Positions 1-64,000 of a DNA stretch of 64,000 nt are shown here, piece by piece; the first letter of the stretch is position 1; the number at the start of each line of letters is the position of its first letter. Where the stretch lies: assembly GCF_014841125.1 (NCBI RefSeq), contig NZ_JACYTQ010000002.1:806001-870000 (forward strand), read 5' to 3'. Origin of the DNA: Echinicola arenosa. Its GTDB lineage: Bacteria > Bacteroidota > Bacteroidia > Cytophagales > Cyclobacteriaceae. The translations under genes and the position numbers were made by a program. Under the pieces are notes generated by a model. It saw only the letters and a list, made by a program, of their open reading frames with translations. It was not told the origin of the DNA and did not search any database.

Positions 1-108
1 TTCATAAACCTCTGCAGCCTTTTCACTACCAATTACCTCGCCTAGTTTAGTCTTTACTTTACCCGGCTCAGGATTTTTTTGAAAAATTATTATCGCATGT
101 TCATTCAT
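1..108 (-). CDS. DUF2064 / TIGR04282-type glycosyltransferase, N-terminal fragment
   Basis: The first 36 codons of a minus-strand gene are present; the rest lies beyond the left edge. The start ATG is at 106-108. The peptide begins with a short hydrophobic strand followed by the motif FQKNPEPGKVKTKLG, which matches the start of the DUF2064 family (nucleotide-diphospho-sugar transferase-like fold, TIGR04282). There PGxVKTRL forms the nucleotide-binding loop. The usual Arg after KT is Lys here. The function in this family is poorly defined; some members are linked to arsenosugar synthesis. The assignment rests on the N-terminal motif only. Confidence 0.6.
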   Translation of the reverse strand, partial: MNEHAIIIFQKNPEPGKVKTKLGEVIGSEKAAEVYE

Positions 109-262
109 GGTGCTTTGTTACATTTGGGTACTCAATTATAATCAGTTTTTCTGAAAGTTAGTATGCAAAACAATAGCCAAAGCATAAAAAAAGAAGATCA
201 AAATTGACCTTATTTGCTTTTTTCACTAAAAATATTCACTAAACACCATCATTAATGGTGTT

Positions 263-661
263 TTATCCATCCCCTCTTCTCTGGCCTCTTGCCCCCCTTT
301 CTCTCATTTTTTCCCTACTTTCCTTTTGAAACTCCTTCCATTTCTCAGTTTGCTCAGGTGTCAGGATCGCCTCTAACTTCTCTTCGTGCTCTTTCCTGTC
401 AGCTTCCATTTTCTCTCTCATCTCATCACGGTCTTCCTTAGCCTGTTCTCTAGCTTCCATTCGCTGCTTTACACTCTCTAGGTTTAATTCATAAACCGCC
501 TTTTTTTGATTTTCATCCAAATCCAACTCTTCAGCCATACGATTGGTCATTCTTTCGGCCATATTTTCCGGTGTAACATCTGGACGTTGTTTCCTTTGCT
601 GCGCTTCAGCGACAATAACTGTTACAGCCATTAGGGCAATTACAAACAATAGTTTTTTCAT
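263..661 (-). CDS. Small secreted charged helical protein, Spy/CpxP- or DUF4890-like
   Basis: About 132 residues with a cleavable signal peptide (MKKLLF, hydrophobic core, cut near AEAQ). The mature part is almost all charged helix rich in Glu, Lys, Arg and Met. Two LTPEQ/LDENQ-type segments (LDLDENQKKAVYEL and ILTPEQTEKWKEF) recall the LTxxQ repeats of Spy/CpxP periplasmic chaperones and the Bacteroidota DUF4890 family. The tail is Arg/Gly rich. A start two codons upstream (667) is possible; I prefer the MKK start because it begins a standard signal peptide. It probably acts in the periplasm; a chaperone or stress role is inferred from the repeats. Confidence 0.6.
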   Translation of the reverse strand: MKKLLFVIALMAVTVIVAEAQQRKQRPDVTPENMAERMTNRMAEELDLDENQKKAVYELNLESVKQRMEAREQAKEDRDEMREKMEADRKEHEEKLEAILTPEQTEKWKEFQKESREKMRERGARGQRRGDG

Positions 662-750
662 GGTCATTAATTTTTTGATTATATTCCTTTGACCAAAATC
701 TCTATTCGAGGTTTAACCCAAAGCTAAAAATAATTTCTGCCTCAATAATT

Positions 751-1200
751 ATGGCTTCAATTTACTATTTCGGATATGCCAGCAATCTGGACCAATCCAC
801 ATTGGTGGGACGGTTGGTTAATCCTCCAAAATTTACAGGAATAGGAATATTAACGGGATATGGTTTTAGGTTTAACCACCCTAATCCAGACGGTTCGGCA
901 AGGGCAAATATTGTTGAAAGTGCTAATGAAAATGTCTATGGTGCGCTCTATCAAATCAATGAAAAAGACAAAAAGCACTTTTTAACCTCAGAAAAAAACT
1001 ATGACTTCATACCGGTAAATATCATCACCAAAGAAGGTACAATCAGGGCTTTCACATTTAGATCTTCCCAAAATGTGGATAAAATATTCCCTCATAAGGA
1101 TTATATCAACACCATTATTAAAGGAGGTAAGGCAATAGGAATCCCCAACACCTACCTTAGCAGCATTTTAAACAGAAAACCAGTTCAAGTGTTGTTTTGA
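751..1200 (+). CDS. Gamma-glutamylcyclotransferase-like (AIG2/GGCT fold) protein
   Basis: A 149-residue cytoplasmic protein. The N-terminus IYYFGYASNLD matches the YFxYGSNL substrate-binding loop of the GGCT/AIG2 fold. The segment NENVYGALYQINEKD matches the V.G.lY.i strand, and the Glu in TSEKNYDF sits where the family carries its catalytic Glu. Members cyclise gamma-glutamyl amines or dipeptides to 5-oxoproline. It is single and divergent from its left neighbour. The substrate cannot be told from sequence. Confidence 0.7.
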   Translation: MASIYYFGYASNLDQSTLVGRLVNPPKFTGIGILTGYGFRFNHPNPDGSARANIVESANENVYGALYQINEKDKKHFLTSEKNYDFIPVNIITKEGTIRAFTFRSSQNVDKIFPHKDYINTIIKGGKAIGIPNTYLSSILNRKPVQVLF

Positions 1201-1247
1201 TGAAATAAAACGTCAATATAATCACATGAACCGCACAACACTTTTTT
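1187..1247 (+). terminator. Possible long-loop intrinsic terminator
   Basis: A 9-bp arm AAGTGTTGT (1187-1195) pairs with ACAACACTT (1235-1243) and runs straight into a T tract. The loop is 39 nt and the left arm overlaps the end of the coding region. It would serve the GGCT-like gene and separates it from the convergent NADH dehydrogenase gene. The long loop keeps confidence low. Confidence 0.35.
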
Positions 1248-1250
1248 CAA

Positions 1251-2588
1251 TTATTCATGTTTTTCTTCCACCAACTCATCTTGTTCTTTAGGCTTCACGT
1301 ATCTTGGTCTAATTAGTAACCTAAGAGCTGGGTCAAATGACAAATAATTCCAAGCCCAATCCAGAAATATAAAAATCCTATTCTTGACACCCACGATTGC
1401 CATCAAATGGACAAAAAGCCAAGTGATCCAGGCAGTAAAACCCTGGAATTTTATAAATGGCAAATCTACCACTGCAAGCTTTCTCCCAACAGTTGCCATC
1501 GATCCAAGATCTTTGTATTTAAACGCTTTGGGCTCCCTATTATCTGCCCAAGCTATAAAATTATTGGCCAGGTTATCGGCTTGCTGGATGGCCACTTGCG
1601 CCACTTGAGGATGACCTCTCGGATAATCTTCATCTGTTTGAACACAGAGATCTCCGACCACATAAATGCTCTCAGCACCAGACAACTGATTGTATTGATT
1701 TACTTTAAGTCTACCATTTGGAATCATTTGTTCCTCTTTCAAACCTTTGATATGGTTTGGCTTTACTCCTGCCGCCCAGAGCAAAGTTCTGGTTTCTAGG
1801 CTTTCATGATCCTTGATCTTAATCGTCAAACCATCATAATCCTCCACAGCAGCACTGACCATGATTTCCACACCTAAATTATCCAAGTAGACCACAGCTT
1901 TTTCACTAGCTTCTTGGGACATTCCTGCCAAGAGCTTTGGACCAGCCTCTGCCAAGACTACCCGCATATTTTTGAAGTTCAACTCTGGGTAATCTTTTGG
2001 GAATACATTATTCCGCAGCTCGGCAATCGCTCCTGCCAGCTCCACCCCAGTCGGCCCACCTCCTACTATAACCACATTCATCAAAGCCTTTCTAGCTGCT
2101 ACATCAGCTATGTTAATCGCTTTTTCATAATTGGAAATAATGCGGTTACGGATGTAGAGTGCCTCAGAAACCGTCTTCATAGGAGTACTGTACTCCATAA
2201 TGTTTTTCATCCCAAAATAATTGGTATCTGCTCCCATCGCCAACACCAAATGATCGTAGTCAATATACCCTTGGTTGGTAAAAAGTCGCTTTTGTTCTTG
2301 ATCAACTGCTTGAGCTTCTGCCATTCTAAAAGTAACATTCGGAGTATTGTGAAAAATCCTTCTCAATGGGAAAGAGATAGCACTTGGCTCCAAAGCCGCT
2401 GTAGCCACTTGGTAAAATAGAGGCTGAAATTGATGATAATTATTCTTATCCAACAAAATCACCTGATACTCTGACTTGATCATCTTACGGGCCAACTTAA
2501 GTCCAGCAAAGCCGCCTCCTAAAATGACCATTTTTGGTCTGTTTGATACAGGAAGATTCGGAATGGGTTGGTATGTGGCAAAGTCCAT
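1251..2588 (-). CDS. ndh: Type II NADH:quinone oxidoreductase (NDH-2)
   Basis: A 445-residue flavoprotein that transfers electrons from NADH to quinone without pumping protons. An FAD-binding GGGFAG lies at residues 24-29 after a strand, a second dinucleotide fold GGGPTGVELAG at about 176-186, and the VVGDLC flavin motif near residue 310. The last 70 residues contain hydrophobic and amphipathic helices (FTAWITWLFVHLMAIVG, DWAWNYLSF) used for membrane attachment. Length and domain order are normal. It is divergently placed from yebC with a 156-bp intergenic region carrying a -7 element. Confidence 0.9.
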   Translation of the reverse strand: MDFATYQPIPNLPVSNRPKMVILGGGFAGLKLARKMIKSEYQVILLDKNNYHQFQPLFYQVATAALEPSAISFPLRRIFHNTPNVTFRMAEAQAVDQEQKRLFTNQGYIDYDHLVLAMGADTNYFGMKNIMEYSTPMKTVSEALYIRNRIISNYEKAINIADVAARKALMNVVIVGGGPTGVELAGAIAELRNNVFPKDYPELNFKNMRVVLAEAGPKLLAGMSQEASEKAVVYLDNLGVEIMVSAAVEDYDGLTIKIKDHESLETRTLLWAAGVKPNHIKGLKEEQMIPNGRLKVNQYNQLSGAESIYVVGDLCVQTDEDYPRGHPQVAQVAIQQADNLANNFIAWADNREPKAFKYKDLGSMATVGRKLAVVDLPFIKFQGFTAWITWLFVHLMAIVGVKNRIFIFLDWAWNYLSFDPALRLLIRPRYVKPKEQDELVEEKHE

Positions 2589-2643
2589 AATTAGTATGGT
2601 TTTAGTTAAAATAGTTAGGGAAAGTTATTTTTGAGTGGCTTTA

Positions 2644-2651
2644 CAAATATA
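2644..2651 (-). promoter_or_regulatory. -7 promoter element for ndh
   Basis: On the minus strand this reads TATATTTG, an exact match to the Bacteroidota -7 consensus TAnnTTTG, 56 bp before the ndh start. It is flanked by GGCTTT/AAAGCC inverted arms. No well-spaced -33 TTG is obvious. Confidence 0.45.
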
Positions 2652-2744
2652 AAAAGCCTAGCAATCAAAAGCACTTGTTTGCCAAGGAATGATGAGCCAA
2701 TTCAAAAGATTTATTATTTTTACGATCCTGAAATGTAAAAGAAT

Positions 2745-3452
2745 ATGGGAAGAGCATTCGAATTTAGAAAAGAGAGAAAATTCAAGCGTTGGAGCAAAAT
2801 GTCCAAAGTCTTTACCCGTCTGGGAAAAGAAATCGTCATAGCTGTAAAAGCGGGTGGTCCAGATCCGGAAAACAACCCTAAGCTTAGGACGGTAATGCAA
2901 AACGCAAAAGGTGCCGCTATGCCCAAAGACCGTATCGAAGCGGCCATTAAAAGAGCAAGCAATAAAGATCAAAGCAACTACGAAGAAGTAGTATACGAAG
3001 GCTATGCACCTCACGGAGTAGCCATACTTTTGGAAGCTTCTACGGATAATATCAATAGGACTGTAGCAAACGTACGTCACTATTTTACCAAAGGCGGTGG
3101 ATCTTTGGGGACCTCAGGATCCGTGAGTTTTATGTTTGATCATAAGGCTGTTTTCAGGTTTCCTCAAGATGATCACGACATGGAAGAACTAGAACTCGAT
3201 CTAATTGACTATGGTTTGGATGATATTGATGAAAACGAAGGGGAAATCTTTATCTATACGGCATTTGAAGACTTTGGTAATATGCAAAAAGCGCTGGAAG
3301 AAAGAAACATTGAGGTGACAAGTGCCGAGTTCCAACGTTTTCCGACCACAACAGTTGACCTTACTGAAGAACAGGAAGAGGAAGTCAATAAAATGATTGA
3401 AAGAATGGAAGAGGATGATGATGTAAACCACGTCTTTCATAATATTTCATAA
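2745..3452 (+). CDS. yebC: YebC/PmpR family protein
   Basis: A 235-residue protein of normal length for the TACO1/YebC family. The N-terminal domain carries WSKMSKVFTRLGKEI, AGGPDPENNPKLR and GAAMPKDRIEAAIKRA, all diagnostic. The acidic middle and C-terminal domains carry YEGYAPHGVAILLEASTDNINRT and GGSLGTSGSVSFMFD. Family members are described as transcription regulators and, more recently, as factors that help ribosomes through difficult sequences. The gene has its own terminator. Confidence 0.93.
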   Translation: MGRAFEFRKERKFKRWSKMSKVFTRLGKEIVIAVKAGGPDPENNPKLRTVMQNAKGAAMPKDRIEAAIKRASNKDQSNYEEVVYEGYAPHGVAILLEASTDNINRTVANVRHYFTKGGGSLGTSGSVSFMFDHKAVFRFPQDDHDMEELELDLIDYGLDDIDENEGEIFIYTAFEDFGNMQKALEERNIEVTSAEFQRFPTTTVDLTEEQEEEVNKMIERMEEDDDVNHVFHNIS

Positions 3453-3468
3453 GGAAGCTTATTCCTAT

Positions 3469-3498
3469 AGCCTTTGGACTAGACCAAAGGCTTTTTTT
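3469..3498 (+). terminator. Intrinsic terminator after yebC
   Basis: A perfect 9-bp stem, AGCCTTTGG (3469-3477) with CCAAAGGCT (3484-3492), and a 6-nt loop, followed by a T run. It sits 17 bp after the stop codon. Confidence 0.85.
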
Positions 3499-3517
3499 AT
3501 TTTTAAACACCAAGTAA

Positions 3518-4090
3518 ATGGCATTTCCTAAAAGAAAAAATATCCAACAGCGTGAAAGACAGCTATTGGTTGTGGTGGGTAGTCAAAACCCCGTAAAAAT
3601 CAATTGTACTGACAGTAGTTTTCACAAAGTATTTGAAGAGCACCATTTTGTGGTCCAAGGACTCAATGTAAACTCAGAAGTCAGTGAGCAGCCTTTTGGT
3701 GATGCAGAAACTTACAGAGGAGCTTACAATAGGGCAAAAAATGCTAAAAACACCTTTCCAGAGGCCGATTACTGGGTGGGTATAGAAGGAGGAGTTGATG
3801 AAATGGGTGAAGACCTGATCGCTTATGCGTGGGTTGTCATCATAGACCAACAAGGGAATACAGGAAAATCCAAAACTTCCACTTTCTTTTTGCCCAAAGC
3901 CATTAGCAATTTGATCAAAGGAGGCATGGAACTTGGTGATGCAGATGACCAGGTTTTCAATCGTGAAAACTCCAAACAAGGAAATGGAGCCGTAGGTATC
4001 TTGACCAAGAGCCTGGTCAACAGGCAGGAATATTACGAACAAGCTGTTATACTTGCCTTGATTCCCTTCGTGAATGAAAGCATCTATTAA
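3518..4090 (+). CDS. yjjX: Inosine/xanthosine triphosphatase, YjjX family
   Basis: A 190-residue enzyme that hydrolyses non-canonical purine nucleotides (ITP, XTP) to clean the nucleotide pool. Typical motifs are VVVGSQNPVKI near the N-terminus, VSEQPFGDAETYRGA with the substrate-contact region, and YWVGIEGGVDE with the acidic metal-binding site. GNGAVGILTKSLVNR near the C-terminus is also conserved. It begins 66 bp after yebC, beyond a terminator, so it is probably transcribed separately. Confidence 0.87.
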   Translation: MAFPKRKNIQQRERQLLVVVGSQNPVKINCTDSSFHKVFEEHHFVVQGLNVNSEVSEQPFGDAETYRGAYNRAKNAKNTFPEADYWVGIEGGVDEMGEDLIAYAWVVIIDQQGNTGKSKTSTFFLPKAISNLIKGGMELGDADDQVFNRENSKQGNGAVGILTKSLVNRQEYYEQAVILALIPFVNESIY

Positions 4091-4118
4091 TTCATTCTAT
4101 CATCGATAGAATTTATCA

Positions 4119-4151
4119 ATTGGATTTAGAAATTAATTGACACTACTTTTG
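4119..4151 (+). promoter_or_regulatory. Bacteroidota-type promoter of the thioredoxin pair
   Basis: A -33-like TTGG (4120-4123) and an exact -7 TACTTTTG (4144-4151) are separated by 20 bp, the normal spacing for the primary sigma factor of this phylum. The -7 ends 34 bp before the thioredoxin start. Confidence 0.7.
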
Positions 4152-4185
4152 TTTCAATAATCAGAATTCATTAAAACAAAAAGAT

Positions 4186-4500
4186 ATGTTACAAGAATTA
4201 GATCAGGACAATTTGCAGGAAATCATCACCCAGCATGACAAGGTAATTGTACAATATGGTGCTACTTGGTGCGGGAATTGTCGCATTATGAAGCCTAAAA
4301 TGAAACGTCTATCTGGCAATTATGAAGATGTTAAATTTTTGTATGTAGATGCAGAAAAGCTTCCAGAATCCCGCAAGCTGGCACAAGTAAACAATTTACC
4401 TACATTTGCTTCATTTAAAAATGGCCAACTGGTCAACCAAACTCAAACCAACAAAGAAGACAACTTAAAAGCATTGATCGATGAGATTGCCAATAATTAA
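4186..4500 (+). CDS. Thioredoxin family protein
   Basis: A 104-residue, single-domain cytoplasmic thioredoxin. The active site is WCGNC (Cys29, Cys32), differing from the usual WCGPC by Asn for Pro, which generally makes the disulfide easier to reduce. The cis-proline segment NNLPTFASF is present. No signal peptide is seen. Its stop lies 20 bp inside the next gene, so the two are translationally coupled. Confidence 0.88.
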   Translation: MLQELDQDNLQEIITQHDKVIVQYGATWCGNCRIMKPKMKRLSGNYEDVKFLYVDAEKLPESRKLAQVNNLPTFASFKNGQLVNQTQTNKEDNLKALIDEIANN

Positions 4501-4738
4501 GCACGTACTTACTTTTATAGAAGAAAATGATGAAGATTGGGTAAATGAAACCATTGAGCTTCTTGAAAACATGACAGAAATCGCTTCATTAAAAGATGAA
4601 GAACTTGAAGTAATGGGTGAGCTGCTTTCCAATCTTTATGGAACATTAGAAGTAAACACCATGATCAAAGAAGGCATGGATAAAAAAGAAGCCATGAACA
4701 CCTTTATGAAAAGGGTCATGGGCTCAATAGACAAATAA
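4481..4738 (+). CDS. Small conserved acidic protein (DUF6952-like)
   Basis: An 85-residue, highly acidic, mostly helical protein without signal peptide or membrane segment. The start ATG lies inside the end of the thioredoxin gene (20-bp overlap), and the reading frame MRLPIIKHVLTFIEENDEDW is intact. From memory it resembles the Bacteroidota DUF6952 family, commonly found beside thioredoxin or peroxiredoxin genes. The function is unknown. The tight overlap suggests it works with, or is dosed with, the thioredoxin. Confidence 0.75.
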   Translation: MRLPIIKHVLTFIEENDEDWVNETIELLENMTEIASLKDEELEVMGELLSNLYGTLEVNTMIKEGMDKKEAMNTFMKRVMGSIDK

Positions 4739-4768
4739 AAAAATCCGGGTTGAAGCCCGGATTTTTTT
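4738..4768. terminator. Bidirectional intrinsic terminator
   Basis: A stem of AAAAAATCCGGG with CCCGGATTTTTT and a 6-nt loop lies between the convergent thioredoxin pair and nitroreductase gene. A and T tracts flank it on both strands, so it can stop transcription in either direction. Confidence 0.88.
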
Positions 4769-5369
4769 ATTTCACCCATTTCACTTTATCTGCAATAGGC
4801 TTTCTCCTGCCTGCCGGCCAAATATCCAAGTTAGGCTTGGCCACAAAGAAAAATCCCATCAGCTTATCCTCCTCTTCCAAACCAAAATATTCCTTTGCTT
4901 CAGGATAAAAAGTTACTCCTCCTGTTCCCCAATATGCCGCCAAACCATGTGCACTTGCAGTCAGGTACATATTTTGAACTGCCATGGAAACTGATGCAAC
5001 TTCTTCCACTTCTGGCAGACCTGAACTGAGGTCCCTTTTCATCGCTATTGCGATCACATGAGAACATTTCAATGGGTTTTGCTGCAATTTTTCATACACA
5101 GGAGCTTTAAAATTGCCGTTTCTCTCAGCCCTTTTTTTATACAACTCTGACTGAAACCTAGCCAATTCTTTAAGTCCCTCACCGGAAAAAACAGTAAATC
5201 TCCATGGTTCTGTCAGTTTGTGTGTCGGTGCCCAATTGGCATTCTCCAGCATTTCCTCTATGATGGAGTCCTCTATTGGGTCATTTTCTTTAAACTGTGC
5301 CACAAACATGGATCTTCGGTTTCGGATAATTTTATTTACTTCTTCAATATTAAAAACAGGCTTTTCCAT
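4767..5369 (-). CDS. Nitroreductase family protein
   Basis: A 200-residue FMN-dependent oxidoreductase. The RNRRSMFVAQF segment near residue 16 binds FMN phosphate. ANWAPTHKLTEPWRF matches the family N-terminal signature, and GLAAYWGTGG plus the C-terminal GRRKP complete the fold. The length fits YdjA-like minimal nitroreductases. It uses NAD(P)H; the natural substrate is unknown. A -7 element lies 44 bp upstream. Confidence 0.87.
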   Translation of the reverse strand: MEKPVFNIEEVNKIIRNRRSMFVAQFKENDPIEDSIIEEMLENANWAPTHKLTEPWRFTVFSGEGLKELARFQSELYKKRAERNGNFKAPVYEKLQQNPLKCSHVIAIAMKRDLSSGLPEVEEVASVSMAVQNMYLTASAHGLAAYWGTGGVTFYPEAKEYFGLEEEDKLMGFFFVAKPNLDIWPAGRRKPIADKVKWVK

Positions 5370-5412
5370 AAAAGAAATTCAAAGTTTTGTTTAGTTACAA
5401 GTTATCTCTCCG

Positions 5413-5420
5413 CAAAGGTA
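5413..5420 (-). promoter_or_regulatory. -7 promoter element for the nitroreductase gene
   Basis: The minus strand reads TACCTTTG, an exact TAnnTTTG match, 44 bp before the start codon. A good -33 TTG was not found. Confidence 0.45.
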
Positions 5421-5612
5421 GATAAAGACACTTCATTCCTTTTCCATCCATTTGCTTTTTTTCCAACTTAGTTTGACCTCCGAAGGTTCAATATCACAAA
5501 GCTTATAAGGTTAATTCCGTTAGATTAAACAAAATTATTTAGTGATTAACATGGTGAAAAGTTAAATTAGTAGCATGTTTCATAATATTTTCAACCCATA
5601 ACCAAATCAAAG

Positions 5613-6047
5613 ATGGCAGCAGTCAATCCTTACCTCACTTTCTTGGGTAATTGTGAAGAAGCCTTCAACTTTTACAAATCAGTTTTTGGTGGAGAATTTA
5701 GCTTTATGGGCAAATTCTCAGATATGCCTCCACAAGAAGGGGTCACGCTTTCGGAAGAAGATAAAAACAAAGTAATGCATGTTAGCTTACCCATAGGACA
5801 GACCATTCTGATGGGCAGTGACACAGGAGGAGAATGGGCTCCGAAAACAATAATCGGTAATAACATAACAATTTCCATCACGGCAGACAGTAAAGAAGAT
5901 GCTGATCGTTATTTTAGCCAATTGTCAAAAGGAGGAAAAGTGAACATGCCTATGGCGGATACGTTTTGGGGAGATTATTTTGGTATGTTTACTGACAAGT
6001 TTGACATTAATTGGATGGTTAGTTTTAACGAAAACAACCAGACTTAA
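5613..6047 (+). CDS. VOC superfamily protein (PhnB/glyoxalase-like)
   Basis: A 144-residue protein with the PhnB-like opening VNPYLTFLGNCEEAFNFYKSVFGGE and the paired beta-alpha-beta-beta-beta modules of the vicinal oxygen chelate fold. MHVSLPIGQTILMGSD and the C-terminal WGDYFGMFTDKFDINWMV are typical of this subgroup. Many such proteins have no known substrate, and the metal ligands are not all conserved. It is a single gene with its own terminator. Confidence 0.82.
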   Translation: MAAVNPYLTFLGNCEEAFNFYKSVFGGEFSFMGKFSDMPPQEGVTLSEEDKNKVMHVSLPIGQTILMGSDTGGEWAPKTIIGNNITISITADSKEDADRYFSQLSKGGKVNMPMADTFWGDYFGMFTDKFDINWMVSFNENNQT

Positions 6048-6063
6048 TCATATAATTCATGTT

Positions 6064-6098
6064 AGGTGAGAGTAGCAGGCTCTCACCTATGTTTTTTA
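6064..6098 (+). terminator. Intrinsic terminator after the VOC gene
   Basis: A perfect 9-bp stem, AGGTGAGAG (6064-6072) with CTCTCACCT (6080-6088), and a 7-nt loop, followed within three bases by a T run. Confidence 0.8.
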
Positions 6099-6114
6099 TT
6101 TATTTTTCTTTATC

Positions 6115-7344
6115 ATGATGAACCACACACTGTTATTAAAACTATTGTTAATCTTTGGCTTTATTGTTTCTTGCCAATCAAAATCTACCGATGACCAAAA
6201 AAATACAGATTCGCTACAAGAAGTAGAAGAGGGAGAAACCTATCGATATTTAGCTGATGATCAAGAACATTATTACTCTGTAATTTTTTTAAAAAACGAC
6301 ACTTCCCAACACTTAGTTCTGCTGGATGAGACAAACGGCCAACAATATGAACTTCAATCCGCCCAAGCTGCCAGCGGATCCAAATACCAAAATCAGGAAG
6401 GCTATTTCTTTTGGATAAAAGGCGAGGAATTCATGTGGGGAAAGGATGATAGCATTTCTCAAAAAGGACACCTGATAGTAGATGAAAAAAGATCCACAAA
6501 TGAAGCCTCTTTGTTTGACCTATCCCTCCAAGGCAACTATGTGGACGATAGCTATGCCAAGCGTGAGGAAGGCTTTGATTGGGTGGCCATTAGCATCGGG
6601 AAAATAAACGCTCATACCATGCGCGTGTCTATCAGATCCAGAGCTGATAAGAAAAAACCGACCTGTACTCTTGATGTAAATGCAACCGTCATCAGTGAAA
6701 ACCAATTAAAAGCCTTTGAGGATGATAAGGCCATTCTCTTTAATTTTGAAAATAACCAGCTAACCATCAAAACAGAAAACGAAGCTGATGATGGAATACT
6801 CTACTTTTTTTGTTCTGGAGGAGCAAGTATTGGAGGCACTTATTCCAAAATAGAAGGTGAGCTAGACCATAAACAAATTGACCCAACACAATATGCGAAA
6901 ACGCTCTATATGGGCGATCAAATATTTTTCCTTAGTGTTAAGGAAAATCAACTAACAATAGAATCCCCTACCCTAGAGATTGATAAAGGCCCCTACAAAC
7001 AGGCTCTGAAAGGAGAAGTGATCAATGCGGAACTTGGAGATTTGGACATTGATAACCAAGCCGAAATCTTTATTTACACCAAAGATGATAAAGGCTTTGG
7101 ACATCTGGTGGGATATTCAGTGAACACTGGAAAATCATTGAGTATGATCAATATGCCAGACATCCAAACTAACCCTGAAGCGAGTGACAGTTATGAAGGT
7201 CAGGATGAATTTGCCGTGGTAGAAAGTACTTTAGTACGCCGTTACCCTATAGCTGGAACAGACCAGATGAGGCAAATACAGTATAAATTGAAAGATGGTG
7301 AGGCAGCCAAACAATTGATTATCGATAAGATCATTGAATATTAA
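6115..7344 (+). CDS. Lipoprotein with an N-terminal MliC-like domain
   Basis: A 409-residue lipoprotein with lipobox FIVSC (Cys20). Residues about 42-110 look like an MliC domain (inhibitor of C-type lysozyme): YRYLADDQEHYYSVIF, the hallmark ASGSKY near residue 86 and FFWIKGEEF near 98. The C-terminal 290 residues are beta-rich and unfamiliar; ELGDLDIDNQAEIFIYT resembles an FG-GAP-like calcium turn. MliC proteins sit in the envelope and block host or predator lysozyme. It precedes a sulfatase by 15 bp, so the two probably share a transcript. The role of the C-terminus is unknown. Confidence 0.65.
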   Translation: MMNHTLLLKLLLIFGFIVSCQSKSTDDQKNTDSLQEVEEGETYRYLADDQEHYYSVIFLKNDTSQHLVLLDETNGQQYELQSAQAASGSKYQNQEGYFFWIKGEEFMWGKDDSISQKGHLIVDEKRSTNEASLFDLSLQGNYVDDSYAKREEGFDWVAISIGKINAHTMRVSIRSRADKKKPTCTLDVNATVISENQLKAFEDDKAILFNFENNQLTIKTENEADDGILYFFCSGGASIGGTYSKIEGELDHKQIDPTQYAKTLYMGDQIFFLSVKENQLTIESPTLEIDKGPYKQALKGEVINAELGDLDIDNQAEIFIYTKDDKGFGHLVGYSVNTGKSLSMINMPDIQTNPEASDSYEGQDEFAVVESTLVRRYPIAGTDQMRQIQYKLKDGEAAKQLIIDKIIEY

Positions 7345-7359
7345 AGTCTTAATACAAAC

Positions 7360-8781
7360 ATGTGCTGGGCAAAAAGTAATCTTCTGACAGTCATCCCGTT
7401 GTTTATTTCTTTATTCTGTTATTCCCAAACGCCCAACATCGTTATGATCATGACAGATGATCAGGGCTGGATGGATGTAGGATTTAATGGAAATGAAGTG
7501 ATCAAAACCCCAAACATGGATAAATTAGCTTCCATGGGTATGATTTTTAATCGCTTTTACAGCGCTGGCCCCGTATGCTCTCCGACCCGTGCGAGTTACA
7601 TTACCGGAAGAAATCCAGTTCGAATTGGCATTGCTGACGCCAATCAAGGACATATGAAACCTGAAGAAATCACTCTTCCTGAGTTGCTCAAAGATAATGG
7701 ATATGCAACAGGGCATTTTGGGAAATGGCATTTGGGAACCCTGACAAAAGAAACCAAAGATGGCAATAGAGGTGGAAGGCCAGAACAAGAAACTCACTAT
7801 AGTTTGCCCAGTATGCATGGGTACGACACCTATTTCTGTTCTGAATCCAAAGTAGCCACTTATGATCCGCTTAAAGTTCCTGAGAAGTTTGAGGATGGAG
7901 AGAGTCTACGCTACGGTTGGAAGGCTATTGATAAAGATAAGCCATCCAAAGCCTATGGCACCTTTTATTGGATAGAAGAAGAACAGATGGCTAAGGATAA
8001 TCTAGAAGGAGATGATGCCAGAGTGATCATGGATAGGGTTTTGCCTTTTATAGATCAATCCATAAAAGATGATGATCCATTCTTTACCAGCATATGGTTT
8101 CACACTCCCCACCTACCTGTTGTATCTGACGTTCAACATAGGGAACTTTATGCTAATCTAAGTTTTGAGAAACAGTTGTACTATGGAACCATAACAGCTT
8201 TGGATGAGCAGATCGGAAGACTTTGGGATTATTTAGAAGAACATGGACTAGCAGAAAATACCCTGATTTTCTTTTGCAGTGACAATGGACCTGAAGTACA
8301 AACTCCAGGAAGTGCAGGAACCTTTAGAGGAAAAAAAAGAAGTCTTTACGAAGGAGGTGTTCGGGTACCTGCCTTTGTACTTTGGAAAGGTCATATCAAG
8401 GGAAGAAACAGAACAGACTTTCCGGCTGTAACCAGTGATTATCTACCAACTATATTGGACCTTTTGGATATACCCTATCCGAATAAAAGACCCATTGATG
8501 GAGAAAGCTTCTACCCTATTCTTTTGGGAAGTGAACAAAATAGGGCAAAGCCTATTGGCTTTATTTATCGAAACAATCAACGAATATCATGGGTAAATGA
8601 ACAGTATAAATTGATTAGAGATGACCATCAAAAACCAATGGAACTTTATGACTTGATAAACGACCCAAAAGAATCCGAAAATATCATTCAGCAGCTTCCC
8701 TTTATCGCGGCACAAATGGAAACAGAAATTAACAAGTGGCTGATTTCAGTAGAAAACAGTAAAAAAGGCTTAGATTATTAG
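7360..8781 (+). CDS. Secreted sulfatase (S1 family), Cys-type
   Basis: A 473-residue formylglycine-dependent sulfatase. It has a signal peptide cut near SQ23, metal-binding Asp33-Asp34 in MTDDQGW, the maturation motif CSPTR (Cys73 becomes formylglycine), GKWHLG with active-site Lys and His, and SDNGPE as the second metal site. It removes sulfate esters from carbohydrates, probably in the periplasm. The substrate cannot be read from sequence. No sulfatase-maturating enzyme gene is in the window. Confidence 0.92.
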   Translation: MCWAKSNLLTVIPLFISLFCYSQTPNIVMIMTDDQGWMDVGFNGNEVIKTPNMDKLASMGMIFNRFYSAGPVCSPTRASYITGRNPVRIGIADANQGHMKPEEITLPELLKDNGYATGHFGKWHLGTLTKETKDGNRGGRPEQETHYSLPSMHGYDTYFCSESKVATYDPLKVPEKFEDGESLRYGWKAIDKDKPSKAYGTFYWIEEEQMAKDNLEGDDARVIMDRVLPFIDQSIKDDDPFFTSIWFHTPHLPVVSDVQHRELYANLSFEKQLYYGTITALDEQIGRLWDYLEEHGLAENTLIFFCSDNGPEVQTPGSAGTFRGKKRSLYEGGVRVPAFVLWKGHIKGRNRTDFPAVTSDYLPTILDLLDIPYPNKRPIDGESFYPILLGSEQNRAKPIGFIYRNNQRISWVNEQYKLIRDDHQKPMELYDLINDPKESENIIQQLPFIAAQMETEINKWLISVENSKKGLDY

Positions 8782-9098
8782 AAATGAAGCATCTGATTTG
8801 ATAAATAAGAGCTTTATATTTCAACCTGCTCAAATTACAAAGTGAAGAAAATCCTTTCTTCCCAAATTTCTGCTTGATCTAGAAAAGCTAAAAACTTATT
8901 CTTTGTCAAACCAGAGGACAATTACCTGGAAGCCCACTACCTATCCCACCATGATGTCAAGTATCAACTGCTAAGAAACACACTTAAAACATTCTAGAAT
9001 TCTATAATTTCCACAATAGGGTCTATTGATAATCCCTGAGATTAGTTGACTAAAGCCTATTAAAAGCTTAAATTACAATCTACTTAAAATGTAATCAA
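8782..9098. other. Intergenic region with a possible coding remnant
   Basis: 317 bp without an intact gene. On the plus strand, 8878-8997 is open and ends in TAG with plausible codon use (FFVKPEDNYLEAHYLSHHD...), but an in-frame TGA at 8875 and no start precede it. An adjacent frame is open just upstream (SFLPKFLLDLEKLK). This would fit a frameshifted gene remnant, but I do not recognise a family. No terminator is clear after the sulfatase. Confidence 0.25.
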
Positions 9099-9443
9099 AT
9101 GGCTTATAATACCTTTTTAGCAGATAGAATTGAACATGTGCTCAGTCATGCCGGCCAACCATTTGAAGCGAAGAAGATGATGGGTGGACTTTGCTTTATG
9201 GTCAATGGAAAAATGTGCATTGGCGTTCATGAAGACAGGATCATGGCGAGAGTTGGGCCCGAACAATATGAGGATGCTCTCCATCAAGCAGGCTGTATGG
9301 AAATGAACTTTACTGGCAAAAGCATGAAAGGTTTTGTCTTTATTGATGGTACTGTGGTGGATACTGAGCCACAACTGGAATATTGGGTGGACAAGTGCCT
9401 AAAGTTTAATCCACAGGCCAAGTCAAGTAAGAAGAAAAACTAA
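9099..9443 (+). CDS. TfoX/Sxy N-terminal domain protein
   Basis: A 114-residue protein made only of the TfoX N-terminal domain. Family features are the opening helix, the FEAKKMMGGLCFMVNGKMCIGV hairpin, DRIMARVGPEQYEDAL, and GFVFIDG. Stand-alone domains are common in Bacteroidota and are not proven competence regulators. The C-terminus is Lys-rich. It lies 39 bp before an MFS transporter gene and may be cotranscribed with it. Confidence 0.83.
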   Translation: MAYNTFLADRIEHVLSHAGQPFEAKKMMGGLCFMVNGKMCIGVHEDRIMARVGPEQYEDALHQAGCMEMNFTGKSMKGFVFIDGTVVDTEPQLEYWVDKCLKFNPQAKSSKKKN

Positions 9444-9482
9444 GTGAAATGCTTAGCTTTACTTTTCATAGGCAAGTAAAAA

Positions 9483-10649
9483 ATGTCAACAAGAAAAGGT
9501 ATTCTTCCTCTCATTGTAATCGCCCAGTTTTGCTGCACCTCTCTTTGGTTTGCAGGAAATGCCATAATGAAGGATTTACTGCTCAATTTCAACCTTGGAA
9601 CTGAAACGCTCGCACACCTCACCTCAGCTGTACAGTTTGATTTTATTCTGGGAACATTACTTTTTGCTTTCTTCAATATCTCCGATAGGTTTTCACCATC
9701 GAAAGTCTTCTTAAGTTGTGCACTTTTGGGAGGAGTTTTCAACCTTGGAATTCTATGGTCAAACAATACACTGTTCAGTTTAATCGCAGTTAGGTTTTTA
9801 ACTGGGTTTTGCTTGGCAGGGATTTACCCAGTAGGAATGAAAATCGCTTCGGATTATTTTGATAAAGGACTAGGAAAATCACTGGGGTTTTTGGTAGGGG
9901 CATTGGTTTTGGGAACAGCCTTTCCTCATCTTCTCAAAGCCTTTTCATTTGGATTTCCATGGGTATATGTAATCCTATTTACCACAGGCCTCGCTATTGT
10001 TGGCGGTTTGATGATAGGGATTTTCGTCCCCGATGGACCTAACAGACAAGCCTCCGCTAAAGTAGACTTTAGTATTATATTCAATATTTTCAAAAAGACT
10101 GATTTTAAAGCAGCAGCAATGGGTTACTTTGGACATATGTGGGAGCTTTATGCCTTTTGGGCATTTATTCCTGTGACCCTATCCGCTTATAAAACCACCC
10201 ACCTTTCCGCCTCTTTTGGAATTTCTTTATGGTCATTTATTATCATTGGCATTGGGGCTTTAGGTTGTGTGACTGCCGGCTACCTTTCTGTAAACCATGG
10301 AGCAAAAAAAATCGCCTCTATAGCATTAGGTTCATCTGGACTTTGCTGTATATTTTCTCCGTTAGCATTTTTTCAGCCATCTCCGGTTCTATTCCTACTG
10401 TTTTTAATCTTTTGGGGATTCACTGTCGTAGCAGATTCACCACTTTTCTCGAGCCTCGTTGCCCAAAATGCACCTTCTACAAACAAAGGCACTGCCCTTA
10501 CTATTGTCAATTGTCTAGGCTTCGCCATTACCATTTTCAGTATTCAGCTCCTCAATTTCCTTCACAATGCATTCTATCCATCCTATATTTTCATTTTCTT
10601 AGCAATTGGCCCAGCCTTGGGTCTATTGGCAATATGGAAAAGAAAATGA
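9483..10649 (+). CDS. MFS transporter
   Basis: A 388-residue inner-membrane protein with about twelve hydrophobic segments. The conserved loop between helices 2 and 3 is recognisable but degenerate (NISDRFSPSKVF), and RFLTGFCLAGIYPVGMKIASDYF matches the helix 4-5 region of the major facilitator superfamily. A short polar loop (VPDGPNRQASAKVDF) divides the two halves. The substrate is unknown. Its position between sulfatase genes hints at, but does not prove, export or uptake of glycan products. Confidence 0.85.
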   Translation: MSTRKGILPLIVIAQFCCTSLWFAGNAIMKDLLLNFNLGTETLAHLTSAVQFDFILGTLLFAFFNISDRFSPSKVFLSCALLGGVFNLGILWSNNTLFSLIAVRFLTGFCLAGIYPVGMKIASDYFDKGLGKSLGFLVGALVLGTAFPHLLKAFSFGFPWVYVILFTTGLAIVGGLMIGIFVPDGPNRQASAKVDFSIIFNIFKKTDFKAAAMGYFGHMWELYAFWAFIPVTLSAYKTTHLSASFGISLWSFIIIGIGALGCVTAGYLSVNHGAKKIASIALGSSGLCCIFSPLAFFQPSPVLFLLFLIFWGFTVVADSPLFSSLVAQNAPSTNKGTALTIVNCLGFAITIFSIQLLNFLHNAFYPSYIFIFLAIGPALGLLAIWKRK

Positions 10650-10763
10650 ATCAATTATAACGGTAGAACCTGTAAATCCAAAATAAACACATAATACCTA
10701 GAGCAAAAGAAAGAAGCTCAACCATTATATCTTAAAATTATAAAACCATCAATTATCCTTCCA

Positions 10764-12071
10764 ATGAAAAAATTACTGCTGTTACTATTTCTTTGCTTTA
10801 CTCTAAAGAGCCAAGCGTTTCAAGCTTCTAATAATAGAAGACCAAATATCATCCTGATTATGGCTGATGACTTAGGCTTTGAAACCCTTGGAATTAATGG
10901 TAGCGACAGTTATGAGACTCCTCACCTAGACATGATGGCAAAACAGGGAATGAACTTTACCCAATGCTACTCCATGCCCCTTTGTACGCCCAGTCGGGTG
11001 CAACTCATGACAGGAAAGTATAATATCCGAAACTACATTGGTTTTGGCTTATTGGACCCCAATGAACAGACTTTTGGTCATTACCTTAAAGAAGCAGGCT
11101 ATGATAATTTTACTGCCGGCAAATGGCAACTATATGGGAATAACCACCAAAGACAACTGGCAGGAAACAGAGAAGGCTCACTGCCAGAAGAAGCAGGTTT
11201 TGAGGATTATTGCCTCTGGCAAGTCAAACAGCTTGGAAGCAGATATAAAGATCCTCTACTGAGTAGTCCTGAAGGAGACAAAGTATATGAAGGAGAATTT
11301 GGCCCGGACATATTTGTAGATCAAATTATTGAATTCATTGGTGAAGAACGCCAAAATCCGTTTTTTGTCTACTTTCCTATGGCACTAACACATGACCCTT
11401 TTGTTCCCACACCAGACAATCCCAGCTTTTCTACTTTTGATGCCAAAAGTAAAACCAATGACCCACAATATTTTAAGGAGATGGTTCACTACATGGACAA
11501 ACTCGTTGGAAAAATTATCAACGCAGTAAATCAAAATGCAGAAAACACCTTGGTCATTTTTATTGGTGATAATGGAACAGATCATGATGTGACTTCTGTA
11601 CAAAACGGTTTAGAAGTCGCAGGCGACAAAGGACACACTACACTGGCAGGTACCCATGTGCCCATGATTGCCTATTGGAAGGATAAAATCAAAGCAGGTC
11701 AGGTTAACCAGAACCTTATTGACTTTACTGACTTCGTCCCCACACTACTGGATGTGTCAGGTTATAAAAAGAGTGAAAGACCATTTACAGATGGTATAAG
11801 TTTTTACCCGCAACTTCTCAATCAAAAGGCTCAGGAAAGACAATGGGTATATTGTTATTATGACCCGAATTGGGGAAACTTTGAAAAAAGCGTATTTGTC
11901 CATGATCAAAAGTGGAAACTTTATGAAAATGGAAGCATTTATAATCTCGATAGGGATCCGCTCGAAAAAGCACCATTGGATAAATCAAGCTTAAATAAAA
12001 AAACGCTTAGAAAAATAGCGACATTCCAACAAGTACTTAATCAATTTACCACCGTGGAAGGCCAAGAATGA
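10764..12071 (+). CDS. Secreted sulfatase (S1 family), Cys-type
   Basis: A 435-residue sulfatase. It has a signal peptide (MKKLLLLLFLCFTLKSQA), metal-binding Asp35-Asp36 in MADDLGF, the maturation motif CTPSR (Cys74), AGKWQLYG in place of the usual GKWHLG, and GDNGTDHD for the second metal site. The His-to-Gln change in GKWQ is seen in some S1 subfamilies and may mark substrate preference. It starts 114 bp after the MFS gene. The TetR-type regulator and its putative operator follow directly. Confidence 0.92.
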   Translation: MKKLLLLLFLCFTLKSQAFQASNNRRPNIILIMADDLGFETLGINGSDSYETPHLDMMAKQGMNFTQCYSMPLCTPSRVQLMTGKYNIRNYIGFGLLDPNEQTFGHYLKEAGYDNFTAGKWQLYGNNHQRQLAGNREGSLPEEAGFEDYCLWQVKQLGSRYKDPLLSSPEGDKVYEGEFGPDIFVDQIIEFIGEERQNPFFVYFPMALTHDPFVPTPDNPSFSTFDAKSKTNDPQYFKEMVHYMDKLVGKIINAVNQNAENTLVIFIGDNGTDHDVTSVQNGLEVAGDKGHTTLAGTHVPMIAYWKDKIKAGQVNQNLIDFTDFVPTLLDVSGYKKSERPFTDGISFYPQLLNQKAQERQWVYCYYDPNWGNFEKSVFVHDQKWKLYENGSIYNLDRDPLEKAPLDKSSLNKKTLRKIATFQQVLNQFTTVEGQE

Positions 12072-12462
12072 ATACCATTCATTGTGCTATTTTTTATTAT
12101 CCAGAAAGAAAACCACACAAATTACCAACTAAGTAGATAGGGTTTACTGGAATAAAAACAAAAAAACCCTGTAGGTCTTTAGACCTAAATTTTATATATT
12201 TAGCAGATAATATTAAATTAATAAAATTAGGCCATTTGCTTATTTTGTGAAATTTTTGTTAATTTTCACTTAAAAATATAAGTTTATATTGGTTTATAAC
12301 AAGATTATAGCTGTTAGTTTAGCTGAGATAAAACTCAAAAAATCGATAGTTATAAAATTTAGAAATTGGCAATCCTCTGTTTTTTTGCTTGATTTGTGTT
12401 CTTGTCAGTTTTTCACTACCAAATATTTAAGAATAAAACTGGCGTTTATTGTCCTTTAGATT
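12072..12462. other. AT-rich regulatory region before the TetR-type gene
   Basis: 391 bp without a gene. It contains a loose AGGGTTT/AAACCCT inverted repeat near 12139-12170 and the perfect operator-like palindrome at 12172-12187. A TATATATTTA stretch follows at once, then a long AT-rich leader. The long untranslated stretch before the regulator would suit autoregulation. I see no RNA gene. Confidence 0.5.
12172..12187. promoter_or_regulatory. Putative TetR-family operator, site A
   Basis: TAGGTCTTTAGACCTA has perfect 7-bp arms around TT. It lies 275 bp upstream of the TetR-type regulator gene. The same element occurs at 25036, 34778 and 46404. The size and symmetry suit a TetR dimer, and the position suits autoregulation. 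The link to this regulator is inferred. Confidence 0.6.
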
Positions 12463-13122
12463 ATGGAAAAGAAGAAGAAAATATCCACAAAACAAAGAAT
12501 TTTAAATGAGGCCATAAGGCTCTATAATGAAAATGGTGCTCACAATATTACCAGTAGACACATTGCTGCCGAACTTGGTATCAGTCATGGCAATTTAGAT
12601 TATCATTACAATAACCGTGAGGCTATCCTTCTGGCTATTTATAAGCAGATGAGAGAGGAAATGACAAACTCTTATCAGGAAAAAAGTAATAATGGCAATT
12701 CTTCTTTTGATCATTTCCACCTTTTGCTGATGCACTTAGAAAGGTTCCAGATGAAATACCGCTTTTTTAACCTGGATGTTTTGGAAATGTCCAGATCGTA
12801 TCCCGAAGTCAGCAAATTATTGAAAGAGACAATAGAACTTCGGAAAGAGCAAATGTCAAAGGTGTTTAAAAGCTTTGTGAGTGATGGACTTTTGGAGGAC
12901 AAAAGTAATATTGCTTTAATCAGACTACAACATACCATCCGCATCATCATCACTTTTTGGCTCTCTCAGCGCGAAGTACTTCCAGGCTACAGGTTCAATG
13001 AAAAGGGAGAAATGACCAAACACATTTGGGACTTATTGATTCCATATATGACAGAAAAAGGCCTAGAGGAGTACAAGCATACCATTGAAAAATATAGCGA
13101 AGAGCTTGAAGAAATAGAGTAA
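12463..13122 (+). CDS. TetR/AcrR family transcriptional regulator
   Basis: A 219-residue regulator. Residues about 9-55 form the TetR DNA-binding domain: RILNEAIRLYNENGAHNITSRHIAAELGISHGNLDYHYNNREAIL, with the helix-turn-helix at ITSRHIAAELGISHGNLDYHY. The remaining helical part would bind ligand and dimerise, and resembles no specific characterised member I can name. It ends with a strong terminator. Neighbouring sulfatases and the shared palindrome suggest it controls sulfated-glycan genes. The effector is unknown. Confidence 0.88.
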   Translation: MEKKKKISTKQRILNEAIRLYNENGAHNITSRHIAAELGISHGNLDYHYNNREAILLAIYKQMREEMTNSYQEKSNNGNSSFDHFHLLLMHLERFQMKYRFFNLDVLEMSRSYPEVSKLLKETIELRKEQMSKVFKSFVSDGLLEDKSNIALIRLQHTIRIIITFWLSQREVLPGYRFNEKGEMTKHIWDLLIPYMTEKGLEEYKHTIEKYSEELEEIE

Positions 13123-13138
13123 TTTTCCATAACCATAG

Positions 13139-13178
13139 AAACAAAAGGGGCAAATGTATTTTGCTCCTTTTGTTTTTC
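13139..13178 (+). terminator. Intrinsic terminator after the TetR-type gene
   Basis: AACAAAAGGGGCAAA pairs with TTTGCTCCTTTTGTT (one G-T pair) across a short loop and ends in a T run. The A-rich left side could also act on the convergent minus-strand gene. Confidence 0.75.
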
Positions 13179-13201
13179 ATTATAATTACCGAATTATTAA
13201 T

Positions 13202-13684
13202 TTAGCCTTTATCTGCTTTTTGGTTCTTTTTAAGGAGTTTTAGTTTGGGCTGAATATACTTTTGACAAAAAGGAGCATCAGGCCGACTCTGGTAATAATT
13301 TAACAAATCAGCCGAATTTCGTCTAAATGATACAAAGGGTAAAATTTGGGTAATGATATTCCCAGACCAAAGTTGCTGCAAATCCTCCAAATTCTTTTGA
13401 ACTATTTCATGCTGTTCATGGCTGAACACGTAAATCGCTGATCGGTATTTTTCTCTCATACTATGTTCAGAAGTACAGCTATGCGTCAGTAAATGGGATT
13501 TTATTAATTGATGGAGAGAAATGATCTGGGGATCGAAATCCACCAAGACAGCTTCCGAAAAGCTACTGTACTTGCCCGACGATGCAATCCACCCTTGGTC
13601 AACATTTCCCACTCCCTCAATGGACTGAAACACCGCTTCTGTGCACCAATGGCATCCTCCACCAAATCCCATTTTCTCCATCAT
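13202..13684 (-). CDS. msrA: Peptide-methionine (S)-S-oxide reductase (MsrA-like)
   Basis: A 160-residue cytoplasmic enzyme repairing the S epimer of methionine sulfoxide. The active-site region is GGGCHWCTEAVFQSIEGV; the canonical motif is GCFWC/GCFWG, so Phe is replaced by His. GWIASSGKYSSFSEAVLVDFDP covers the next conserved block. The C-terminal APFCQKYIQPKL supplies a likely resolving Cys. The family's usual YRS block appears as REKYRSAIYV. It has no signal peptide. MsrB lies about 0.6 kb upstream on the same strand, separated by a pseudogene. The start could be one codon later. Confidence 0.82.
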   Translation of the reverse strand: MMEKMGFGGGCHWCTEAVFQSIEGVGNVDQGWIASSGKYSSFSEAVLVDFDPQIISLHQLIKSHLLTHSCTSEHSMREKYRSAIYVFSHEQHEIVQKNLEDLQQLWSGNIITQILPFVSFRRNSADLLNYYQSRPDAPFCQKYIQPKLKLLKKNQKADKG

Positions 13685-13703
13685 CGACTTGAAAACATTA
13701 TTC

Positions 13704-14260
13704 TTATTGATTGTTTCTTAACGGCCTTACCATGTTAAAGATCTGTCCCTCTGGATTCCTACAGACAAAATAAACATGGCTTGGCTGTCCATTTTGAATG
13801 AGGACTTGCGGCCTCTCCAACTTGGGCAAATTCACGTTTTCTCCATTTGAAAACTTAATATTTCGATTATAAGCAATCGGGTTTTCCGAGGTCTTCCACA
13901 CCAAGCCATCTTCTGAACTGGCTAAAAACTCAGCACCAGACTCACCTGTAATCGCCTCATTCATGCATTTGGCGAGCATATGATAAAATGGCCCCTCGGG
14001 CTTATCTGCTACAGCTAACACTATTTCGCTATTGGTTACCCAAGCGCTCATGCCAAGATGTTTGGGCCAGCTGCTGGCGAACATATAGTAAATACCATCT
14101 TCTCCTTTGATCACCGAACCGCCCCAAACGATTTAGCCTTCTATTTGAAACGCCCCTTCCTTGGGAGAAGGCTCCATTGATTATAGAATAGGTTGTTTTG
14201 AGCGAAAAGGGTAGTCTGACAGATCAAAAAGAAATAAACTATAAAACGAATACTTCTCAT
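13704..14260 (-). pseudogene. Decayed glycosidase gene (five-bladed propeller, GH43/GH117-like)
   Basis: A signal peptide (MRSIRFIVYFFLICQTTLFAQ) starts at 14260. The frame breaks at a CCC run (minus strand; 14163-14165), where one missing base would restore LLPKEGAFQIEG. A TAA then stands at 14133-14135 before IVWGGSVIKGEDGIYYMFAS, where the family has a coding residue. Further on, ADKPEGPFYH jumps directly to MLAKCMNEAITGES at about 13980, skipping the central propeller blades in frame. The end (KLERPQVLIQNGQPSHVYF) is intact. Three independent lesions mean no functional product. The family is recognised from conserved segments; the exact GH number is uncertain. Confidence 0.75.
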
Positions 14261-14301
14261 GAATGACTGGATAATAATGGCTTCATTAGAGTGGTTTTGA
14301 A

Positions 14302-15345
14302 TTACCCTACTTTTTTCAAAGATACCGCGTTCACACAATACCGCAAGCCACTGGGAGCTGGACCATCTGGAAATACGTGCCCCAAATGTGCATCACAGGT
14401 ATTGCAGGTGATCTCTACCCTGACCATGCCAAAGCTGGCATCCTTATGGTAGGCCACTGCATTTTCCTCCACTGGTTGTGTAAAAGATGGCCACCCAGTA
14501 CCGCTTTCAAATTTCTCCTCCGCGTCAAAAAGCAGGGTATCACAACAAGTGCAGGCATACTTCCCCGGCTCGAATAAGCTACACATCTCTGAACTGTGGG
14601 CTCGCTCTGTTCCCTTTAGCCTTGTAATTTGAAACTGTTCAGGGCTAAGAGTTGCTTTCCATTCTGCCTCACTCTTATCTACTCGCTTTGAGGGGATTGG
14701 ATTACCATGATTGGCAAATTGAATAATATTGTTCCAGTTAAGCATACTATTAATGTTTTTAAATCTCTGTGTTTTATCACCAAGGTTTTCATTCTCTCTG
14801 CTAACTAACCTTAAATCGCACCCTTCAGGTTCCGTTAATTCGCTTTGAGATGTAGGTTCATCGATTATCAGGACATTTCCACTTAGTATTTCATCAAGTT
14901 TGTAATCAAGTCGCATCAAGGCATTATTTGGATCGGAACCAAACATGCTATAGGCAACAAGACCATTGGCATCCACCAAAATCCAATGAGGGGTTCCACC
15001 AGCTTTAAAATCCAAAAAGGTGGTGTTTAAATTTTGATCTTTAAAATAGGGAAATCGAACAAAAAATTTCTCCCTCGCCTCCTCCAATTTACACATTGGT
15101 ATTTCATTGCCATCAAAAATAGAATGAACTCCAAGTACATTGATCTTTTCTCCTAACTCATATACTAATCTATTTGCAAAAGGAATGGCTCTTCCTTTAC
15201 AACCAGGACAGTTTAAGCTAAAGAAAAGCACTACTAAAGGTTGACCAATATAATCCTTTGGACTAGGAACGGCATCTCCAAAAATACTTTCTAGATGCCA
15301 TTCCGGAAGCTTTTCTCCCAATGTCAAACTATACAAATGATCCAT
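14302..15345 (-). CDS. msrB: Thioredoxin-like/MsrB fusion protein
   Basis: A 347-residue two-domain protein. Residues 1-157 form a redoxin (TlpA/AhpC-like) domain with FFSLNCPGC (Cys46, Cys49) and a cis-Pro region GGTPHWILVD. Residues about 200-347 are a methionine-R-sulfoxide reductase: zinc pairs CTCC and CNTC, SGTGWPSF, DAHLGHVFPDGP and catalytic RYCVNAVSL (Cys337). The redoxin half probably reduces its own MsrB half, as in PilB-type proteins. No signal peptide is seen, so it is likely cytoplasmic. An internal Met at MLNWNN near residue 201 marks where a separate msrB gene would start. Confidence 0.85.
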   Translation of the reverse strand: MDHLYSLTLGEKLPEWHLESIFGDAVPSPKDYIGQPLVVLFFSLNCPGCKGRAIPFANRLVYELGEKINVLGVHSIFDGNEIPMCKLEEAREKFFVRFPYFKDQNLNTTFLDFKAGGTPHWILVDANGLVAYSMFGSDPNNALMRLDYKLDEILSGNVLIIDEPTSQSELTEPEGCDLRLVSRENENLGDKTQRFKNINSMLNWNNIIQFANHGNPIPSKRVDKSEAEWKATLSPEQFQITRLKGTERAHSSEMCSLFEPGKYACTCCDTLLFDAEEKFESGTGWPSFTQPVEENAVAYHKDASFGMVRVEITCNTCDAHLGHVFPDGPAPSGLRYCVNAVSLKKVG

Positions 15346-15395
15346 TTCCTATTAAGCCCTATTATACAAATATTTTATTGAACAATATGCTCTTA

Positions 15396-16133
15396 TTATT
15401 TAGGCTGGTTATTCATAGATAAATAATTAGGCTCTTCCTTTTCATCAGAGAGCAACATTCTGTAATAAATATCAATGACTATAGGAAGTTTTTGGAACCA
15501 GGTGAACTCCTTTCCTGCTAAATTTTCAAGGTGTCTTTGGGCAATCATGACCGCATGAATATCCTCTAATTTGTATTTGACCTCAACATAGCGCATGAAG
15601 TCTTGATCCTTTTGTTTTGATTTAGCCATTGCATACATAAACAACCCCTCCTTATTGTACCTCAAAGTGGAGTCTGAAGGAACTTCCTCTGCATTGGAAG
15701 ATGTGAGTAAAAATTGGAATCTCTTATCATTCAAACTAAGTTCCATGGATTCTTCGGGATATTCAACAGGCATTAGCTGGTCTACAGGATAATTGGGGTA
15801 AGTAGCCTTTTCGGATTCATAGATATAAATATCCTTTCTCAGGCCACTGTCCTCCAGTTTTGCAACAAGTAAATCCCTGCCCCTTACTTGGCTTAGGTTA
15901 AGTGATCTTCGGTGTGAAACATCATTGAGAAATTGATAAGACTTTTCGGATGGACTGGTATTGACAGGATATCGTTGCAATAAAAATTGGTCAAATGAGG
16001 CGACTAGAGCATTTAAAGCTTCCATCTTTTCAGCTCCAAGCGCATTTGCAAAGTCCTCCATTTCCTGATGCTCTGAAGTGCAAGAAGCACCTAACCCTAT
16101 TATGCAAAACATTATTATGTAAAACTTTTTCAT
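15396..16133 (-). CDS. Hypothetical lipoprotein
   Basis: A 245-residue protein with lipobox GLGASC near residue 18, then a helical mature part of mixed charge. I do not recognise a domain. A repeated theme of basic-aromatic segments (QRYPVN, FTWFQKLPIVIDIYYRML) suggests a compact globular protein. It lies 50 bp upstream of the thioredoxin-MsrB gene on the same strand, so it may be cotranscribed with oxidative repair genes. The function is unknown. Confidence 0.6.
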   Translation of the reverse strand: MKKFYIIMFCIIGLGASCTSEHQEMEDFANALGAEKMEALNALVASFDQFLLQRYPVNTSPSEKSYQFLNDVSHRRSLNLSQVRGRDLLVAKLEDSGLRKDIYIYESEKATYPNYPVDQLMPVEYPEESMELSLNDKRFQFLLTSSNAEEVPSDSTLRYNKEGLFMYAMAKSKQKDQDFMRYVEVKYKLEDIHAVMIAQRHLENLAGKEFTWFQKLPIVIDIYYRMLLSDEKEEPNYLSMNNQPK

Positions 16134-16235
16134 ACGCCCCAGACTAAGATGAAAATGTATATTTCAATTACCCAATGACGGGTTTTCTTTAATATACGTA
16201 AAATAGTCATTTTCAGGCGTTAGTACCCCAGGAAA

Positions 16236-17102
16236 TTACTCCATTACTCTTGGAATCAATCCTCTCAATCCCATGTCCACCACAGCCTCTGCTTGTCCAT
16301 TTCCTACATCCCATAGCCCATTGCTGTTCTCGTCCACCCACTCAAAACTTTTGTTGATCGAAAGAGACATGCTGATAATTATATCTGTTGTCTCATTACC
16401 AGTAATTTCCAAGGGCATATCAAACTCGCCAGTGACCACACAAGAGCCTTGTGGAATAGGTGAAGTCTCAAACAAAGGATTGGGCACTGTAGTAGCTCCT
16501 TCAGGGCTTTGTCCTGTAACCACTCCTGCCAGTGTTTCCAATCCCCAATAACCTTGCTTTCTGTTAGCCTTTACTTCAACTTCCTCTGTTTTCAACAAAT
16601 ATTTATCGATGTACGTATTGAATCCCACAAAACTGGCAATGGTACCTGTAAACGGTTGGTCATTATAATAAAAGGTAACATCAAAATTCTGGTAAGACAA
16701 AGACATCCTCACCCATTCATAGGTACCAGACTGAATGGAATTTAATGGAATTTCCAAAAAAGTTTCTCCAGGAGCAACCAACTTGCTTTGGCTAAAATCA
16801 ATGGCCTTTTCCCCTCCTGCTTCAGTCTCTGCTGCATGGTAGAGAATTTCTCCCTCTCCCAAAAAAGTGTTGGCAGATGGAGCCAGTTCAAGATAATGAG
16901 CAGCAATTTGATGAAAAACTGGATTTTGCCCAGCATGCCCTGAGGTGACATCCACAGCTGTCCCAGCATTTCCCAATCTCACTTGTTCTGGATCTACTTC
17001 TATTTTTACAATCAACTTGGGATCATTTTTGGGATTCTCATCAGAAGATGTACAACCATTTACCAGATACAATAGCAAAATAAGGGAAAAGAGATTTTTC
17101 AT
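16236..17102 (-). CDS. Surface lipoprotein of unknown fold downstream of SusCD
   Basis: About 288 residues with lipobox LVNGC followed by TSSDE, an acidic stretch that in Bacteroidota can act as a surface-export signal. The mature protein is beta-rich (VTFYYNDQPFTGTIASFVGFNTYI) and contains DENSNGLWDVGNG, like a calcium-binding loop. I chose the MKNLF start; one four codons upstream is possible. It lies downstream of SusD past a terminator. Similar lipoproteins in such loci bind glycan or other ligands at the cell surface; this role is inferred from position only. Confidence 0.6.
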   Translation of the reverse strand: MKNLFSLILLLYLVNGCTSSDENPKNDPKLIVKIEVDPEQVRLGNAGTAVDVTSGHAGQNPVFHQIAAHYLELAPSANTFLGEGEILYHAAETEAGGEKAIDFSQSKLVAPGETFLEIPLNSIQSGTYEWVRMSLSYQNFDVTFYYNDQPFTGTIASFVGFNTYIDKYLLKTEEVEVKANRKQGYWGLETLAGVVTGQSPEGATTVPNPLFETSPIPQGSCVVTGEFDMPLEITGNETTDIIISMSLSINKSFEWVDENSNGLWDVGNGQAEAVVDMGLRGLIPRVME

Positions 17103-17195
17103 GTTTGCGGTCAAATGTGGTGTTAAAGTTCAGTTTTCGGGTATGAAGAATAAAATAGTGAAAATTAATGATAAATAGGTGCTTTGAATCAAAAC

Positions 17196-17225
17196 AAAAA
17201 AGGAGACCAATTTGGTCTCCTTTTC
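17196..17225 (-). terminator. Intrinsic terminator after the first SusCD pair
   Basis: AAAAGGAGACCAA (17198-17210) pairs with TTGGTCTCCTTTT (17212-17224). On the minus strand the hairpin is followed by TTTTTTGTTTT. It lies 25 bp past the SusD stop, so the next lipoprotein gene is read by leakage or its own promoter. Confidence 0.75.
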
Positions 17226-17248
17226 ATTTATCACTACAATTTCCAGTA

Positions 17249-18952
17249 TTACTTAGCCCACCATAGTTTGGTACCTTGCATATCAGGTCCCTGGTTAGAA
17301 ATGGCGTCATTGTAATTGTTAGGATTGGAAGCTTGCAAACTGCTACCGTATCTCAACCGCTGTGGATAGCCACCTGCTGTGATGGTACCCGGACCATAAA
17401 GCTCATAGTCACTCACTCCGGCAGCCAAAGTAGCTGGGTATCCAGAATCCCTGACAATAGCCCATGCTTCATAACCATCAGTATAATGCGCTATCCAACG
17501 CTGGATATATACTTTTTCTAAGTTTTCATCGGTAGTACCGTCCAATTGTGCAATGGCCTCGTTGGCTAAGAAAGCATCAATGCTGGCATCATCTACACCC
17601 CAAACACGCATCGCTTCTTTGATACCCATTTGATACAATTCCTGTGCATCGCCTGAACCAAGACCTTTTAGAACAGCTTCGGCTTGTAGTAAATAGGATT
17701 CACCAGACAAAAGCACTGTTTCTGGCGTAGAAGTACCACCTTGGTTTTTCTGTTGGATCACCAAATCACTTGGAGAACAGAAAAAGCCAAATTGAAGCAA
17801 TGAAGACATCTCTCCGCTCAACCTTACAGGTTGACCTATATAATTGGTGTTCTCAGGCATCGAAACTACAATTTGACTTCCCTGATCATCCCAAGTATAT
17901 TCAGCTCCTGATTCATCAAATAGAGTTTTTAGGAAGTTGGTTCTCTTAGGGAAAAGATCATAACCTTCTTGGTCTTCCGAAGCAGTAGGCCTGATAAGTG
18001 TAAACTCTCCCCCTGCTGCTGGCTTCACATATTGATCAAGACGAGGATCATTATTATCTCTTAGGTAATCCACTAATTCGCGACCAACGGCCCAGTCTGA
18101 ACCGGCCCCGAAGTTATGCCAAACATCTGCATAAGTCGAATAATCCCACTGAGATATCTCCAGATCCTTTTCAATCAGCGCACTTTCTCCCTCACTCAAA
18201 AGTGGCGCTGCCAATGCTTCATTGATAGCGGATTGACTAAAATCATCACCTGTTGCACCTTGCGCTCTCATGGCCATTTTTAACTTCAAAGTATTTGCAA
18301 AACGCTTCCACTTCTGAAGATCTCCTCCATAAATAACGTCATTGTCCCCTAAGTCTTCCAATGCATCACCTGTGCTTGTATTATCTCCAATGGCAGCCAT
18401 AGCAGCATCCAAGTCAGCAATGATGCCTTTATAGATATCTTTTTGTGAATCAAATTTCGGTAAAGAGATATCCTCATCGCTGAAAACTTCACTGTAAGGA
18501 ATCATTCCAAATGTATCCGTGTACAATTGGAAATAATGGCTTTTCAAAATCAAGACTACCGCATGGGTCAACTCATTTTCAAATGCACCACCCGGCTCAG
18601 TAAATTCAAGCAATTGTTTTACGGTGCCCAAAAGTCCATTATAATGGTCCCACGCAGCATCAGTATAAGCTACATCATAAGAGTAACCCAACTCATCACT
18701 CCACCAGTTACCATTTTGGCCAAAGGTAAAGTGGCCTGCATAACGATCTGTATGGATTAGGTGAGCCCTCCAGTAATTATATCTTGCAGGGATATAAGGA
18801 CGGATCATCAGCTCAGTTAAGAAATACTTTGCACTGGCATCATTCTCACCAATTAGGTTGGGATTGGTATTCATCTCTTCAAACCCTGCTGTGCAACTTC
18901 CCAAAGTGGCAATTGATGCCAATCCAATTAAAGTTTTATGGAATATTTTCAT
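17249..18952 (-). CDS. SusD/RagB-like nutrient-binding lipoprotein (SusD-like 2)
   Basis: A 567-residue outer-membrane lipoprotein with lipobox TLGSC near residue 20. The mature N-terminus (FEEMNTNPNLIGENDASAKYFLTELM) and the central TPR-like helices match the SusD-like_2 group rather than classical SusD. The C-terminus has GGYPQRLRYGSS and a final WWAK. These lids cap a SusC channel and bind its cargo. It starts 20 bp after the SusC gene, in one operon. This subgroup often handles peptides or unknown ligands, so a glycan substrate is not certain. Confidence 0.88.
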   Translation of the reverse strand: MKIFHKTLIGLASIATLGSCTAGFEEMNTNPNLIGENDASAKYFLTELMIRPYIPARYNYWRAHLIHTDRYAGHFTFGQNGNWWSDELGYSYDVAYTDAAWDHYNGLLGTVKQLLEFTEPGGAFENELTHAVVLILKSHYFQLYTDTFGMIPYSEVFSDEDISLPKFDSQKDIYKGIIADLDAAMAAIGDNTSTGDALEDLGDNDVIYGGDLQKWKRFANTLKLKMAMRAQGATGDDFSQSAINEALAAPLLSEGESALIEKDLEISQWDYSTYADVWHNFGAGSDWAVGRELVDYLRDNNDPRLDQYVKPAAGGEFTLIRPTASEDQEGYDLFPKRTNFLKTLFDESGAEYTWDDQGSQIVVSMPENTNYIGQPVRLSGEMSSLLQFGFFCSPSDLVIQQKNQGGTSTPETVLLSGESYLLQAEAVLKGLGSGDAQELYQMGIKEAMRVWGVDDASIDAFLANEAIAQLDGTTDENLEKVYIQRWIAHYTDGYEAWAIVRDSGYPATLAAGVSDYELYGPGTITAGGYPQRLRYGSSLQASNPNNYNDAISNQGPDMQGTKLWWAK

Positions 18953-18972
18953 AATCTTCGATTTTAAACTAA

Positions 18973-21900
18973 TTAAAACTTCACGTTCAAGTTAAACCCA
19001 AGGGATCTAGCTGTAGGCATCGCGTAGTAAAGGTAACCTTGACCGGCGTTGCTGGTACCGAGAGTAGCCTCTGGATCAAACCCACCATCAAATGACTTGT
19101 AGATAAAGAACAAGTTTCTTCCAATGAAGCTAATGGATGCAGACCTCACCACGCTGTTTCCTAAGAAGGAAGTAGGAATCTGATATGTCAAAGACAATTC
19201 TCTAAGACGAACATTGGTCTGATCCATGATGTAATTAGAACCAATGCCACTCATTGCTCCCCAATACTGCTGGGCAGTAATGGATTGGGTGTTCTGAGAA
19301 TAACTACCATCTTCATTTTCAATCAGTCCATCCACTACAATCCCTTCCTCTCTATACTGAAGGGTCTTTTGTGAAATACCGGCACCGTCCATGGCAGCTT
19401 GTGTACCTGCATACATTTCACCACCGAAACGTCCATCAATCAAGAATCTCAAGTTGAAGTTTTTATAGCTAAAGGAGTTGTTAAAGCCTAGTAAATAATC
19501 AGGTTGGAAATCTCCCACTTTCACCCTTTGGGCAGTAGCCTGAGGCATGCCACTGGCAGTAAGGATCATTTTTCCTGTCTCAGGATCAGTCATGATATCT
19601 GTAGCCCAGATTTCACCATATCCACCACCTACAGTTGCACGTGTTTCTGCAGATCCAGAGTTATTCACATTCCACTGACGATTAAAAGCATCCGGTAAAA
19701 ACTCTTTTAACTCATTGCGGTTGTGGGAGAAGTTTACATTGGTATTCCAAGTGAATTCTTCGGTTTCAACCGGCGTACCCCCCAGCATTACCTCAATCCC
19801 TTTATTGGTAATTTCTCCAACATTGGTATGTACTTCAGCTCTTCCTAGTGGGTTTACCGCCAAGTTGTCTGTGGAAACAATATCAATCAAGTCCGTAGAG
19901 CTGATATCATAGTAAGCTACATCAAAGTATAGTCTGTTCTTGTAAAGACTACCTTCAATACCCACTTCATATGTTTTGGTAAACTCTGGACTCAAATTCT
20001 GATCATACCATACAGATGGAATGGTCAAGGTAGTAATGCCTAAATAACTGTTGTTCTTGTTCTTTAGGTTATAGCTGTTTTGCAAGCTCCAAGCCGAAGC
20101 ATCTTTACCTACACTTGCCCAGCTACCACGTACTTTAAGGTAATCCATTACACGCTGGTTAGGGTCGATGAATTCACTCACCATCAAAGCAAGGTTTACA
20201 GATGGGTAGAAATAAGACCAGTTGTCAGAAGGCAAAGTAGAAGTCCAATCGTTTCTTCCAGTTATGTCCAAAAACAGGATTCCTGCATAATCGAATGATG
20301 CAGAAGCGTAAAGGGAATTAGTAACACGCTCAGTAGGAACACCGGCGCTATAGTTTACCTGGTCTGCACTACCAATGGTTGTTTTAGTAGGAATACGTAA
20401 GTTCTGGCCATTAAGGCTCATGCCTTGGGAAAGCTGCTGCAAGTGGTTTCCACCCACATTGGCCGTTACTCTTAGCTTTTCAGTGATATTCTTGTCAATC
20501 ATGAACAAGAAGTCCGCATTGGTTTCTTGATAACGGTTGTTAGAAAAGCCTACACGGCCATCAGGGTAAAACCAGTGACCTGGCTGCGTAGCACTTTCAA
20601 AACGAATATCAGTCCAGTCAGTACCTACACGGGCATGAGCTGACAACCAGTCGGTAAATTGGTATTGCAACTTGGCAAAACCAAGGAACCTGCTTCTGGT
20701 GTCTTCTGCTTTATCATAGTTAAGTGTCCAATAAGGGTTGATTGCACTTTCAGCATAGTTTCTTACCAAGCCAGTTTCCTCATCCAAGTAATCCCTGAAA
20801 TCATCCATAATGGCATTTCTAGGCACACTGAACACCCCGGCCAAAAGACCTTCAGAACCTTGATTTACCCTGTTACGCGTAAATTGATTTGTATAGGTAG
20901 CTTTTGTGTCCAGAGAAAGCTTGCTGGAAAGCTTAGCTGTAGCTCTTAAATTAAAGTTATTTCTCTTCAGGAAAGAATTCTCAACCATGGCCTCATTGTA
21001 GGTATTGGTATAAGAGAAACGTGCAGTAACTTTTTCGTTTCCGCCGGTCAAAGCCAAAGTATTGACAAAGTTACCTCCCGTATTGAAGAAGTCTTTTACA
21101 TTATCTGGCTGAGCGGTATAAGGCTTGTTCGTTCCATCCCAATAAAGTTGGTCACTTCCATCCATTTTACCACCCCAAGAACCTCCAGTAGTACGGAGTT
21201 CATCGATTGAAGATGGCGTTCTTCCCGCTGTACCTTGTCCATATTCGTTTTGGAACTCAGGAAGGAGCATAGGATTGGAAAAGACAGAACTACTTGAGAA
21301 GTCCACTCCTATGCCTTTTCTATTGTTTCCTTTTTTGGTGGTGATCATAATCACACCGTTTGCAGCTCTAGACCCGTAAAGTGCTGCAGCATTTGGGCCT
21401 TTAAGCACAGTCATGGACTCAATATCATCCGGGTTCAAGTCAGAAATACCAGAACCTGTATTGGTACTGGTGTACATGTCACCACCTTCACTTGTACTGG
21501 AATTGTCCATTGGAATACCATCCACAACATACAATGGTTGGTTACTTTGTGTCAATGAGTTGTTACCACGAATGATCACTCGGACACCAGCGCCTGGACC
21601 AGAACCTGCCTCTGTGATGTTTACACCGGCCACTCTACCTTTTAGGTTTGAAACAGCACTTGGTGAGGCTTTGACCGCTGTCAGCTCCTCACCATCCACT
21701 TTTTGTACGGCATAACCGAGTGATTTTTTATCTTTCTCAATGCCAAAGGCAGTTACCACCACCTCACTTAGCTGCTCCACATCCTGTGCAAGCACAATGT
21801 CAATAACTGTTTGGTTGCTGACCGCTACTGTCTGTTCAACATAGCCTAAATAAGAAAATTTTAAAGATTGACCCGGTTCTACATTGATGGTATAATTACC

Positions 21901-22149
21901 GTCCAAATCTGTAATGGTACCTCTACTGGTACCTACAATTGAAACACTTACTCCTGGAATGGGAGCACCATCTTCCTCACTGGTTACAGTACCTGTTATC
22001 GCAACAGGAGCCACAGCAGATGCAGAGAAACTCAAGGGCTGAATTCCTTCACTGGCATAAAGCAAGTTGCCCGCAATCGGTTGCAGCATCGTGCCGAAAA
22101 CAGTCAATAACGTTACTGGTTTTAGTAATCGTAAAATTTTAGTTTTCAT
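18973..22149 (-). CDS. SusC/RagA family TonB-linked outer-membrane transporter
   Basis: A 1058-residue protein. A signal peptide leads into a carboxypeptidase-like regulatory domain (residues about 50-125, GTVTSEEDGAPIPGVSVSIVGT), a TonB box region and the plug (AFGIEKDKKSLGYAVQKVDG, LKGRVAGVNI, VRVIIRGNNSL, PLYVVDGIPMDN). A 22-strand-type barrel ends in GFNLNVKF with a terminal Phe. It imports large ligands together with the SusD partner using TonB energy. It has no STN domain and no adjacent sigma/anti-sigma genes, so regulation differs from the second SusCD pair. Confidence 0.93.
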   Translation of the reverse strand: MKTKILRLLKPVTLLTVFGTMLQPIAGNLLYASEGIQPLSFSASAVAPVAITGTVTSEEDGAPIPGVSVSIVGTSRGTITDLDGNYTINVEPGQSLKFSYLGYVEQTVAVSNQTVIDIVLAQDVEQLSEVVVTAFGIEKDKKSLGYAVQKVDGEELTAVKASPSAVSNLKGRVAGVNITEAGSGPGAGVRVIIRGNNSLTQSNQPLYVVDGIPMDNSSTSEGGDMYTSTNTGSGISDLNPDDIESMTVLKGPNAAALYGSRAANGVIMITTKKGNNRKGIGVDFSSSSVFSNPMLLPEFQNEYGQGTAGRTPSSIDELRTTGGSWGGKMDGSDQLYWDGTNKPYTAQPDNVKDFFNTGGNFVNTLALTGGNEKVTARFSYTNTYNEAMVENSFLKRNNFNLRATAKLSSKLSLDTKATYTNQFTRNRVNQGSEGLLAGVFSVPRNAIMDDFRDYLDEETGLVRNYAESAINPYWTLNYDKAEDTRSRFLGFAKLQYQFTDWLSAHARVGTDWTDIRFESATQPGHWFYPDGRVGFSNNRYQETNADFLFMIDKNITEKLRVTANVGGNHLQQLSQGMSLNGQNLRIPTKTTIGSADQVNYSAGVPTERVTNSLYASASFDYAGILFLDITGRNDWTSTLPSDNWSYFYPSVNLALMVSEFIDPNQRVMDYLKVRGSWASVGKDASAWSLQNSYNLKNKNNSYLGITTLTIPSVWYDQNLSPEFTKTYEVGIEGSLYKNRLYFDVAYYDISSTDLIDIVSTDNLAVNPLGRAEVHTNVGEITNKGIEVMLGGTPVETEEFTWNTNVNFSHNRNELKEFLPDAFNRQWNVNNSGSAETRATVGGGYGEIWATDIMTDPETGKMILTASGMPQATAQRVKVGDFQPDYLLGFNNSFSYKNFNLRFLIDGRFGGEMYAGTQAAMDGAGISQKTLQYREEGIVVDGLIENEDGSYSQNTQSITAQQYWGAMSGIGSNYIMDQTNVRLRELSLTYQIPTSFLGNSVVRSASISFIGRNLFFIYKSFDGGFDPEATLGTSNAGQGYLYYAMPTARSLGFNLNVKF

Positions 22150-22662
22150 AAAACTGGTTTAAGGGTATAAGGTTGAATAATAAATTTTTTAAATCACCAA
22201 GTACATTGATGAACCGTTACGCAAAAGCTTCAAAAAGCCAATAAATTGTCGGCGAAAATCACTGGCTTGGAACTGTTATATTGGGTTTTCCTAATTTACA
22301 AGGAAAAAATTTCTTTAACTTTTCGTTAAAGGATTGTCAATGTATAGATTTTTTAAAATAAATCGAAATACATTTAAGATATTTTTTTAAAACAATCAGG
22401 AAATACGCGATAAACTGTTTATAAAAATAGATGATCGTAAAACTATGATCAACAGCTATTATATAGTTCCAAGTGGAGTAAAGTCCACTTATCTAAAAAA
22501 TAAGATAGGTTTTGCAGGATTTATTGAAAGAAATTAAAGCAAAGATGAAAGCTAAAAATGGACAAAACTTTATTACTTAAATAAGAAGTTTTAAAAAACT
22601 TGCTTCACAGGGACTCAAATACTTAATTTATTTAAAAATTACTTTTTTATTTTAGCCAAAGA
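22150..22662. other. Promoter/leader region of the first SusC
   Basis: 513 bp without a convincing gene. It is very AT-rich, with a perfect inverted repeat at 22471-22490. A 30-codon open frame at 22445-22537 covers that repeat but has no family match or start signal. No exact TAnnTTTG element was found on the minus strand. Confidence 0.45.
22471..22490. promoter_or_regulatory. Palindromic site upstream of SusC
   Basis: AAGTGGAGTAAAGTCCACTT has perfect 7-bp arms with a 6-bp spacer, about 320 bp before the SusC start and 170 bp after the end of the small gene to its right in transcription order. It could be an operator for an unlinked regulator or a hairpin in a long leader. It differs from the TAGGTCT palindrome. 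Confidence 0.35.
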
Positions 22663-22986
22663 TTAGGTTTTCAAAATTCCATCTTTGTTACACTTCCAAA
22701 CCAACCAGTCCTGAACCGCTCTCAAGCCGTTTTCATTCATCCACTGGTAAGTGTCGCGATAAAATTCCTCTGATTTTTGACAAATTTCTTGCTGGGTTAA
22801 CTGCCTAGTTGGTTGGGTCACTTCCCATAAATAATTATAGCCACAAATTTGTATCAACTCCAATTCAGACAGTAACCGTTCGGGATTGGAAATATTACTG
22901 GCACTAGCAAATGCCATAAATTTTTCTTGATAATTTTCTTTCTCCACAGTGAGCAACTGAAGTAAGTCGTTCTTATTCGTTTCCAT
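22663..22986 (-). CDS. Hypothetical small cytoplasmic protein
   Basis: A 107-residue, helix-rich protein with no signal peptide or membrane segment. It has three Trp and three Cys (ICGYNYLWEV, QEICQKSEEFYRD, WLVWKCNKDG). I recognise no family. It stands alone, with 254 bp of AT-rich DNA before the next gene upstream, and codon use looks ordinary. A reading frame of this length with good codon use is probably real. Confidence 0.5.
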   Translation of the reverse strand: METNKNDLLQLLTVEKENYQEKFMAFASASNISNPERLLSELELIQICGYNYLWEVTQPTRQLTQQEICQKSEEFYRDTYQWMNENGLRAVQDWLVWKCNKDGILKT

Positions 22987-23240
22987 AATTAAGGTTATCG
23001 GATTTGATTTGGGAAATCCACGATTAATGCAAAAGTATTTAAAATCATGAACTAAGATAGAAAAACAAAGTAAAATTCAATTACCCCTAAAAAGCCGCTT
23101 ACAAGCATTTAGAGGGATATTTTATACTTTTCTTAAGTTAAAATTTTATAGACGAAAATTATATGTATTCGAAAAGCAAAAAAGAAAACAAAAACGTAAA
23201 AAGCTTATTTTAAAGACGTGTCATCCATTGACACACATTA

Positions 23241-24959
23241 TCACCTTATTTTTGGATTTTCCAGTTTAATGTCCGCTGTACTCCAAACTTCTACCAAATC
23301 ACTCTCCGTTTTCTTAGCCAATTCAAGATCTCCATTAAGTCGGTAGGCAGCTATTAGACCATGCAAAGCCCATCCATTTTTTGGGAAACTGAACAGGTCC
23401 TCTTTATAGGTAAAAATCGCCTCTGTATATTTCCCATCAAGCAAGAGTATCGCCCCCAAATGATGTCGAACCGAAAAAAACCAATCTGGAGGCTCATTAT
23501 AATTCAAACTATCCTCCAATAAAACAGCCTCTTCAAGCAATTGGATGCTAGTATCGTATTGATACTCTGCAGCCAAAATTTCAGCCTCCAATACCTTTTC
23601 AGCAATTTGAAGTAGGTCATAGGTAGAATTAATATCCCAAACCGTAAGCGTTTTGAAACTTTCATCAGTCGCTTTTTCTTTTAGTAACCCTAACTCTTTC
23701 TTTGCTTCCTTGATATTACCTTTTCCCAAAAATGCCATCCCACGAGCGTAGTTCCTGATGGCCTCAGGGTAGCGAAGCTCACTATCCTCTGCTGGCATGG
23801 AAAGGATTTTATCCCATTCACCAAATTTCACATATACATAATAGGGAATGGTATAATAATGCTGTAAGGTACCCCAACCAGGCTCCTTCATCACCAGTTT
23901 ATTGGTATGCTCCGACAATTTCTCTGCTGCCAGAATAGCCCATTTCTTATTACCTTCAAGGGTGGCTGTTGCAGCCATAAAATGATAATTATGAGGAAAA
24001 TAAGCCAATGGATAAGCACCCTGCGCATGACATGCGCTAACATAAATACTATCCGCTTCGATTGCACGAATATTAGCCACTGTACCTTTGTGGTATTCTC
24101 CAGTACGGATATAAATATGTGAAGGCATATGAAGCAAATGCCCAGCGTTAGGCACTAAGCCATCATCAAAAGCTGCTGCGCTTGTGTTCGCTTGTTCAGG
24201 CTCCAAAGAGGCTTCTACCGCATGGATATACAGGTGATGTCCTCCTGGATGATCAGGATCCATCTCAAGAACATGATTTAAAGAGCTTAAAATTTCAGGA
24301 GTCCAAGCCTTGATTTTACCCTCCTTGTCATAGAGGTCCCAAGGATGCTGATCCATCAAAGATTCGGCATAAAGCGTGGCAATATGGGCATCTTCTGGAA
24401 ATGCCAGACTCACCTCTTTCATAGCCTTTGAATAAGCTTGATCCAAATGGCTACGGTCCTCTGGTACTTCCAATGAATACCTTTGGGCCATAGCTCCAAT
24501 CAATGCTTTTTCTTTTTCACTAACTCTATTGGATTTTGAAACTGCTGTTTGAATAGCATGATAGGCTCTTTCATAATTGTCCGCTTCCATTCCTGCGTTG
24601 TAGTTTGGCCCCAGAACATAGGCATATCCCCAATAAGCCATGGCAAAGTCCGGATCAAGTTGACTGGCGTAATAAAAAGACCTCGCTGCCTCAGCATGAT
24701 TGAATCCATAGGCCAAGACCAAACCTTGATCAAAATACCTTTGTGCCAACTCATTACTTGTACTCATCGGCCAATGGATTACTTCCAAACCTTCGAACAA
24801 AGGTGCCTTGCTTCCAGACTCATACCAAGTTTTATCTGTAACTAAGGAATTAACCGAACATAAAGTGATGTCACTAGCTGTAACAAGTTTTTCTTCTGCT
24901 GGCTTTTGCTGACAAGCTATAATTACAAAAACAGGTAAAAAGATGATAATTGGCTTCAT
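23241..24959 (-). CDS. TPR lipoprotein with conserved-looking His clusters
   Basis: A 572-residue lipoprotein (lipobox FVIIAC, Cys16). Several TPR helices are visible, for example YFDQGLVLAYGFNHAEAARSFYYASQLDPDFAMAYWG. Between repeats sit His-rich motifs: PGGHHLYIHAVEAS, AGHLLHMPSHIYIRTGEYHKG and AYFPHNYHFM. These suggest a bound metal or an active site rather than a plain scaffold. Homologues occur in many phyla, usually annotated only as TPR proteins. An operator-like palindrome lies 77 bp before the start. The second SusCD locus is just upstream, on the same strand. Confidence 0.75.
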   Translation of the reverse strand: MKPIIIFLPVFVIIACQQKPAEEKLVTASDITLCSVNSLVTDKTWYESGSKAPLFEGLEVIHWPMSTSNELAQRYFDQGLVLAYGFNHAEAARSFYYASQLDPDFAMAYWGYAYVLGPNYNAGMEADNYERAYHAIQTAVSKSNRVSEKEKALIGAMAQRYSLEVPEDRSHLDQAYSKAMKEVSLAFPEDAHIATLYAESLMDQHPWDLYDKEGKIKAWTPEILSSLNHVLEMDPDHPGGHHLYIHAVEASLEPEQANTSAAAFDDGLVPNAGHLLHMPSHIYIRTGEYHKGTVANIRAIEADSIYVSACHAQGAYPLAYFPHNYHFMAATATLEGNKKWAILAAEKLSEHTNKLVMKEPGWGTLQHYYTIPYYVYVKFGEWDKILSMPAEDSELRYPEAIRNYARGMAFLGKGNIKEAKKELGLLKEKATDESFKTLTVWDINSTYDLLQIAEKVLEAEILAAEYQYDTSIQLLEEAVLLEDSLNYNEPPDWFFSVRHHLGAILLLDGKYTEAIFTYKEDLFSFPKNGWALHGLIAAYRLNGDLELAKKTESDLVEVWSTADIKLENPKIR

Positions 24960-25035
24960 GTCAAAAGATGGTCAATAATAAGATGTTTCTTTCTAAGTAT
25001 AATAGAATCAATCACGGCATACTAATAAACCTAAA

Positions 25036-25051
25036 TAGGTTAAAAGACCTA
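25036..25051. promoter_or_regulatory. Putative TetR-family operator, site D
   Basis: TAGGTTAAAAGACCTA keeps the outer TAGGT and GACCTA of the palindrome, with a degenerate centre. It lies 77 bp before the TPR lipoprotein start codon on the minus strand. It is the weakest of the four main sites. Confidence 0.45.
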
Positions 25052-25221
25052 AAACATAGCTTTCGCTATACCCAATTACTCAAAATAGTACAAGCAAAAA
25101 AGTCCTCAAATCGACATATGAGCCTAAAAACAACTAAAAGTACGATTATTTTAGTAATAAATAAAACTAAAAACACTGACTATCATTACATTAACCGTCA
25201 CTCTATTGTATTTTTAATAAC

Positions 25222-25273
25222 AAAAAAAACCGGTGAAACCCAAACCAACTTTTGTTCGAGTAACACCGGCTTT
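25222..25273 (-). terminator. Long-loop terminator after the second SusD
   Basis: On the minus strand AAGCCGGTG pairs with CACCGGTTT (one G-T pair) across a loop of about 33 nt and runs into eight T. It lies about 30 bp past the SusD stop. The loop is long, so confidence is moderate. Confidence 0.5.
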
Positions 25274-25302
25274 AAGTACAAAGCAAATAAAAAATTATTT
25301 TT

Positions 25303-26949
25303 TTATTCCCATCCGCTCGTTTGCTCCAAGTTTGGATTCAGTGAAAGTTCATTTACCGGTACTGGGAAATAATAGTTCTTATTCTCATCAAACAGATAAG
25401 CCTGATCTGAAATGATATAACCTTCATTATTTAACTTAACATCTGAACCAACTTCATAAGCATCATAATTGGCAATATCCACAGAATTGAACCTAATGCC
25501 TAAAACAGGCTCAGTAAGTTTCAGACCTTCTTTCCAACGCATCAAATCATCATAGCGGAAGCCCTCGAAGGCTAGCTCTACCCTTCTTTCCCTTCTCACA
25601 TCATCAATGATACTTCCCTGATTCAATACTAAATCAGCCACTCCTGCTTTGGCTCTCAGTAGATTGATCGTCATATCAACATCAGCTTGGGTAATACTTC
25701 CCAGTTCCGCCTTAGCCTCCGCATAGATCAACAATATCTCAGCATAGCGGATAAGTGGCGCATCCATATAAGCTCTATCCCAAGGAGCTGTTCTATCCTG
25801 CTCCTCATTATAGAATTTGGCAACTTGGTAACCCGAAGGAGAAGATTCATTGGAGCTCAAACCAATGGGATCAGAATTTAGGTATAATTGACCATCCACG
25901 AAATAGGTCTCCGGCTGAGCAAAAGTACCTGCCAAACGCTTATCTCTATTGGCAAATTCATCTTCAATAGTAGCATCACCCTGATATAAAGGACTCTCTT
26001 CAATTGATAGACCATCCACACACAGGTAATCATTGATCAAGCTCTTTGTACCTCCAAATTCAGTTCCCTCAGTATGGGTCAGTACATTTGAGGCGTTGTG
26101 ATAGATCTGCAAAGCATCATCATAATCCCTGTAAAAGACGATTTCGTCATTTCCTACCAAATTCATATTGGCAAACAAAGCATTATAATCACCATTTACA
26201 TCAATGCTGTAATTACCCGAATTCATCAATGCTTCAGCAGACTCAGCTGCAGCTTGCAAATAGACTTGCTCATTTCCAAGTCCATGATACTTTCTGAAAG
26301 TCCCTTCATGAAGCATGATGCGAGCCCTGTAGGCATTGGCAATGTCTTTGGTAAAGCGGTTGCTTTCTGCTGTGTTTGCCATCCATTGTACTGCAAAGTC
26401 CAAATCCGATTTGATGAAAGCCATCACTTCGTCACGGCTGGACTGTGCCTCATATAACAACGGGTCAGTATCCGTAAGTACATGGTCCACTATTGGAAGT
26501 TTTCCATATAACTTTAACTTGTCATAATACTCTAATGCTCTCAGTAACCTAGCCTCTGCGATATAAGGGTTTTTAGCAGCTTCCTCAATATCTGACGCAG
26601 CGCTATTTTCCAACATCTGATTGATATCCCTTATCAAATCCCAGTCCCAGTCTTCACGACCGGGCGTGTTGGCTGTATTAATCCCCAAACGAACATCCTC
26701 TGGAGACTGAACAAAGGAATTGTCACTTAAATTATCATCAGTAAGTATCCCAGCATTAAATCCTCCTCTAAAGCCTTTAGTAGCAAAATAGGATGCATAA
26801 AGCTGGTTATTATAGACCTGAAGGTCTGAAGCACTTTTCCAGAAAGTATCATCATTGATCTGTGTTTCAGGAAAAGTATCTAAAAATTCATCATTACACC
26901 CTGTCGCAAATGCAAGACAGGCCAATAGAAATATTGCTGTTTTTTTCAT
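25303..26949 (-). CDS. SusD/RagB family outer-membrane lipoprotein
   Basis: A 548-residue protein with lipobox FATGC (Cys18) and the classic SusD start NDEFLDTFPETQINDDTFWKSASDLQVYNNQLY. The C-terminal half has the RagB signature (IRYAEILLIYAEAKAELG, INLLRAKAGVADL, DDVRRERRVELAFEGFRYDDLMRWKEG) and ends with SLNPNLEQTSGWE. It caps the SusC channel made by the gene 21 bp upstream and binds the incoming ligand at the surface. Sigma/anti-sigma control of the locus suggests induction by its own substrate. Confidence 0.93.
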   Translation of the reverse strand: MKKTAIFLLACLAFATGCNDEFLDTFPETQINDDTFWKSASDLQVYNNQLYASYFATKGFRGGFNAGILTDDNLSDNSFVQSPEDVRLGINTANTPGREDWDWDLIRDINQMLENSAASDIEEAAKNPYIAEARLLRALEYYDKLKLYGKLPIVDHVLTDTDPLLYEAQSSRDEVMAFIKSDLDFAVQWMANTAESNRFTKDIANAYRARIMLHEGTFRKYHGLGNEQVYLQAAAESAEALMNSGNYSIDVNGDYNALFANMNLVGNDEIVFYRDYDDALQIYHNASNVLTHTEGTEFGGTKSLINDYLCVDGLSIEESPLYQGDATIEDEFANRDKRLAGTFAQPETYFVDGQLYLNSDPIGLSSNESSPSGYQVAKFYNEEQDRTAPWDRAYMDAPLIRYAEILLIYAEAKAELGSITQADVDMTINLLRAKAGVADLVLNQGSIIDDVRRERRVELAFEGFRYDDLMRWKEGLKLTEPVLGIRFNSVDIANYDAYEVGSDVKLNNEGYIISDQAYLFDENKNYYFPVPVNELSLNPNLEQTSGWE

Positions 26950-26970
26950 GTCTTTGTGTTTTAGGGTTGA

Positions 26971-29900
26971 TTAGAAACTAAGACTTAGCCCAAAGGAAAT
27001 TCTTCTGGACAATGGATAGAGCTTACCAGACTGGTCTCCCCCATTGCTAAAGCTTGCACTCCCAAGGTTATCTTGGCTAGGATCCAGCACTTCAGGATCA
27101 AAGTTCTCATTGAGCTTCGTAAAGGTCAAGAGGTTTTCTCCAGAAACATACACTCTCAAACCACCAATTTTAACTCGCTCCAGCATAGCAGAAGGTAAGG
27201 TATAACCTATAGTTAGATTTTTAAGTCTCAAGTAGCTGGCATCTTGCAGGTACCTAGTTTGTACTTGTGTGTTTCTGTTGGTTACTTGCCCTTGACTTGG
27301 ACGGAAGTAATAGGCATCCCTATTTTCTGGAAGGCCATCTGATCCGTCACTCCAAGTCTCATTATAGACATTATCCAAAACGATCACATTGCCATAGCCT
27401 CCTGTACTTCCAAACATCAAAGGACCATCCAACCAGAAATCTCTCTTACCAATTCCTTGGAAGAACATGCTTAAATCGAAATTCTTGTAATTCAAACCAC
27501 CTCTGATACCATATAAATACCTTGGAGAAGCATTACCAATGATCCTTCTATCTCCAGAATCATCCACTGTGCCAGCACCACCATTGATAAATCCATCATT
27601 GTTGAGATCTGCATAATGTACATCTCCTGGCGCAATCAGGTTACCACCACCAAGTTGGGCATGATCAGCCGCATTATCGATTTCCTCTTGGTTTTGGAAA
27701 ATTCCCACCGTTTCATATCCCCATATTTCTCCTAATGTTTGACCTACATAATAGCCGCCTGAGAAAGAATTTGTTGGATTTTCATAACGTGTAATTTCAC
27801 CTTTGGAGTCTGAAACTACTACATTCAAGTTATAGCTTAGCTCACTATTGATCTCATCATTCCATCCTACTGATGCTTCCCAACCTTTGACTCTTAGGTC
27901 AGCGGCATTTTTCTCAGGAGCATCGGCACCAAAAATCCCTGGTAAAGCCGCTCCTGCAACCAACATACCTTTTGTATCTCTTTGGAAGGCATCAAGGGTC
28001 ACATTCAATCTTCCTTGAAGGAAAATCATATCCAAACCAATATTGGTAGAACTTACTTTTTCCCATGTTCTATCCGAAGAAAGAGGATTTTGAGGACTTA
28101 AGCTTACCGGACGGCTTCCTCCCATAATCCAGTTGGTCTGAGGAACAGTAGTATATCCCACAAATGGATAATACGCTCCAGATACCTGATTACCCAATTG
28201 ACCATAAGAAGCACGTAGCTTTAAGAGGTTCAACCAAGTAAGGTCTTTCATAAATTCTTCATCGGTTATTCTCCACCCAGCCGAAACTGAAGGGAAGAAT
28301 CCAAAGCGATCATTTTTATTGAATCTAGAGGATCCGTCGTAACGACCATTGATTTCAAGTAAATATTTTCCTTGATAAGTATAGTTCATTCTTACGAAAC
28401 CACTTCTCAATGCCCAGTTATAAAAATCATCTGTAATGATTGGGTCTCCCAAAGTTGTAGATGAAGAAAGCACATCATCAGAAATCAGGTTGGTATTATA
28501 ACTCTGGTTAGAAGTGTATGTGGCCTTTTCTTGGTTAAAACCTACAGTAGCTTCTATGCTATGTCCACTACTCCAGTCTTTGGCATATTTTCCATAAATA
28601 TCAAAGGCGTAATAGTTATCCACAAAATTAGTACGCTCGATGTAGGAAGGTTCTGCTTCTGGAGAAACCGTAAGGTTGTTCCAAGGTTGGATAGAGTAAA
28701 ACTGTCTGTTATTTCTAACTCTTTGTCTAAACTTAGGATTAAAGGTGAAGTTAGAAAACACTTGGAAGTCTCCAAATTTCATTTCCACACCGGCCTTTGT
28801 ATTCAAATTGTAATTAACCAAATTGTTACGCCCACCATCTTCTATCGTCGCTACAGGATTCAATCTATGGAAAGTGGCATAATCTACTCCATCCAAATTA
28901 TAATAAGGAGTCCAAGTTGGTCTTGCTCTCCAAACTACGTGGAAAATAGAAGGTCCGAAACCTCCACCGGGAAGATTATGTACATCTTGCTCAGCTCTGG
29001 AAAAGTTGACCTGGAACTTAGTAGTCAACCATTTATTAAGATCTGAGCTAAGATTAGAATTGAAATTAAACCTTTCGTAAAAATCATTCCCTATTTTCAC
29101 TATTCCATCCTGACGCGCATAAGCTACAGAAGCACGGTAAGCAGAATTCTCAGATCCACCTGTTATGCTGAGGTTATGGTTGTGCCCAGGAGCGGCATTC
29201 GCAAAAACCAAATCCGCCCAGTCTGTATTGGCATGCTCATAGTAAGCTGTACCTGACGGCTTAAGGGTATAATCATCCGTAATAACCCCATCCACTCGGT
29301 CTTTAATTAAACCCAAATGCTCATCGTTAAAAACCCTAGCTCCATTAGTGCTGGATGTCATACTGTTCACAAACAATGCATAGCGATAAGAATCCGTCTT
29401 ATCCGGAAGAATGGTTGGTCTTGCGGCAAAGACATTTCCAGAATACTGGATCTGTGGCTTTGTGCTTTTGGATCCTTTCTTCGTAGTGATCAAAACTACC
29501 CCAAAAGCGGCTCTTGCCCCATAAATTGCTGCTGAAGCGGCATCTTTAAGTACAGTGACACTTTCGATGTCCTGCGGGTTGATATTATTAATATCCATCT
29601 GCGCACCATCAACCAAAACCAATGGTTCTCCTCCATTGATACTGGTAGCACCACGAATATTGAAGCTTGGGTTACTTCCTGGTGAACCACTGTTTGAAGC
29701 AATGTTCAATCCAGGCACTACTCCTTGAAGACCATCAGTCAAATTAGTAATTGGACGATTTTCAAGCACTTTGCTGTCTGTCATTCCAACTGCTCCAGTT
29801 AGGTTTCCTTTCTTCTGGGTACCATAACCCACCACAACTACTTCTTCCAAGTCACTTACGTCCTCTTCCAAAACCACATCAATTACAGATTGGTTGTTGA

Positions 29901-30477
29901 CGGTAACAGTTTTAGAAAGAAACCCAACGAAGGAATATACCAAACTTGATCCTTCTTCTACACTTAGGGTGTACTTCCCATCAAGGTCAGTCGCAGTACC
30001 GTTTACGGTTCCTTGCTCCACCACAGTTACTCCTGGAATAGGCTCACCATTCTTATCGGTAACTGTTCCGCTGACTTGAACTTCTACCACAATGGCAGGT
30101 GTGAAGCTTTTTCTTTTGTGCTCCTTCACACTAATGGTATTATCAACCTGTCTAAAGGACAATTCATGAGATGTCGCCAAATTGATCAAGACGCTTTCCA
30201 ATGACTCATTTTCCAATTTGAGATTTACAGGAGGTAGGTTTTTTACCAATTCATCCTTATAAATAAATTTAAAATCAGTTTTGGCATTGATTTCCTTGAA
30301 AGCTTCAACTAATGAAGCTTCTTTAAGATCAAGGCTCAAGGACACCTTAGTGATATCCAAGGATTCCTGTGCCTTAGTTGGAGCTGCATAGATCAGGTTC
30401 AGAAAAAGTAACTGAAACACAAACCCATACAGATAGTATTTTCCTATCATACATATCGCATGTAATGTTTTTTTCAT
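26971..30477 (-). CDS. SusC/RagA TonB-linked transporter with STN signalling domain
   Basis: A 1168-residue protein. After a long signal peptide, residues about 45-115 form an STN domain (LSLDLKEASLVEAFKEINAKTDFKFIYKDEL), which contacts FecR. Next come a carboxypeptidase-like domain (GTVTDKNGEPIPGVTVVEQGTVNGTATDLDGKY), the plug (VVVGYGTQKKGNLTGAV, DGLQGVVPGLNI, NPSFNIRGATSING) and a barrel ending in FGLSLSF. The STN domain makes this a transducer: ligand binding outside would activate the ECF sigma factor encoded upstream. The order sigma, FecR, SusC, SusD is standard. Confidence 0.94.
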   Translation of the reverse strand: MKKTLHAICMIGKYYLYGFVFQLLFLNLIYAAPTKAQESLDITKVSLSLDLKEASLVEAFKEINAKTDFKFIYKDELVKNLPPVNLKLENESLESVLINLATSHELSFRQVDNTISVKEHKRKSFTPAIVVEVQVSGTVTDKNGEPIPGVTVVEQGTVNGTATDLDGKYTLSVEEGSSLVYSFVGFLSKTVTVNNQSVIDVVLEEDVSDLEEVVVVGYGTQKKGNLTGAVGMTDSKVLENRPITNLTDGLQGVVPGLNIASNSGSPGSNPSFNIRGATSINGGEPLVLVDGAQMDINNINPQDIESVTVLKDAASAAIYGARAAFGVVLITTKKGSKSTKPQIQYSGNVFAARPTILPDKTDSYRYALFVNSMTSSTNGARVFNDEHLGLIKDRVDGVITDDYTLKPSGTAYYEHANTDWADLVFANAAPGHNHNLSITGGSENSAYRASVAYARQDGIVKIGNDFYERFNFNSNLSSDLNKWLTTKFQVNFSRAEQDVHNLPGGGFGPSIFHVVWRARPTWTPYYNLDGVDYATFHRLNPVATIEDGGRNNLVNYNLNTKAGVEMKFGDFQVFSNFTFNPKFRQRVRNNRQFYSIQPWNNLTVSPEAEPSYIERTNFVDNYYAFDIYGKYAKDWSSGHSIEATVGFNQEKATYTSNQSYNTNLISDDVLSSSTTLGDPIITDDFYNWALRSGFVRMNYTYQGKYLLEINGRYDGSSRFNKNDRFGFFPSVSAGWRITDEEFMKDLTWLNLLKLRASYGQLGNQVSGAYYPFVGYTTVPQTNWIMGGSRPVSLSPQNPLSSDRTWEKVSSTNIGLDMIFLQGRLNVTLDAFQRDTKGMLVAGAALPGIFGADAPEKNAADLRVKGWEASVGWNDEINSELSYNLNVVVSDSKGEITRYENPTNSFSGGYYVGQTLGEIWGYETVGIFQNQEEIDNAADHAQLGGGNLIAPGDVHYADLNNDGFINGGAGTVDDSGDRRIIGNASPRYLYGIRGGLNYKNFDLSMFFQGIGKRDFWLDGPLMFGSTGGYGNVIVLDNVYNETWSDGSDGLPENRDAYYFRPSQGQVTNRNTQVQTRYLQDASYLRLKNLTIGYTLPSAMLERVKIGGLRVYVSGENLLTFTKLNENFDPEVLDPSQDNLGSASFSNGGDQSGKLYPLSRRISFGLSLSF

Positions 30478-30604
30478 AGTTTTGAGTGTTTTATTGTTTT
30501 ACATAAGGCATTAAAACATCGATAATTGGCCTAAAGCCTGAGAAACTTGGCCATCTATCGAATCGAGCCAATGGGTGTACCCGTTGGCTTCTTTTAATTA
30601 CAGT

Positions 30605-31681
30605 TTATTCATTGGCATTAAATTTTAAGGCTATTTTTTTACGGTCTATTTTATAACTGAAGCCCATGGTATAACCAAGGCTTTCCAACACATTTTCAAG
30701 TGAGGCATCTTTAAATTCTCCGGACACCTTTTCATCCTTTTTTGGCGAATTTTGAACAGTAATCTCTACCGCATACCATCGTTCCAAAAGCCTTTTCACT
30801 TCTGAAAACTTCATTTGATTAAAACTTAATACGCCATTTTTCCACCCATATGCCTCTTGGGGATTGAAAACACCTTTAGATAAAACATCCTTATCTAATT
30901 TCACTTCTTCTCCCGGAACCAAGTACAAATCTTCCTTTTCCCTATTTTCATTATAAACCCTTACTTTTCCTGTAGCAAGTTGCACACTTGTGGAAAACTC
31001 CTGATAGGCTTTAACATTAAAAGAAGTCCCTACCGCAACAGTGACCATATCTCCAGACTTAACAGTAAAAGGCAAAGCTGTATCATGTTTCACTTCAAAA
31101 AATGCCTCTCCCTTAAGTTGAAGTTCTCTATTATCCTTTCCGAAATTATCCTGATAGGTGATTTCACTTTCTGAATTCAAATAAACTATACTTCCATCTG
31201 GCAGATAAAGTTTGGACTTTTGCCCTTTTGGATTTGCTTTAACAATTACCGCAGCAGCTACCTCTATTTTTTCTTCACTATCCTTGTGGTTAATGGCCAA
31301 AAAAGTGATAGAAGCGAGTAACACAACCATCAATATTGCAGCAGTCCTGATCCAAAACTGATTCCAAATGGTTTGTTTCTTTTCTTTGGTAAAAAATCCT
31401 TTAGAGCTATCAGCCTCAATAGTATGCTCTATTTTTTTAAACAGGGAATACTGTTGAGCATCTTTCATTACCTTACCCTGATCGTTAATAGACAATAAAA
31501 TGACCCGGGCTTGTGCATAAAGCTGCCCATTGGTTTCATTTTCGTTAACCCAATTGATCCATTTCAAATTTTCTGCCGGCTCTCCATCAAGTACCCAGCT
31601 TTTAAAAGAATGGTCAAATAATAGGTCTTCTATTTTAGAATAAGATTTCATCATTTTGTCTATCTGACCTACAGAGAGCAA
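30605..31681 (-). CDS. FecR family anti-sigma factor
   Basis: A 358-residue inner-membrane protein. The N-terminal cytoplasmic part binds the sigma factor. One transmembrane helix lies near residues 108-127 (FWIRTAAILMVVLLASITFLAI). The periplasmic FecR domain follows (SKLYLPDGSIVYLNSESEITYQ, LKGEAFFEVKHD, VAVGTSFNVKAY), with a C-terminal DUF4974 domain (FSEVKRLLERWYAVEI, ENVLESLGYTMGFSYK). It relays the STN signal. The first Met is followed by alternative starts at residues 10 and 11. It is separated from its sigma gene by 787 bp, unusually far. Confidence 0.92.
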   Translation of the reverse strand: MLSVGQIDKMMKSYSKIEDLLFDHSFKSWVLDGEPAENLKWINWVNENETNGQLYAQARVILLSINDQGKVMKDAQQYSLFKKIEHTIEADSSKGFFTKEKKQTIWNQFWIRTAAILMVVLLASITFLAINHKDSEEKIEVAAAVIVKANPKGQKSKLYLPDGSIVYLNSESEITYQDNFGKDNRELQLKGEAFFEVKHDTALPFTVKSGDMVTVAVGTSFNVKAYQEFSTSVQLATGKVRVYNENREKEDLYLVPGEEVKLDKDVLSKGVFNPQEAYGWKNGVLSFNQMKFSEVKRLLERWYAVEITVQNSPKKDEKVSGEFKDASLENVLESLGYTMGFSYKIDRKKIALKFNANE

Positions 31682-31870
31682 AAGGCCTAAAATCTCATCG
31701 CCTTATTTTAAAAAAAATAACTTTTCTTTAATCGGATGTTAATCAACATTGAAAAAGGAATCTGCATATCCGCTATTTCACCAGTATACTTAACCCTTCA
31801 AAACATTCTCCCAAAAACAGCTCAGATCTCATAGAAATGATTGTCTAAACCTTTCTACTGCCCCTGCTAG

Positions 31871-31899
31871 GTCCGTGGAATCTCCGTTGCGGGACGGAC
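31871..31899. repeat. GC-rich stem-loop, possible REP-like element
   Basis: GTCCGT (31871-31876) pairs with ACGGAC (31894-31899), enclosing a smaller CCG/CGG hairpin. The base composition is strikingly GC-rich against its AT-rich surroundings. Only one copy is in the window, so a repeat family is inferred from structure alone. Confidence 0.35.
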
Positions 31900-31999
31900 A
31901 GGTAGTGGGAGTCAGGTTACTGGTGTCAAAATGGTCCATATTAATGAATGTAACATTTTTAACATTGACTCTTTAACTCATATTTAACCCCTAGTTAAG

Positions 32000-32032
32000 C
32001 CGTGTTTATCCCGTGTTTATCCCGTATTTCTC
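32000..32032. repeat. Three tandem 11-bp repeats
   Basis: Two exact copies of CCGTGTTTATC (32000-32010, 32011-32021) are followed by a diverged third copy, CCGTATTTCTC (32022-32032). One helical turn per repeat would put bound proteins on the same DNA face. They lie about 320 bp upstream of the FecR start. Confidence 0.6.
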
Positions 32033-32468
32033 TTATCAGTGATTCAAGCTTGTCTAAACCTTAAGTCCTGGAAAAACTTGGGTACATACCTTTCAATGTT
32101 TTGGTTATAAGTACCTTGGGAATCCTTCTATCCCTCATCGCGATAAGCCAATATTTTTCCAACTATTAAGGAGCTGAATGGCTGATTTGATTTTTCGAAT
32201 TGTTGGGGGGATCAGATAGCTCAGATAAGATTTTCTTTCTTGCAACATATTTCGAGGAACACAAAGGTTGCTATCCTACTTTGGTCAAATTGTAGCACCG
32301 GGCTTTAATAAATGCCTACTGAAGAACAGCTACATTCTAAATGCTTCAGTTCTATCTGGCAGTTAAACAGGCTTCCAACCACTTAAGCAAAGGATGTATG
32401 GTTACTGGCATTATTGCGGATAATCAGAAAAAGGAATCCTGGTTGAAGCTAACTGGCTTATGGCAGGC

Positions 32469-33065
32469 TTAAAAATTAAGCAATGCAAAGCAAAAAATAC
32501 TAATGGCAATCTTTCTGAAATCCAAACTATTCTTTAATGTTTTGATTCCTTTAAAAATTAAGTTATAAATCGACGGAACTTGCACGCCCATCAATTCTGA
32601 GATCTCCTCATAATCCAACTCCTCAAGTACCCTTAAATAGATTGCTTCTTTTTGTCTCAATGGTAAGTTTTCAAGTGCTTCATTGATCATTACAGCAGAT
32701 TCAGAAACAATATGATGTTTTTGAAGCAATTCCTCGAAAGACTCTTCCCAAAGAAATTTAGCATGGTACTCGTCAATCGATTCTCGTTTATATTGATGAT
32801 TGACCATTTTTATAATTTCCCTTCTGAAGGAGGAGAAAAGATAAAATTTAATGGACCTATGGATGCTTATTTTTTCCCTGACATTCCATATGTGCACAAA
32901 CACATCATGAATCGCATCTTGGATCAAATCCTCATCATGGGTAAACCCAAAACCATATTTAAACAGGTCTTTAGAATAAGCCTTATAAATCACCGCAAAG
33001 GCCTCCCTGTCCCCAGCAGAGATTCTATTCCAAGTCTGTATATCGTTTAGGCTATCTTTATTCAT
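32469..33065 (-). CDS. ECF sigma factor, FecI-like (sigma-70 family)
   Basis: A 198-residue sigma factor from the MNKDSLND start; a longer frame begins 17 codons upstream but those residues do not match the family. Region 2 is DREAFAVIYKAYSKDLFKYGFGFTHDEDLIQDAIHDVFVHIW. Region 4 is LPLRQKEAIYLRVLEELDYEEISELMGVQVPSIYNLIFKGIKTL. The C-terminus ends in a hydrophobic tail (IAISIFCFALLNF), often seen in FecI-like factors of this phylum. It should direct transcription of the FecR-SusC-SusD operon. Confidence 0.92.
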   Translation of the reverse strand: MNKDSLNDIQTWNRISAGDREAFAVIYKAYSKDLFKYGFGFTHDEDLIQDAIHDVFVHIWNVREKISIHRSIKFYLFSSFRREIIKMVNHQYKRESIDEYHAKFLWEESFEELLQKHHIVSESAVMINEALENLPLRQKEAIYLRVLEELDYEEISELMGVQVPSIYNLIFKGIKTLKNSLDFRKIAISIFCFALLNF

Positions 33066-33126
33066 GTATTCAATTAACAAAGTCCGTAGTAAAAACAAAC
33101 TTCTATTGATAAACAACTTTTAAATA

Positions 33127-33142
33127 TAGGTTTTCTGGCCTA
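33127..33142. promoter_or_regulatory. Weak match to the TAGGTCT palindrome, site E
   Basis: TAGGTTTTCTGGCCTA keeps the TAGG and CCTA ends and most outer bases, but the centre differs. It lies 62 bp before the ECF sigma start. A TAGG-N8-CCTA match of this kind could occur by chance about once in a window this size, so position is the main argument. Confidence 0.25.
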
Positions 33143-33291
33143 AATAAAAAATTCACCAAAGAATTTATTCGATCTTTCTTCTATTGTACTGTTTTCATTT
33201 TGAAACTTTTCAATACAATTTTTTAAAAATATCATAAAAAAACCATCTTCATTTTTTAGAGACGGTTATAAAAACTCACATATTTAACATT

Positions 33292-34767
33292 TTAATCTTC
33301 TTCCTTTATACCTTGTAATATCTTGGACAACTCGTCCACAATTTCTGGATGGGCAGCATATAAATTGTTACTTTCAGCCGGGTCATCTTTCATATTATAC
33401 AATTGACCTGGCGTTTCAATACCATATCCTTCTTTGTTTAGCCCATCACTGAATCCTCCGGATTTTTGGGACTGAATTAATTTCCAATCTCCTTTTCTTA
33501 TTGCAAAAACTCCTTGATGAGAATGATGTACCAAAAAGTTTCTTGCTGGCTCATTGGCATCCTTCAAGGTTGGCAACATGCTTTGTCCATCAGGAGAGCT
33601 ATTTTCCTTCTTTTCTATACCCACAATATCCCTCACTGTTGCCATAATATCCAATGATGAAACCAGACCTTTGGCAGAAGTGCCAGCCTCAATATGTGTA
33701 GGCCACTTTACAATAAAAGGCACCCTATGGCCTCCTTCCCAAGCATCTCCTTTATAACCTCGCCATGAGCCATTTGCATAGTGTCCATAATCCTTTATCA
33801 CAGAAGAAACTGGTCCGGAATAGTTTTCTCCATTACGAGCAGGAGAACCATTATCACTAGTAAATATAACAATTGTGTTTTCATCCAGGCCATTTCGCTT
33901 CAGCGCATCCATCACCTGTCCCACAGTCCAGTCCACTTCCTGCACAAAATCACCATATGCACCCGCTTGACTCGACCCCTTGAATTTAGCAGTAGGAGCA
34001 ATTGGAGTATGGGGTGCTGTCAAAGCAAAATACAAGAAAAATGGTTTATCAGTTTTTGCAGCACTTTCTATATATTCTACAGATTTTTGGGTGATGGTCG
34101 GCATAACATTTTCCAGTGTCCAACCTGGCGCCATGACACCTTTATGGCCAAACATATCATCAGGCTTTGATACACTTGGCATTTCTACTACTTTCTCATT
34201 TTCAATAAAGGTATAAGGTGGAAAATTGGGAACATCATCCCCAAAATAATAATCGAAACCAGCGGCCAAAGGACCTCCTTTGATAGGCTCGTTGTAGTTT
34301 ACTTCAGCTCCATTATTATCTTCTGCAGGCACAGTATCATGGGTAGACCAATTCCAACCCAAGTGCCATTTACCTATGGCGGCGGTCTGATACCCTACAG
34401 ACTTCAACATATCCGGAAGGGTCTCCCTATGTTCTTCGATAAGTGGAGCTTCCCAAGGCCATAGGACACTTTTTTTCAATCTGGTTCGCCAACTATACCT
34501 CCCTGTCAAAATACCATACCGAGTAGGCGTACATACTGAAGATGGTGTATGGGCATCTGTAAACCACATTCCATCTTTCGCCAGTTGATCTATGTAAGGA
34601 GTATTGACTTTTGCTTGATCATTGTAAGTTCCTACATCACCATAGCCTAGGTCATCCGCCAAGATCAAAACAATATTAGGAGGCTTATTATCTTCCTTTC
34701 GATTACAAGAAGTCATCAATGTCATAGTAAGCAAAAACAAGGCGAAGATCAATTGTTTGTAATTCAT
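33292..34767 (-). CDS. Lipoprotein sulfatase (S1 family), Cys-type
   Basis: A 491-residue arylsulfatase-like enzyme with a lipobox (MTSC, Cys21), so it is membrane anchored rather than soluble. It has metal-binding Asp38-Asp39 in LADDLGYGD, the maturation motif CTPTR (Cys79), GKWHLGW, TAPHTP and SDNGSP. Insertions such as KKSVLWPWEAPLIEEHRETLP are typical of a large S1 subfamily acting on sulfated glycans. A perfect copy of the TAGGTCT palindrome ends 10 bp upstream of the start codon, so expression is probably repressed by its binding protein. Confidence 0.93.
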   Translation of the reverse strand: MNYKQLIFALFLLTMTLMTSCNRKEDNKPPNIVLILADDLGYGDVGTYNDQAKVNTPYIDQLAKDGMWFTDAHTPSSVCTPTRYGILTGRYSWRTRLKKSVLWPWEAPLIEEHRETLPDMLKSVGYQTAAIGKWHLGWNWSTHDTVPAEDNNGAEVNYNEPIKGGPLAAGFDYYFGDDVPNFPPYTFIENEKVVEMPSVSKPDDMFGHKGVMAPGWTLENVMPTITQKSVEYIESAAKTDKPFFLYFALTAPHTPIAPTAKFKGSSQAGAYGDFVQEVDWTVGQVMDALKRNGLDENTIVIFTSDNGSPARNGENYSGPVSSVIKDYGHYANGSWRGYKGDAWEGGHRVPFIVKWPTHIEAGTSAKGLVSSLDIMATVRDIVGIEKKENSSPDGQSMLPTLKDANEPARNFLVHHSHQGVFAIRKGDWKLIQSQKSGGFSDGLNKEGYGIETPGQLYNMKDDPAESNNLYAAHPEIVDELSKILQGIKEED

Positions 34768-34777
34768 GGCTATTTTT

Positions 34778-34793
34778 TAGGTCTATAGACCTA
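34778..34793. promoter_or_regulatory. Putative TetR-family operator, site B
   Basis: TAGGTCTATAGACCTA is a perfect 16-bp palindrome in the leader of the sulfatase gene, 10 bp before its ATG on the minus strand. Bound protein here would block transcription or initiation directly. It is the best of the four sites. Confidence 0.65.
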
Positions 34794-34872
34794 TAAATAT
34801 AATAAAGTTTTTTGCGTTCCTAACTGGTCAAATCAAAAAAATAGGGCTAACAAAATTGTCAGCCCCAAAATC

Positions 34873-36291
34873 CTAATACTTCTCCAAGTCAAATCGATCC
34901 GGATGCTTCTTTGTGTATTCCTTGTCCTGGTTAAGTCCCATAAATATCGGGTCCATCAAATTACTGATCCATTTCTTTACACTTTTCAACATGCTTTCGG
35001 ATTGATGGGCATCATCCAATGGAGCAGACTCCCCTATGTCATTTGTAATATTGAATAGCATGTCTTCTTTTCCGTCCACATTTACAAATTTGTAATCACC
35101 CTTTCTCACAGCATATGCTCTACGGTCATGCATTCTCCAATACAGTTCCTTATGGGGTACTTTCTTTTTCTTTCCAGTCAAATAAGGAACCAAATTTACT
35201 CCATCCAAATCATTTCTTGGTTTCACTTCTGCTAAAGCCGTAGCAGTGGCGAAAATGTCCAAACTGATGACTGGCTCTTCATAAACCTGTCCAGAAGGTA
35301 TTGTCCCTGGCCACTGTACTGCAAAAGGCACCCTGATACCACCTTCCCAAAGCCAACCTTTCGTTCCTCTAAGTGGACCATTATCTGATGCATTATGGGG
35401 CTCAGGACCGCCATTGTCTGATAAGAAGAAAACCATGGTATTTTCATTAATATCCAGTTCTTCAAGTTTATCCAATACCAGACCCACACCATCATCCACA
35501 GCGCTAACCATGGCAGCATAAGTTTTTCTCTTTTTATCCTTAATATGATCAAACCGACTTAGGTATTTTTCTGTCGCCTCAAGCGGTGTATGGGGAGCGT
35601 TGTAAGCCAAGTAGATAAAAAATGGCTCCTCTTGGTTACGCTCGATAAAATCTACCGCCTCTCTGCTGAGCGCATCAGTTACATATTCCTTTTCATCTAC
35701 TCTACTATTATTCTTCAACAATTTCGTCCGATAGGCATCATACTGAGATGTAATTTCTGATAAATCATTTAAATCAAGCTTTTCTGGAAGATAATGGTGC
35801 CCCCCGGTGAGAAACCCATAAAATTCAGTAAATCCTCTTTCCAAAGGTCTCTGGCTTTCGTGGGCACCCAAATGCCATTTTCCAAGCGCCATGCTTTTAT
35901 ATCCTCCACGACCCAATGCAGACGCCATGGTTTCCTCTGTCAAAGGAAGACCCTGGTTAGGATCATTTGGGGCAAAAAGAGGATTTCTGCTAAATCCGAA
36001 CCTTCCTTGGTATCTCCCAGTAATCAAACCTGCCCTACTTGGACCACAAACTGCATAGCTCACATAGCCATTGGTAAATTTTACTCCATTGTTCGCTATT
36101 CGATCTATGTTTGGAGTGGGAATATCCTTGGAACCGTTAAAACTTACATCATTATATCCCAAATCATCGGCAAGCACAATGATTACGTTGGGCTTTTCAT
36201 CCCTATCTCGCTTTTGACCCAAAGCTAAATTACTCAAAAGCATACTGCAAAGCAGCGTACCTAGTGTACAAGCAGTAATTCCTAATCTCAT
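34873..36291 (-). CDS. Secreted sulfatase (S1 family), Cys-type
   Basis: A 472-residue sulfatase with a signal peptide cut near LALGQ26. It has metal-binding Asp42-Asp43 in LADDLGYND, the maturation motif CGPSR (Cys82), GKWHLGAH, YNAPHTPLEA and SDNGGPEPH. The C-terminus (WRMHDRRAYAVRKGDYKFV, NITNDIGES) is the normal sulfatase subdomain. It lies 105 bp upstream of the next sulfatase on the same strand. Each may have its own promoter, because the intergenic region carries the site B palindrome. Confidence 0.93.
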   Translation of the reverse strand: MRLGITACTLGTLLCSMLLSNLALGQKRDRDEKPNVIIVLADDLGYNDVSFNGSKDIPTPNIDRIANNGVKFTNGYVSYAVCGPSRAGLITGRYQGRFGFSRNPLFAPNDPNQGLPLTEETMASALGRGGYKSMALGKWHLGAHESQRPLERGFTEFYGFLTGGHHYLPEKLDLNDLSEITSQYDAYRTKLLKNNSRVDEKEYVTDALSREAVDFIERNQEEPFFIYLAYNAPHTPLEATEKYLSRFDHIKDKKRKTYAAMVSAVDDGVGLVLDKLEELDINENTMVFFLSDNGGPEPHNASDNGPLRGTKGWLWEGGIRVPFAVQWPGTIPSGQVYEEPVISLDIFATATALAEVKPRNDLDGVNLVPYLTGKKKKVPHKELYWRMHDRRAYAVRKGDYKFVNVDGKEDMLFNITNDIGESAPLDDAHQSESMLKSVKKWISNLMDPIFMGLNQDKEYTKKHPDRFDLEKY

Positions 36292-36707
36292 TTTCAGATA
36301 AACATTTTATTACTTAATCAGCAAATATATAACTATTAAGCATTTTGTCCATGTGCCCTATAGTAAAACCTGATGAATATGCTAAGTACTTGTTTTTTTC
36401 ACAGCTTGCTAGGAACCATTTTTAGCCAAGCTTATAAAATTATTGTTTCATCAATACTTCAAAATATTTCGATATAAACAATTTAAACTGAACTTTTAAA
36501 ATATTTTAAATGTATTTCATATATATTTTTTTGTATTTAAAAAATCATCAATTATATTTAGGACATAATTTTAAATGACGTTCACTTACATAAATACTTA
36601 TTAACATTGGTATCAGATCAAGTTCAAGTACAAACCTACTAATCTGTGCCTAAAATATTACCTGACATTTCCAGTACTAACTTGTTACACATGTAAAATT
36701 TTTATAA
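36292..36707. other. Divergent promoter region, sulfatase / MBOAT gene
   Basis: 416 bp of very AT-rich DNA between divergent genes. A short palindrome TTACACATGTAA (36685-36696) lies 11 bp before the MBOAT start codon. No exact TAnnTTTG element or strong hairpin was found. No gene is visible. Confidence 0.4.
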
Positions 36708-38138
36708 ATGCTCACTACATCACTTGAATTTGCCGTTTTTCTACCATGCGTATTTTTATTGTATTGGTTTGTTCTTAACAAGAACTTAAAACTACAAAAC
36801 GCATTAATTTTAGTAGCTAGCTATGTCTTTTATGGGTGGTGGGACTGGAGATTCCTGCTTTTAATTGCTTTTAGTAGTGCGGTTGATTTTACAGTCGGCA
36901 TTCTTCTCAATAAAACAGATCAACCAAGCAGTCGGAAATGGCTTCTGGCAACAAGTATTTTTGTCAATCTTGGACTTTTAGGTTTTTTTAAATATTTCAA
37001 CTTTTTCTTAGACAGCTTCGTTGACACATTTACTCTTTTTGGTGCAAATTTTTCCATAGATCGGCTCAATATTATTTTACCTGTGGGAATAAGCTTCTAT
37101 ACATTACAGACTCTTAGCTACACGATAGATGTTTATGACAGGAAACTTAAGGGCTCTAAGGACTTCTTAGCATTTTTTGCCTATGTTAGTTTTTTCCCTC
37201 AACTCGTAGCTGGTCCAATAGAAAGGGCCACCCAGCTATTACCTCAATTCCAAAAGAAAAGGACTTTCGAGTACGATAAAGCTGCAGATGGCTTAAGGCA
37301 AATCTTATGGGGACTTTTTAAAAAAATAGTGGTAGCTGATAACCTTGCCGGATACACTAGTTCTGTAATCGCCAATTATGAAAGTCATAATGGCAGTACA
37401 CTATTTTTAGCACTATGCGTGTTTGCTATTCAGTTTTACTGTGACTTTTCTGGCTATTCTGATATTGCTATTGGTACAGGAAGGCTTTTTGGCTTCTCTT
37501 TGATGAAAAATTTCGACTATCCCTTTTTCTCAAGAAATATGGCAGAATTATGGCAAAGGTGGCACATATCCCTTATCACTTGGTTTCGAGATTACTTGGT
37601 AAGAAGATTCAAGGGATTTCATAAATGGGACATGGCAAGAAACATTTTTATCATCTTTCTCATCACAGGTATATGGCATGGTGCTGATTGGACCTATATC
37701 ATATGGGGTGTACTCCACGGCCTTCTATTTATGACTTTGATTTTTGCCAAAAAGAGAAAAAAATACAAGGTGATTGTCGCCAAAGGGAAATTACTTCCTA
37801 GTTTGACAGAAGCTGGATTAATGATCAAGACTTTTGTGCTATTCACCATCACCGGCATATTTTTCCTCATAAGACCATTAGACAAATGCTTCAAATATGC
37901 TGCTAAAATGTTCGACTTATCTTTCTTCTCTCTTCCAGAATTACCATTCAATAGAGCTATTGCAGCTGTCGTGTTACTATTTGTAATAGAATGGTTCCAA
38001 AGAGAAAAAGAGCATGGCTTGGACATCTCTAACCTTTCGATTCCTAAAACATTCAAATGGGGGATTTATTATGCTTTAATCTTTACCATTTTTTATTACG
38101 GAGGAGATCAACAAGATTTTCTATACTTCCAATTTTAG
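36708..38138 (+). CDS. MBOAT family O-acyltransferase (AlgI/DltB-like)
   Basis: A 476-residue inner-membrane protein with ten or more hydrophobic helices. Family marks are FLPCVFLLYWFVLN at the N-terminus, YGWWDWRFLLLI, LPVGISFYTLQTLSYTIDVYD, FFPQLVAGPIERA and the catalytic region MAELWQRWHISLITWFRDY ... ITGIWHGADWTYIIWGVLHG with the active His. It moves acetyl groups across the membrane for O-acetylation of an exopolysaccharide. The SGNH gene six bp downstream is the likely partner. Confidence 0.92.
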   Translation: MLTTSLEFAVFLPCVFLLYWFVLNKNLKLQNALILVASYVFYGWWDWRFLLLIAFSSAVDFTVGILLNKTDQPSSRKWLLATSIFVNLGLLGFFKYFNFFLDSFVDTFTLFGANFSIDRLNIILPVGISFYTLQTLSYTIDVYDRKLKGSKDFLAFFAYVSFFPQLVAGPIERATQLLPQFQKKRTFEYDKAADGLRQILWGLFKKIVVADNLAGYTSSVIANYESHNGSTLFLALCVFAIQFYCDFSGYSDIAIGTGRLFGFSLMKNFDYPFFSRNMAELWQRWHISLITWFRDYLVRRFKGFHKWDMARNIFIIFLITGIWHGADWTYIIWGVLHGLLFMTLIFAKKRKKYKVIVAKGKLLPSLTEAGLMIKTFVLFTITGIFFLIRPLDKCFKYAAKMFDLSFFSLPELPFNRAIAAVVLLFVIEWFQREKEHGLDISNLSIPKTFKWGIYYALIFTIFYYGGDQQDFLYFQF

Positions 38139-38144
38139 TTCGCC

Positions 38145-39116
38145 ATGAAAAAATTCTTAATTCAGTTAATCATATTTATTATTCCTGTTGGAATGATTTT
38201 AGTCTCAATGGAAGTTTACCTGCGTCAGAACAATATCTATAGAGCTAAGAAAACTTTTTTGGACAATAACAAGCAAGATATTGAGGCTTTAATATTGGGA
38301 CCTTCATATTCCTGGAGAAGTATTAACCCAGAATTTTTGGATACCAAAACAGCATCACTAGCTCATGAGGCGAGTGCCATCAATACTAATATGATGCTTT
38401 TTGATAAATATGCTCCACAACTTCCAAAGCTTAAATATGTAATATTTGACCTATCAATTGGATTTCTTGATACCCATAATGAGGAAAACTGGGAATCAAA
38501 ACACCTGTTTAATATCTACTATGATATCAAAAGCTCCAACAACAACCTGGAAGATTACTTTCTACTTTCATCGAATTTCAAATACTACACTAAACTTTGT
38601 CTATCCTACATCACTGACCCAGACAATATTCCCGCTTTTAATGACAGCGGATTTATATATAAACTGTCCAAACAAGAAGATATTTTCAGAATCCATGAAT
38701 ACAATTCAGAGAGGCTAAAACAAGCTGATGTTCTCTATAGACGTCTAGACTACCAAAACACTATAAATGAAGAAAATTACCACTCAAACATAGATTTACT
38801 TAAAGGATTAATCACTTATTGTAGAGAGAATAAAATTAATTTAATATTTATCTCACCTCCAAAGTCCTATCTTAATAATGAAAAAATAAGCACTGAAGCG
38901 ATCACAAGAAGACAAAAATTTATTGATGATATTACTCCAGATCCCTACATTTCTTTTTGGAACTATGAAAATTTTCACGAGCAAGACATCAACTTATTTT
39001 ACGATGACACCCATCTTAATCCAAAGGGGGCGGAATTATTTACAAAAACATTGAACAGAAAATTAGATAATTACCTGATAAACAGAAATAGGGCCGAAAT
39101 GCAATCTGAGTTTTGA
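38145..39116 (+). CDS. Membrane-anchored SGNH-type acyltransferase/esterase partner of MBOAT
   Basis: A 323-residue protein with one N-terminal transmembrane helix and an extracytoplasmic SGNH-like domain. Block I is LILGPSYSWRSINPEFL, where Ser of GPS is the likely nucleophile. The C-terminal block DDTHLNPKGAELF supplies the Asp-His pair. This is the layout of AlgX/DltD-like proteins that receive acetyl groups from an MBOAT partner. It starts 6 bp after the MBOAT stop. The acceptor polysaccharide is unknown. Confidence 0.78.
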   Translation: MKKFLIQLIIFIIPVGMILVSMEVYLRQNNIYRAKKTFLDNNKQDIEALILGPSYSWRSINPEFLDTKTASLAHEASAINTNMMLFDKYAPQLPKLKYVIFDLSIGFLDTHNEENWESKHLFNIYYDIKSSNNNLEDYFLLSSNFKYYTKLCLSYITDPDNIPAFNDSGFIYKLSKQEDIFRIHEYNSERLKQADVLYRRLDYQNTINEENYHSNIDLLKGLITYCRENKINLIFISPPKSYLNNEKISTEAITRRQKFIDDITPDPYISFWNYENFHEQDINLFYDDTHLNPKGAELFTKTLNRKLDNYLINRNRAEMQSEF

Positions 39117-39163
39117 CATTTTATTTATTTATTAAGAATTAATCCAAATTAATCGGTCTTTTC

Positions 39164-39195
39164 TTGGTTCATTTTTGAAAAAGCTAGTACTTTTG
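39164..39195 (+). promoter_or_regulatory. Bacteroidota-type promoter of the TonB receptor gene
   Basis: TTGG (39164-39167) and an exact -7 TACTTTTG (39188-39195) have about 20 bp between them, 38 bp before the start codon. It matches the same TACTTTTG element seen at 4144. Confidence 0.7.
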
Positions 39196-39233
39196 TGACT
39201 GTTAAGAATTAGTCTAAATAGAATTAGCCCACC

Positions 39234-41693
39234 ATGAAGAACAGTTTACTGTTTATTTGCTTGCTATGTATCAGTAACATCAGCATGGCCCAAACTGGCC
39301 AACTAAAAGGAACCATCAAAGATCAAAACGGCAAAAGTATTGAGTTTATAAATGTTTTGATAGAAGACACTCAATTTGGCACTCTGACAGATAAGGAAGG
39401 TAAGTTCAATTTTGAAAATGTACCAACGGGTCATTATAGTATAACCTTCTCCTCCTTTGCCTACTCCAGCCTAAGGAAAGAAGTTGACATCCTTGCCCAT
39501 CAAACTTCCAACATGGATATCGTGCTTTCTGAAAGTCAAATGGAACTTCAGACTGTAGAAATTCTAGGCCGTGCCGAAACCAGTTATAAAAACACCAATT
39601 CCTTCATTGGTACCAAATCGTCTACTCCCCTTCGGGAAGTTCCTCAGTCCATAGGCTATGTCACCAAGGAGCTTGCACTTGATCAAGGAGCTTATACTGT
39701 AAACGACATTGTAAAAAACATTAGTGGGGTAAACCAATACACTTTTTACAATGATATCACCATCCGTGGCCACCGAATTCAAGGCCAGGATATTTCTGGA
39801 AATCTAGTTAACGGAATGCGTGCTTTTACCAGCTTTTGGAAACAACAACTCATTCCTCACATTGAAAGAGTAGAGGTTATCAAAGGCCCTGCCTCTGCCC
39901 TTTTTGGAAACGCATCAGCAGGAGGAACCATTAACAGGGTCACTAAAAAGCCTTTGACACAAACCAGGCAATCCATCAGCTCCACCGTCGGAAGCTTTAA
40001 TACTTTCAGGATTTTAGGCGACTTTACCGGTCCTATGACTGAAGACAAAACCTTACTTTACAGGCTTAACTTAGGCTATGAAAACTCAGGTAGTTTTCGT
40101 GACCTACAATATGCCAAAAACCTAGTAGTTGCTCCATCATTCTCTTTCCTTCCATCAGAAAAGACAAGACTTAATTTTGACATAGTGTATCAAAAATCTG
40201 ATGGAAGATTAGATCGAGGACAAGCTGTCTTTGGAGATGGAGATTTGTACTCCGTCCCTATTACCAAATCATTAAATGCTGCGAATGATTATTTGAAAGA
40301 AGAATCCATCAATGCCACGATTTCCCTTAGACATGAGTTTACTGACCAATTAAGTTTCAACTCCGTTTACATGAGATCCAATTATGCTGAGGACCTTTTG
40401 GAGCACAGAGGAAATAACAAATTCGCCAATTTTGGTGACGGCTCACTGGATTACGAAAAAGTAGAAATGAGAGTTGGGATCCGAAAAAGAGACTGGAGCA
40501 ACAATAATTTCAGCAATTATTTCAACTATGATGTAAGTACTGGAAGCATTGATCACAAAGTATTACTTGGGTACGATTATTTCCAGCAAGTGCTTCATCC
40601 TGGAGGATCACAGTTGCAAGCAAGAGGCTACCTGACAGCAGATAAAACTGGCTCGATCAATAGCTATAACCCAGCTAATAAGGACCTTTATGCCTTGGAT
40701 GCTAATGGAAACCCAATTCCAGTAGTAGAGCATTTTGACCTAACTGATCCATTTGCAAATAAACTAAGGGACCTAAGCAAATACATTTACAGTTCGAATG
40801 TATATGCACAATCCATGCTTCATTCTCATGGAGTTTATATCCAAGAGCAAGCTTCAATTGGTAAGTTTAAAGTACTACTTGGATTGAGACAGGAATTTTA
40901 TACAGACGTCTTGAATTATAAAGGTGATAGTGAAGAAGATGTTACCCAAAATGCATTGATTCCAAGGGTAGGCCTAGTGTATTCCGTTACTCCAAATATT
41001 AACCTTTATGGAACTTATGTCCAAGGTTACCAACCACAATCCGCAACAGTAATCAATGACCCTAATGCGGGAGGACCATTTGATCCGCTAACTAGCGAAT
41101 TAAAAGAAATTGGTGCCAAAAGCGATTGGTTTGAAGGGCGTTTAAGTGCTACCATTGCCATGTATTATTTGACTGAAAAAGGGGCACTTTACAATGCTAA
41201 TGAACCAGGAAATCCAGACCTTTTGATCCAAACTGGAAAAGACCTATCCAAAGGTTTCGAATTGGACTTGGCAGGAAAGATTACTGATAATTGGAGTTTG
41301 ATAGCTAATTACGCTTATAACGAAGCAACCATTGAAGAAAGCGACGATGAAAATTTGGTTGGAAGACAAAAGCCCAATGCCCCAAAACACGCAGGAAATC
41401 TTTGGACAAAATATATCTTTAGCGAAGGCTCTTTCAAAGGCTTGGGCTTCGGAATTGGTGCCAACTTCGTGACAGAAAGATTCGGTTCATTAGGTTCTAC
41501 TGCTGAACCTCCAGTCTTTCCAGCTTATGAGATTTTTGATGCTGCAGTCTATTACAAAATGAACAAGTTCCAAATTCAAATGAATATTAACAATGTCTTT
41601 AACAAAACACATTGGGTGGGAGGCTATGATTACATTAGGGCATTCCCGGGTGCTCCAAGAAATGTCATGACAACTGTTTCTTACACTTTCTGA
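39234..41693 (+). CDS. TonB-dependent siderophore-type receptor
   Basis: An 819-residue outer-membrane receptor. A signal peptide (cut near MAQ) precedes a carboxypeptidase-like domain (GTIKDQNGKSIEFINVLIEDT), then the plug (SSTPLREVPQSIGYVTKELALDQGAYTVNDIVKNISGV, VIKGPASALFGNASAGGTINRVTKKP). The barrel ends in VMTTVSYTF. The opening plug motif is typical of the FecA/FhuA siderophore class. The following PepSY protein supports iron-siderophore uptake. No Fur-box-like sequence was recognised upstream. Confidence 0.9.
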   Translation: MKNSLLFICLLCISNISMAQTGQLKGTIKDQNGKSIEFINVLIEDTQFGTLTDKEGKFNFENVPTGHYSITFSSFAYSSLRKEVDILAHQTSNMDIVLSESQMELQTVEILGRAETSYKNTNSFIGTKSSTPLREVPQSIGYVTKELALDQGAYTVNDIVKNISGVNQYTFYNDITIRGHRIQGQDISGNLVNGMRAFTSFWKQQLIPHIERVEVIKGPASALFGNASAGGTINRVTKKPLTQTRQSISSTVGSFNTFRILGDFTGPMTEDKTLLYRLNLGYENSGSFRDLQYAKNLVVAPSFSFLPSEKTRLNFDIVYQKSDGRLDRGQAVFGDGDLYSVPITKSLNAANDYLKEESINATISLRHEFTDQLSFNSVYMRSNYAEDLLEHRGNNKFANFGDGSLDYEKVEMRVGIRKRDWSNNNFSNYFNYDVSTGSIDHKVLLGYDYFQQVLHPGGSQLQARGYLTADKTGSINSYNPANKDLYALDANGNPIPVVEHFDLTDPFANKLRDLSKYIYSSNVYAQSMLHSHGVYIQEQASIGKFKVLLGLRQEFYTDVLNYKGDSEEDVTQNALIPRVGLVYSVTPNINLYGTYVQGYQPQSATVINDPNAGGPFDPLTSELKEIGAKSDWFEGRLSATIAMYYLTEKGALYNANEPGNPDLLIQTGKDLSKGFELDLAGKITDNWSLIANYAYNEATIEESDDENLVGRQKPNAPKHAGNLWTKYIFSEGSFKGLGFGIGANFVTERFGSLGSTAEPPVFPAYEIFDAAVYYKMNKFQIQMNINNVFNKTHWVGGYDYIRAFPGAPRNVMTTVSYTF

Positions 41694-41717
41694 TTAAAAG
41701 ACATTATGAAGACATCA

Positions 41718-41747
41718 AACTTCTGGGGTCAGCTCCGGAAGTTTTTT
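41718..41747 (+). terminator. Terminator or attenuator between receptor and PepSY genes
   Basis: AACTTCTGG (41718-41726) pairs with CCGGAAGTT (41735-41743), with one T-G pair, and is followed by a T run. It lies only 14 bp before the next start codon, so it probably reduces rather than fully blocks read-through. Confidence 0.65.
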
Positions 41748-41761
41748 GAGTTTAACCAGCA

Positions 41762-43087
41762 ATGAAAAATAAGCTACTTTGGAAAATACATAACTGGATC
41801 GGCCTCTATTCGGGAGTCGTCATCGTATTTCTCAGTATCACAGGCGCTGCTGCACTATTTAGACCAGAAATAGATCGCGTCTTAAATCCAGAATTGACCA
41901 AGGTAGTTCCTCAGGAAAAAAAAGCCTCCCTAACCAAGGTGGTAGAAGCTATTCTTTCAGAACACCCTGACAAATACCTATTCGAAATTGAGCTTCCTAA
42001 ACCCTATTTGGATACATGGAATATCCGACTTATGCCGAAGGAGAAAAAAGAGCTTTTTCCCATGATTTGGGAAGTCTTTGTCAATCCTTATACCGGAGAA
42101 ATACTAGGAGAAAGAAACTATTTTGAATCATTCAGTTATTTCCTAAGAAACATCCATGTGAGACTATACGAAGCAGCTTACGGAAGACAGATCGTTGGAT
42201 TGGCAGGACTTGCGCTTTTGATTTCCACCATTACTGGCTTTCTCATTTATGGCCAGTTTATGAAAAAAAGATCCTTTGGGGAAGTGAGAAAAAAGAACTT
42301 GAGGATCCAACAAGCCGACTTGCACAAATATATCGGTATCGCTGCACTTTTCTTTAACTTGATGATCAGCATCACAGGAGCTTGGCTGGGACTTCAAGTT
42401 TATCTGATGGACGCTTTTGACATGAATATCCCCAGCCAATATGTAAGAGAGAATAAACCTTTGAGCAAAGAGCAAGACACTGCTTTCGCTTTGGATTTTG
42501 ATAAAGCCTATTCCATTAGTAAATCTGCTTTTCCTGAAATGACCCCTTGGATCATCAGGCCCACCACAAATGGGGAAGGCTTAATTCATATATACGGTGA
42601 TATTTCAGGACAAACCTACGAAAGACGATCCAATAAACTGGTGTTGGATAAATTCAGTTATGCCACCCAACAAAAATACAATATCAGCGATCAAGGCTTT
42701 GGTGCAAAGCTATACTATGTGCAAGAAGCCTTTCACTTTGGAGACTTTGCAGGCCTTCCACTTAAAGTACTTTATTGCATTCTTGCCTTTTCATCTGGGT
42801 TTCTCTCATTAAGTGGGTTCATCATCTATCTTGAGCGCATCAAAAAGAAAAGAGAAAAAAAAGAAAACCAAACACCTTTAAAGCCCCTCTTGGTAAAATG
42901 GACTGTGGGTATGTTAGCTTTTATTGTAATTATTGCTGTCTTAAGCACAAATTTCGGGATTGGTGTACCATCCTTGTTGGTTACTATTAGTATCTATGGA
43001 TTTCTACTGTTCATGATTCTAAAAGGCCTATACAAATTAGTGAGGAAAAAGAACATGTCATCTCAGGCACAAAAAACTCCTGTATGA
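41762..43087 (+). CDS. PepSY-associated membrane protein (iron-uptake type)
   Basis: A 441-residue inner-membrane protein of the PepSY_TM family, with about four strong helices (GVVIVFLSITGAAALF, IVGLAGLALLISTITGFLIY, YIGIAALFFNLMISITGAWLGL, LSLSGFIIYL) and a conserved His in IHNW and HKYIG. Such proteins sit beside siderophore receptors and are thought to reduce ferric siderophores or handle the released iron. An extra C-terminal helix pair is present. It overlaps the next gene by 4 bp (ATGA). Confidence 0.86.
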   Translation: MKNKLLWKIHNWIGLYSGVVIVFLSITGAAALFRPEIDRVLNPELTKVVPQEKKASLTKVVEAILSEHPDKYLFEIELPKPYLDTWNIRLMPKEKKELFPMIWEVFVNPYTGEILGERNYFESFSYFLRNIHVRLYEAAYGRQIVGLAGLALLISTITGFLIYGQFMKKRSFGEVRKKNLRIQQADLHKYIGIAALFFNLMISITGAWLGLQVYLMDAFDMNIPSQYVRENKPLSKEQDTAFALDFDKAYSISKSAFPEMTPWIIRPTTNGEGLIHIYGDISGQTYERRSNKLVLDKFSYATQQKYNISDQGFGAKLYYVQEAFHFGDFAGLPLKVLYCILAFSSGFLSLSGFIIYLERIKKKREKKENQTPLKPLLVKWTVGMLAFIVIIAVLSTNFGIGVPSLLVTISIYGFLLFMILKGLYKLVRKKNMSSQAQKTPV

Positions 43088-43353
43088 AAAAACAGGTCGA
43101 TTCTGTAAACGAAAATTACTTGATCCCAGCACTATTGGCCTTTGGTCTGTTTGCTTTGGTAACTGCTGTTTATTTCTTTTCACAATGGTCAAACACTCCA
43201 TTAGAAATGAAAGAGCTCCCACATCTTCAAATGAACATGATCTGCTTTTCTATCCTTGCGCTACTCTGCTTTTACCTAACATTTCTTAAAAAGCGCTGGT
43301 TGAGCATTATAGGCTTAACCTTGGGCTTAGCTTACTGCTTTTTTTATCTCTAA
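43084..43353 (+). CDS. Small membrane protein of the iron-uptake operon
   Basis: An 89-residue protein with three hydrophobic helices (LIPALLAFGLFALVTAVYFF, MICFSILALLCFYLTFL, WLSIIGLTLGLAYCFFYL). Start and stop overlap with the PepSY gene as ATGA, so translation is coupled. I recognise no family. It probably forms a complex with the PepSY protein in the inner membrane. A strong hairpin follows immediately. Confidence 0.7.
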   Translation: MKKQVDSVNENYLIPALLAFGLFALVTAVYFFSQWSNTPLEMKELPHLQMNMICFSILALLCFYLTFLKKRWLSIIGLTLGLAYCFFYL

Positions 43354-43390
43354 ATAATAAATGCGAAGTCAATGACTGCGCATTTATTAT
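43354..43390. terminator. Bidirectional hairpin between convergent genes
   Basis: ATAATAAATGCG (43354-43365) pairs perfectly with CGCATTTATTAT (43379-43390), and AGTC/GACT extend it inward. The T tract is weak, but the position between convergent stops supports termination from both sides. Confidence 0.65.
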
Positions 43391-43413
43391 ATCTATTTAT
43401 CATTTCTCTTCAA

Positions 43414-44652
43414 TCAATAGTATTTCAAATCACTGCTCATACCTGGTTCTTGAGGAGTCTTATACCTTCCATCTACAATTTCGACTGGGTTGACAAAATA
43501 ATCCTTTAGGTGAGGTATGTGTTCCAATAACAGCGCTGGATGATCCATACTGATGTGATTGAACAAAACCAAATGTTGGTGAATCTGTCCCATATCCCCC
43601 ACATGAGGAACTACAGGCACATTGAACTTTTTAGATAATAAGCTGATCAAAATAAACTCTGATACACCACCCACCCTAACTGCATCAACCTGATTGAAAC
43701 TCATACAACCGGATTGGAGATAGTTTTTAAAGATGATTTTATTCGGGACATGTTCTCCCAACGCAATATCTACCGGTACCTCTTTAGCCAAGGTGACATG
43801 GGCCTGTACATCATCGGGATGTGTGGGCTCTTCTACCCAATATGGGTTTAGTGGGATTAACTCTTTACATATTTCAATAGCCTGAGGTAGATCCCACTGT
43901 TGGTTGGCATCAAACATAATGGTTGCTTTGTCTCCAGCAATTTCCCGTACCATCTTTGCCCTGCGAATATCTCTAGAGGCCTCTTTGCTGCCTACTTTCA
44001 GTTTCATGGCAGTAAAGCCCATATCCATGGCCTTTTTGATATTGGTAGCCACCTGATCATCCGTATAGTTAAACCAGCCGATTGAAGTATCATATCCAGG
44101 ATATCCTAATTCCAGGATCTTCATGCGTTCAACGGTTCCTAACTTTTTCGCATTAAGCAGTCTTATGGCCTCTTCTTTATTGAGTAAGTCCTCCACATAA
44201 GAAAAATCAAGGGTTCCCACCAACTCCTCTGGAGACAACTCAATCAAAAGCTGCCACAAAGGAACCCCCTTGGACTTAGCCCAAAGGTCATAACAAGCAT
44301 TTACTACAGCAGCCAAAGCAAGATGAACAACTCCTTTATGAGGGCCTAGCCAACGGAAATTGGGATCATCCATCATTTCTTTGTAGACCTTCCCAAATCC
44401 ATGCATCATTTCATTAATTTCCTTGCCAATCAAATGCTTGGAAAGATACGAAATGGCCTCTTTGACCAAATGGTTACCCTCTCCTAAAGTAAAGGCCAAA
44501 CCCACCCCTTCCAGGTCACCGTCCGTTTTCAATCGACAAACGGCATAGGCATAGGTTGGGTTAGTATGAACAGCATCTGAACCTGCTCCTCCTTTGAGAG
44601 GAAAGCGCACATCCTCAGCTATACCTTGCTTAATTACAACTGACTTATTCAT
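43414..44652 (-). CDS. L-fuconate dehydratase-type enolase superfamily enzyme
   Basis: A 412-residue mandelate racemase/enolase enzyme. All catalytic positions are present: Lys217-X-Lys219 in MKLKVG, metal ligands Asp248 (DANQQWD), Glu274 (WVEEPTHPDD) and Glu300 (GEHVPN), and His350 in VPHVGDMGQIHQHL. The numbering is nearly the same as in L-fuconate dehydratase, which makes 2-keto-3-deoxy-L-fuconate. The reaction fits breakdown of fucose from algal glycans. The symporter gene 49 bp upstream is probably in the same operon. Activity on related aldonates cannot be ruled out. Confidence 0.82.
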   Translation of the reverse strand: MNKSVVIKQGIAEDVRFPLKGGAGSDAVHTNPTYAYAVCRLKTDGDLEGVGLAFTLGEGNHLVKEAISYLSKHLIGKEINEMMHGFGKVYKEMMDDPNFRWLGPHKGVVHLALAAVVNACYDLWAKSKGVPLWQLLIELSPEELVGTLDFSYVEDLLNKEEAIRLLNAKKLGTVERMKILELGYPGYDTSIGWFNYTDDQVATNIKKAMDMGFTAMKLKVGSKEASRDIRRAKMVREIAGDKATIMFDANQQWDLPQAIEICKELIPLNPYWVEEPTHPDDVQAHVTLAKEVPVDIALGEHVPNKIIFKNYLQSGCMSFNQVDAVRVGGVSEFILISLLSKKFNVPVVPHVGDMGQIHQHLVLFNHISMDHPALLLEHIPHLKDYFVNPVEIVDGRYKTPQEPGMSSDLKYY

Positions 44653-44701
44653 CTAGAATTTATTTTACTTTGGTTACTTTTGACTAAATATGTACCATGT
44701 C

Positions 44702-46300
44702 CTAATAGAAAATGATATAGATAACAATCATCACCACTACCAGCAAAACACTGAGGTAATTGACCATTTTTGAAGAATGCTTGACATGGATATAAAATTG
44801 CTCCGGAATCTCCTGAGGCGACTTATCTAAATAGGATATAACGCTATACATGATGGAAGAAAACACAAAGAATAAATAGGTTTGTCTTAACCAGTTCAAA
44901 CCAAATCCATCAGTACTGGAAATATAATTTTCGATCCCGCGGATTGGGATATATTTTTCTACTATAAACACTACAGCAGCAAAAAGACTCCCTCCCAACA
45001 GGGTCCAAAACGCTGCATTTGCCGTCCCTTTTCTTGACACTACTCCCCAAAGAAATACAGTGACTATAGATGGAGCAAAAATGCTAAACATCTGATTGAT
45101 GAGTTCGAAAATGGCGCCCAAATTGCCCAAAAAGGGAGACCAAATAACCGCCATGACCAATACCAAAACTCCCGTGATTCTCCCGATTCTTAGCTTTGCT
45201 TGATCTGACAACTGAGGCTTCAGCTTTTCGAACACATCAAAGACAATTAATGTGGAGCAACTATTTAGAGCCGCCGCCACACTACTCATCACTGCTGCCA
45301 AAAGCGCTGCAATCATTAATCCTTTTAAACCAACCGGCAAAAGGTTAACAATCATGATAGGAAGTACATTCTTGGTTTCACTGCCTATTTCATCTTTGAA
45401 CAAAGCAAAAGCCAAAATCCCGGGAACAACCATGATGAAAACAGGTAGTATTTTCAGAAATCCCGCAAACAATGCCCCTAACTTTGCTTGTTTCTCAGAT
45501 TTTGCACCCAAAACACGCTGGACAATAGTTTGGTCTGTACACCAATACCAAATCCCCAATATCAAATGGCCTAACAGCATGTCCATAAACGTAAAGCCTG
45601 TTTTGGCACTGTTAAAACTTACTGCTTTTAAGCGATCAGGATCAACAGCCTCCTTCAAAGCCTCATAAGAATGGATTCCCACCTCTGGAAGCTGACATAT
45701 TGCCAATACTGTGATGGATAATGAACCTAAGATTAAAATGACGGTTTGGACGGTCTCTGTAATCACAACAGAAGTAAGCCCTCCTATAATGGTATAAATC
45801 CCCGTCGCTATAGCAATGATGACAATGGAAACCATTATATCCAGTCCGAAAATCTTTTCAAAAACCACCGCACCAGCATAGAAACTTACTCCAATGTGCA
45901 TAAACAAAGCAGCTAGTATGCTGAAAATAGCCAACACTACACGCGATCGGCTATCGTATCGCTGCTCCAAAAATTCAGGCAGTGTGGATATTTTGGTCCT
46001 TAGAAAAAACGGGACAAATACAAAAGCTAAAATGATCAACTCAAATGAAGAAAACCATTCAAAATTCCCCCACAAAATCCCATCCTTATAACCTGACTCC
46101 GCAAACCCAACCAAATGGACAGTGGAAATATTAGAAGCAAACAAGCTTGCCCCTATCACCCCCCAAGTCAATGACTTTCCAGCCAAAAAATAACCCGAGC
46201 TGCTATTCTTACTCTTCCTACCAAACCATAAACCGACCAGTACAACTAAAGCAATGTAGGCTATTGTGATGATGAGATCGATATAGGACAGTGTTTCCAT
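44702..46300 (-). CDS. Sodium:solute symporter (SSS family, SglT-like)
   Basis: A 532-residue inner-membrane transporter with about thirteen helices. Marks are GYFLAGKSLTWGVIGASLFASNISTVHLVGFAESGY, WCTDQTIVQRVLGAKSEKQAK and the sodium-binding region LAAVMSSVAAALNSCSTL. These match sugar:sodium symporters. It lies ahead of the fuconate dehydratase gene on the same strand, so fucose or a related sugar is the likely cargo. The site C palindrome is 104 bp upstream. Confidence 0.9.
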   Translation of the reverse strand: METLSYIDLIITIAYIALVVLVGLWFGRKSKNSSSGYFLAGKSLTWGVIGASLFASNISTVHLVGFAESGYKDGILWGNFEWFSSFELIILAFVFVPFFLRTKISTLPEFLEQRYDSRSRVVLAIFSILAALFMHIGVSFYAGAVVFEKIFGLDIMVSIVIIAIATGIYTIIGGLTSVVITETVQTVILILGSLSITVLAICQLPEVGIHSYEALKEAVDPDRLKAVSFNSAKTGFTFMDMLLGHLILGIWYWCTDQTIVQRVLGAKSEKQAKLGALFAGFLKILPVFIMVVPGILAFALFKDEIGSETKNVLPIMIVNLLPVGLKGLMIAALLAAVMSSVAAALNSCSTLIVFDVFEKLKPQLSDQAKLRIGRITGVLVLVMAVIWSPFLGNLGAIFELINQMFSIFAPSIVTVFLWGVVSRKGTANAAFWTLLGGSLFAAVVFIVEKYIPIRGIENYISSTDGFGLNWLRQTYLFFVFSSIMYSVISYLDKSPQEIPEQFYIHVKHSSKMVNYLSVLLVVVMIVIYIIFY

Positions 46301-46715
46301 CGGGTGTTATTTCAGGCTTGTTGGCTTAATCTTGTTAATCAATTTCCTTCAGACCATGCCTGGCACTAATAGACTATCTTAAGGTTGACCAATATACATA
46401 TACTAGGCCTAAAGACCTAATTTATATTTGATTTTCTCCAATTTCCTTTCCTGATCCAAAGAACATGAGATGGGAAATAAAGAAACGAAACAAAAAAATT
46501 ATTAAAATCGAAAATCTTTTTCAATTGACATATTCACAATAATTATATCATTTTTTACTGTTCGTAAACAAACTAAATCGTTTAATCTGAGAATATGTTT
46601 AAAAAAAGCAAAAATTACATAACCCTATCCATATTGATTATGTAGATACAAAATTTTCATTTTATTGGTTTCTTCCCTATTATTACTCCTGACTAACCTT
46701 TAAAACAAAATTATT
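46301..46715. other. Divergent regulatory region, symporter / metalloprotease-like gene
   Basis: 415 bp without a gene. It contains the palindrome at 46404-46419, with TATATTGG, a near -7 element, just downstream of it on the minus strand; the palindrome would thus overlap the promoter. The half nearer the plus-strand gene is very AT-rich with no clear element. Confidence 0.5.
46404..46419. promoter_or_regulatory. Putative TetR-family operator, site C
   Basis: TAGGCCTAAAGACCTA matches the palindrome with one base broken between the arms. It lies 104 bp before the symporter start, next to a -7-like TATATTGG on the minus strand, the place a repressor would occupy. Confidence 0.55.
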
Positions 46716-48329
46716 ATGATCAAGAAAAAGTTACATTTTTCTAGACTGGCAGGCCTATGCCTTTCAGCAATTACCCTCCTCGGATCATGTGGGGATGCGG
46801 ACATGGCCGGATCAGAGAGTCCAGACATTTATCAAAAAAAACTATCTCTACCTCATCAGAAACAACTTAATGTAATTTACTTCCTTCCAAATGACATGGA
46901 ACCGCATTTGGACTATGAAAGAAGATTATCAGGTGCGTTGAAGCACATGAAAGACTATTATGCTCAACAATTACTTTCACATGGTTTTGGCAATAGGTCA
47001 TTTGGATTGGCAGAACACCCTGAAATTTCAGGCTATGTGAACATCAAAGTCATCCATGCTGAAAACGATCACAATTATTACCCTTATTCTAACGGAGGCA
47101 ATAGAGCAAAAAAAGAAATTGAAGCTTATTTTGCTGAGCACCCTGAAGAGAAAACCAGTGAACATTTCTTGGTTTTTATTCCAGTAAACGAAGATGGTAC
47201 CGGCGTTCCTTTTTATGGACTTGGAAAATTTGCCTTTACACGTGACTATGCAGGTGGTTACGATATGGACAAATGGGTAGATGGCGTAGGCTTCCCAACA
47301 GTTGATGATAAATGGATTGGCGGAACCATCCATGAATTAGGCCATGGCCTTAACCTACCTCATAACCGTCAAAAAGTATCCGATAACTTCACCGCCATGA
47401 TGGGAAATGGCAATAGTTCTTACTGGAGCCAACCAGACAACATTAAGTTCACCAAAGCTTCTGCATTGATCTTGCGATATAACGAACTGTTTACTAACAA
47501 TGCTCCATTTGAATTCTATCAAGAATCTCCTGAAGTAGAGATTAAGCATCAAAGAATTTATGCAGATAGTGAGTACTTGTATGTACAGACAAAATTCACA
47601 AGCACTGTCCCAGTGAAAGGTGCTATTGTTTACAATGATCCGAAAACAGGTCCAAATGATGCAGATTATAATGCCATTACTTGGGCCACTAGAGATATCA
47701 TCGAAACCACTAATGCTGATAGTATTTCATTCAAAATGGCACTTAGTGATATTGATGAACATTTTAAAGAACATCCTTTCACATTGAAACTGTCATTGGT
47801 TCATGAAAACGGTAGGATCGTAAACACCTCTTACCCTTATAACTTTGTCAATGGTCAACCTGATATCGATGTAAACGATGTTGTTTTTGACGACTACGAC
47901 AGAACTGATTGGTCAGTGGCAGGCTTTTCCTCTCAAGAAGAATATGCCGCTGAAGGAGCCCTTCCTGGACTAGCAGAATACCTTTTAGATGGAGATTATA
48001 GCACTTTCTGGCATTCTGGCTGGAAAACCAACCCTCCAAAACACCCACACTGGATTGCTATTGATATGAATGAAACAAAAACCATTCACGGTATTTCTGT
48101 AGTTCAAAATCAAAAAAGCAGCAATGGTATGTTAAAGGACTTTACTTTGTACGTTTCTAATGACAATGTAAACTGGACTACTGTAGGTGACTTCACTGCT
48201 ACCAACTCCATGAGCCGTCAGCAAATTGTCTTGGACACGCCGATAGCTGCTCAATACTTTAAGATCCAAACTTATAATTCATATGGTGGCACCAATGCCA
48301 ACAGAATTGCAGAAATAGCAGCATTCTAA
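46716..48329 (+). CDS. Metzincin-like lipoprotein with C-terminal discoidin (F5/8 type C) domain
   Basis: A 537-residue lipoprotein (lipobox LLGSC, Cys25). The catalytic-looking zinc motif HELGHGLNLPH is at residues 206-216, i.e. HExxHxxxxxH with three His ligands and Glu. A middle beta domain follows. Residues about 395-537 form an F5/8 type C fold (YLLDGDYSTFWHSGWK, HPHWIAIDMNETKTIHGISV, QYFKIQTYNSYGG), which usually binds carbohydrate. It may act on glycoproteins or cap a sulfated matrix at the cell surface. Substrate unknown. Confidence 0.75.
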   Translation: MIKKKLHFSRLAGLCLSAITLLGSCGDADMAGSESPDIYQKKLSLPHQKQLNVIYFLPNDMEPHLDYERRLSGALKHMKDYYAQQLLSHGFGNRSFGLAEHPEISGYVNIKVIHAENDHNYYPYSNGGNRAKKEIEAYFAEHPEEKTSEHFLVFIPVNEDGTGVPFYGLGKFAFTRDYAGGYDMDKWVDGVGFPTVDDKWIGGTIHELGHGLNLPHNRQKVSDNFTAMMGNGNSSYWSQPDNIKFTKASALILRYNELFTNNAPFEFYQESPEVEIKHQRIYADSEYLYVQTKFTSTVPVKGAIVYNDPKTGPNDADYNAITWATRDIIETTNADSISFKMALSDIDEHFKEHPFTLKLSLVHENGRIVNTSYPYNFVNGQPDIDVNDVVFDDYDRTDWSVAGFSSQEEYAAEGALPGLAEYLLDGDYSTFWHSGWKTNPPKHPHWIAIDMNETKTIHGISVVQNQKSSNGMLKDFTLYVSNDNVNWTTVGDFTATNSMSRQQIVLDTPIAAQYFKIQTYNSYGGTNANRIAEIAAF

Positions 48330-48353
48330 ATTAAAAAGTACTTTATTCATATA

Positions 48354-48392
48354 ACACAGCCCAATGAAAATTTGGGCTGTGTTTGTTTTTTA
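48354..48392 (+). terminator. Intrinsic terminator after the metzincin-like gene
   Basis: ACACAGCCCAA (48354-48364) pairs perfectly with TTGGGCTGTGT (48372-48382), followed by TTGTTTTTT. Confidence 0.88.
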
Positions 48393-48605
48393 ACATTCCT
48401 TCCAAAACTTATTCGGAATCATTTCTGAATACACTAATCTCTTAGCCTAATTTCAATTTATTGAACCGCTCTTATAATTTTATTGATGCTGCCATCATTT
48501 AAAGTCCTAAATTTATTGGTTTAGGTCAGCCATTGATAAACTTGCCTTTCAAGGATTTTGACTTTAAAAGCAGAACAGAATATGAACCCCATAAATTACG
48601 ATTTC

Positions 48606-51548
48606 ATGAACAAACGTTTTTCACTGTTTCTTCTTAGTGTTGTGATGTGCATTCACGCTTTTGCACAAGAAGAAAAAGAATCACCTTCTAAAGAACGAAA
48701 ACCCATTTCTTGGGAAGAAATTTCCAATTGGGAAGCTTTGGTCACCGGCAGCGGACAAGTTTCACCAGATGGAAAATGGTTTTCATACACCCTCAAAGAA
48801 GTCGAAGGTGATGGCAAACTGGTCCTTGAAGCCACTGATGATACCAATAACAAAAAAACATATCCAATTGGCGATACTAGCAGGCCTAGAATGGACTTTT
48901 CTGAAAACAGCAGATGGCTTGCATTTATAGAATATCCCAATTTCAAGGACAAGAAAGATAAATCCAAAGCAAAAAAGCTATTCAATAAACTAATTTTACT
49001 TGACCTTAAGGAGGACAAGAAAGTGGTCTTTGAAAAAGTGCAAAGCTTTACCTTTAACAATGATGCAAGTTCAATTTTGGCCATTAACCTCAATAAAGAC
49101 GGAGGCAGTGGCAAAGGTTCTGACTTGCTGATTTACCATTTAGAAAATGGCACCAAACAAAATATTGGCAACGTCCTAGAGTTTTCCTTCAATAAATCTG
49201 GAAAATACCTGAGCTACACAGTAGATGCAGCCAACCAGTCTGGTAATGGCATTTACTTGTTTGATGTTGACAACAACCGAACTCATGTACTTGAAAGTGA
49301 TGAAGCAAGCTTCAAATCTATCCATTGGACAGAAGAGGGGGATGGTTTTGCTGCACTCAAAATGACAAAGGACAAAAAGTACAAGCAAGAGTTAGGTGCT
49401 GTAATAGGTGTCAAGAATCTTACATCTCCAGAAGTCATTGTTTACAACCCCAAAGAAGACAGCGTTAGCTTTCCCGACAAATACACCATTAGTCCCAACC
49501 AAAGGCCAAGCTGGTCTGATGACCTTAGTCAATTATTTTATGGTATCCACGATTTAGAGTTGGCCAAAAAGCCTGAAGAGAAGAAGCCTGAGGTAAACGA
49601 GGATTCCTTAAAAGCTCTGGAAACTGAAAAAATTGCTTCATTAAGAGCTGACACTACCATTAAATCAATGGCCGATCTGAAAAAAGCATTATCTAAAATC
49701 GAAAGAGCAAACGCCTCTCCGAACACACAGCCTAAGAATGCCGACAAACCTAGTATGACCATTTGGCATTGGAAGGATGATCAGTTGCAATCACGGCAGG
49801 AAAAGTTGGAAAGTAGCGAAAAGCGAAAGAGCCTTTACGCAGTTTACAATATTGAAAACAAAAAACATACAACACTTCAAGACAGTACCCTTTCCGATTT
49901 TATGATACTGCCAAAGCAGCATTTTGCCATTGCGTCTGATGCCAAACCTTATGAGCTTCAAAGTAACCTGACCGGAAAAAGTTATAGGGATTTTTACATC
50001 ATAGATATTGAAAGTGGAGAAAAAACTCTTTGGAAAGAAAAATTCTACATCCCTTCTGGAGCCAGCACTCCTAAAACCTCTCCTGATGGCACCAAAATAT
50101 TGTTTGCGGTGGATGGACATTTCTTTGTTTATGACCTGATCACTAAGGAAGAAACTAACCTTACGGCCGACCTGGAAACTACCTTTGTGAATACTGATGA
50201 TGACCACAATGTCATCAAACCCATGAACTATCCTCTTGGTTGGGACAGTGAAAGCAAATATGTCTTGTTAAAAAGCGAATGGGACATTTGGCAGGTACCC
50301 GTTAATAAAAAGAAAAAGGCCTTGAACTTAACCGTTAATGGTGAAAATACCCAAACACGTTATCAAGGAAGATTTGGAATTTACCCAGATGAAAAAGGAA
50401 TAGACCTTAGCAAAAAGCAATATTTCAGAGCATATGGTGAATGGACAAAGAAAAGTGGTGTCATTAGCTTGGAAGGCAGTAAGTCAGGACTAAAGCCTGG
50501 GCCAAAAGTATTAATTTGGGAAGATGTCATGATTGGTCAGTTCACCAAAGCAAAAGCTGCTGATACATTTATATACTCAAAAGAAACATATAATACTCCA
50601 CCGGCTTATTTCTTGACCAATGCTTCCTTTGAAAACCCAAAAAAGATAACTGATGATCCCAAAAAATTAGACGAGTATACTTGGTCTTCTGGCGTCAAAC
50701 TGGTGGATTATGTTTCTGACAAAGGGGTTAAACTCCAAGGAGCCTTGTTCCTTCCAGCCGATTATGAAGAAGGCAAAAAATACCCGACCATGGTATACTA
50801 TTATGAAAAGCTTTCCTATAGCCTCCATAACTGGACATCTCCAGATTTTGGCAGAACAGGATGGAATCCTAATGTGTACACCAGTAATGGTTATGCGGTA
50901 TTTATGCCGGACATCACTTATACGCTGGACGACCCAGGCATGTCTGCAGTTTGGTGTGTGATACCTGCTGTCAAAGCCGCCATTGAAACAGGTATAATCG
51001 ATGAGGAAAACATAGGTATTCATGGACACTCTTGGGGCGGTTACCAAACTGCTTTCTTGGTTACCCAAACAGACATGTTCAAGGCAGCAGCAGCTGGCGC
51101 AGCCCTTACCAATATGATTTCCATGTATGACCTAATTTATTGGAACTCCGGCAATGGCAATATGGCCATCTTCGAATCATCACAAGGAAGATTTACTGGT
51201 GGACCTTGGGAAAATTGGGAATCTTATGAGCGAAACAGCCCCATTTACCATGTCAAGGACGTGAATACTCCATTATTGATGTTACACAACGATAAAGACG
51301 GAGCCGTTGACTTCACCCAAGGATTGGAATACTATAATGCATTAAGAAGGTTACAAAAGCCCGTAGTGATGGTGCAGTACAAAGGTGAAAACCACGGTAT
51401 TGCTAAATTGGAAAACAGAAAGGACTACAGTGTCCGTATGATGGAATTCTTTGACCATCACCTGAAAGGCAAACCAGCACCAGAATGGCTTGAGTCAGGA
51501 GTCAAAGCCATTGATTTGGATGATCACTTGAAAGAAAGAGCTTTTTAA
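48606..51548 (+). CDS. S9 family (prolyl oligopeptidase-like) secreted peptidase
   Basis: About 980 residues from the MNKRFS start, which opens a signal peptide (cut near HAFAQ); a start 16 codons upstream lacks this logic. The long middle is a beta-propeller-like region with an inserted charged helix. The C-terminal alpha/beta hydrolase domain has the nucleophile in GIHGHSWGGYQT, Asp in LLMLHNDKDGAVDF and His in KGENHGI. It cleaves short peptides in the periplasm. Its length exceeds a typical dipeptidyl peptidase IV because of the insertion. Confidence 0.9.
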   Translation: MNKRFSLFLLSVVMCIHAFAQEEKESPSKERKPISWEEISNWEALVTGSGQVSPDGKWFSYTLKEVEGDGKLVLEATDDTNNKKTYPIGDTSRPRMDFSENSRWLAFIEYPNFKDKKDKSKAKKLFNKLILLDLKEDKKVVFEKVQSFTFNNDASSILAINLNKDGGSGKGSDLLIYHLENGTKQNIGNVLEFSFNKSGKYLSYTVDAANQSGNGIYLFDVDNNRTHVLESDEASFKSIHWTEEGDGFAALKMTKDKKYKQELGAVIGVKNLTSPEVIVYNPKEDSVSFPDKYTISPNQRPSWSDDLSQLFYGIHDLELAKKPEEKKPEVNEDSLKALETEKIASLRADTTIKSMADLKKALSKIERANASPNTQPKNADKPSMTIWHWKDDQLQSRQEKLESSEKRKSLYAVYNIENKKHTTLQDSTLSDFMILPKQHFAIASDAKPYELQSNLTGKSYRDFYIIDIESGEKTLWKEKFYIPSGASTPKTSPDGTKILFAVDGHFFVYDLITKEETNLTADLETTFVNTDDDHNVIKPMNYPLGWDSESKYVLLKSEWDIWQVPVNKKKKALNLTVNGENTQTRYQGRFGIYPDEKGIDLSKKQYFRAYGEWTKKSGVISLEGSKSGLKPGPKVLIWEDVMIGQFTKAKAADTFIYSKETYNTPPAYFLTNASFENPKKITDDPKKLDEYTWSSGVKLVDYVSDKGVKLQGALFLPADYEEGKKYPTMVYYYEKLSYSLHNWTSPDFGRTGWNPNVYTSNGYAVFMPDITYTLDDPGMSAVWCVIPAVKAAIETGIIDEENIGIHGHSWGGYQTAFLVTQTDMFKAAAAGAALTNMISMYDLIYWNSGNGNMAIFESSQGRFTGGPWENWESYERNSPIYHVKDVNTPLLMLHNDKDGAVDFTQGLEYYNALRRLQKPVVMVQYKGENHGIAKLENRKDYSVRMMEFFDHHLKGKPAPEWLESGVKAIDLDDHLKERAF

Positions 51549-51565
51549 AACTTATTTATTTGCTT

Positions 51566-51613
51566 AGCCAATGGGATAAAATTCTTAGGAACTTTATCCC
51601 ATTGGCTTTTTTT
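51566..51613 (+). terminator. Intrinsic terminator after the S9 peptidase gene
   Basis: GCCAATGGGATAAA pairs perfectly with TTTATCCCATTGGC across a 12-nt loop and ends in a T run. Confidence 0.9.
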
Positions 51614-51739
51614 AATGTCAACTTTTTTAGAACTTACTGTTCATGAGCCCTTATCGATTAAACATTTACAAAAAAATGGAATTGATTTACCAAGTTTGAT
51701 GTTATTTTTCAACTATTCCATTATTCAAATTACTTGAGG

Positions 51740-51764
51740 TAGCTTTGACAAAACAGGTTTGACA
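51740..51764 (+). promoter_or_regulatory. -7 element and TTTGACA direct repeats before the DUF4919 gene
   Basis: TAGCTTTG (51740-51747) matches TAnnTTTG exactly and lies 36 bp before the start codon. TTTGACA occurs at 51744 and again at 51758, 14 bp apart. No -33 TTG at normal distance was found. Confidence 0.45.
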
Positions 51765-51783
51765 CATTATTAATTTTTAAGTT

Positions 51784-52476
51784 TTGATGAAAAAGATTGG
51801 CCTATTCTGTATGCTAAGCCTTATGGCTCATTTTGCCTATCCCCAATATTGGGAATTTGAGAAACCAAACTATGAGCAAATCAGAACGCACATCATTGAT
51901 GATCAATCTGACTTCCATTTTCCAAATTTAATGACAAGGTTTTTGAAGGCTGACAGCACCATGAGCCTTGAAGAAAAAAGACATTTGTACTACGGGTTTG
52001 TATTCCACCAAGACTATTCACCCTATAGCATTCCCAAATACAAAGACAGCTTGGAAACTGTACTTCAGAAGGTTGAACACAATCATACAGATCTGAAGAA
52101 AATTATCCAACATGGAGATTCCATATTGGCAGAAAACCCATTTGATCTGACAGTAATGAATTACCAACTCTATGCGCACGAAAATTTAGAGGACACTTCG
52201 AGTTTTCAAGCCAAAATAATACAGATGGAAATAGTATTCGATGCACTGCTAAGCTCTGGAGATGGAGCTTCGAAAAAGACCGCTTTTTATGTGATCGATA
52301 CATCCCATGAATATGATTTAATAGATGTCCTTGGATTTAAATTTGACGGATCTCAGAGTTTAACAGAGCATTTTGATTACCTAAAAGTAGCCAATAATGA
52401 CCTTGGATTGGAAGGTATGTATTTTGACATCAGCCCCTGTCTAAATTCACTTTCAAAAAGTTATAGCAAAAAATGA
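51784..52476 (+). CDS. DUF4919 family secreted protein
   Basis: A 230-residue protein with a signal peptide (cut near FAYPQ). The segment FEKPNYEQIRTHIIDDQSDFHFPNLMTRFLKADSTMSLEEKRHLYYGFVFHQDYSPY matches DUF4919 as I remember it, common in Bacteroidota. A helical region and a C-terminal YFDI follow. Function unknown. It stands alone behind its own promoter-like element and 146 bp before a sulfatase gene. Confidence 0.7.
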   Translation: MMKKIGLFCMLSLMAHFAYPQYWEFEKPNYEQIRTHIIDDQSDFHFPNLMTRFLKADSTMSLEEKRHLYYGFVFHQDYSPYSIPKYKDSLETVLQKVEHNHTDLKKIIQHGDSILAENPFDLTVMNYQLYAHENLEDTSSFQAKIIQMEIVFDALLSSGDGASKKTAFYVIDTSHEYDLIDVLGFKFDGSQSLTEHFDYLKVANNDLGLEGMYFDISPCLNSLSKSYSKK

Positions 52477-52621
52477 TGCTTTAATTTAGATGGTAAAGAG
52501 TAAATAAAACTTGTGCATACATCTTTGGAATTCGCATTGGTTAAAAGTCTAAAAGCTTCAAATTCATAAGAATTAACTTTAGAAATATTTGATTATTGGG
52601 GCTTATGGTCTAAATTTGATC

Positions 52622-54211
52622 ATGGCTAAAAAATCTCTTATTCTAATTTTTGCAGTTAAAATCATAGTATTATTCCTTGTTGGATTCAATAATTTACCGG
52701 AAAAGGCAAAACAACCTAACATCATTCTCATTTACGCCGATGATTTTGGAAAAGGCTTATTGAGCCATGAAGGTCAAAAATATATCAGAACACCCCATAT
52801 TGATCAATTAGCCAAACAGGGAATAAAATTTACCAATGCCACCGGAAGTATGTTATGTGCTCCGGCTAGGGCAGCCTTGATATCAGGACTGCATGACTGT
52901 CACGAAGTGGGTTTTGAAGTGAGCAGAGGACAGCTTTACAAAAACATCAGCACGGGAAAATACGCACACGAAGAAATTGAAAACATGATCAATCAGGGAT
53001 TGAGCCCTATTCCATCAGATCAAATTTTCCTTGGCCAAATTGCACAAAAAGCAGGTTATAAAACTGCTCAGTTCGGAAAACTGGAATGGGGTTTCTCGGC
53101 CTCTCATCATCAAATGGAAAGACATGGTTGGGATCATTACTTAGGATACCTTGACCATAACAGGGCCCATGGATTCTATCCTCCTTTTCTTTTTGAAAAT
53201 GGCCAAATGATACAAATTCCTGGCAATACAAGAATGGACTGTGGCAAAAGTATAGAAATGGAAACACCTGCTGCCTATCAAGAAAGATGGGACATGACCG
53301 GAAAAGAAACGTATTCACAAAATCTTTTCATGGAAAATGTTTTAGCGTTTATCAGATCAAATAAGGAGAACCCTTTCTTCTTATACTTTCCAACACAATT
53401 GCCACATGGTCCAGTGGCAATTCCCAAAGTACATCCAGAGATTGCCAAAATAGATGAGCTCACCCAAATCGAAAAAGAGTATGCCTCAATGGTCAAACTT
53501 TTGGATGACAATGTCGGTCAGATCATGGCTGAACTGGAGAATCAGGGGATTGCGGAAAACACCATGGTTATTTTTACATCGGATAATGGCCACGAAATCT
53601 ATTACACCCAACAAAATAGAGTCCTCAAACCCTACACGAACATGGAAACGGGAAAGCGCTTTGACAACCTTGATCATAAATATTACAGTGAGCTGGCAGG
53701 TGACATATTTAACGGAAATGATGGTAGGGCAGGAATGAAAAGAAGTAACTTGCAAGGAGGATTAGAAGTACCTCTGATAGTAAAATGGCCCGGAAAAATA
53801 AAGCCTGGGAGCAGTTCAGATCTTTTAGTCACCAACTACGATTTTCTTCCTACTTTAGCCGAAATAGTCGGTTTTGAAGAAAAATTCACTACAGATGGAG
53901 TTTCCTTTTTACCCGCTCTTTTGGGAAAAGATCAGCAGAAAAAACATGAGTATATAGTTCATTCTTCCTTTGAAGGGCCTACCCTTATCACACAGGAGGG
54001 ATGGAAAATAAGGTATTTTATACAAAAAGATACCTTTGAACTGTTTTACCTTCCTGATGATTACAAAGAAACTCATGACTTGTCTGAACAGTATCCAGAG
54101 AAACTTGTTCATTTGAAATCCAAATTACTTTCGGCTTGTGATGGAGACTTTAAAAATGGTTGGTTTAGATCAAGTAATGAGATTAATGTAGAAAAGAGTT
54201 CCAACTTATAA
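52622..54211 (+). CDS. Sulfatase (S1 family), Cys-type, with uncleaved-looking N-terminal anchor
   Basis: About 529 residues from the MAKKSL start; a start 11 codons upstream would add residues before the hydrophobic segment. It has metal-binding Asp40-Asp41 in YADDFGKG, the maturation motif CAPAR (Cys79), FGKLEWGFS in place of the usual GKWHLG, and SDNGHE. The insertion SRGQLYKNISTGKYAHEEIENMI follows the motif. The GKLEWG change suggests a distinct subfamily. The N-terminal helix lacks an obvious cleavage site and may anchor it. Confidence 0.9.
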   Translation: MAKKSLILIFAVKIIVLFLVGFNNLPEKAKQPNIILIYADDFGKGLLSHEGQKYIRTPHIDQLAKQGIKFTNATGSMLCAPARAALISGLHDCHEVGFEVSRGQLYKNISTGKYAHEEIENMINQGLSPIPSDQIFLGQIAQKAGYKTAQFGKLEWGFSASHHQMERHGWDHYLGYLDHNRAHGFYPPFLFENGQMIQIPGNTRMDCGKSIEMETPAAYQERWDMTGKETYSQNLFMENVLAFIRSNKENPFFLYFPTQLPHGPVAIPKVHPEIAKIDELTQIEKEYASMVKLLDDNVGQIMAELENQGIAENTMVIFTSDNGHEIYYTQQNRVLKPYTNMETGKRFDNLDHKYYSELAGDIFNGNDGRAGMKRSNLQGGLEVPLIVKWPGKIKPGSSSDLLVTNYDFLPTLAEIVGFEEKFTTDGVSFLPALLGKDQQKKHEYIVHSSFEGPTLITQEGWKIRYFIQKDTFELFYLPDDYKETHDLSEQYPEKLVHLKSKLLSACDGDFKNGWFRSSNEINVEKSSNL

Positions 54212-54300
54212 TTATCCCGACATATACTTAGCAAATCCATTTAGATAATTTGAGGAAGTAAAGTAATTCCAATTTTCTCCTGAGTCATATTTTGGTTAAA

Positions 54301-54325
54301 TTGATGATTAGATCCAAATCATCAA
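54301..54325 (+). promoter_or_regulatory. Leader hairpin abutting a start codon
   Basis: TTGATGATT (54301-54309) pairs perfectly with AATCATCAA (54317-54325) around a 7-nt loop. It ends three bases before the ATG at 54329, so in mRNA it would occlude ribosome loading. It could instead be a DNA operator. Confidence 0.45.
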
Positions 54326-54328
54326 TTT

Positions 54329-54850
54329 ATGATAAAGCATCTTTTTATATTATTGCTTTCAGTGATGATCTGCCAGCTATCTAGGGCCCAATACCAAGAT
54401 TGCCCTTGTTGCTCTGGGGAGCATAAACAGTTTGATTTTTGGCTTGGAAGTTGGGATGTTTTTGATCCTTCAGGGAAGAAAGTTGGAGAAAATACCATTG
54501 TTAAGCTGGAAAATGGCTGCCTCATCCAAGAACAGTGGACAGGAAATAGTGGTGTAACTGGAAGGAGTTACAATTTTTATGATCCCTCAGATGATTCTTG
54601 GAATCAAATTTGGATAGACAATCAAGGCAATAACCTCCAGCTTAAGGGAAAAGCAAAACCTAACAAAATGATACTTAAAAGCAGCCCTAAACAGAATGGC
54701 CAAGGTCAAACTATCATTAACAGAATTACCTGGATGCTAAATTCAGATAAAACCGTAAACCAGGTTTGGGAAGTTCTTGATAAAAACCAGAACGTCCTGC
54801 AAACAGCATTCAATGGTATATACAAAAAACAAACTAATAAAGCCCACTAA
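54329..54850 (+). CDS. Secreted DUF1579-like beta-barrel protein
   Basis: A 173-residue protein with a signal peptide (cut near SRAQ). The sequence HKQFDFWLGSWDVFDPSGKKVGENTIVKLENGCLIQEQW resembles the DUF1579/lipocalin-like family start. SYNFYDPSDDSWNQIWIDNQGN continues the barrel. A CPCC pair follows the signal peptide. Function unknown. It ends one base before the next start codon, so the two are cotranscribed. Confidence 0.65.
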   Translation: MIKHLFILLLSVMICQLSRAQYQDCPCCSGEHKQFDFWLGSWDVFDPSGKKVGENTIVKLENGCLIQEQWTGNSGVTGRSYNFYDPSDDSWNQIWIDNQGNNLQLKGKAKPNKMILKSSPKQNGQGQTIINRITWMLNSDKTVNQVWEVLDKNQNVLQTAFNGIYKKQTNKAH

Positions 54851-54851
54851 G

Positions 54852-55400
54852 ATGACCACAGAAGAATTAGAAAAACTCAAGTATCCAATTGGACGATTTT
54901 ACGAGCCCAAAAACATCGATGATCAACTGATCCAAACATGGATCGAAGATATTAGTAGCTTTCCAATTAGAATAAAAGACCTCACCGAAAAATTAGGTAT
55001 GAAAGAGCTTAATTGGAAATACAGACCAGAAGGCTGGTCCATCAAGCAAGTGGTCCATCATTGCGGCGACAGCCATCTCAATAGTATTATTCGATTCAAA
55101 CTAGCCCTCACTGAGGACACTCCATCCATCAAACCTTACCACGAGACAAAGTGGGCCGAGCTTGCAGATTCACTAGAAGATGATATTACTTATTCTTTGA
55201 AATTGTTGGAGGGACTTCATCATAGGTGGGTGAAGCTGCTCAAAAGTTTGACCAAAGAACAGCTGGAAAGGACTTTTTATCATCCTCAGCAGCGTCGGGA
55301 AATTAATCTTGCAGAGACGATTGGTATCTATGCATGGCATTGCAATCACCACTTGGCTCATGTACGTCAAGCATTGGATGCTAAGGGGGGTTTTAATTGA
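54852..55400 (+). CDS. YfiT/DinB-family metal-dependent transferase (bacillithiol transferase-like)
   Basis: A 182-residue four-helix-bundle protein. Its start ATG follows the previous stop by one base; a longer frame starts inside the previous gene but adds unrelated residues. The DinB metal-binding His are in VVHHCGDSHLNS and AWHCNHHLAHV, and YPIGRFYEP is the typical YfiT start. In thiol-using bacteria these enzymes attach bacillithiol to toxic compounds; whether this host makes bacillithiol is not visible here. Confidence 0.85.
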   Translation: MTTEELEKLKYPIGRFYEPKNIDDQLIQTWIEDISSFPIRIKDLTEKLGMKELNWKYRPEGWSIKQVVHHCGDSHLNSIIRFKLALTEDTPSIKPYHETKWAELADSLEDDITYSLKLLEGLHHRWVKLLKSLTKEQLERTFYHPQQRREINLAETIGIYAWHCNHHLAHVRQALDAKGGFN

Positions 55401-55504
55401 CCCCCTTAAGCTTTTGTTCAGTTCAAAATTATTTTACATACGTTTTTTTGATTTTTGTAGGAACTTTTTTGCATTTTTTGTATCATTATACTTTCAAATT
55501 AAAA

Positions 55505-55518
55505 TTGACCTTAGTCAA
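55505..55518. promoter_or_regulatory. Crp/Fnr-type site before the glycosyltransferase gene
   Basis: TTGACCTTAGTCAA, within the 18-bp palindrome 55503-55520, fits the Fnr pattern TTGAn6TCAA. It lies about 100 bp before the GT4 start. The window's own Crp/Fnr regulator is a candidate binder. Confidence 0.4.
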
Positions 55519-55577
55519 TTAATAGACCCTAAAATAACGCTTTATTGTCTCAATGTTCCTGTTGTAAGCTGTTATAA

Positions 55578-55612
55578 GTCTTGAAATGCAATATGCATTT
55601 CAGACCTTTTTA
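55578..55612 (+). terminator. Strong hairpin with T run in the glycosyltransferase leader
   Basis: TGAAATGCA (55582-55590) pairs perfectly with TGCATTTCA (55594-55602), and GTC/GAC extend the stem past one bulged T. TTTTT follows at 55607-55611. The hairpin ends 9 bp before the ATG, so it may be a terminator for the upstream pair or an attenuator for the genes after it. Confidence 0.6.
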
Positions 55613-55620
55613 ATAAGATT

Positions 55621-56598
55621 ATGAAAGTATTATTTGTATCCAGTGGAAATAAAAGAGGAGGAGGTATTGTTCCATTCATCTCTGCCCAAAAAGATTCATT
55701 GAAAAAACTTGGTGTTTCAGTGGATCATTACCCCATTATGGGTAAAGGGATAAAAGGCTATCTTAGAAATATTGGAAAAATAAAAACACTAGTCAAATCT
55801 GGTAAGTACGACATCATTCATTCTCATTTCGTGATTTCCGGATGGATTGCTGTTTTGGCTGCTCCACAAAAAAAACACGTCTTATCCCTGATGGGTACTG
55901 ATGCTTACGGACGATTTGATAAAAATGGCAAAATTAAGTGGACAAGCAAGTATTTAACCTTACTTACCTACCTTATCCAGCCTTTTTTGAGCCATATCAT
56001 AAGTAAGTCAGAAAACATTGCCAAGTATGTTTATCGTAAAAATCGATCATCCATAATCCCCAATGGAGTCAATATTCAAAAATTCTACAATGAAGATGTA
56101 GGCTTTAGGGAAGAATTGGGGCTAAATCCAGAAAAAAAATATGTCCTTTTTCTAGGCAATCCTAAAGATTCTAGAAAAAACTTTGACTTGCTTTACAAAG
56201 CATTTGAAAAAATAAAATCTAGGAATCAAACAATGAAGTCCGTTGAGTTATTGTCTCCATTTCCACTCAAACAGGAAACGGTGATCAAATATATGAACTC
56301 TGTAGACATTCTTGTTTTGACATCCTATGCCGAAGGGTCACCTAATCTTATCAAAGAGGCCATGGCATGCAACTGTTGTATTGCTTCCACCCCTGTTGGA
56401 GATGTGGAATTTCTCTTGAAAGATTGTGAAGGAACAATAGTTTCGTCATTTGATCCGGAGAAACTCGCTCAGGATATTGAGTACATAATCAGTAAGTATA
56501 AAAAATCTGCTGGTAGAGAGCGGATTAAGCAGCTTAAGATTACTGATTCTGATATAGCAGAAAAAATTAAAACTATCTATCAAAAAATTTCAGCATGA
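55621..56598 (+). CDS. Glycosyltransferase family 4
   Basis: A 325-residue GT-B enzyme that transfers sugar from a nucleotide-activated donor. KRGGGIVPFISAQKDSLKKLG is the acceptor-side start, and SIIPNGVNIQKF and LGNPKDSRKNFDLLYKAFEKI mark the linker and second domain. YAEGSPNLIKEAMACNCCIASTPVGDVEFLL has the EX7E donor-binding motif. It is likely cytoplasmic and involved in surface polysaccharide. It overlaps the sulfotransferase gene by four bases (ATGA), so the two are translated together. Confidence 0.9.
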   Translation: MKVLFVSSGNKRGGGIVPFISAQKDSLKKLGVSVDHYPIMGKGIKGYLRNIGKIKTLVKSGKYDIIHSHFVISGWIAVLAAPQKKHVLSLMGTDAYGRFDKNGKIKWTSKYLTLLTYLIQPFLSHIISKSENIAKYVYRKNRSSIIPNGVNIQKFYNEDVGFREELGLNPEKKYVLFLGNPKDSRKNFDLLYKAFEKIKSRNQTMKSVELLSPFPLKQETVIKYMNSVDILVLTSYAEGSPNLIKEAMACNCCIASTPVGDVEFLLKDCEGTIVSSFDPEKLAQDIEYIISKYKKSAGRERIKQLKITDSDIAEKIKTIYQKISA

Positions 56599-57335
56599 TA
56601 ATCAGCCACAAACACAAATTTGTCTTTTTGTGCCTTCCAAGAACAGGTACAACGGCTATTCGCGAAGAACTGTGCGAACTTTATGGAGGTGAAAAAATTC
56701 TTTATAAACATGCTCCATATGATGTTTTTTTAAGACAAGCCTCTGAAGAAGAAAAAAAATACAAAGTCATTGTCTCAGTTAGAAATCCATTGGACAGAAC
56801 TGTTAGCTTGTACTTTAAATACATGAGCAACCATGATGGCATCCAAAAAGACCAGATTAAGTCTGTTGGCAATAAAAACATCATACAAAAAGGAGGTATC
56901 GCTCTTGCCAATAAAATCCTTAAAAAGAGGGCAAGCTCTGTAGCAGGAGGTAAAATGACCTTCCCTGAATTTATTAAGGAGTTTTACAGCATGCCTTATA
57001 GTGATTGGCACAGCATGTATTATGACCGATACGATTACATCATCAGGTTTGAACACCTATCTGACGACTTCACCAAAGCCTTAAAAACAGTGGGGATTAC
57101 GCCCATCCGGGAATTACCTGTCATCAATGTCACTAAAAAGGATAAAAAGTCGTTTGTTGACCAATATACTAAAGAAATTATTCCTATAGCACAAAGAGCC
57201 TTCTACACCTCCATGAAGCTTTATGGCTATCCATTTCCAGAAAGTTGGCCTAAGTATCTCCCTTCCGCGATGGACAAAATAAAGTATCATGGAATACATT
57301 CACTAAGAAAAATTTACTGGAAATACATTCGCTAG
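56595..57335 (+). CDS. Sulfotransferase family protein
   Basis: A 246-residue cytoplasmic enzyme that uses PAPS to sulfate an acceptor. The 5'-phosphosulfate loop is CLPRTGTTAIREEL (residues about 13-26) and the 3'-phosphate site is VSVRNPLDRTVSLYFKY (about 59-75). It resembles the carbohydrate-type sulfotransferase fold (family 2-like). Translational coupling to GT4 implies that the sugar chain made there is sulfated. The acceptor cannot be named. Confidence 0.84.
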   Translation: MIISHKHKFVFLCLPRTGTTAIREELCELYGGEKILYKHAPYDVFLRQASEEEKKYKVIVSVRNPLDRTVSLYFKYMSNHDGIQKDQIKSVGNKNIIQKGGIALANKILKKRASSVAGGKMTFPEFIKEFYSMPYSDWHSMYYDRYDYIIRFEHLSDDFTKALKTVGITPIRELPVINVTKKDKKSFVDQYTKEIIPIAQRAFYTSMKLYGYPFPESWPKYLPSAMDKIKYHGIHSLRKIYWKYIR

Positions 57336-57412
57336 AACTCCTTGGGTGAAATTTATTGGCTGAAATTAATTAAATTAAGTTGATTTTTTTATTTGTATCA
57401 ACCTGAATTGCT

Positions 57413-57913
57413 ATGGCCAATCAAAAATTCGACTGGAGCAGATTTACCATAAAAACCCCGATCAAATCGGATGTAAAGACCATCTATGGGGCTTGGACCA
57501 TTCCGTCAAAAATTGAAAGTTGGTTTTTAAGATCTGCTGTATTTCATAATCCACTTGGACAACAAAGAAAACCAGATGAGGTCATAAAAGTGGGTGATCA
57601 TTACCAATGGCTTTGGCATGGCTATCCTGATGAAGTTATGGAGAAAGGAGAGATATTGGAAATAAATGGAACAGATTTTCTGAAATTCAGATTTGGTAAG
57701 GTAGGTATCGTGAGTGTAAAAATCAAAGCAGATGAAGGCAAGTCTATTGTTGAGCTCACCCAAGAAGATATCCCACACTTTGATACCACTGAAGAGAACT
57801 TCCATGTTGGTTGTAAAACGGGTTGGACCTTCTATCTGGCCAATCTCAATTCTATCTTGCAGGGTGGAGTAGATCTGAGAAATAAAGGAGATAACGAAGC
57901 CTATATGGATTGA
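57413..57913 (+). CDS. SRPBCC (AHSA1-like) domain protein
   Basis: A 166-residue cytoplasmic protein of the START/SRPBCC fold: SRFTIKTPIKSDVKTIYGAWTIPSKIESWFL is the usual opening, GDHYQWLWHGYPDEVMEKGEILEINGTDFLKFRFG the middle strands, and GCKTGWTFYLANLNSILQGGVDLR the closing helix. These proteins bind hydrophobic ligands or act as Hsp90-activator relatives; the ligand is unknown. It begins 21 bp before an AlkD gene. Confidence 0.82.
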   Translation: MANQKFDWSRFTIKTPIKSDVKTIYGAWTIPSKIESWFLRSAVFHNPLGQQRKPDEVIKVGDHYQWLWHGYPDEVMEKGEILEINGTDFLKFRFGKVGIVSVKIKADEGKSIVELTQEDIPHFDTTEENFHVGCKTGWTFYLANLNSILQGGVDLRNKGDNEAYMD

Positions 57914-57934
57914 TATTTTATTTATCTTTCCTTG

Positions 57935-58609
57935 ATGCAAGCTTATATCAGAACTTTAGAAGATGAATTTAAGCGCCATGCCAATGGGGTAGTTGCCCTT
58001 GGACAAAAAGCTTATATGAAAGACCATTTTGAATTTTTGGGACTAAAGACCCCATTAAGACGAGATATTCAAAAGCCATTTCTGGAGAAATCAACCCTCC
58101 CCAAAAAAGAAGACATTCCAGAACTGGTTGAAATCCTTTGGAACAAACCGGAAAGAGAGTTTCAACTTTTTGCGCAAGAGCTTGCCGAAAAATACATCAA
58201 AAAGGTAGAAAAGGCAGATATTGACCTCTTTGAGTACATGGTTATCCACAAATCATGGTGGGACACAGTGGATTTTATCGCAGTGAAATTAATGGGCAAA
58301 TACTTTTCTGTCTTCCCTGAACAGACCCAATTTTATGTGGATAAGTGGTTGGCCTCAGGAAATATATGGCTTCAAAGGTGCGCATTGATTTTCCAGCTCA
58401 ATTATAAAAACAATCTGGATACCAAACTGCTTTCTCACACCATCCATTCCCTTCTTGGGTCGAAGGAGTTCTTTATCAACAAGGCCATTGGCTGGATTTT
58501 AAGGCAATATAGTAAAACTGATCCCACGTGGGTCCAACAATTTGTAGATAATACGGCTTTGGCAAATTTGAGCGAAAAGGAAGCTCTCCGATTGATTAAA
58601 GCCAATTAG
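57935..58609 (+). CDS. AlkD-like DNA alkylation repair glycosylase
   Basis: A 224-residue HEAT-like repeat protein that removes alkylated bases such as N3- or N7-alkylpurines. The start ATG is at 57935; a TTG directly before it would add one residue. The catalytic region SWWDTVDFIAVKLMG carries the family Asp. WLASGNIWLQRCALIFQL and FINKAIGWILRQYSKTDPTWVQQFV are the characteristic helices. No signal peptide is seen. Length is normal. Confidence 0.9.
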   Translation: MQAYIRTLEDEFKRHANGVVALGQKAYMKDHFEFLGLKTPLRRDIQKPFLEKSTLPKKEDIPELVEILWNKPEREFQLFAQELAEKYIKKVEKADIDLFEYMVIHKSWWDTVDFIAVKLMGKYFSVFPEQTQFYVDKWLASGNIWLQRCALIFQLNYKNNLDTKLLSHTIHSLLGSKEFFINKAIGWILRQYSKTDPTWVQQFVDNTALANLSEKEALRLIKAN

Positions 58610-58622
58610 TCGAATATAATCC

Positions 58623-59831
58623 TTATTCCATAACAGGTTGTGTCCAAGCTGTTTCCACATCTCCAACTTGATAGGGATTTTCTTTAGGTTTAGAAGAAAC
58701 TATTTTAGCCCTTACATACATATCATCAACTTGTAAAGTATAGCTGGCTTGCAAGCCATTTTCCTCTTTCAATAATATACCAGACATCTCTGGGGCTGAC
58801 TTTTTTGTGCCAAAAAACTGAATAGTATAGGATACCCCTTCTTCTCTCTGAATGAAAACCTCCAATTTTCCATTTTTAAAAACTATATCCTCCAATACCA
58901 CTCCGGTACTGGCATAAAAATCACCCCTCTCCATGGCCTCCACCAAAGCTTCTGGGTTTAGCTCATCGGCCCGTACCATTACCCAGCCTCTTCCTGGGTT
59001 ACTATTGCTTCCATTGAAAACATGATAATTATGGGCATCATCCACTGCCAAGCCGTAAATCAAAGGTTTTTCACCTTTCAAGTAAGCTACTTGGACCTTA
59101 TCCCAAAGGACCTCCATACTTGGTCGCAATGAATCACCATAATTATTCACCAAAGGGTGCCCATTGTACACTTCAAAAAACCTTTCTCCATCTAAATCCA
59201 TAATATCCTCTGGGGTGATGGCCCAAATAAAGTTAGGATGGTTGATGTGCATAAACATGGGCTGGCCTGTAGAATCCCTCTGTGCTTTCACTTTATCTAA
59301 ATTCCGCTGCAACACCTCAGAAACAGAATTGCCACCTTGAGGCTCCAAGACGTGCTGAATATTGGTGACATTCATATGTAAAGGCTTCTTGTCAAAGCTA
59401 TCACTGATTTCCTCAGATTGTACAATCAAAAACTCTCCCTCCTCTTCAAATAACTGCCGGTATTCTTCTAAGGTTTTTAACTTTACTTCTATTCTTCCCG
59501 CACTATCTTCACGATATTCTACCCAGCTATCTCCATACTTTTTGAAGTACTTCTCAAACGCCATTTCATGAGTGGGTGATTTAGGTATCAATTTCCACTT
59601 CTCTCCTTCTGCCAACGTATTGTGATCGGAAAGTACCGCAAAATCATAGCCATGCGACTTATACCAGTCCATTATCATTTCCGGATAATCATCACCATCA
59701 CTCCAATAGGAGTGGGTATGGAGGTTTCCTTTATACCAAACCTTGCTGCTTCCTACTTCCTCTTTTGTATTAGGAGTACAGGACAATAAGAAACAAAGAC
59801 CAAGTAATAACTTAAAAAAACAGAAGTGCAT
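58623..59831 (-). CDS. PHP-domain lipoprotein (metal-dependent hydrolase)
   Basis: A 402-residue lipoprotein (lipobox FLLSC, Cys18). The PHP metal site starts with GNLHTHSYWSDGDDYPE (His38, His40), and FAVLSDHN gives the next ligands. Further His/Asp motifs are NHPNFIWAITPED and LAVDDAHNYHVF. The C-terminus is beta-rich. These enzymes (CehA/McbA-like) hydrolyse phosphoesters, or carbamates in some, from the envelope. The substrate is unclear. Confidence 0.82.
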   Translation of the reverse strand: MHFCFFKLLLGLCFLLSCTPNTKEEVGSSKVWYKGNLHTHSYWSDGDDYPEMIMDWYKSHGYDFAVLSDHNTLAEGEKWKLIPKSPTHEMAFEKYFKKYGDSWVEYREDSAGRIEVKLKTLEEYRQLFEEEGEFLIVQSEEISDSFDKKPLHMNVTNIQHVLEPQGGNSVSEVLQRNLDKVKAQRDSTGQPMFMHINHPNFIWAITPEDIMDLDGERFFEVYNGHPLVNNYGDSLRPSMEVLWDKVQVAYLKGEKPLIYGLAVDDAHNYHVFNGSNSNPGRGWVMVRADELNPEALVEAMERGDFYASTGVVLEDIVFKNGKLEVFIQREEGVSYTIQFFGTKKSAPEMSGILLKEENGLQASYTLQVDDMYVRAKIVSSKPKENPYQVGDVETAWTQPVME

Positions 59832-59996
59832 AATCCTGATGTTAGTTTATATAAAATTAGAATTTTAATCAGAACCTTATAAGAATTAAGGTGTTAAATA
59901 AATTCAATGTTTTGATTTTAAAGATCAACTAAATACTTTTTTAATAAACTACTTTTTTAGTATATTGAATTGATTTCATCACAAAACCTTTTAATC

Positions 59997-60335
59997 ATGA
60001 GAATTGTAGGCATTTTTATCCTAACCGTAATCTTTTCAGTTGGCTTTAGCTGTACAAGTGAGAGCCCAATGAAAGAAACAAAAACCAAAGACCAAATCTC
60101 TGTCCATGTCAATGCCAACCAGCAGATACGCGTCAATGGCGAGCTATGTTCATTGGATGACTTTTCTAAAATTGTCGAAAAAGCAAAAGAAGAAATCGGT
60201 GGTAAAGAAATCTTTATCAGCTTGACCGTTGGAGACAATGTCAAAATGGGCTTGATCGCTGACATCCAGTCCAGCCTAAAAGAACTCGATTTGAGAAAAA
60301 TACTTTACCGCTCAGGTCTAACAAACAAATCATAA
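59997..60335 (+). CDS. ExbD-like periplasmic domain anchored as a lipoprotein
   Basis: 112 residues from the MRIVGI start, with a lipobox (GFSC, Cys19). The mature part ISVHVNANQQIRVNGELCSLDDFSKIVEKAKEEIGGKEIFISLTVGDNVKMGLIADIQSSLKEL matches the periplasmic ExbD/TolR domain (beta strand, helix, beta). The usual N-terminal transmembrane helix with its functional Asp is replaced by a lipid anchor. No ExbB or TonB gene is nearby. The match is to domain shape and pattern; confirm by structure prediction. Confidence 0.6.
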   Translation: MRIVGIFILTVIFSVGFSCTSESPMKETKTKDQISVHVNANQQIRVNGELCSLDDFSKIVEKAKEEIGGKEIFISLTVGDNVKMGLIADIQSSLKELDLRKILYRSGLTNKS

Positions 60336-60425
60336 TCTTAGAATACTTTTTAAACTTACTTGCTGATCATAGCTGAAACTTAATAATAACAATTAGGCTC
60401 TGCTAGCTTTGAATACCAATTAACA

Positions 60426-60460
60426 AAAGATCCTGAGTATGTACCCAGGATCCTTTCTTA
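60426..60460 (-). terminator. Possible terminator after the NlpE-META gene
   Basis: AAGATCCTG and CAGGATCCTT pair with one bulge across a short loop. On the minus strand the hairpin is followed by TTTTG. It lies close to the gene end at 60471. Confidence is limited by the bulge. Confidence 0.45.
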
Positions 60461-60470
60461 TTCAGTTTGA

Positions 60471-61535
60471 TTAGTCAATCTTTTTAAAAACTAATTCATC
60501 TTCTTCATTACTTAAAGTTAAACGACCTTCGCTGATTATAAAATCATAAGTTTGATCGTTCAGCTTTTTTAAAAAAACACCTTCTTTCTCCAAATTTGGA
60601 CAGGCCATTTGAGTGGAAACCACCTTCCCGAAAGTAACCTTTTGATTCTCTAATGTGATGTTTCCATTTATCCTATTACAACCTCCAAAACCATAGAATC
60701 GGTTTTCCATCAAATTGAATTCTAAATTGGGTGACTTTCCTTCCTTCATGAAAACCTCGCCATTTATGCTTTCCAAGACCCAAATATCATTTAACCTATA
60801 ATCGCCTTGGTAATCCCCACAACCTGAATATTCTTTATATTCCTGTTCGTCACCCACCTTCACTCGTACAGTCACTCTATGTCCAAATTCTTTTCCAGAC
60901 ATCGTATCTTGACAGGGTTCTTTAAAAATAGTAACCTGCAAACTCCCCTTTTCGGTCTCAGCTCTATATGTTACCGCATTTACATCCTGGGGTCTTACTG
61001 GTTTGGTAAGAGGAACGGTAATTGGTTCACCCTCCATCGGCTTAAAAGTTATATTTTTGTGAAAGTCCATTTCCACTGACCAAAAAGGTTCATTCCCACT
61101 TGCTTTGAACCCAACAAACGACTTTTCCTTTAGCTTCATGTTAAAATTCTCTGGTTTGCTAGAGCGCAGTTGATAAAGTGCTGCTGTACTTCCCTCAATG
61201 GGATTTCCAGATTTGTCCAACATCAAAATACCTTCCTCATTAACTTTAAACTGTCTCGTCCCATCCGATGAGTGCTTATCTGAGAGTGTAATCATACCAT
61301 CTGCGTCCATTACAAAGTTTCCTTTATGCTGGCTCACTTCCGAACTTCTATCCTGATAAATCATTTTCTCGATATAACTAGAGTCATTTTCCAGGGTCAG
61401 CTCATAACTGATTCCAGGACAATCAGCACAAGGCAAAACACCATAGTAAGTTCCTATCGGGACTTCTTTCTTTTCTGAGACACAACTAGCCAAAACAATT
61501 AATCCAAACAGGCATAAATAAAGTAAATTCTTCAT
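60471..61535 (-). CDS. NlpE-COG3650-META fusion lipoprotein
   Basis: A 354-residue lipoprotein (lipobox VLASC, Cys18) with three domains. An NlpE-like barrel starts GTYYGVLPCADCPGI (Cys36, Cys39) and ends near 125. A COG3650-type domain starts about residue 140 (FVGFKASGNEPFWSVEMD). A META/HslJ domain closes it (WVLESINGEVF, FYGFGGCNRINGNITL, TQMACPNLEKEGVFLKKL). NlpE senses envelope and copper stress, HslJ-like domains relate to stress resistance. The fusion suggests one envelope-stress sensor or scavenger. Confidence 0.82.
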   Translation of the reverse strand: MKNLLYLCLFGLIVLASCVSEKKEVPIGTYYGVLPCADCPGISYELTLENDSSYIEKMIYQDRSSEVSQHKGNFVMDADGMITLSDKHSSDGTRQFKVNEEGILMLDKSGNPIEGSTAALYQLRSSKPENFNMKLKEKSFVGFKASGNEPFWSVEMDFHKNITFKPMEGEPITVPLTKPVRPQDVNAVTYRAETEKGSLQVTIFKEPCQDTMSGKEFGHRVTVRVKVGDEQEYKEYSGCGDYQGDYRLNDIWVLESINGEVFMKEGKSPNLEFNLMENRFYGFGGCNRINGNITLENQKVTFGKVVSTQMACPNLEKEGVFLKKLNDQTYDFIISEGRLTLSNEEDELVFKKID

Positions 61536-61561
61536 GATTCAGTTTTTTATTACAAGTAATA

Positions 61562-61613
61562 TTTAACAAAACCTGAACCAAACTTGATCCATATTGGAAA
61601 ATGTTTTGTTAAA
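61562..61613. promoter_or_regulatory. Inverted repeat in the Crp/Fnr promoter region
   Basis: TTTAACAAAAC (61562-61572) and GTTTTGTTAAA (61603-61613) are perfect 11-bp arms with a 30-bp spacer, in the divergent region before both the NlpE-META gene and the Crp/Fnr gene. Spacing near three helical turns would permit a loop or a pair of dimers. Confidence 0.4.
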
Positions 61614-61667
61614 AATGCTTAACATATTACAAATCATTATCTTCATTTGAAGTAAAAATCTTTAGCA

Positions 61668-62237
61668 ATGCAAGCCCTTCAACAATACATTAAGACCTAC
61701 TTTGATTTAAAAGCTAATGACCTAGCAATACTTGCATCGCTGTTTATTACTGAAAAACTTTCAAAAGGTGAATACTATCTTAAAACCGGAAGCTATGATT
61801 CCAAATTAAGTTTTATCAAAACCGGGCACCTCAGAATATTTGATTATACCGATGCCAAGGACATCACACAATGGATTTCATCACCTGGAGACTTTATCAC
61901 AGATTTACAGTGTTTGGTATTTCAAGGTCCTGCCAGAAAGAATGTCCAAGCCATTTCAGATTGTGAACTTTTCACCATCACCAAAACCAACTATCAGCGA
62001 CTTCCGGATATCATTCCCCAATGGCATGAAATTGAGAAAATATTCATTGCAAAGTGTTTTATGACATTGGAGGATCGTGTTTTTGGTTTTCTTTCCCTTT
62101 CTGCCGAGGAGCGGTTCCAACGCCTTTTCGATTACAAAAGAGAGCTTTTTAACCAAGTTCCTCTCCATCAAATTGCTTCTATGTTGGGAATAAGTCCAGA
62201 AACCCTGAGCAGAATTCGTAAAAACTTGAATTCTTGA
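61668..62237 (+). CDS. Crp/Fnr family transcriptional regulator
   Basis: A 189-residue regulator. Residues about 15-125 form the cyclic-nucleotide-like barrel (YLKTGSYDSKLSFIKTGHLRIFDY, ITQWISSPGDFI). The C-terminal helix-turn-helix is VPLHQIASMLGISPETLSRIRKNLN. It lacks the N-terminal Cys cluster of oxygen-sensing Fnr, so its signal is different or none is bound. An exact Fnr-type palindrome overlaps its stop codon, in front of the next gene. It is likely an activator of the following SRPBCC gene. Confidence 0.88.
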   Translation: MQALQQYIKTYFDLKANDLAILASLFITEKLSKGEYYLKTGSYDSKLSFIKTGHLRIFDYTDAKDITQWISSPGDFITDLQCLVFQGPARKNVQAISDCELFTITKTNYQRLPDIIPQWHEIEKIFIAKCFMTLEDRVFGFLSLSAEERFQRLFDYKRELFNQVPLHQIASMLGISPETLSRIRKNLNS

Positions 62238-62247
62238 TATAGATCAA
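62234..62247. promoter_or_regulatory. Fnr-type box overlapping the Crp/Fnr stop codon
   Basis: TTGATATAGATCAA matches the Fnr consensus TTGATnnnnATCAA exactly, within the 16-bp palindrome 62233-62248. A -7-like GACCTTTG lies at 62270-62277, putting the box about 41 bp before the expected start of transcription, the class II activation position. Confidence 0.6.
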
Positions 62248-62297
62248 GAAAAACCTGCTCGGATTAATAGACCTTTGGATAATAAAACTTATTCAAA

Positions 62298-62723
62298 ATG
62301 AAAATAGAAACACATATTCACATCCAATCGACACCTGAAAAAGTATGGAGTGTTTTAATGGACTTTGAAACTTATCCACAATGGAATCCTTTTATTAAAA
62401 GTGTAAAGGGCAAAATTCAATTAGGTCAAAGAATTACAGTGGATCTTCAAGGAATGACCTTCAAACCCAAAATTATAAAGTATCATAAGAACCGCTCTTT
62501 CTCTTGGCTGGGCAAGCTCTTATTCCAAGGGATTTTTGATGGACAGCACAGCTTCGATTTAGTAGAAAATAAATATGGAGGTACGGACTTTATCCAAAGT
62601 GAAAAGTTCTCCGGACTTTTGGTGCCATTCCTGAAAAGTAAACTTCTCAACGAAACATTGCCTGCTTTTGAACTGATGAATAAAAAGCTAAAAGAAAGGG
62701 TAGAAGCTACATCAATTTTATAA
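62298..62723 (+). CDS. SRPBCC domain protein
   Basis: A 141-residue polyketide-cyclase-like protein: THIHIQSTPEKVWSVLMDFETYPQWNPFIKSVKG is the standard opening, GTDFIQSEKFSGLLVPFLKSKLLNETLPAFELMNKKLKERVE the closing helix. It has no signal peptide and an unknown ligand. It lies 60 bp after the Crp/Fnr gene behind the Fnr-type box, so it is a likely target. Confidence 0.84.
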   Translation: MKIETHIHIQSTPEKVWSVLMDFETYPQWNPFIKSVKGKIQLGQRITVDLQGMTFKPKIIKYHKNRSFSWLGKLLFQGIFDGQHSFDLVENKYGGTDFIQSEKFSGLLVPFLKSKLLNETLPAFELMNKKLKERVEATSIL

Positions 62724-62752
62724 ATTTATACTAGACCTTTCTAATTGGTTCC

Positions 62753-63220
62753 ATGCAAGTAAAAAAGCCTCTAGTTGATAAAACATTCCTTTTAAGCAAA
62801 TTCCCTGGTAAAGGCGGCTGGACTTACACCATTATCCCTGAGATACAACCAGGAAAACACACTCACTTTGGCTGGGTGACTGTCAGGGGCAGCATTGATG
62901 GTTATCCATTGGAACACTATAAATTAATGCCCTTTGGAAATGGCCAACTCTTTCTTCCAGTAAAAGCGGCCATAAGAAAGAAGATTAAAAAAGAGGCTGG
63001 TGATCAGGTTAGGGTCATTCTTCATTTGGATGAAACTCCCCTTAAAATCCCTAGCGAACTTCTAGAGTGCTTTGATTACGAACCCAAAGTGGCCCTTGAT
63101 AACTTTCATAGACTTCCTGAATCAGAGCAAAAAGCTTACATAGATTGGATTTATGCTGCAAAAAAAGAAGAAACCAAAGCAAACAGAATTGCAAAAATGA
63201 TGGAAAAACTTCTGCAATAG
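62753..63220 (+). CDS. DUF1905/YdeI-like protein
   Basis: A 155-residue two-part protein. The N-terminal half (GGWTYTIIPEIQ, FGWVTVRGSIDGYPLEHYKLMPFGNGQLFLPVKAAIRKKI) matches DUF1905, a small beta-barrel. The C-terminal helix pair (LPESEQKAYIDWIYAAKKEETKANRIAKMMEKLLQ) matches the YdeI/OmdA domain. This arrangement is common, and bacteriocin protection has been reported for YdeI. It begins 29 bp after the SRPBCC gene, so it probably belongs to the same Fnr-box-controlled transcript. Confidence 0.83.
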   Translation: MQVKKPLVDKTFLLSKFPGKGGWTYTIIPEIQPGKHTHFGWVTVRGSIDGYPLEHYKLMPFGNGQLFLPVKAAIRKKIKKEAGDQVRVILHLDETPLKIPSELLECFDYEPKVALDNFHRLPESEQKAYIDWIYAAKKEETKANRIAKMMEKLLQ

Positions 63221-63302
63221 CTGCTCAATTCAACTCTACTATCAAAAGCGATCACAACAACTAACCGAAAAACAAGTATTTGATACTTTCATCAAACAAT
63301 TA

Positions 63303-63333
63303 ATAGGCAAAAGAAGTTAAATGCCTATTTTCA
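63303..63333 (+). terminator. Possible weak terminator before the last sulfatase
   Basis: AATAGGCA (63303-63309, with flanking A) pairs with TGCCTATT (63322-63329) across about 12 nt, and a short T run follows. The stem is AT-rich, so it is weak. No promoter element was recognised before the sulfatase. Confidence 0.3.
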
Positions 63334-63435
63334 TTCTAACAGTTTCGCTGAAAAAATAACTCTCAACCGAAATGGTTATCAATTGATTTTTAAAGCATTT
63401 TAATTATACAATAATCCCATAGTAAATTCTAACTC

Positions 63436-64000
63436 ATGAATTCATTTTTCCGAAGAATCGTTTTAATCATACTCATTGTCACAGTATCCTTTTTGAAGGC
63501 CCATAGCCAATCGAGGCCCAACATTGTGTGGATAACTTCTGAAGACAATTCCAAACATTACCTTTCTCTATTTGATTCGAATGGAATATCTACACCCAAC
63601 ATAGAACGATTAGCAGTTACTGGGCTGACCTTTGACCATGCCTTTTCTAATGCCCCCGTTTGTAGTGTTGCTAGATCTACTCTAATCTCTGGCTGTTATG
63701 CACCGCGTGTTGGTGTTCAATTTCATCGAAAGCTTCAAAAAGTACCCCTGCCTAATGGTCTCAAAATGTTTCCAACCTATTTAAGAGAGGCAGGATATTA
63801 CACGACCAATAATGCCAAAGAGGATTACAACTTCATCAAAAATGATGGTGCCTGGGATGACTCGTCCAATAAGGCTTCATACAAAAACCGAAAAGAAGGC
63901 CAACCATTTTTCCATGTCTTCAACATAGCCATTACCCATGAAGGCAGCCTCCACTTTGATGAAAACGTAATAGATAAAATACCGCTCGAGGAACTTCCAG
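63436..64000 (+). CDS. Sulfatase (S1 family) with unusual CSVAR maturation motif, truncated by window edge
   Basis: The first 188 residues of a sulfatase. A signal peptide (cut near AHSQ) leads into SRPNIVWITSEDNSKHYLSLFDSNGISTPNIERLA. The maturation motif is VCSVARSTLISG (Cys76): Val stands where formylglycine-generating enzymes normally see Pro (CxPxR). GKWHLG is also absent; its place is taken by TTNNAKEDYNF. CSVARST with NNAKEDYN is, from memory, a recognised S1 subgroup rather than decay. The gene continues past 64000. Confidence 0.85.
   Translation, partial: MNSFFRRIVLIILIVTVSFLKAHSQSRPNIVWITSEDNSKHYLSLFDSNGISTPNIERLAVTGLTFDHAFSNAPVCSVARSTLISGCYAPRVGVQFHRKLQKVPLPNGLKMFPTYLREAGYYTTNNAKEDYNFIKNDGAWDDSSNKASYKNRKEGQPFFHVFNIAITHEGSLHFDENVIDKIPLEELP

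Follow-up and report, generated by a model that had tools for sequence, protein, structure and literature searches.

The usual explanations of glycan use in Bacteroidota invoke hybrid two-component systems, SusR, ECF sigma factors and regulators of the GntR and LacI types. For fucose, a described system is that of Bacteroides thetaiotaomicron, where FucR (BT1272), a protein of the GntR family, is the local transcription factor for fucose use; its regulon is described as a single operon coding for a transporter and cytoplasmic enzymes (PMC3878776). A study of mat bacteria presented fucose loci, including one of Algoriphagus marincola, with predicted FucR sites; nowhere does the main text use the term 'TetR' (PMC5507952). 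Among the open-licence PMC papers listed by our searches, none was on a TetR-type protein regulating genes for fucose use or sulfatases in this phylum.

We analyzed a window of 64,000 nucleotides from Echinicola arenosa (contig NZ_JACYTQ010000002.1, positions 806,001 to 870,000). Judging from sequence comparisons, we propose that a protein encoded there, P0001, is a TetR-type one-component repressor of fucose and sulfated-fucan catabolism acting via sites at 34778 and 46404; we put the probability of this reading at about 0.83. The gene of this putative repressor occupies 12463..13122 on the plus strand. Its product of 219 aa carries two Pfam domains scoring above cut-offs, the helix-turn-helix TetR_N (PF00440, 34.8 bits versus a cut-off of 24) and PF13972 (85.3 versus 25); no other domain, GntR included, matched at E 1e-5. 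P0001 is the sole PF13972 match in the genome (E 0.001), and no second TetR gene was met among the 30 reading frames scanned with Pfam out of 75 listed for the window (at least 100 aa). The AlphaFold model (pLDDT 91.1) has ten helices, with a helix at residues 42-48 which, by the TetR convention, we take to be the recognition helix. The nearest solved folds found by Foldseek are the TetR proteins 3nnr and 3rh2 (E 5e-9 and 7e-9, 21-23% identity).

A preliminary description of this DNA had reported four similar 16-bp palindromes upstream of genes, and all four were found where it had placed them, at 12172, 25036, 34778 and 46404, between the main genes. The distances to the start codons are 10 bp for a sulfatase gene, 76 bp for a TPR gene, 103 bp for a symporter gene and 275 bp for tetR. 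Matches to TAGGTCTNNAGACCTA with up to three mismatches occur nine times in the window versus 2.0 expected, a count reached in none of 100 shuffles. The core common to the sites of relatives is TAGnnC-N4-GnnCTA; within the window it is matched only at 12172, 34778 and 46404.

The same description had taken the motif as the mark of a regulon; the genome scan showed clustering rather than abundance. With at most one mismatch, TAGGTCNNNNGACCTA occurs at 12 places in the 5.39-Mb genome, four of them inside the 34 kb between the outermost reported sites; the binomial value of 8e-7 for such clustering is an overstatement, because the ends of the interval were picked, after the fact, from the sites themselves. 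Allowing two mismatches, we saw 24 places versus 30 for the reversed pattern, and at up to one mismatch this control, whose dinucleotide make-up differs from that of the motif, outnumbered the motif in all 11 Echinicola genomes (18 versus 12 in the present one). Given no enrichment across the genome, the sites would form a small regulon rather than a global motif, and the case for them rests on position and conservation. Five of the eight other genomic copies (up to one mismatch) were inspected: one lies 20 bp upstream of an NHL-repeat gene that belongs to a SusCD cluster, another 370 bp ahead of the gene of a sodium:sulfate symporter, a third precedes an IS110-type transposase gene, and two lie within reading frames of 92 and 395 aa. 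None of the five was counted as a target.

The lack of enrichment at two mismatches would also be seen if the palindromes were products of chance or structural elements, such as terminators. In the same direction points the site at 12172, which is terminator-like on both strands, although the hairpin count there, 10, is no higher than the shuffle mean of 10.6. However, the palindromes at 25036, 34778 and 46404 are not terminator-like, positions are kept before orthologues in spite of diverged flanking DNA, similar palindromes precede tetR starts elsewhere, and the core has a strong preference for intergenic DNA (see below). As an account of the whole set of sites, chance or structure is thus very improbable.

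Conservation is most complete at the site TAGGCCTAAAGACCTA, 46404..46419, which lies 103 bp before the start of a gene of a sodium:solute symporter (SSF) at 44702..46300 on the minus strand (PF00474, E 9e-75). The next gene, 49 bp downstream of it (43414..44652, minus strand), codes for an enolase-superfamily enzyme resembling L-fuconate dehydratase. We collected 14 symporter promoters from three genera: six from Echinicola (the window's own included), two from Lunatimonas and six from genus g88; the near-identical genome G007, whose symporter promoter has the core too, was left out of this count. The pattern TAGnnC-N4-GnnCTA was present within 300 bp of the symporter start in all 14, while the next best of 256 patterns was present in 3. 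These sites are situated 94-186 bp before the start codon. Moreover, the symporter gene is separated from tetR by 313 kb in G005, 543 kb in G003 and 62 kb in G009; the site is present in G005 and G003, and its being kept where the two genes lie far apart indicates that the site follows the target gene. More remote symporter homologues (up to 52% identity) lacked a site within 500 bp in 10 of 11 cases, the exception being G026; in four of the ten (G015, G019, G121 and G161) a palindrome is found instead before a tetR gene located upstream of the symporter gene.

One could argue from the frequent distance between symporter and tetR genes within the genus that the palindromes serve another regulator, for instance a GntR-type FucR, and that tetR is a bystander; the fucose regulator described in Bacteroides is indeed of the GntR type (PMC3878776). 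The loci of tetR homologues, considered below, argue against such a separation of protein and sites, and we regard it as improbable.

The second target would be a sulfatase gene at 33292..34767 (minus strand; PF00884), the closest solved relative of its product being an S1_15 sulfatase (PDB 9bau, E 8.9e-79). Its candidate operator TAGGTCTATAGACCTA, 34778..34793, ends 10 bp from the start codon. The core was found before five of seven sulfatase orthologues in Echinicola, counting the window's own and that of G007, so that the site is seen before orthologues of both proposed targets. As to the remaining two, the promoter of G003 has a near-match, TAGTCCAAAAGGACCA, in place of the core, and no site was found in the promoter of G005; the core is also absent before a more distant sulfatase homologue (58%) in G026. 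A terminator-like hairpin at 34867-34842, between this gene and a sulfatase gene upstream, fits the gene having its own promoter. The operator is adjoined, here (G000) and in G007 and G001, by TATATTTA, which resembles the -7 box of Bacteroidota. A sigma-70 scan, which does not cover Bacteroidota promoters, found promoter-like sites no commoner than in shuffles.

With an operator next to a promoter-like box, a bound protein would block transcription. The same protein and sites could be thought to work the other way, with P0001 activating its targets or acting together with another factor, and the distance of 94-186 bp seen at symporter promoters would suit that arrangement. Nevertheless, the sulfatase operator, 10 bp from the start codon and adjoining TATATTTA, has a position suited to blocking, and TetR-type proteins are mostly repressors; activation seems to us improbable as well, by a narrow step more so than a different regulator.

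The other two palindromes are of a different standing. The preliminary description had attributed the site TAGGTTAAAAGACCTA at 25036..25051 to a regulon member, the TPR gene; this attribution was not supported. The site lacks the core, and even with two mismatches allowed no match was found before the TPR orthologue in G007; the candidate was dropped, and we place this doubtful site outside the proposed regulon. It also falls within a mechanically derived TTG-initiated frame of 140 aa on the opposite strand, a frame without support.

The site before tetR itself, TAGGTCTTTAGACCTA at 12172..12187, is a possible operator as well as a possible terminator stem. The palindrome is present, as had been described; autoregulation, however, is weak here, since a clear palindrome at this place exists in two genomes of the genus only, the present one and G007 (TetR 97% identical), which has TAGGTCTTAAGTCCTA at the equivalent position, and since the site scores as terminator-like. 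Among the other eight Echinicola tetR loci, loose matches are located 331-902 bp upstream in G010, G006, G003 and G004, with no match in G001, G005, G008 and G009. Being terminator-like, unlike the other three sites, 12172 may act at the end of the sulfatase gene that lies before it (10764-12071); for this one site the terminator reading is a live option.

The preliminary description had left the link between the TetR protein and the palindrome to conjecture; it is strengthened by loci of distant tetR homologues. These were obtained by scanning genome contigs with a TetR alignment, and the best 80 of 127 relatives were considered, a set with near-duplicates that overlaps partly with the genomes of the Echinicola comparison. 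We counted a palindrome if it matched TAGnnC-N4-GnnCTA with at least five of six arm pairs. Such a palindrome was present within 150 bp before the gene's own start at 35 of the best 80 loci, versus 0.02 on average and 1 at most in 200 dinucleotide shuffles; the next best of 256 patterns scored 5 of 80. Two of the 35 loci have an identical upstream end. With arms unrestricted, the core alone was found at 40 of 80 loci, and 14 of 80 have two palindromes each. The 45 loci with no such palindrome within 150 bp belong mostly to close relatives: one is present at 9 of the first 48 loci by rank and at 26 of the last 32, distant homologues thus having it more often than close ones. At P0001 the site lies at 275 bp, outside this range.

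In 43 of the closest tetR loci (L079-L118, L120, L122 and L124, with close species among them), 38 occurrences of the core fall between genes and two inside genes, the top ratio among 256 patterns, although intergenic DNA makes up only 119 of 850 kb. In these loci it is situated, for example, before the symporter gene (L084, L091, L106), before SusC (L084, L095, L120), before a fucosidase gene (L122), before a gene of a distant sulfatase (27%) in L101, and before tetR (L106, L114, L122).

The palindromes also vary with the recognition helix of the TetR protein. Mutual information between residue 46 and the variable dinucleotide of the core is 1.46 bits (500 shuffles: mean 0.63, maximum 0.86); in comparison, it is 0.41 for residue 40 (shuffled maximum 0.39) and 0.17 for residue 42 (0.27). 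Of the 80 loci, 21 had no site; the computation was made over the other 59, where the site was autoregulatory in 40 cases and was taken from elsewhere in the locus in 19. Cysteine at position 46 is paired mostly with AA or TA, threonine with TA, glutamate with GG, and aspartate with TG, GG or GT; glutamine varies, and alanine is paired with TC at one locus. As the value for residue 46 is uncorrected for relatedness, it should be taken as a lead. Both the adjacency of palindromes to tetR starts and this covariation speak against tetR being a bystander, and very probably the palindrome is the landing site of the TetR protein encoded nearby. More tentatively, at odds we would place a little below even, the PF13972 group of TetR proteins, in Bacteroidota and some other phyla, may share the operator frame TAG-NN-C-N4-G-NN-CTA, with residue 46 largely setting NN; the Echinicola/Cyclobacterium branch would then have been recruited as a fucose/fucan repressor, a few operators following their targets across the genome.

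The theme of sulfated glycans and fucose held, though in narrower form: fucosidases and the dehydratase match point to fucose and sulfated fucan. The best PDB matches of the dehydratase-like enzyme are 4a35 (mitochondrial enolase superfamily member 1, 1.2e-108) and the L-fuconate dehydratases 2hne/1yey (2.4e-99); no NCBIfam model scored above its cut-off. Genes of GH29 alpha-L-fucosidases are found in the partly scanned tetR loci of three relatives (L085, L106 and L122), GH95 genes in two. At the same three loci Gfo/Idh/MocA-type dehydrogenases are encoded beside symporter, dehydratase and sulfatase genes. In relatives, the symporter gene is near the tetR, fucosidase and dehydratase genes; the symporter likely imports fucose or a fuco-oligosaccharide.

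Co-occurrence in the family is another argument for tetR belonging to the system. Among 245 genomes searched, the dehydratase (E up to 1e-130) was found in 21 and tetR (E up to 1e-50) in 25, with tetR present in each of the 21 dehydratase genomes; G004, G010, G205 and G252 have tetR without the dehydratase. In Echinicola, tetR was detected in 10 of 11 genomes and the symporter in seven, all with tetR. At the thresholds used, G004, G006 and G010 have tetR with neither the symporter nor this sulfatase, and in G002 tetR, symporter and sulfatase all fell below them.

The sites, their conservation before orthologues, the palindromes in front of remote tetR homologues and the linkage to fucosidase, symporter and dehydratase genes are read from the DNA directly. 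From them we infer binding by P0001, repression in preference to activation, an inducer and a natural glycan, as follows. A dimer of P0001 would bind the 16-bp palindrome, with the core TAGnnC-N4-GnnCTA taking here mostly the form TAGGTC-N4-GACCTA. It would occupy two promoters, that of the sulfatase gene (34767) and that of the pair formed by the symporter and fuconate-dehydratase-like genes (46300), and possibly its own upstream region; on the sulfatase operator it would stop initiation of transcription. A metabolite derived from fucose (L-fuconate, its keto-deoxy product or a fuco-oligosaccharide) would release it. The palindrome is likely, therefore, to be an on/off switch for the use of fucose-rich sulfated sugars.

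Such a one-component switch of TetR type for fucose-rich sulfated glycans would be relevant to marine carbon turnover. If the code suggested by residue 46 holds, the operators of many TetR proteins that are so far uncharacterised could be predicted from sequence.

In comparison with known systems, P0001 would be a TetR repressor built in the ordinary way but serving an unexpected role; our searches of open-licence PMC papers turned up no description of this operator type. The TetR/AcrR proteins 3nnr and 3rh2 have, as P0001 does, a helix-turn-helix and a helical ligand domain; at 21-23% identity, their titles state no function. TetR regulators of the UidR/GusR type control glucuronide use and so have a sugar-related role; UidR (6ayi) matches P0001 at E 2.5e-7, but these proteins are distant in sequence. 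The same locus also carries glycan-uptake control of another protein class, FecR and an ECF-type sigma factor encoded at 30605-33116, before SusCD; a scan of the window gave no match to the TAGnnC core before these genes. Finally, FucR comes from the same phylum as P0001 and has the role in fucose use that we propose for P0001, but FucR is a regulator of the GntR type whereas P0001 is of the TetR type.

Among the best 80 of 127 tetR relatives, 14 distant tetR loci (within L123-L158) were seen to carry two palindromes with the putative operator core TAGnnC-N4-GnnCTA upstream of their own start, 25-46 bp apart; their hosts include Flectobacillus, Spirosoma, Phaeodactylibacter, Kapaibacterium and Kordia.

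Downstream of tetR, window positions 13202-14114 hold a pair of short reading frames, of 160 aa and 136 aa, whereas the counterpart in G007, the closest relative, has frames of 114 and 358 aa; the window may carry a frameshift or a decayed gene here.

Outside the window, the same genome carries AAGGTCTAAAGACCTA (L040:8633-8648) 20 bp upstream of an NHL-repeat gene, part of a SusCD cluster that includes a PSCyt protein. Another copy, TAGGTCGACAGACCTA (L041:9914-9929), 370 bp upstream of a sodium:sulfate symporter gene, is possibly a chance match.

Immediately upstream of the window's ECF sigma reading frame we saw a degenerate site, TAGGTTTTCTGGCCTA (33127-33142), found in G007 too (L060:12773); through it the SusCD operon could be under indirect TetR control. 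In G001, another Echinicola genome, an exact palindrome, TAGGTCATATGACCTA (L066:9807-9822), is located 18 bp upstream of a 413-aa gene without Pfam match, adjoining orthologues of SusCD 26971/25303.

Orthologues of SusC 26971 (66-69%) in Flexithrix and Algoriphagus have TetR-type palindromes immediately upstream (L084:4708-4870, L095:4852-4867, L120:4812-4859), whereas in the window an ECF sigma/FecR pair precedes the gene; the regulator was likely swapped.
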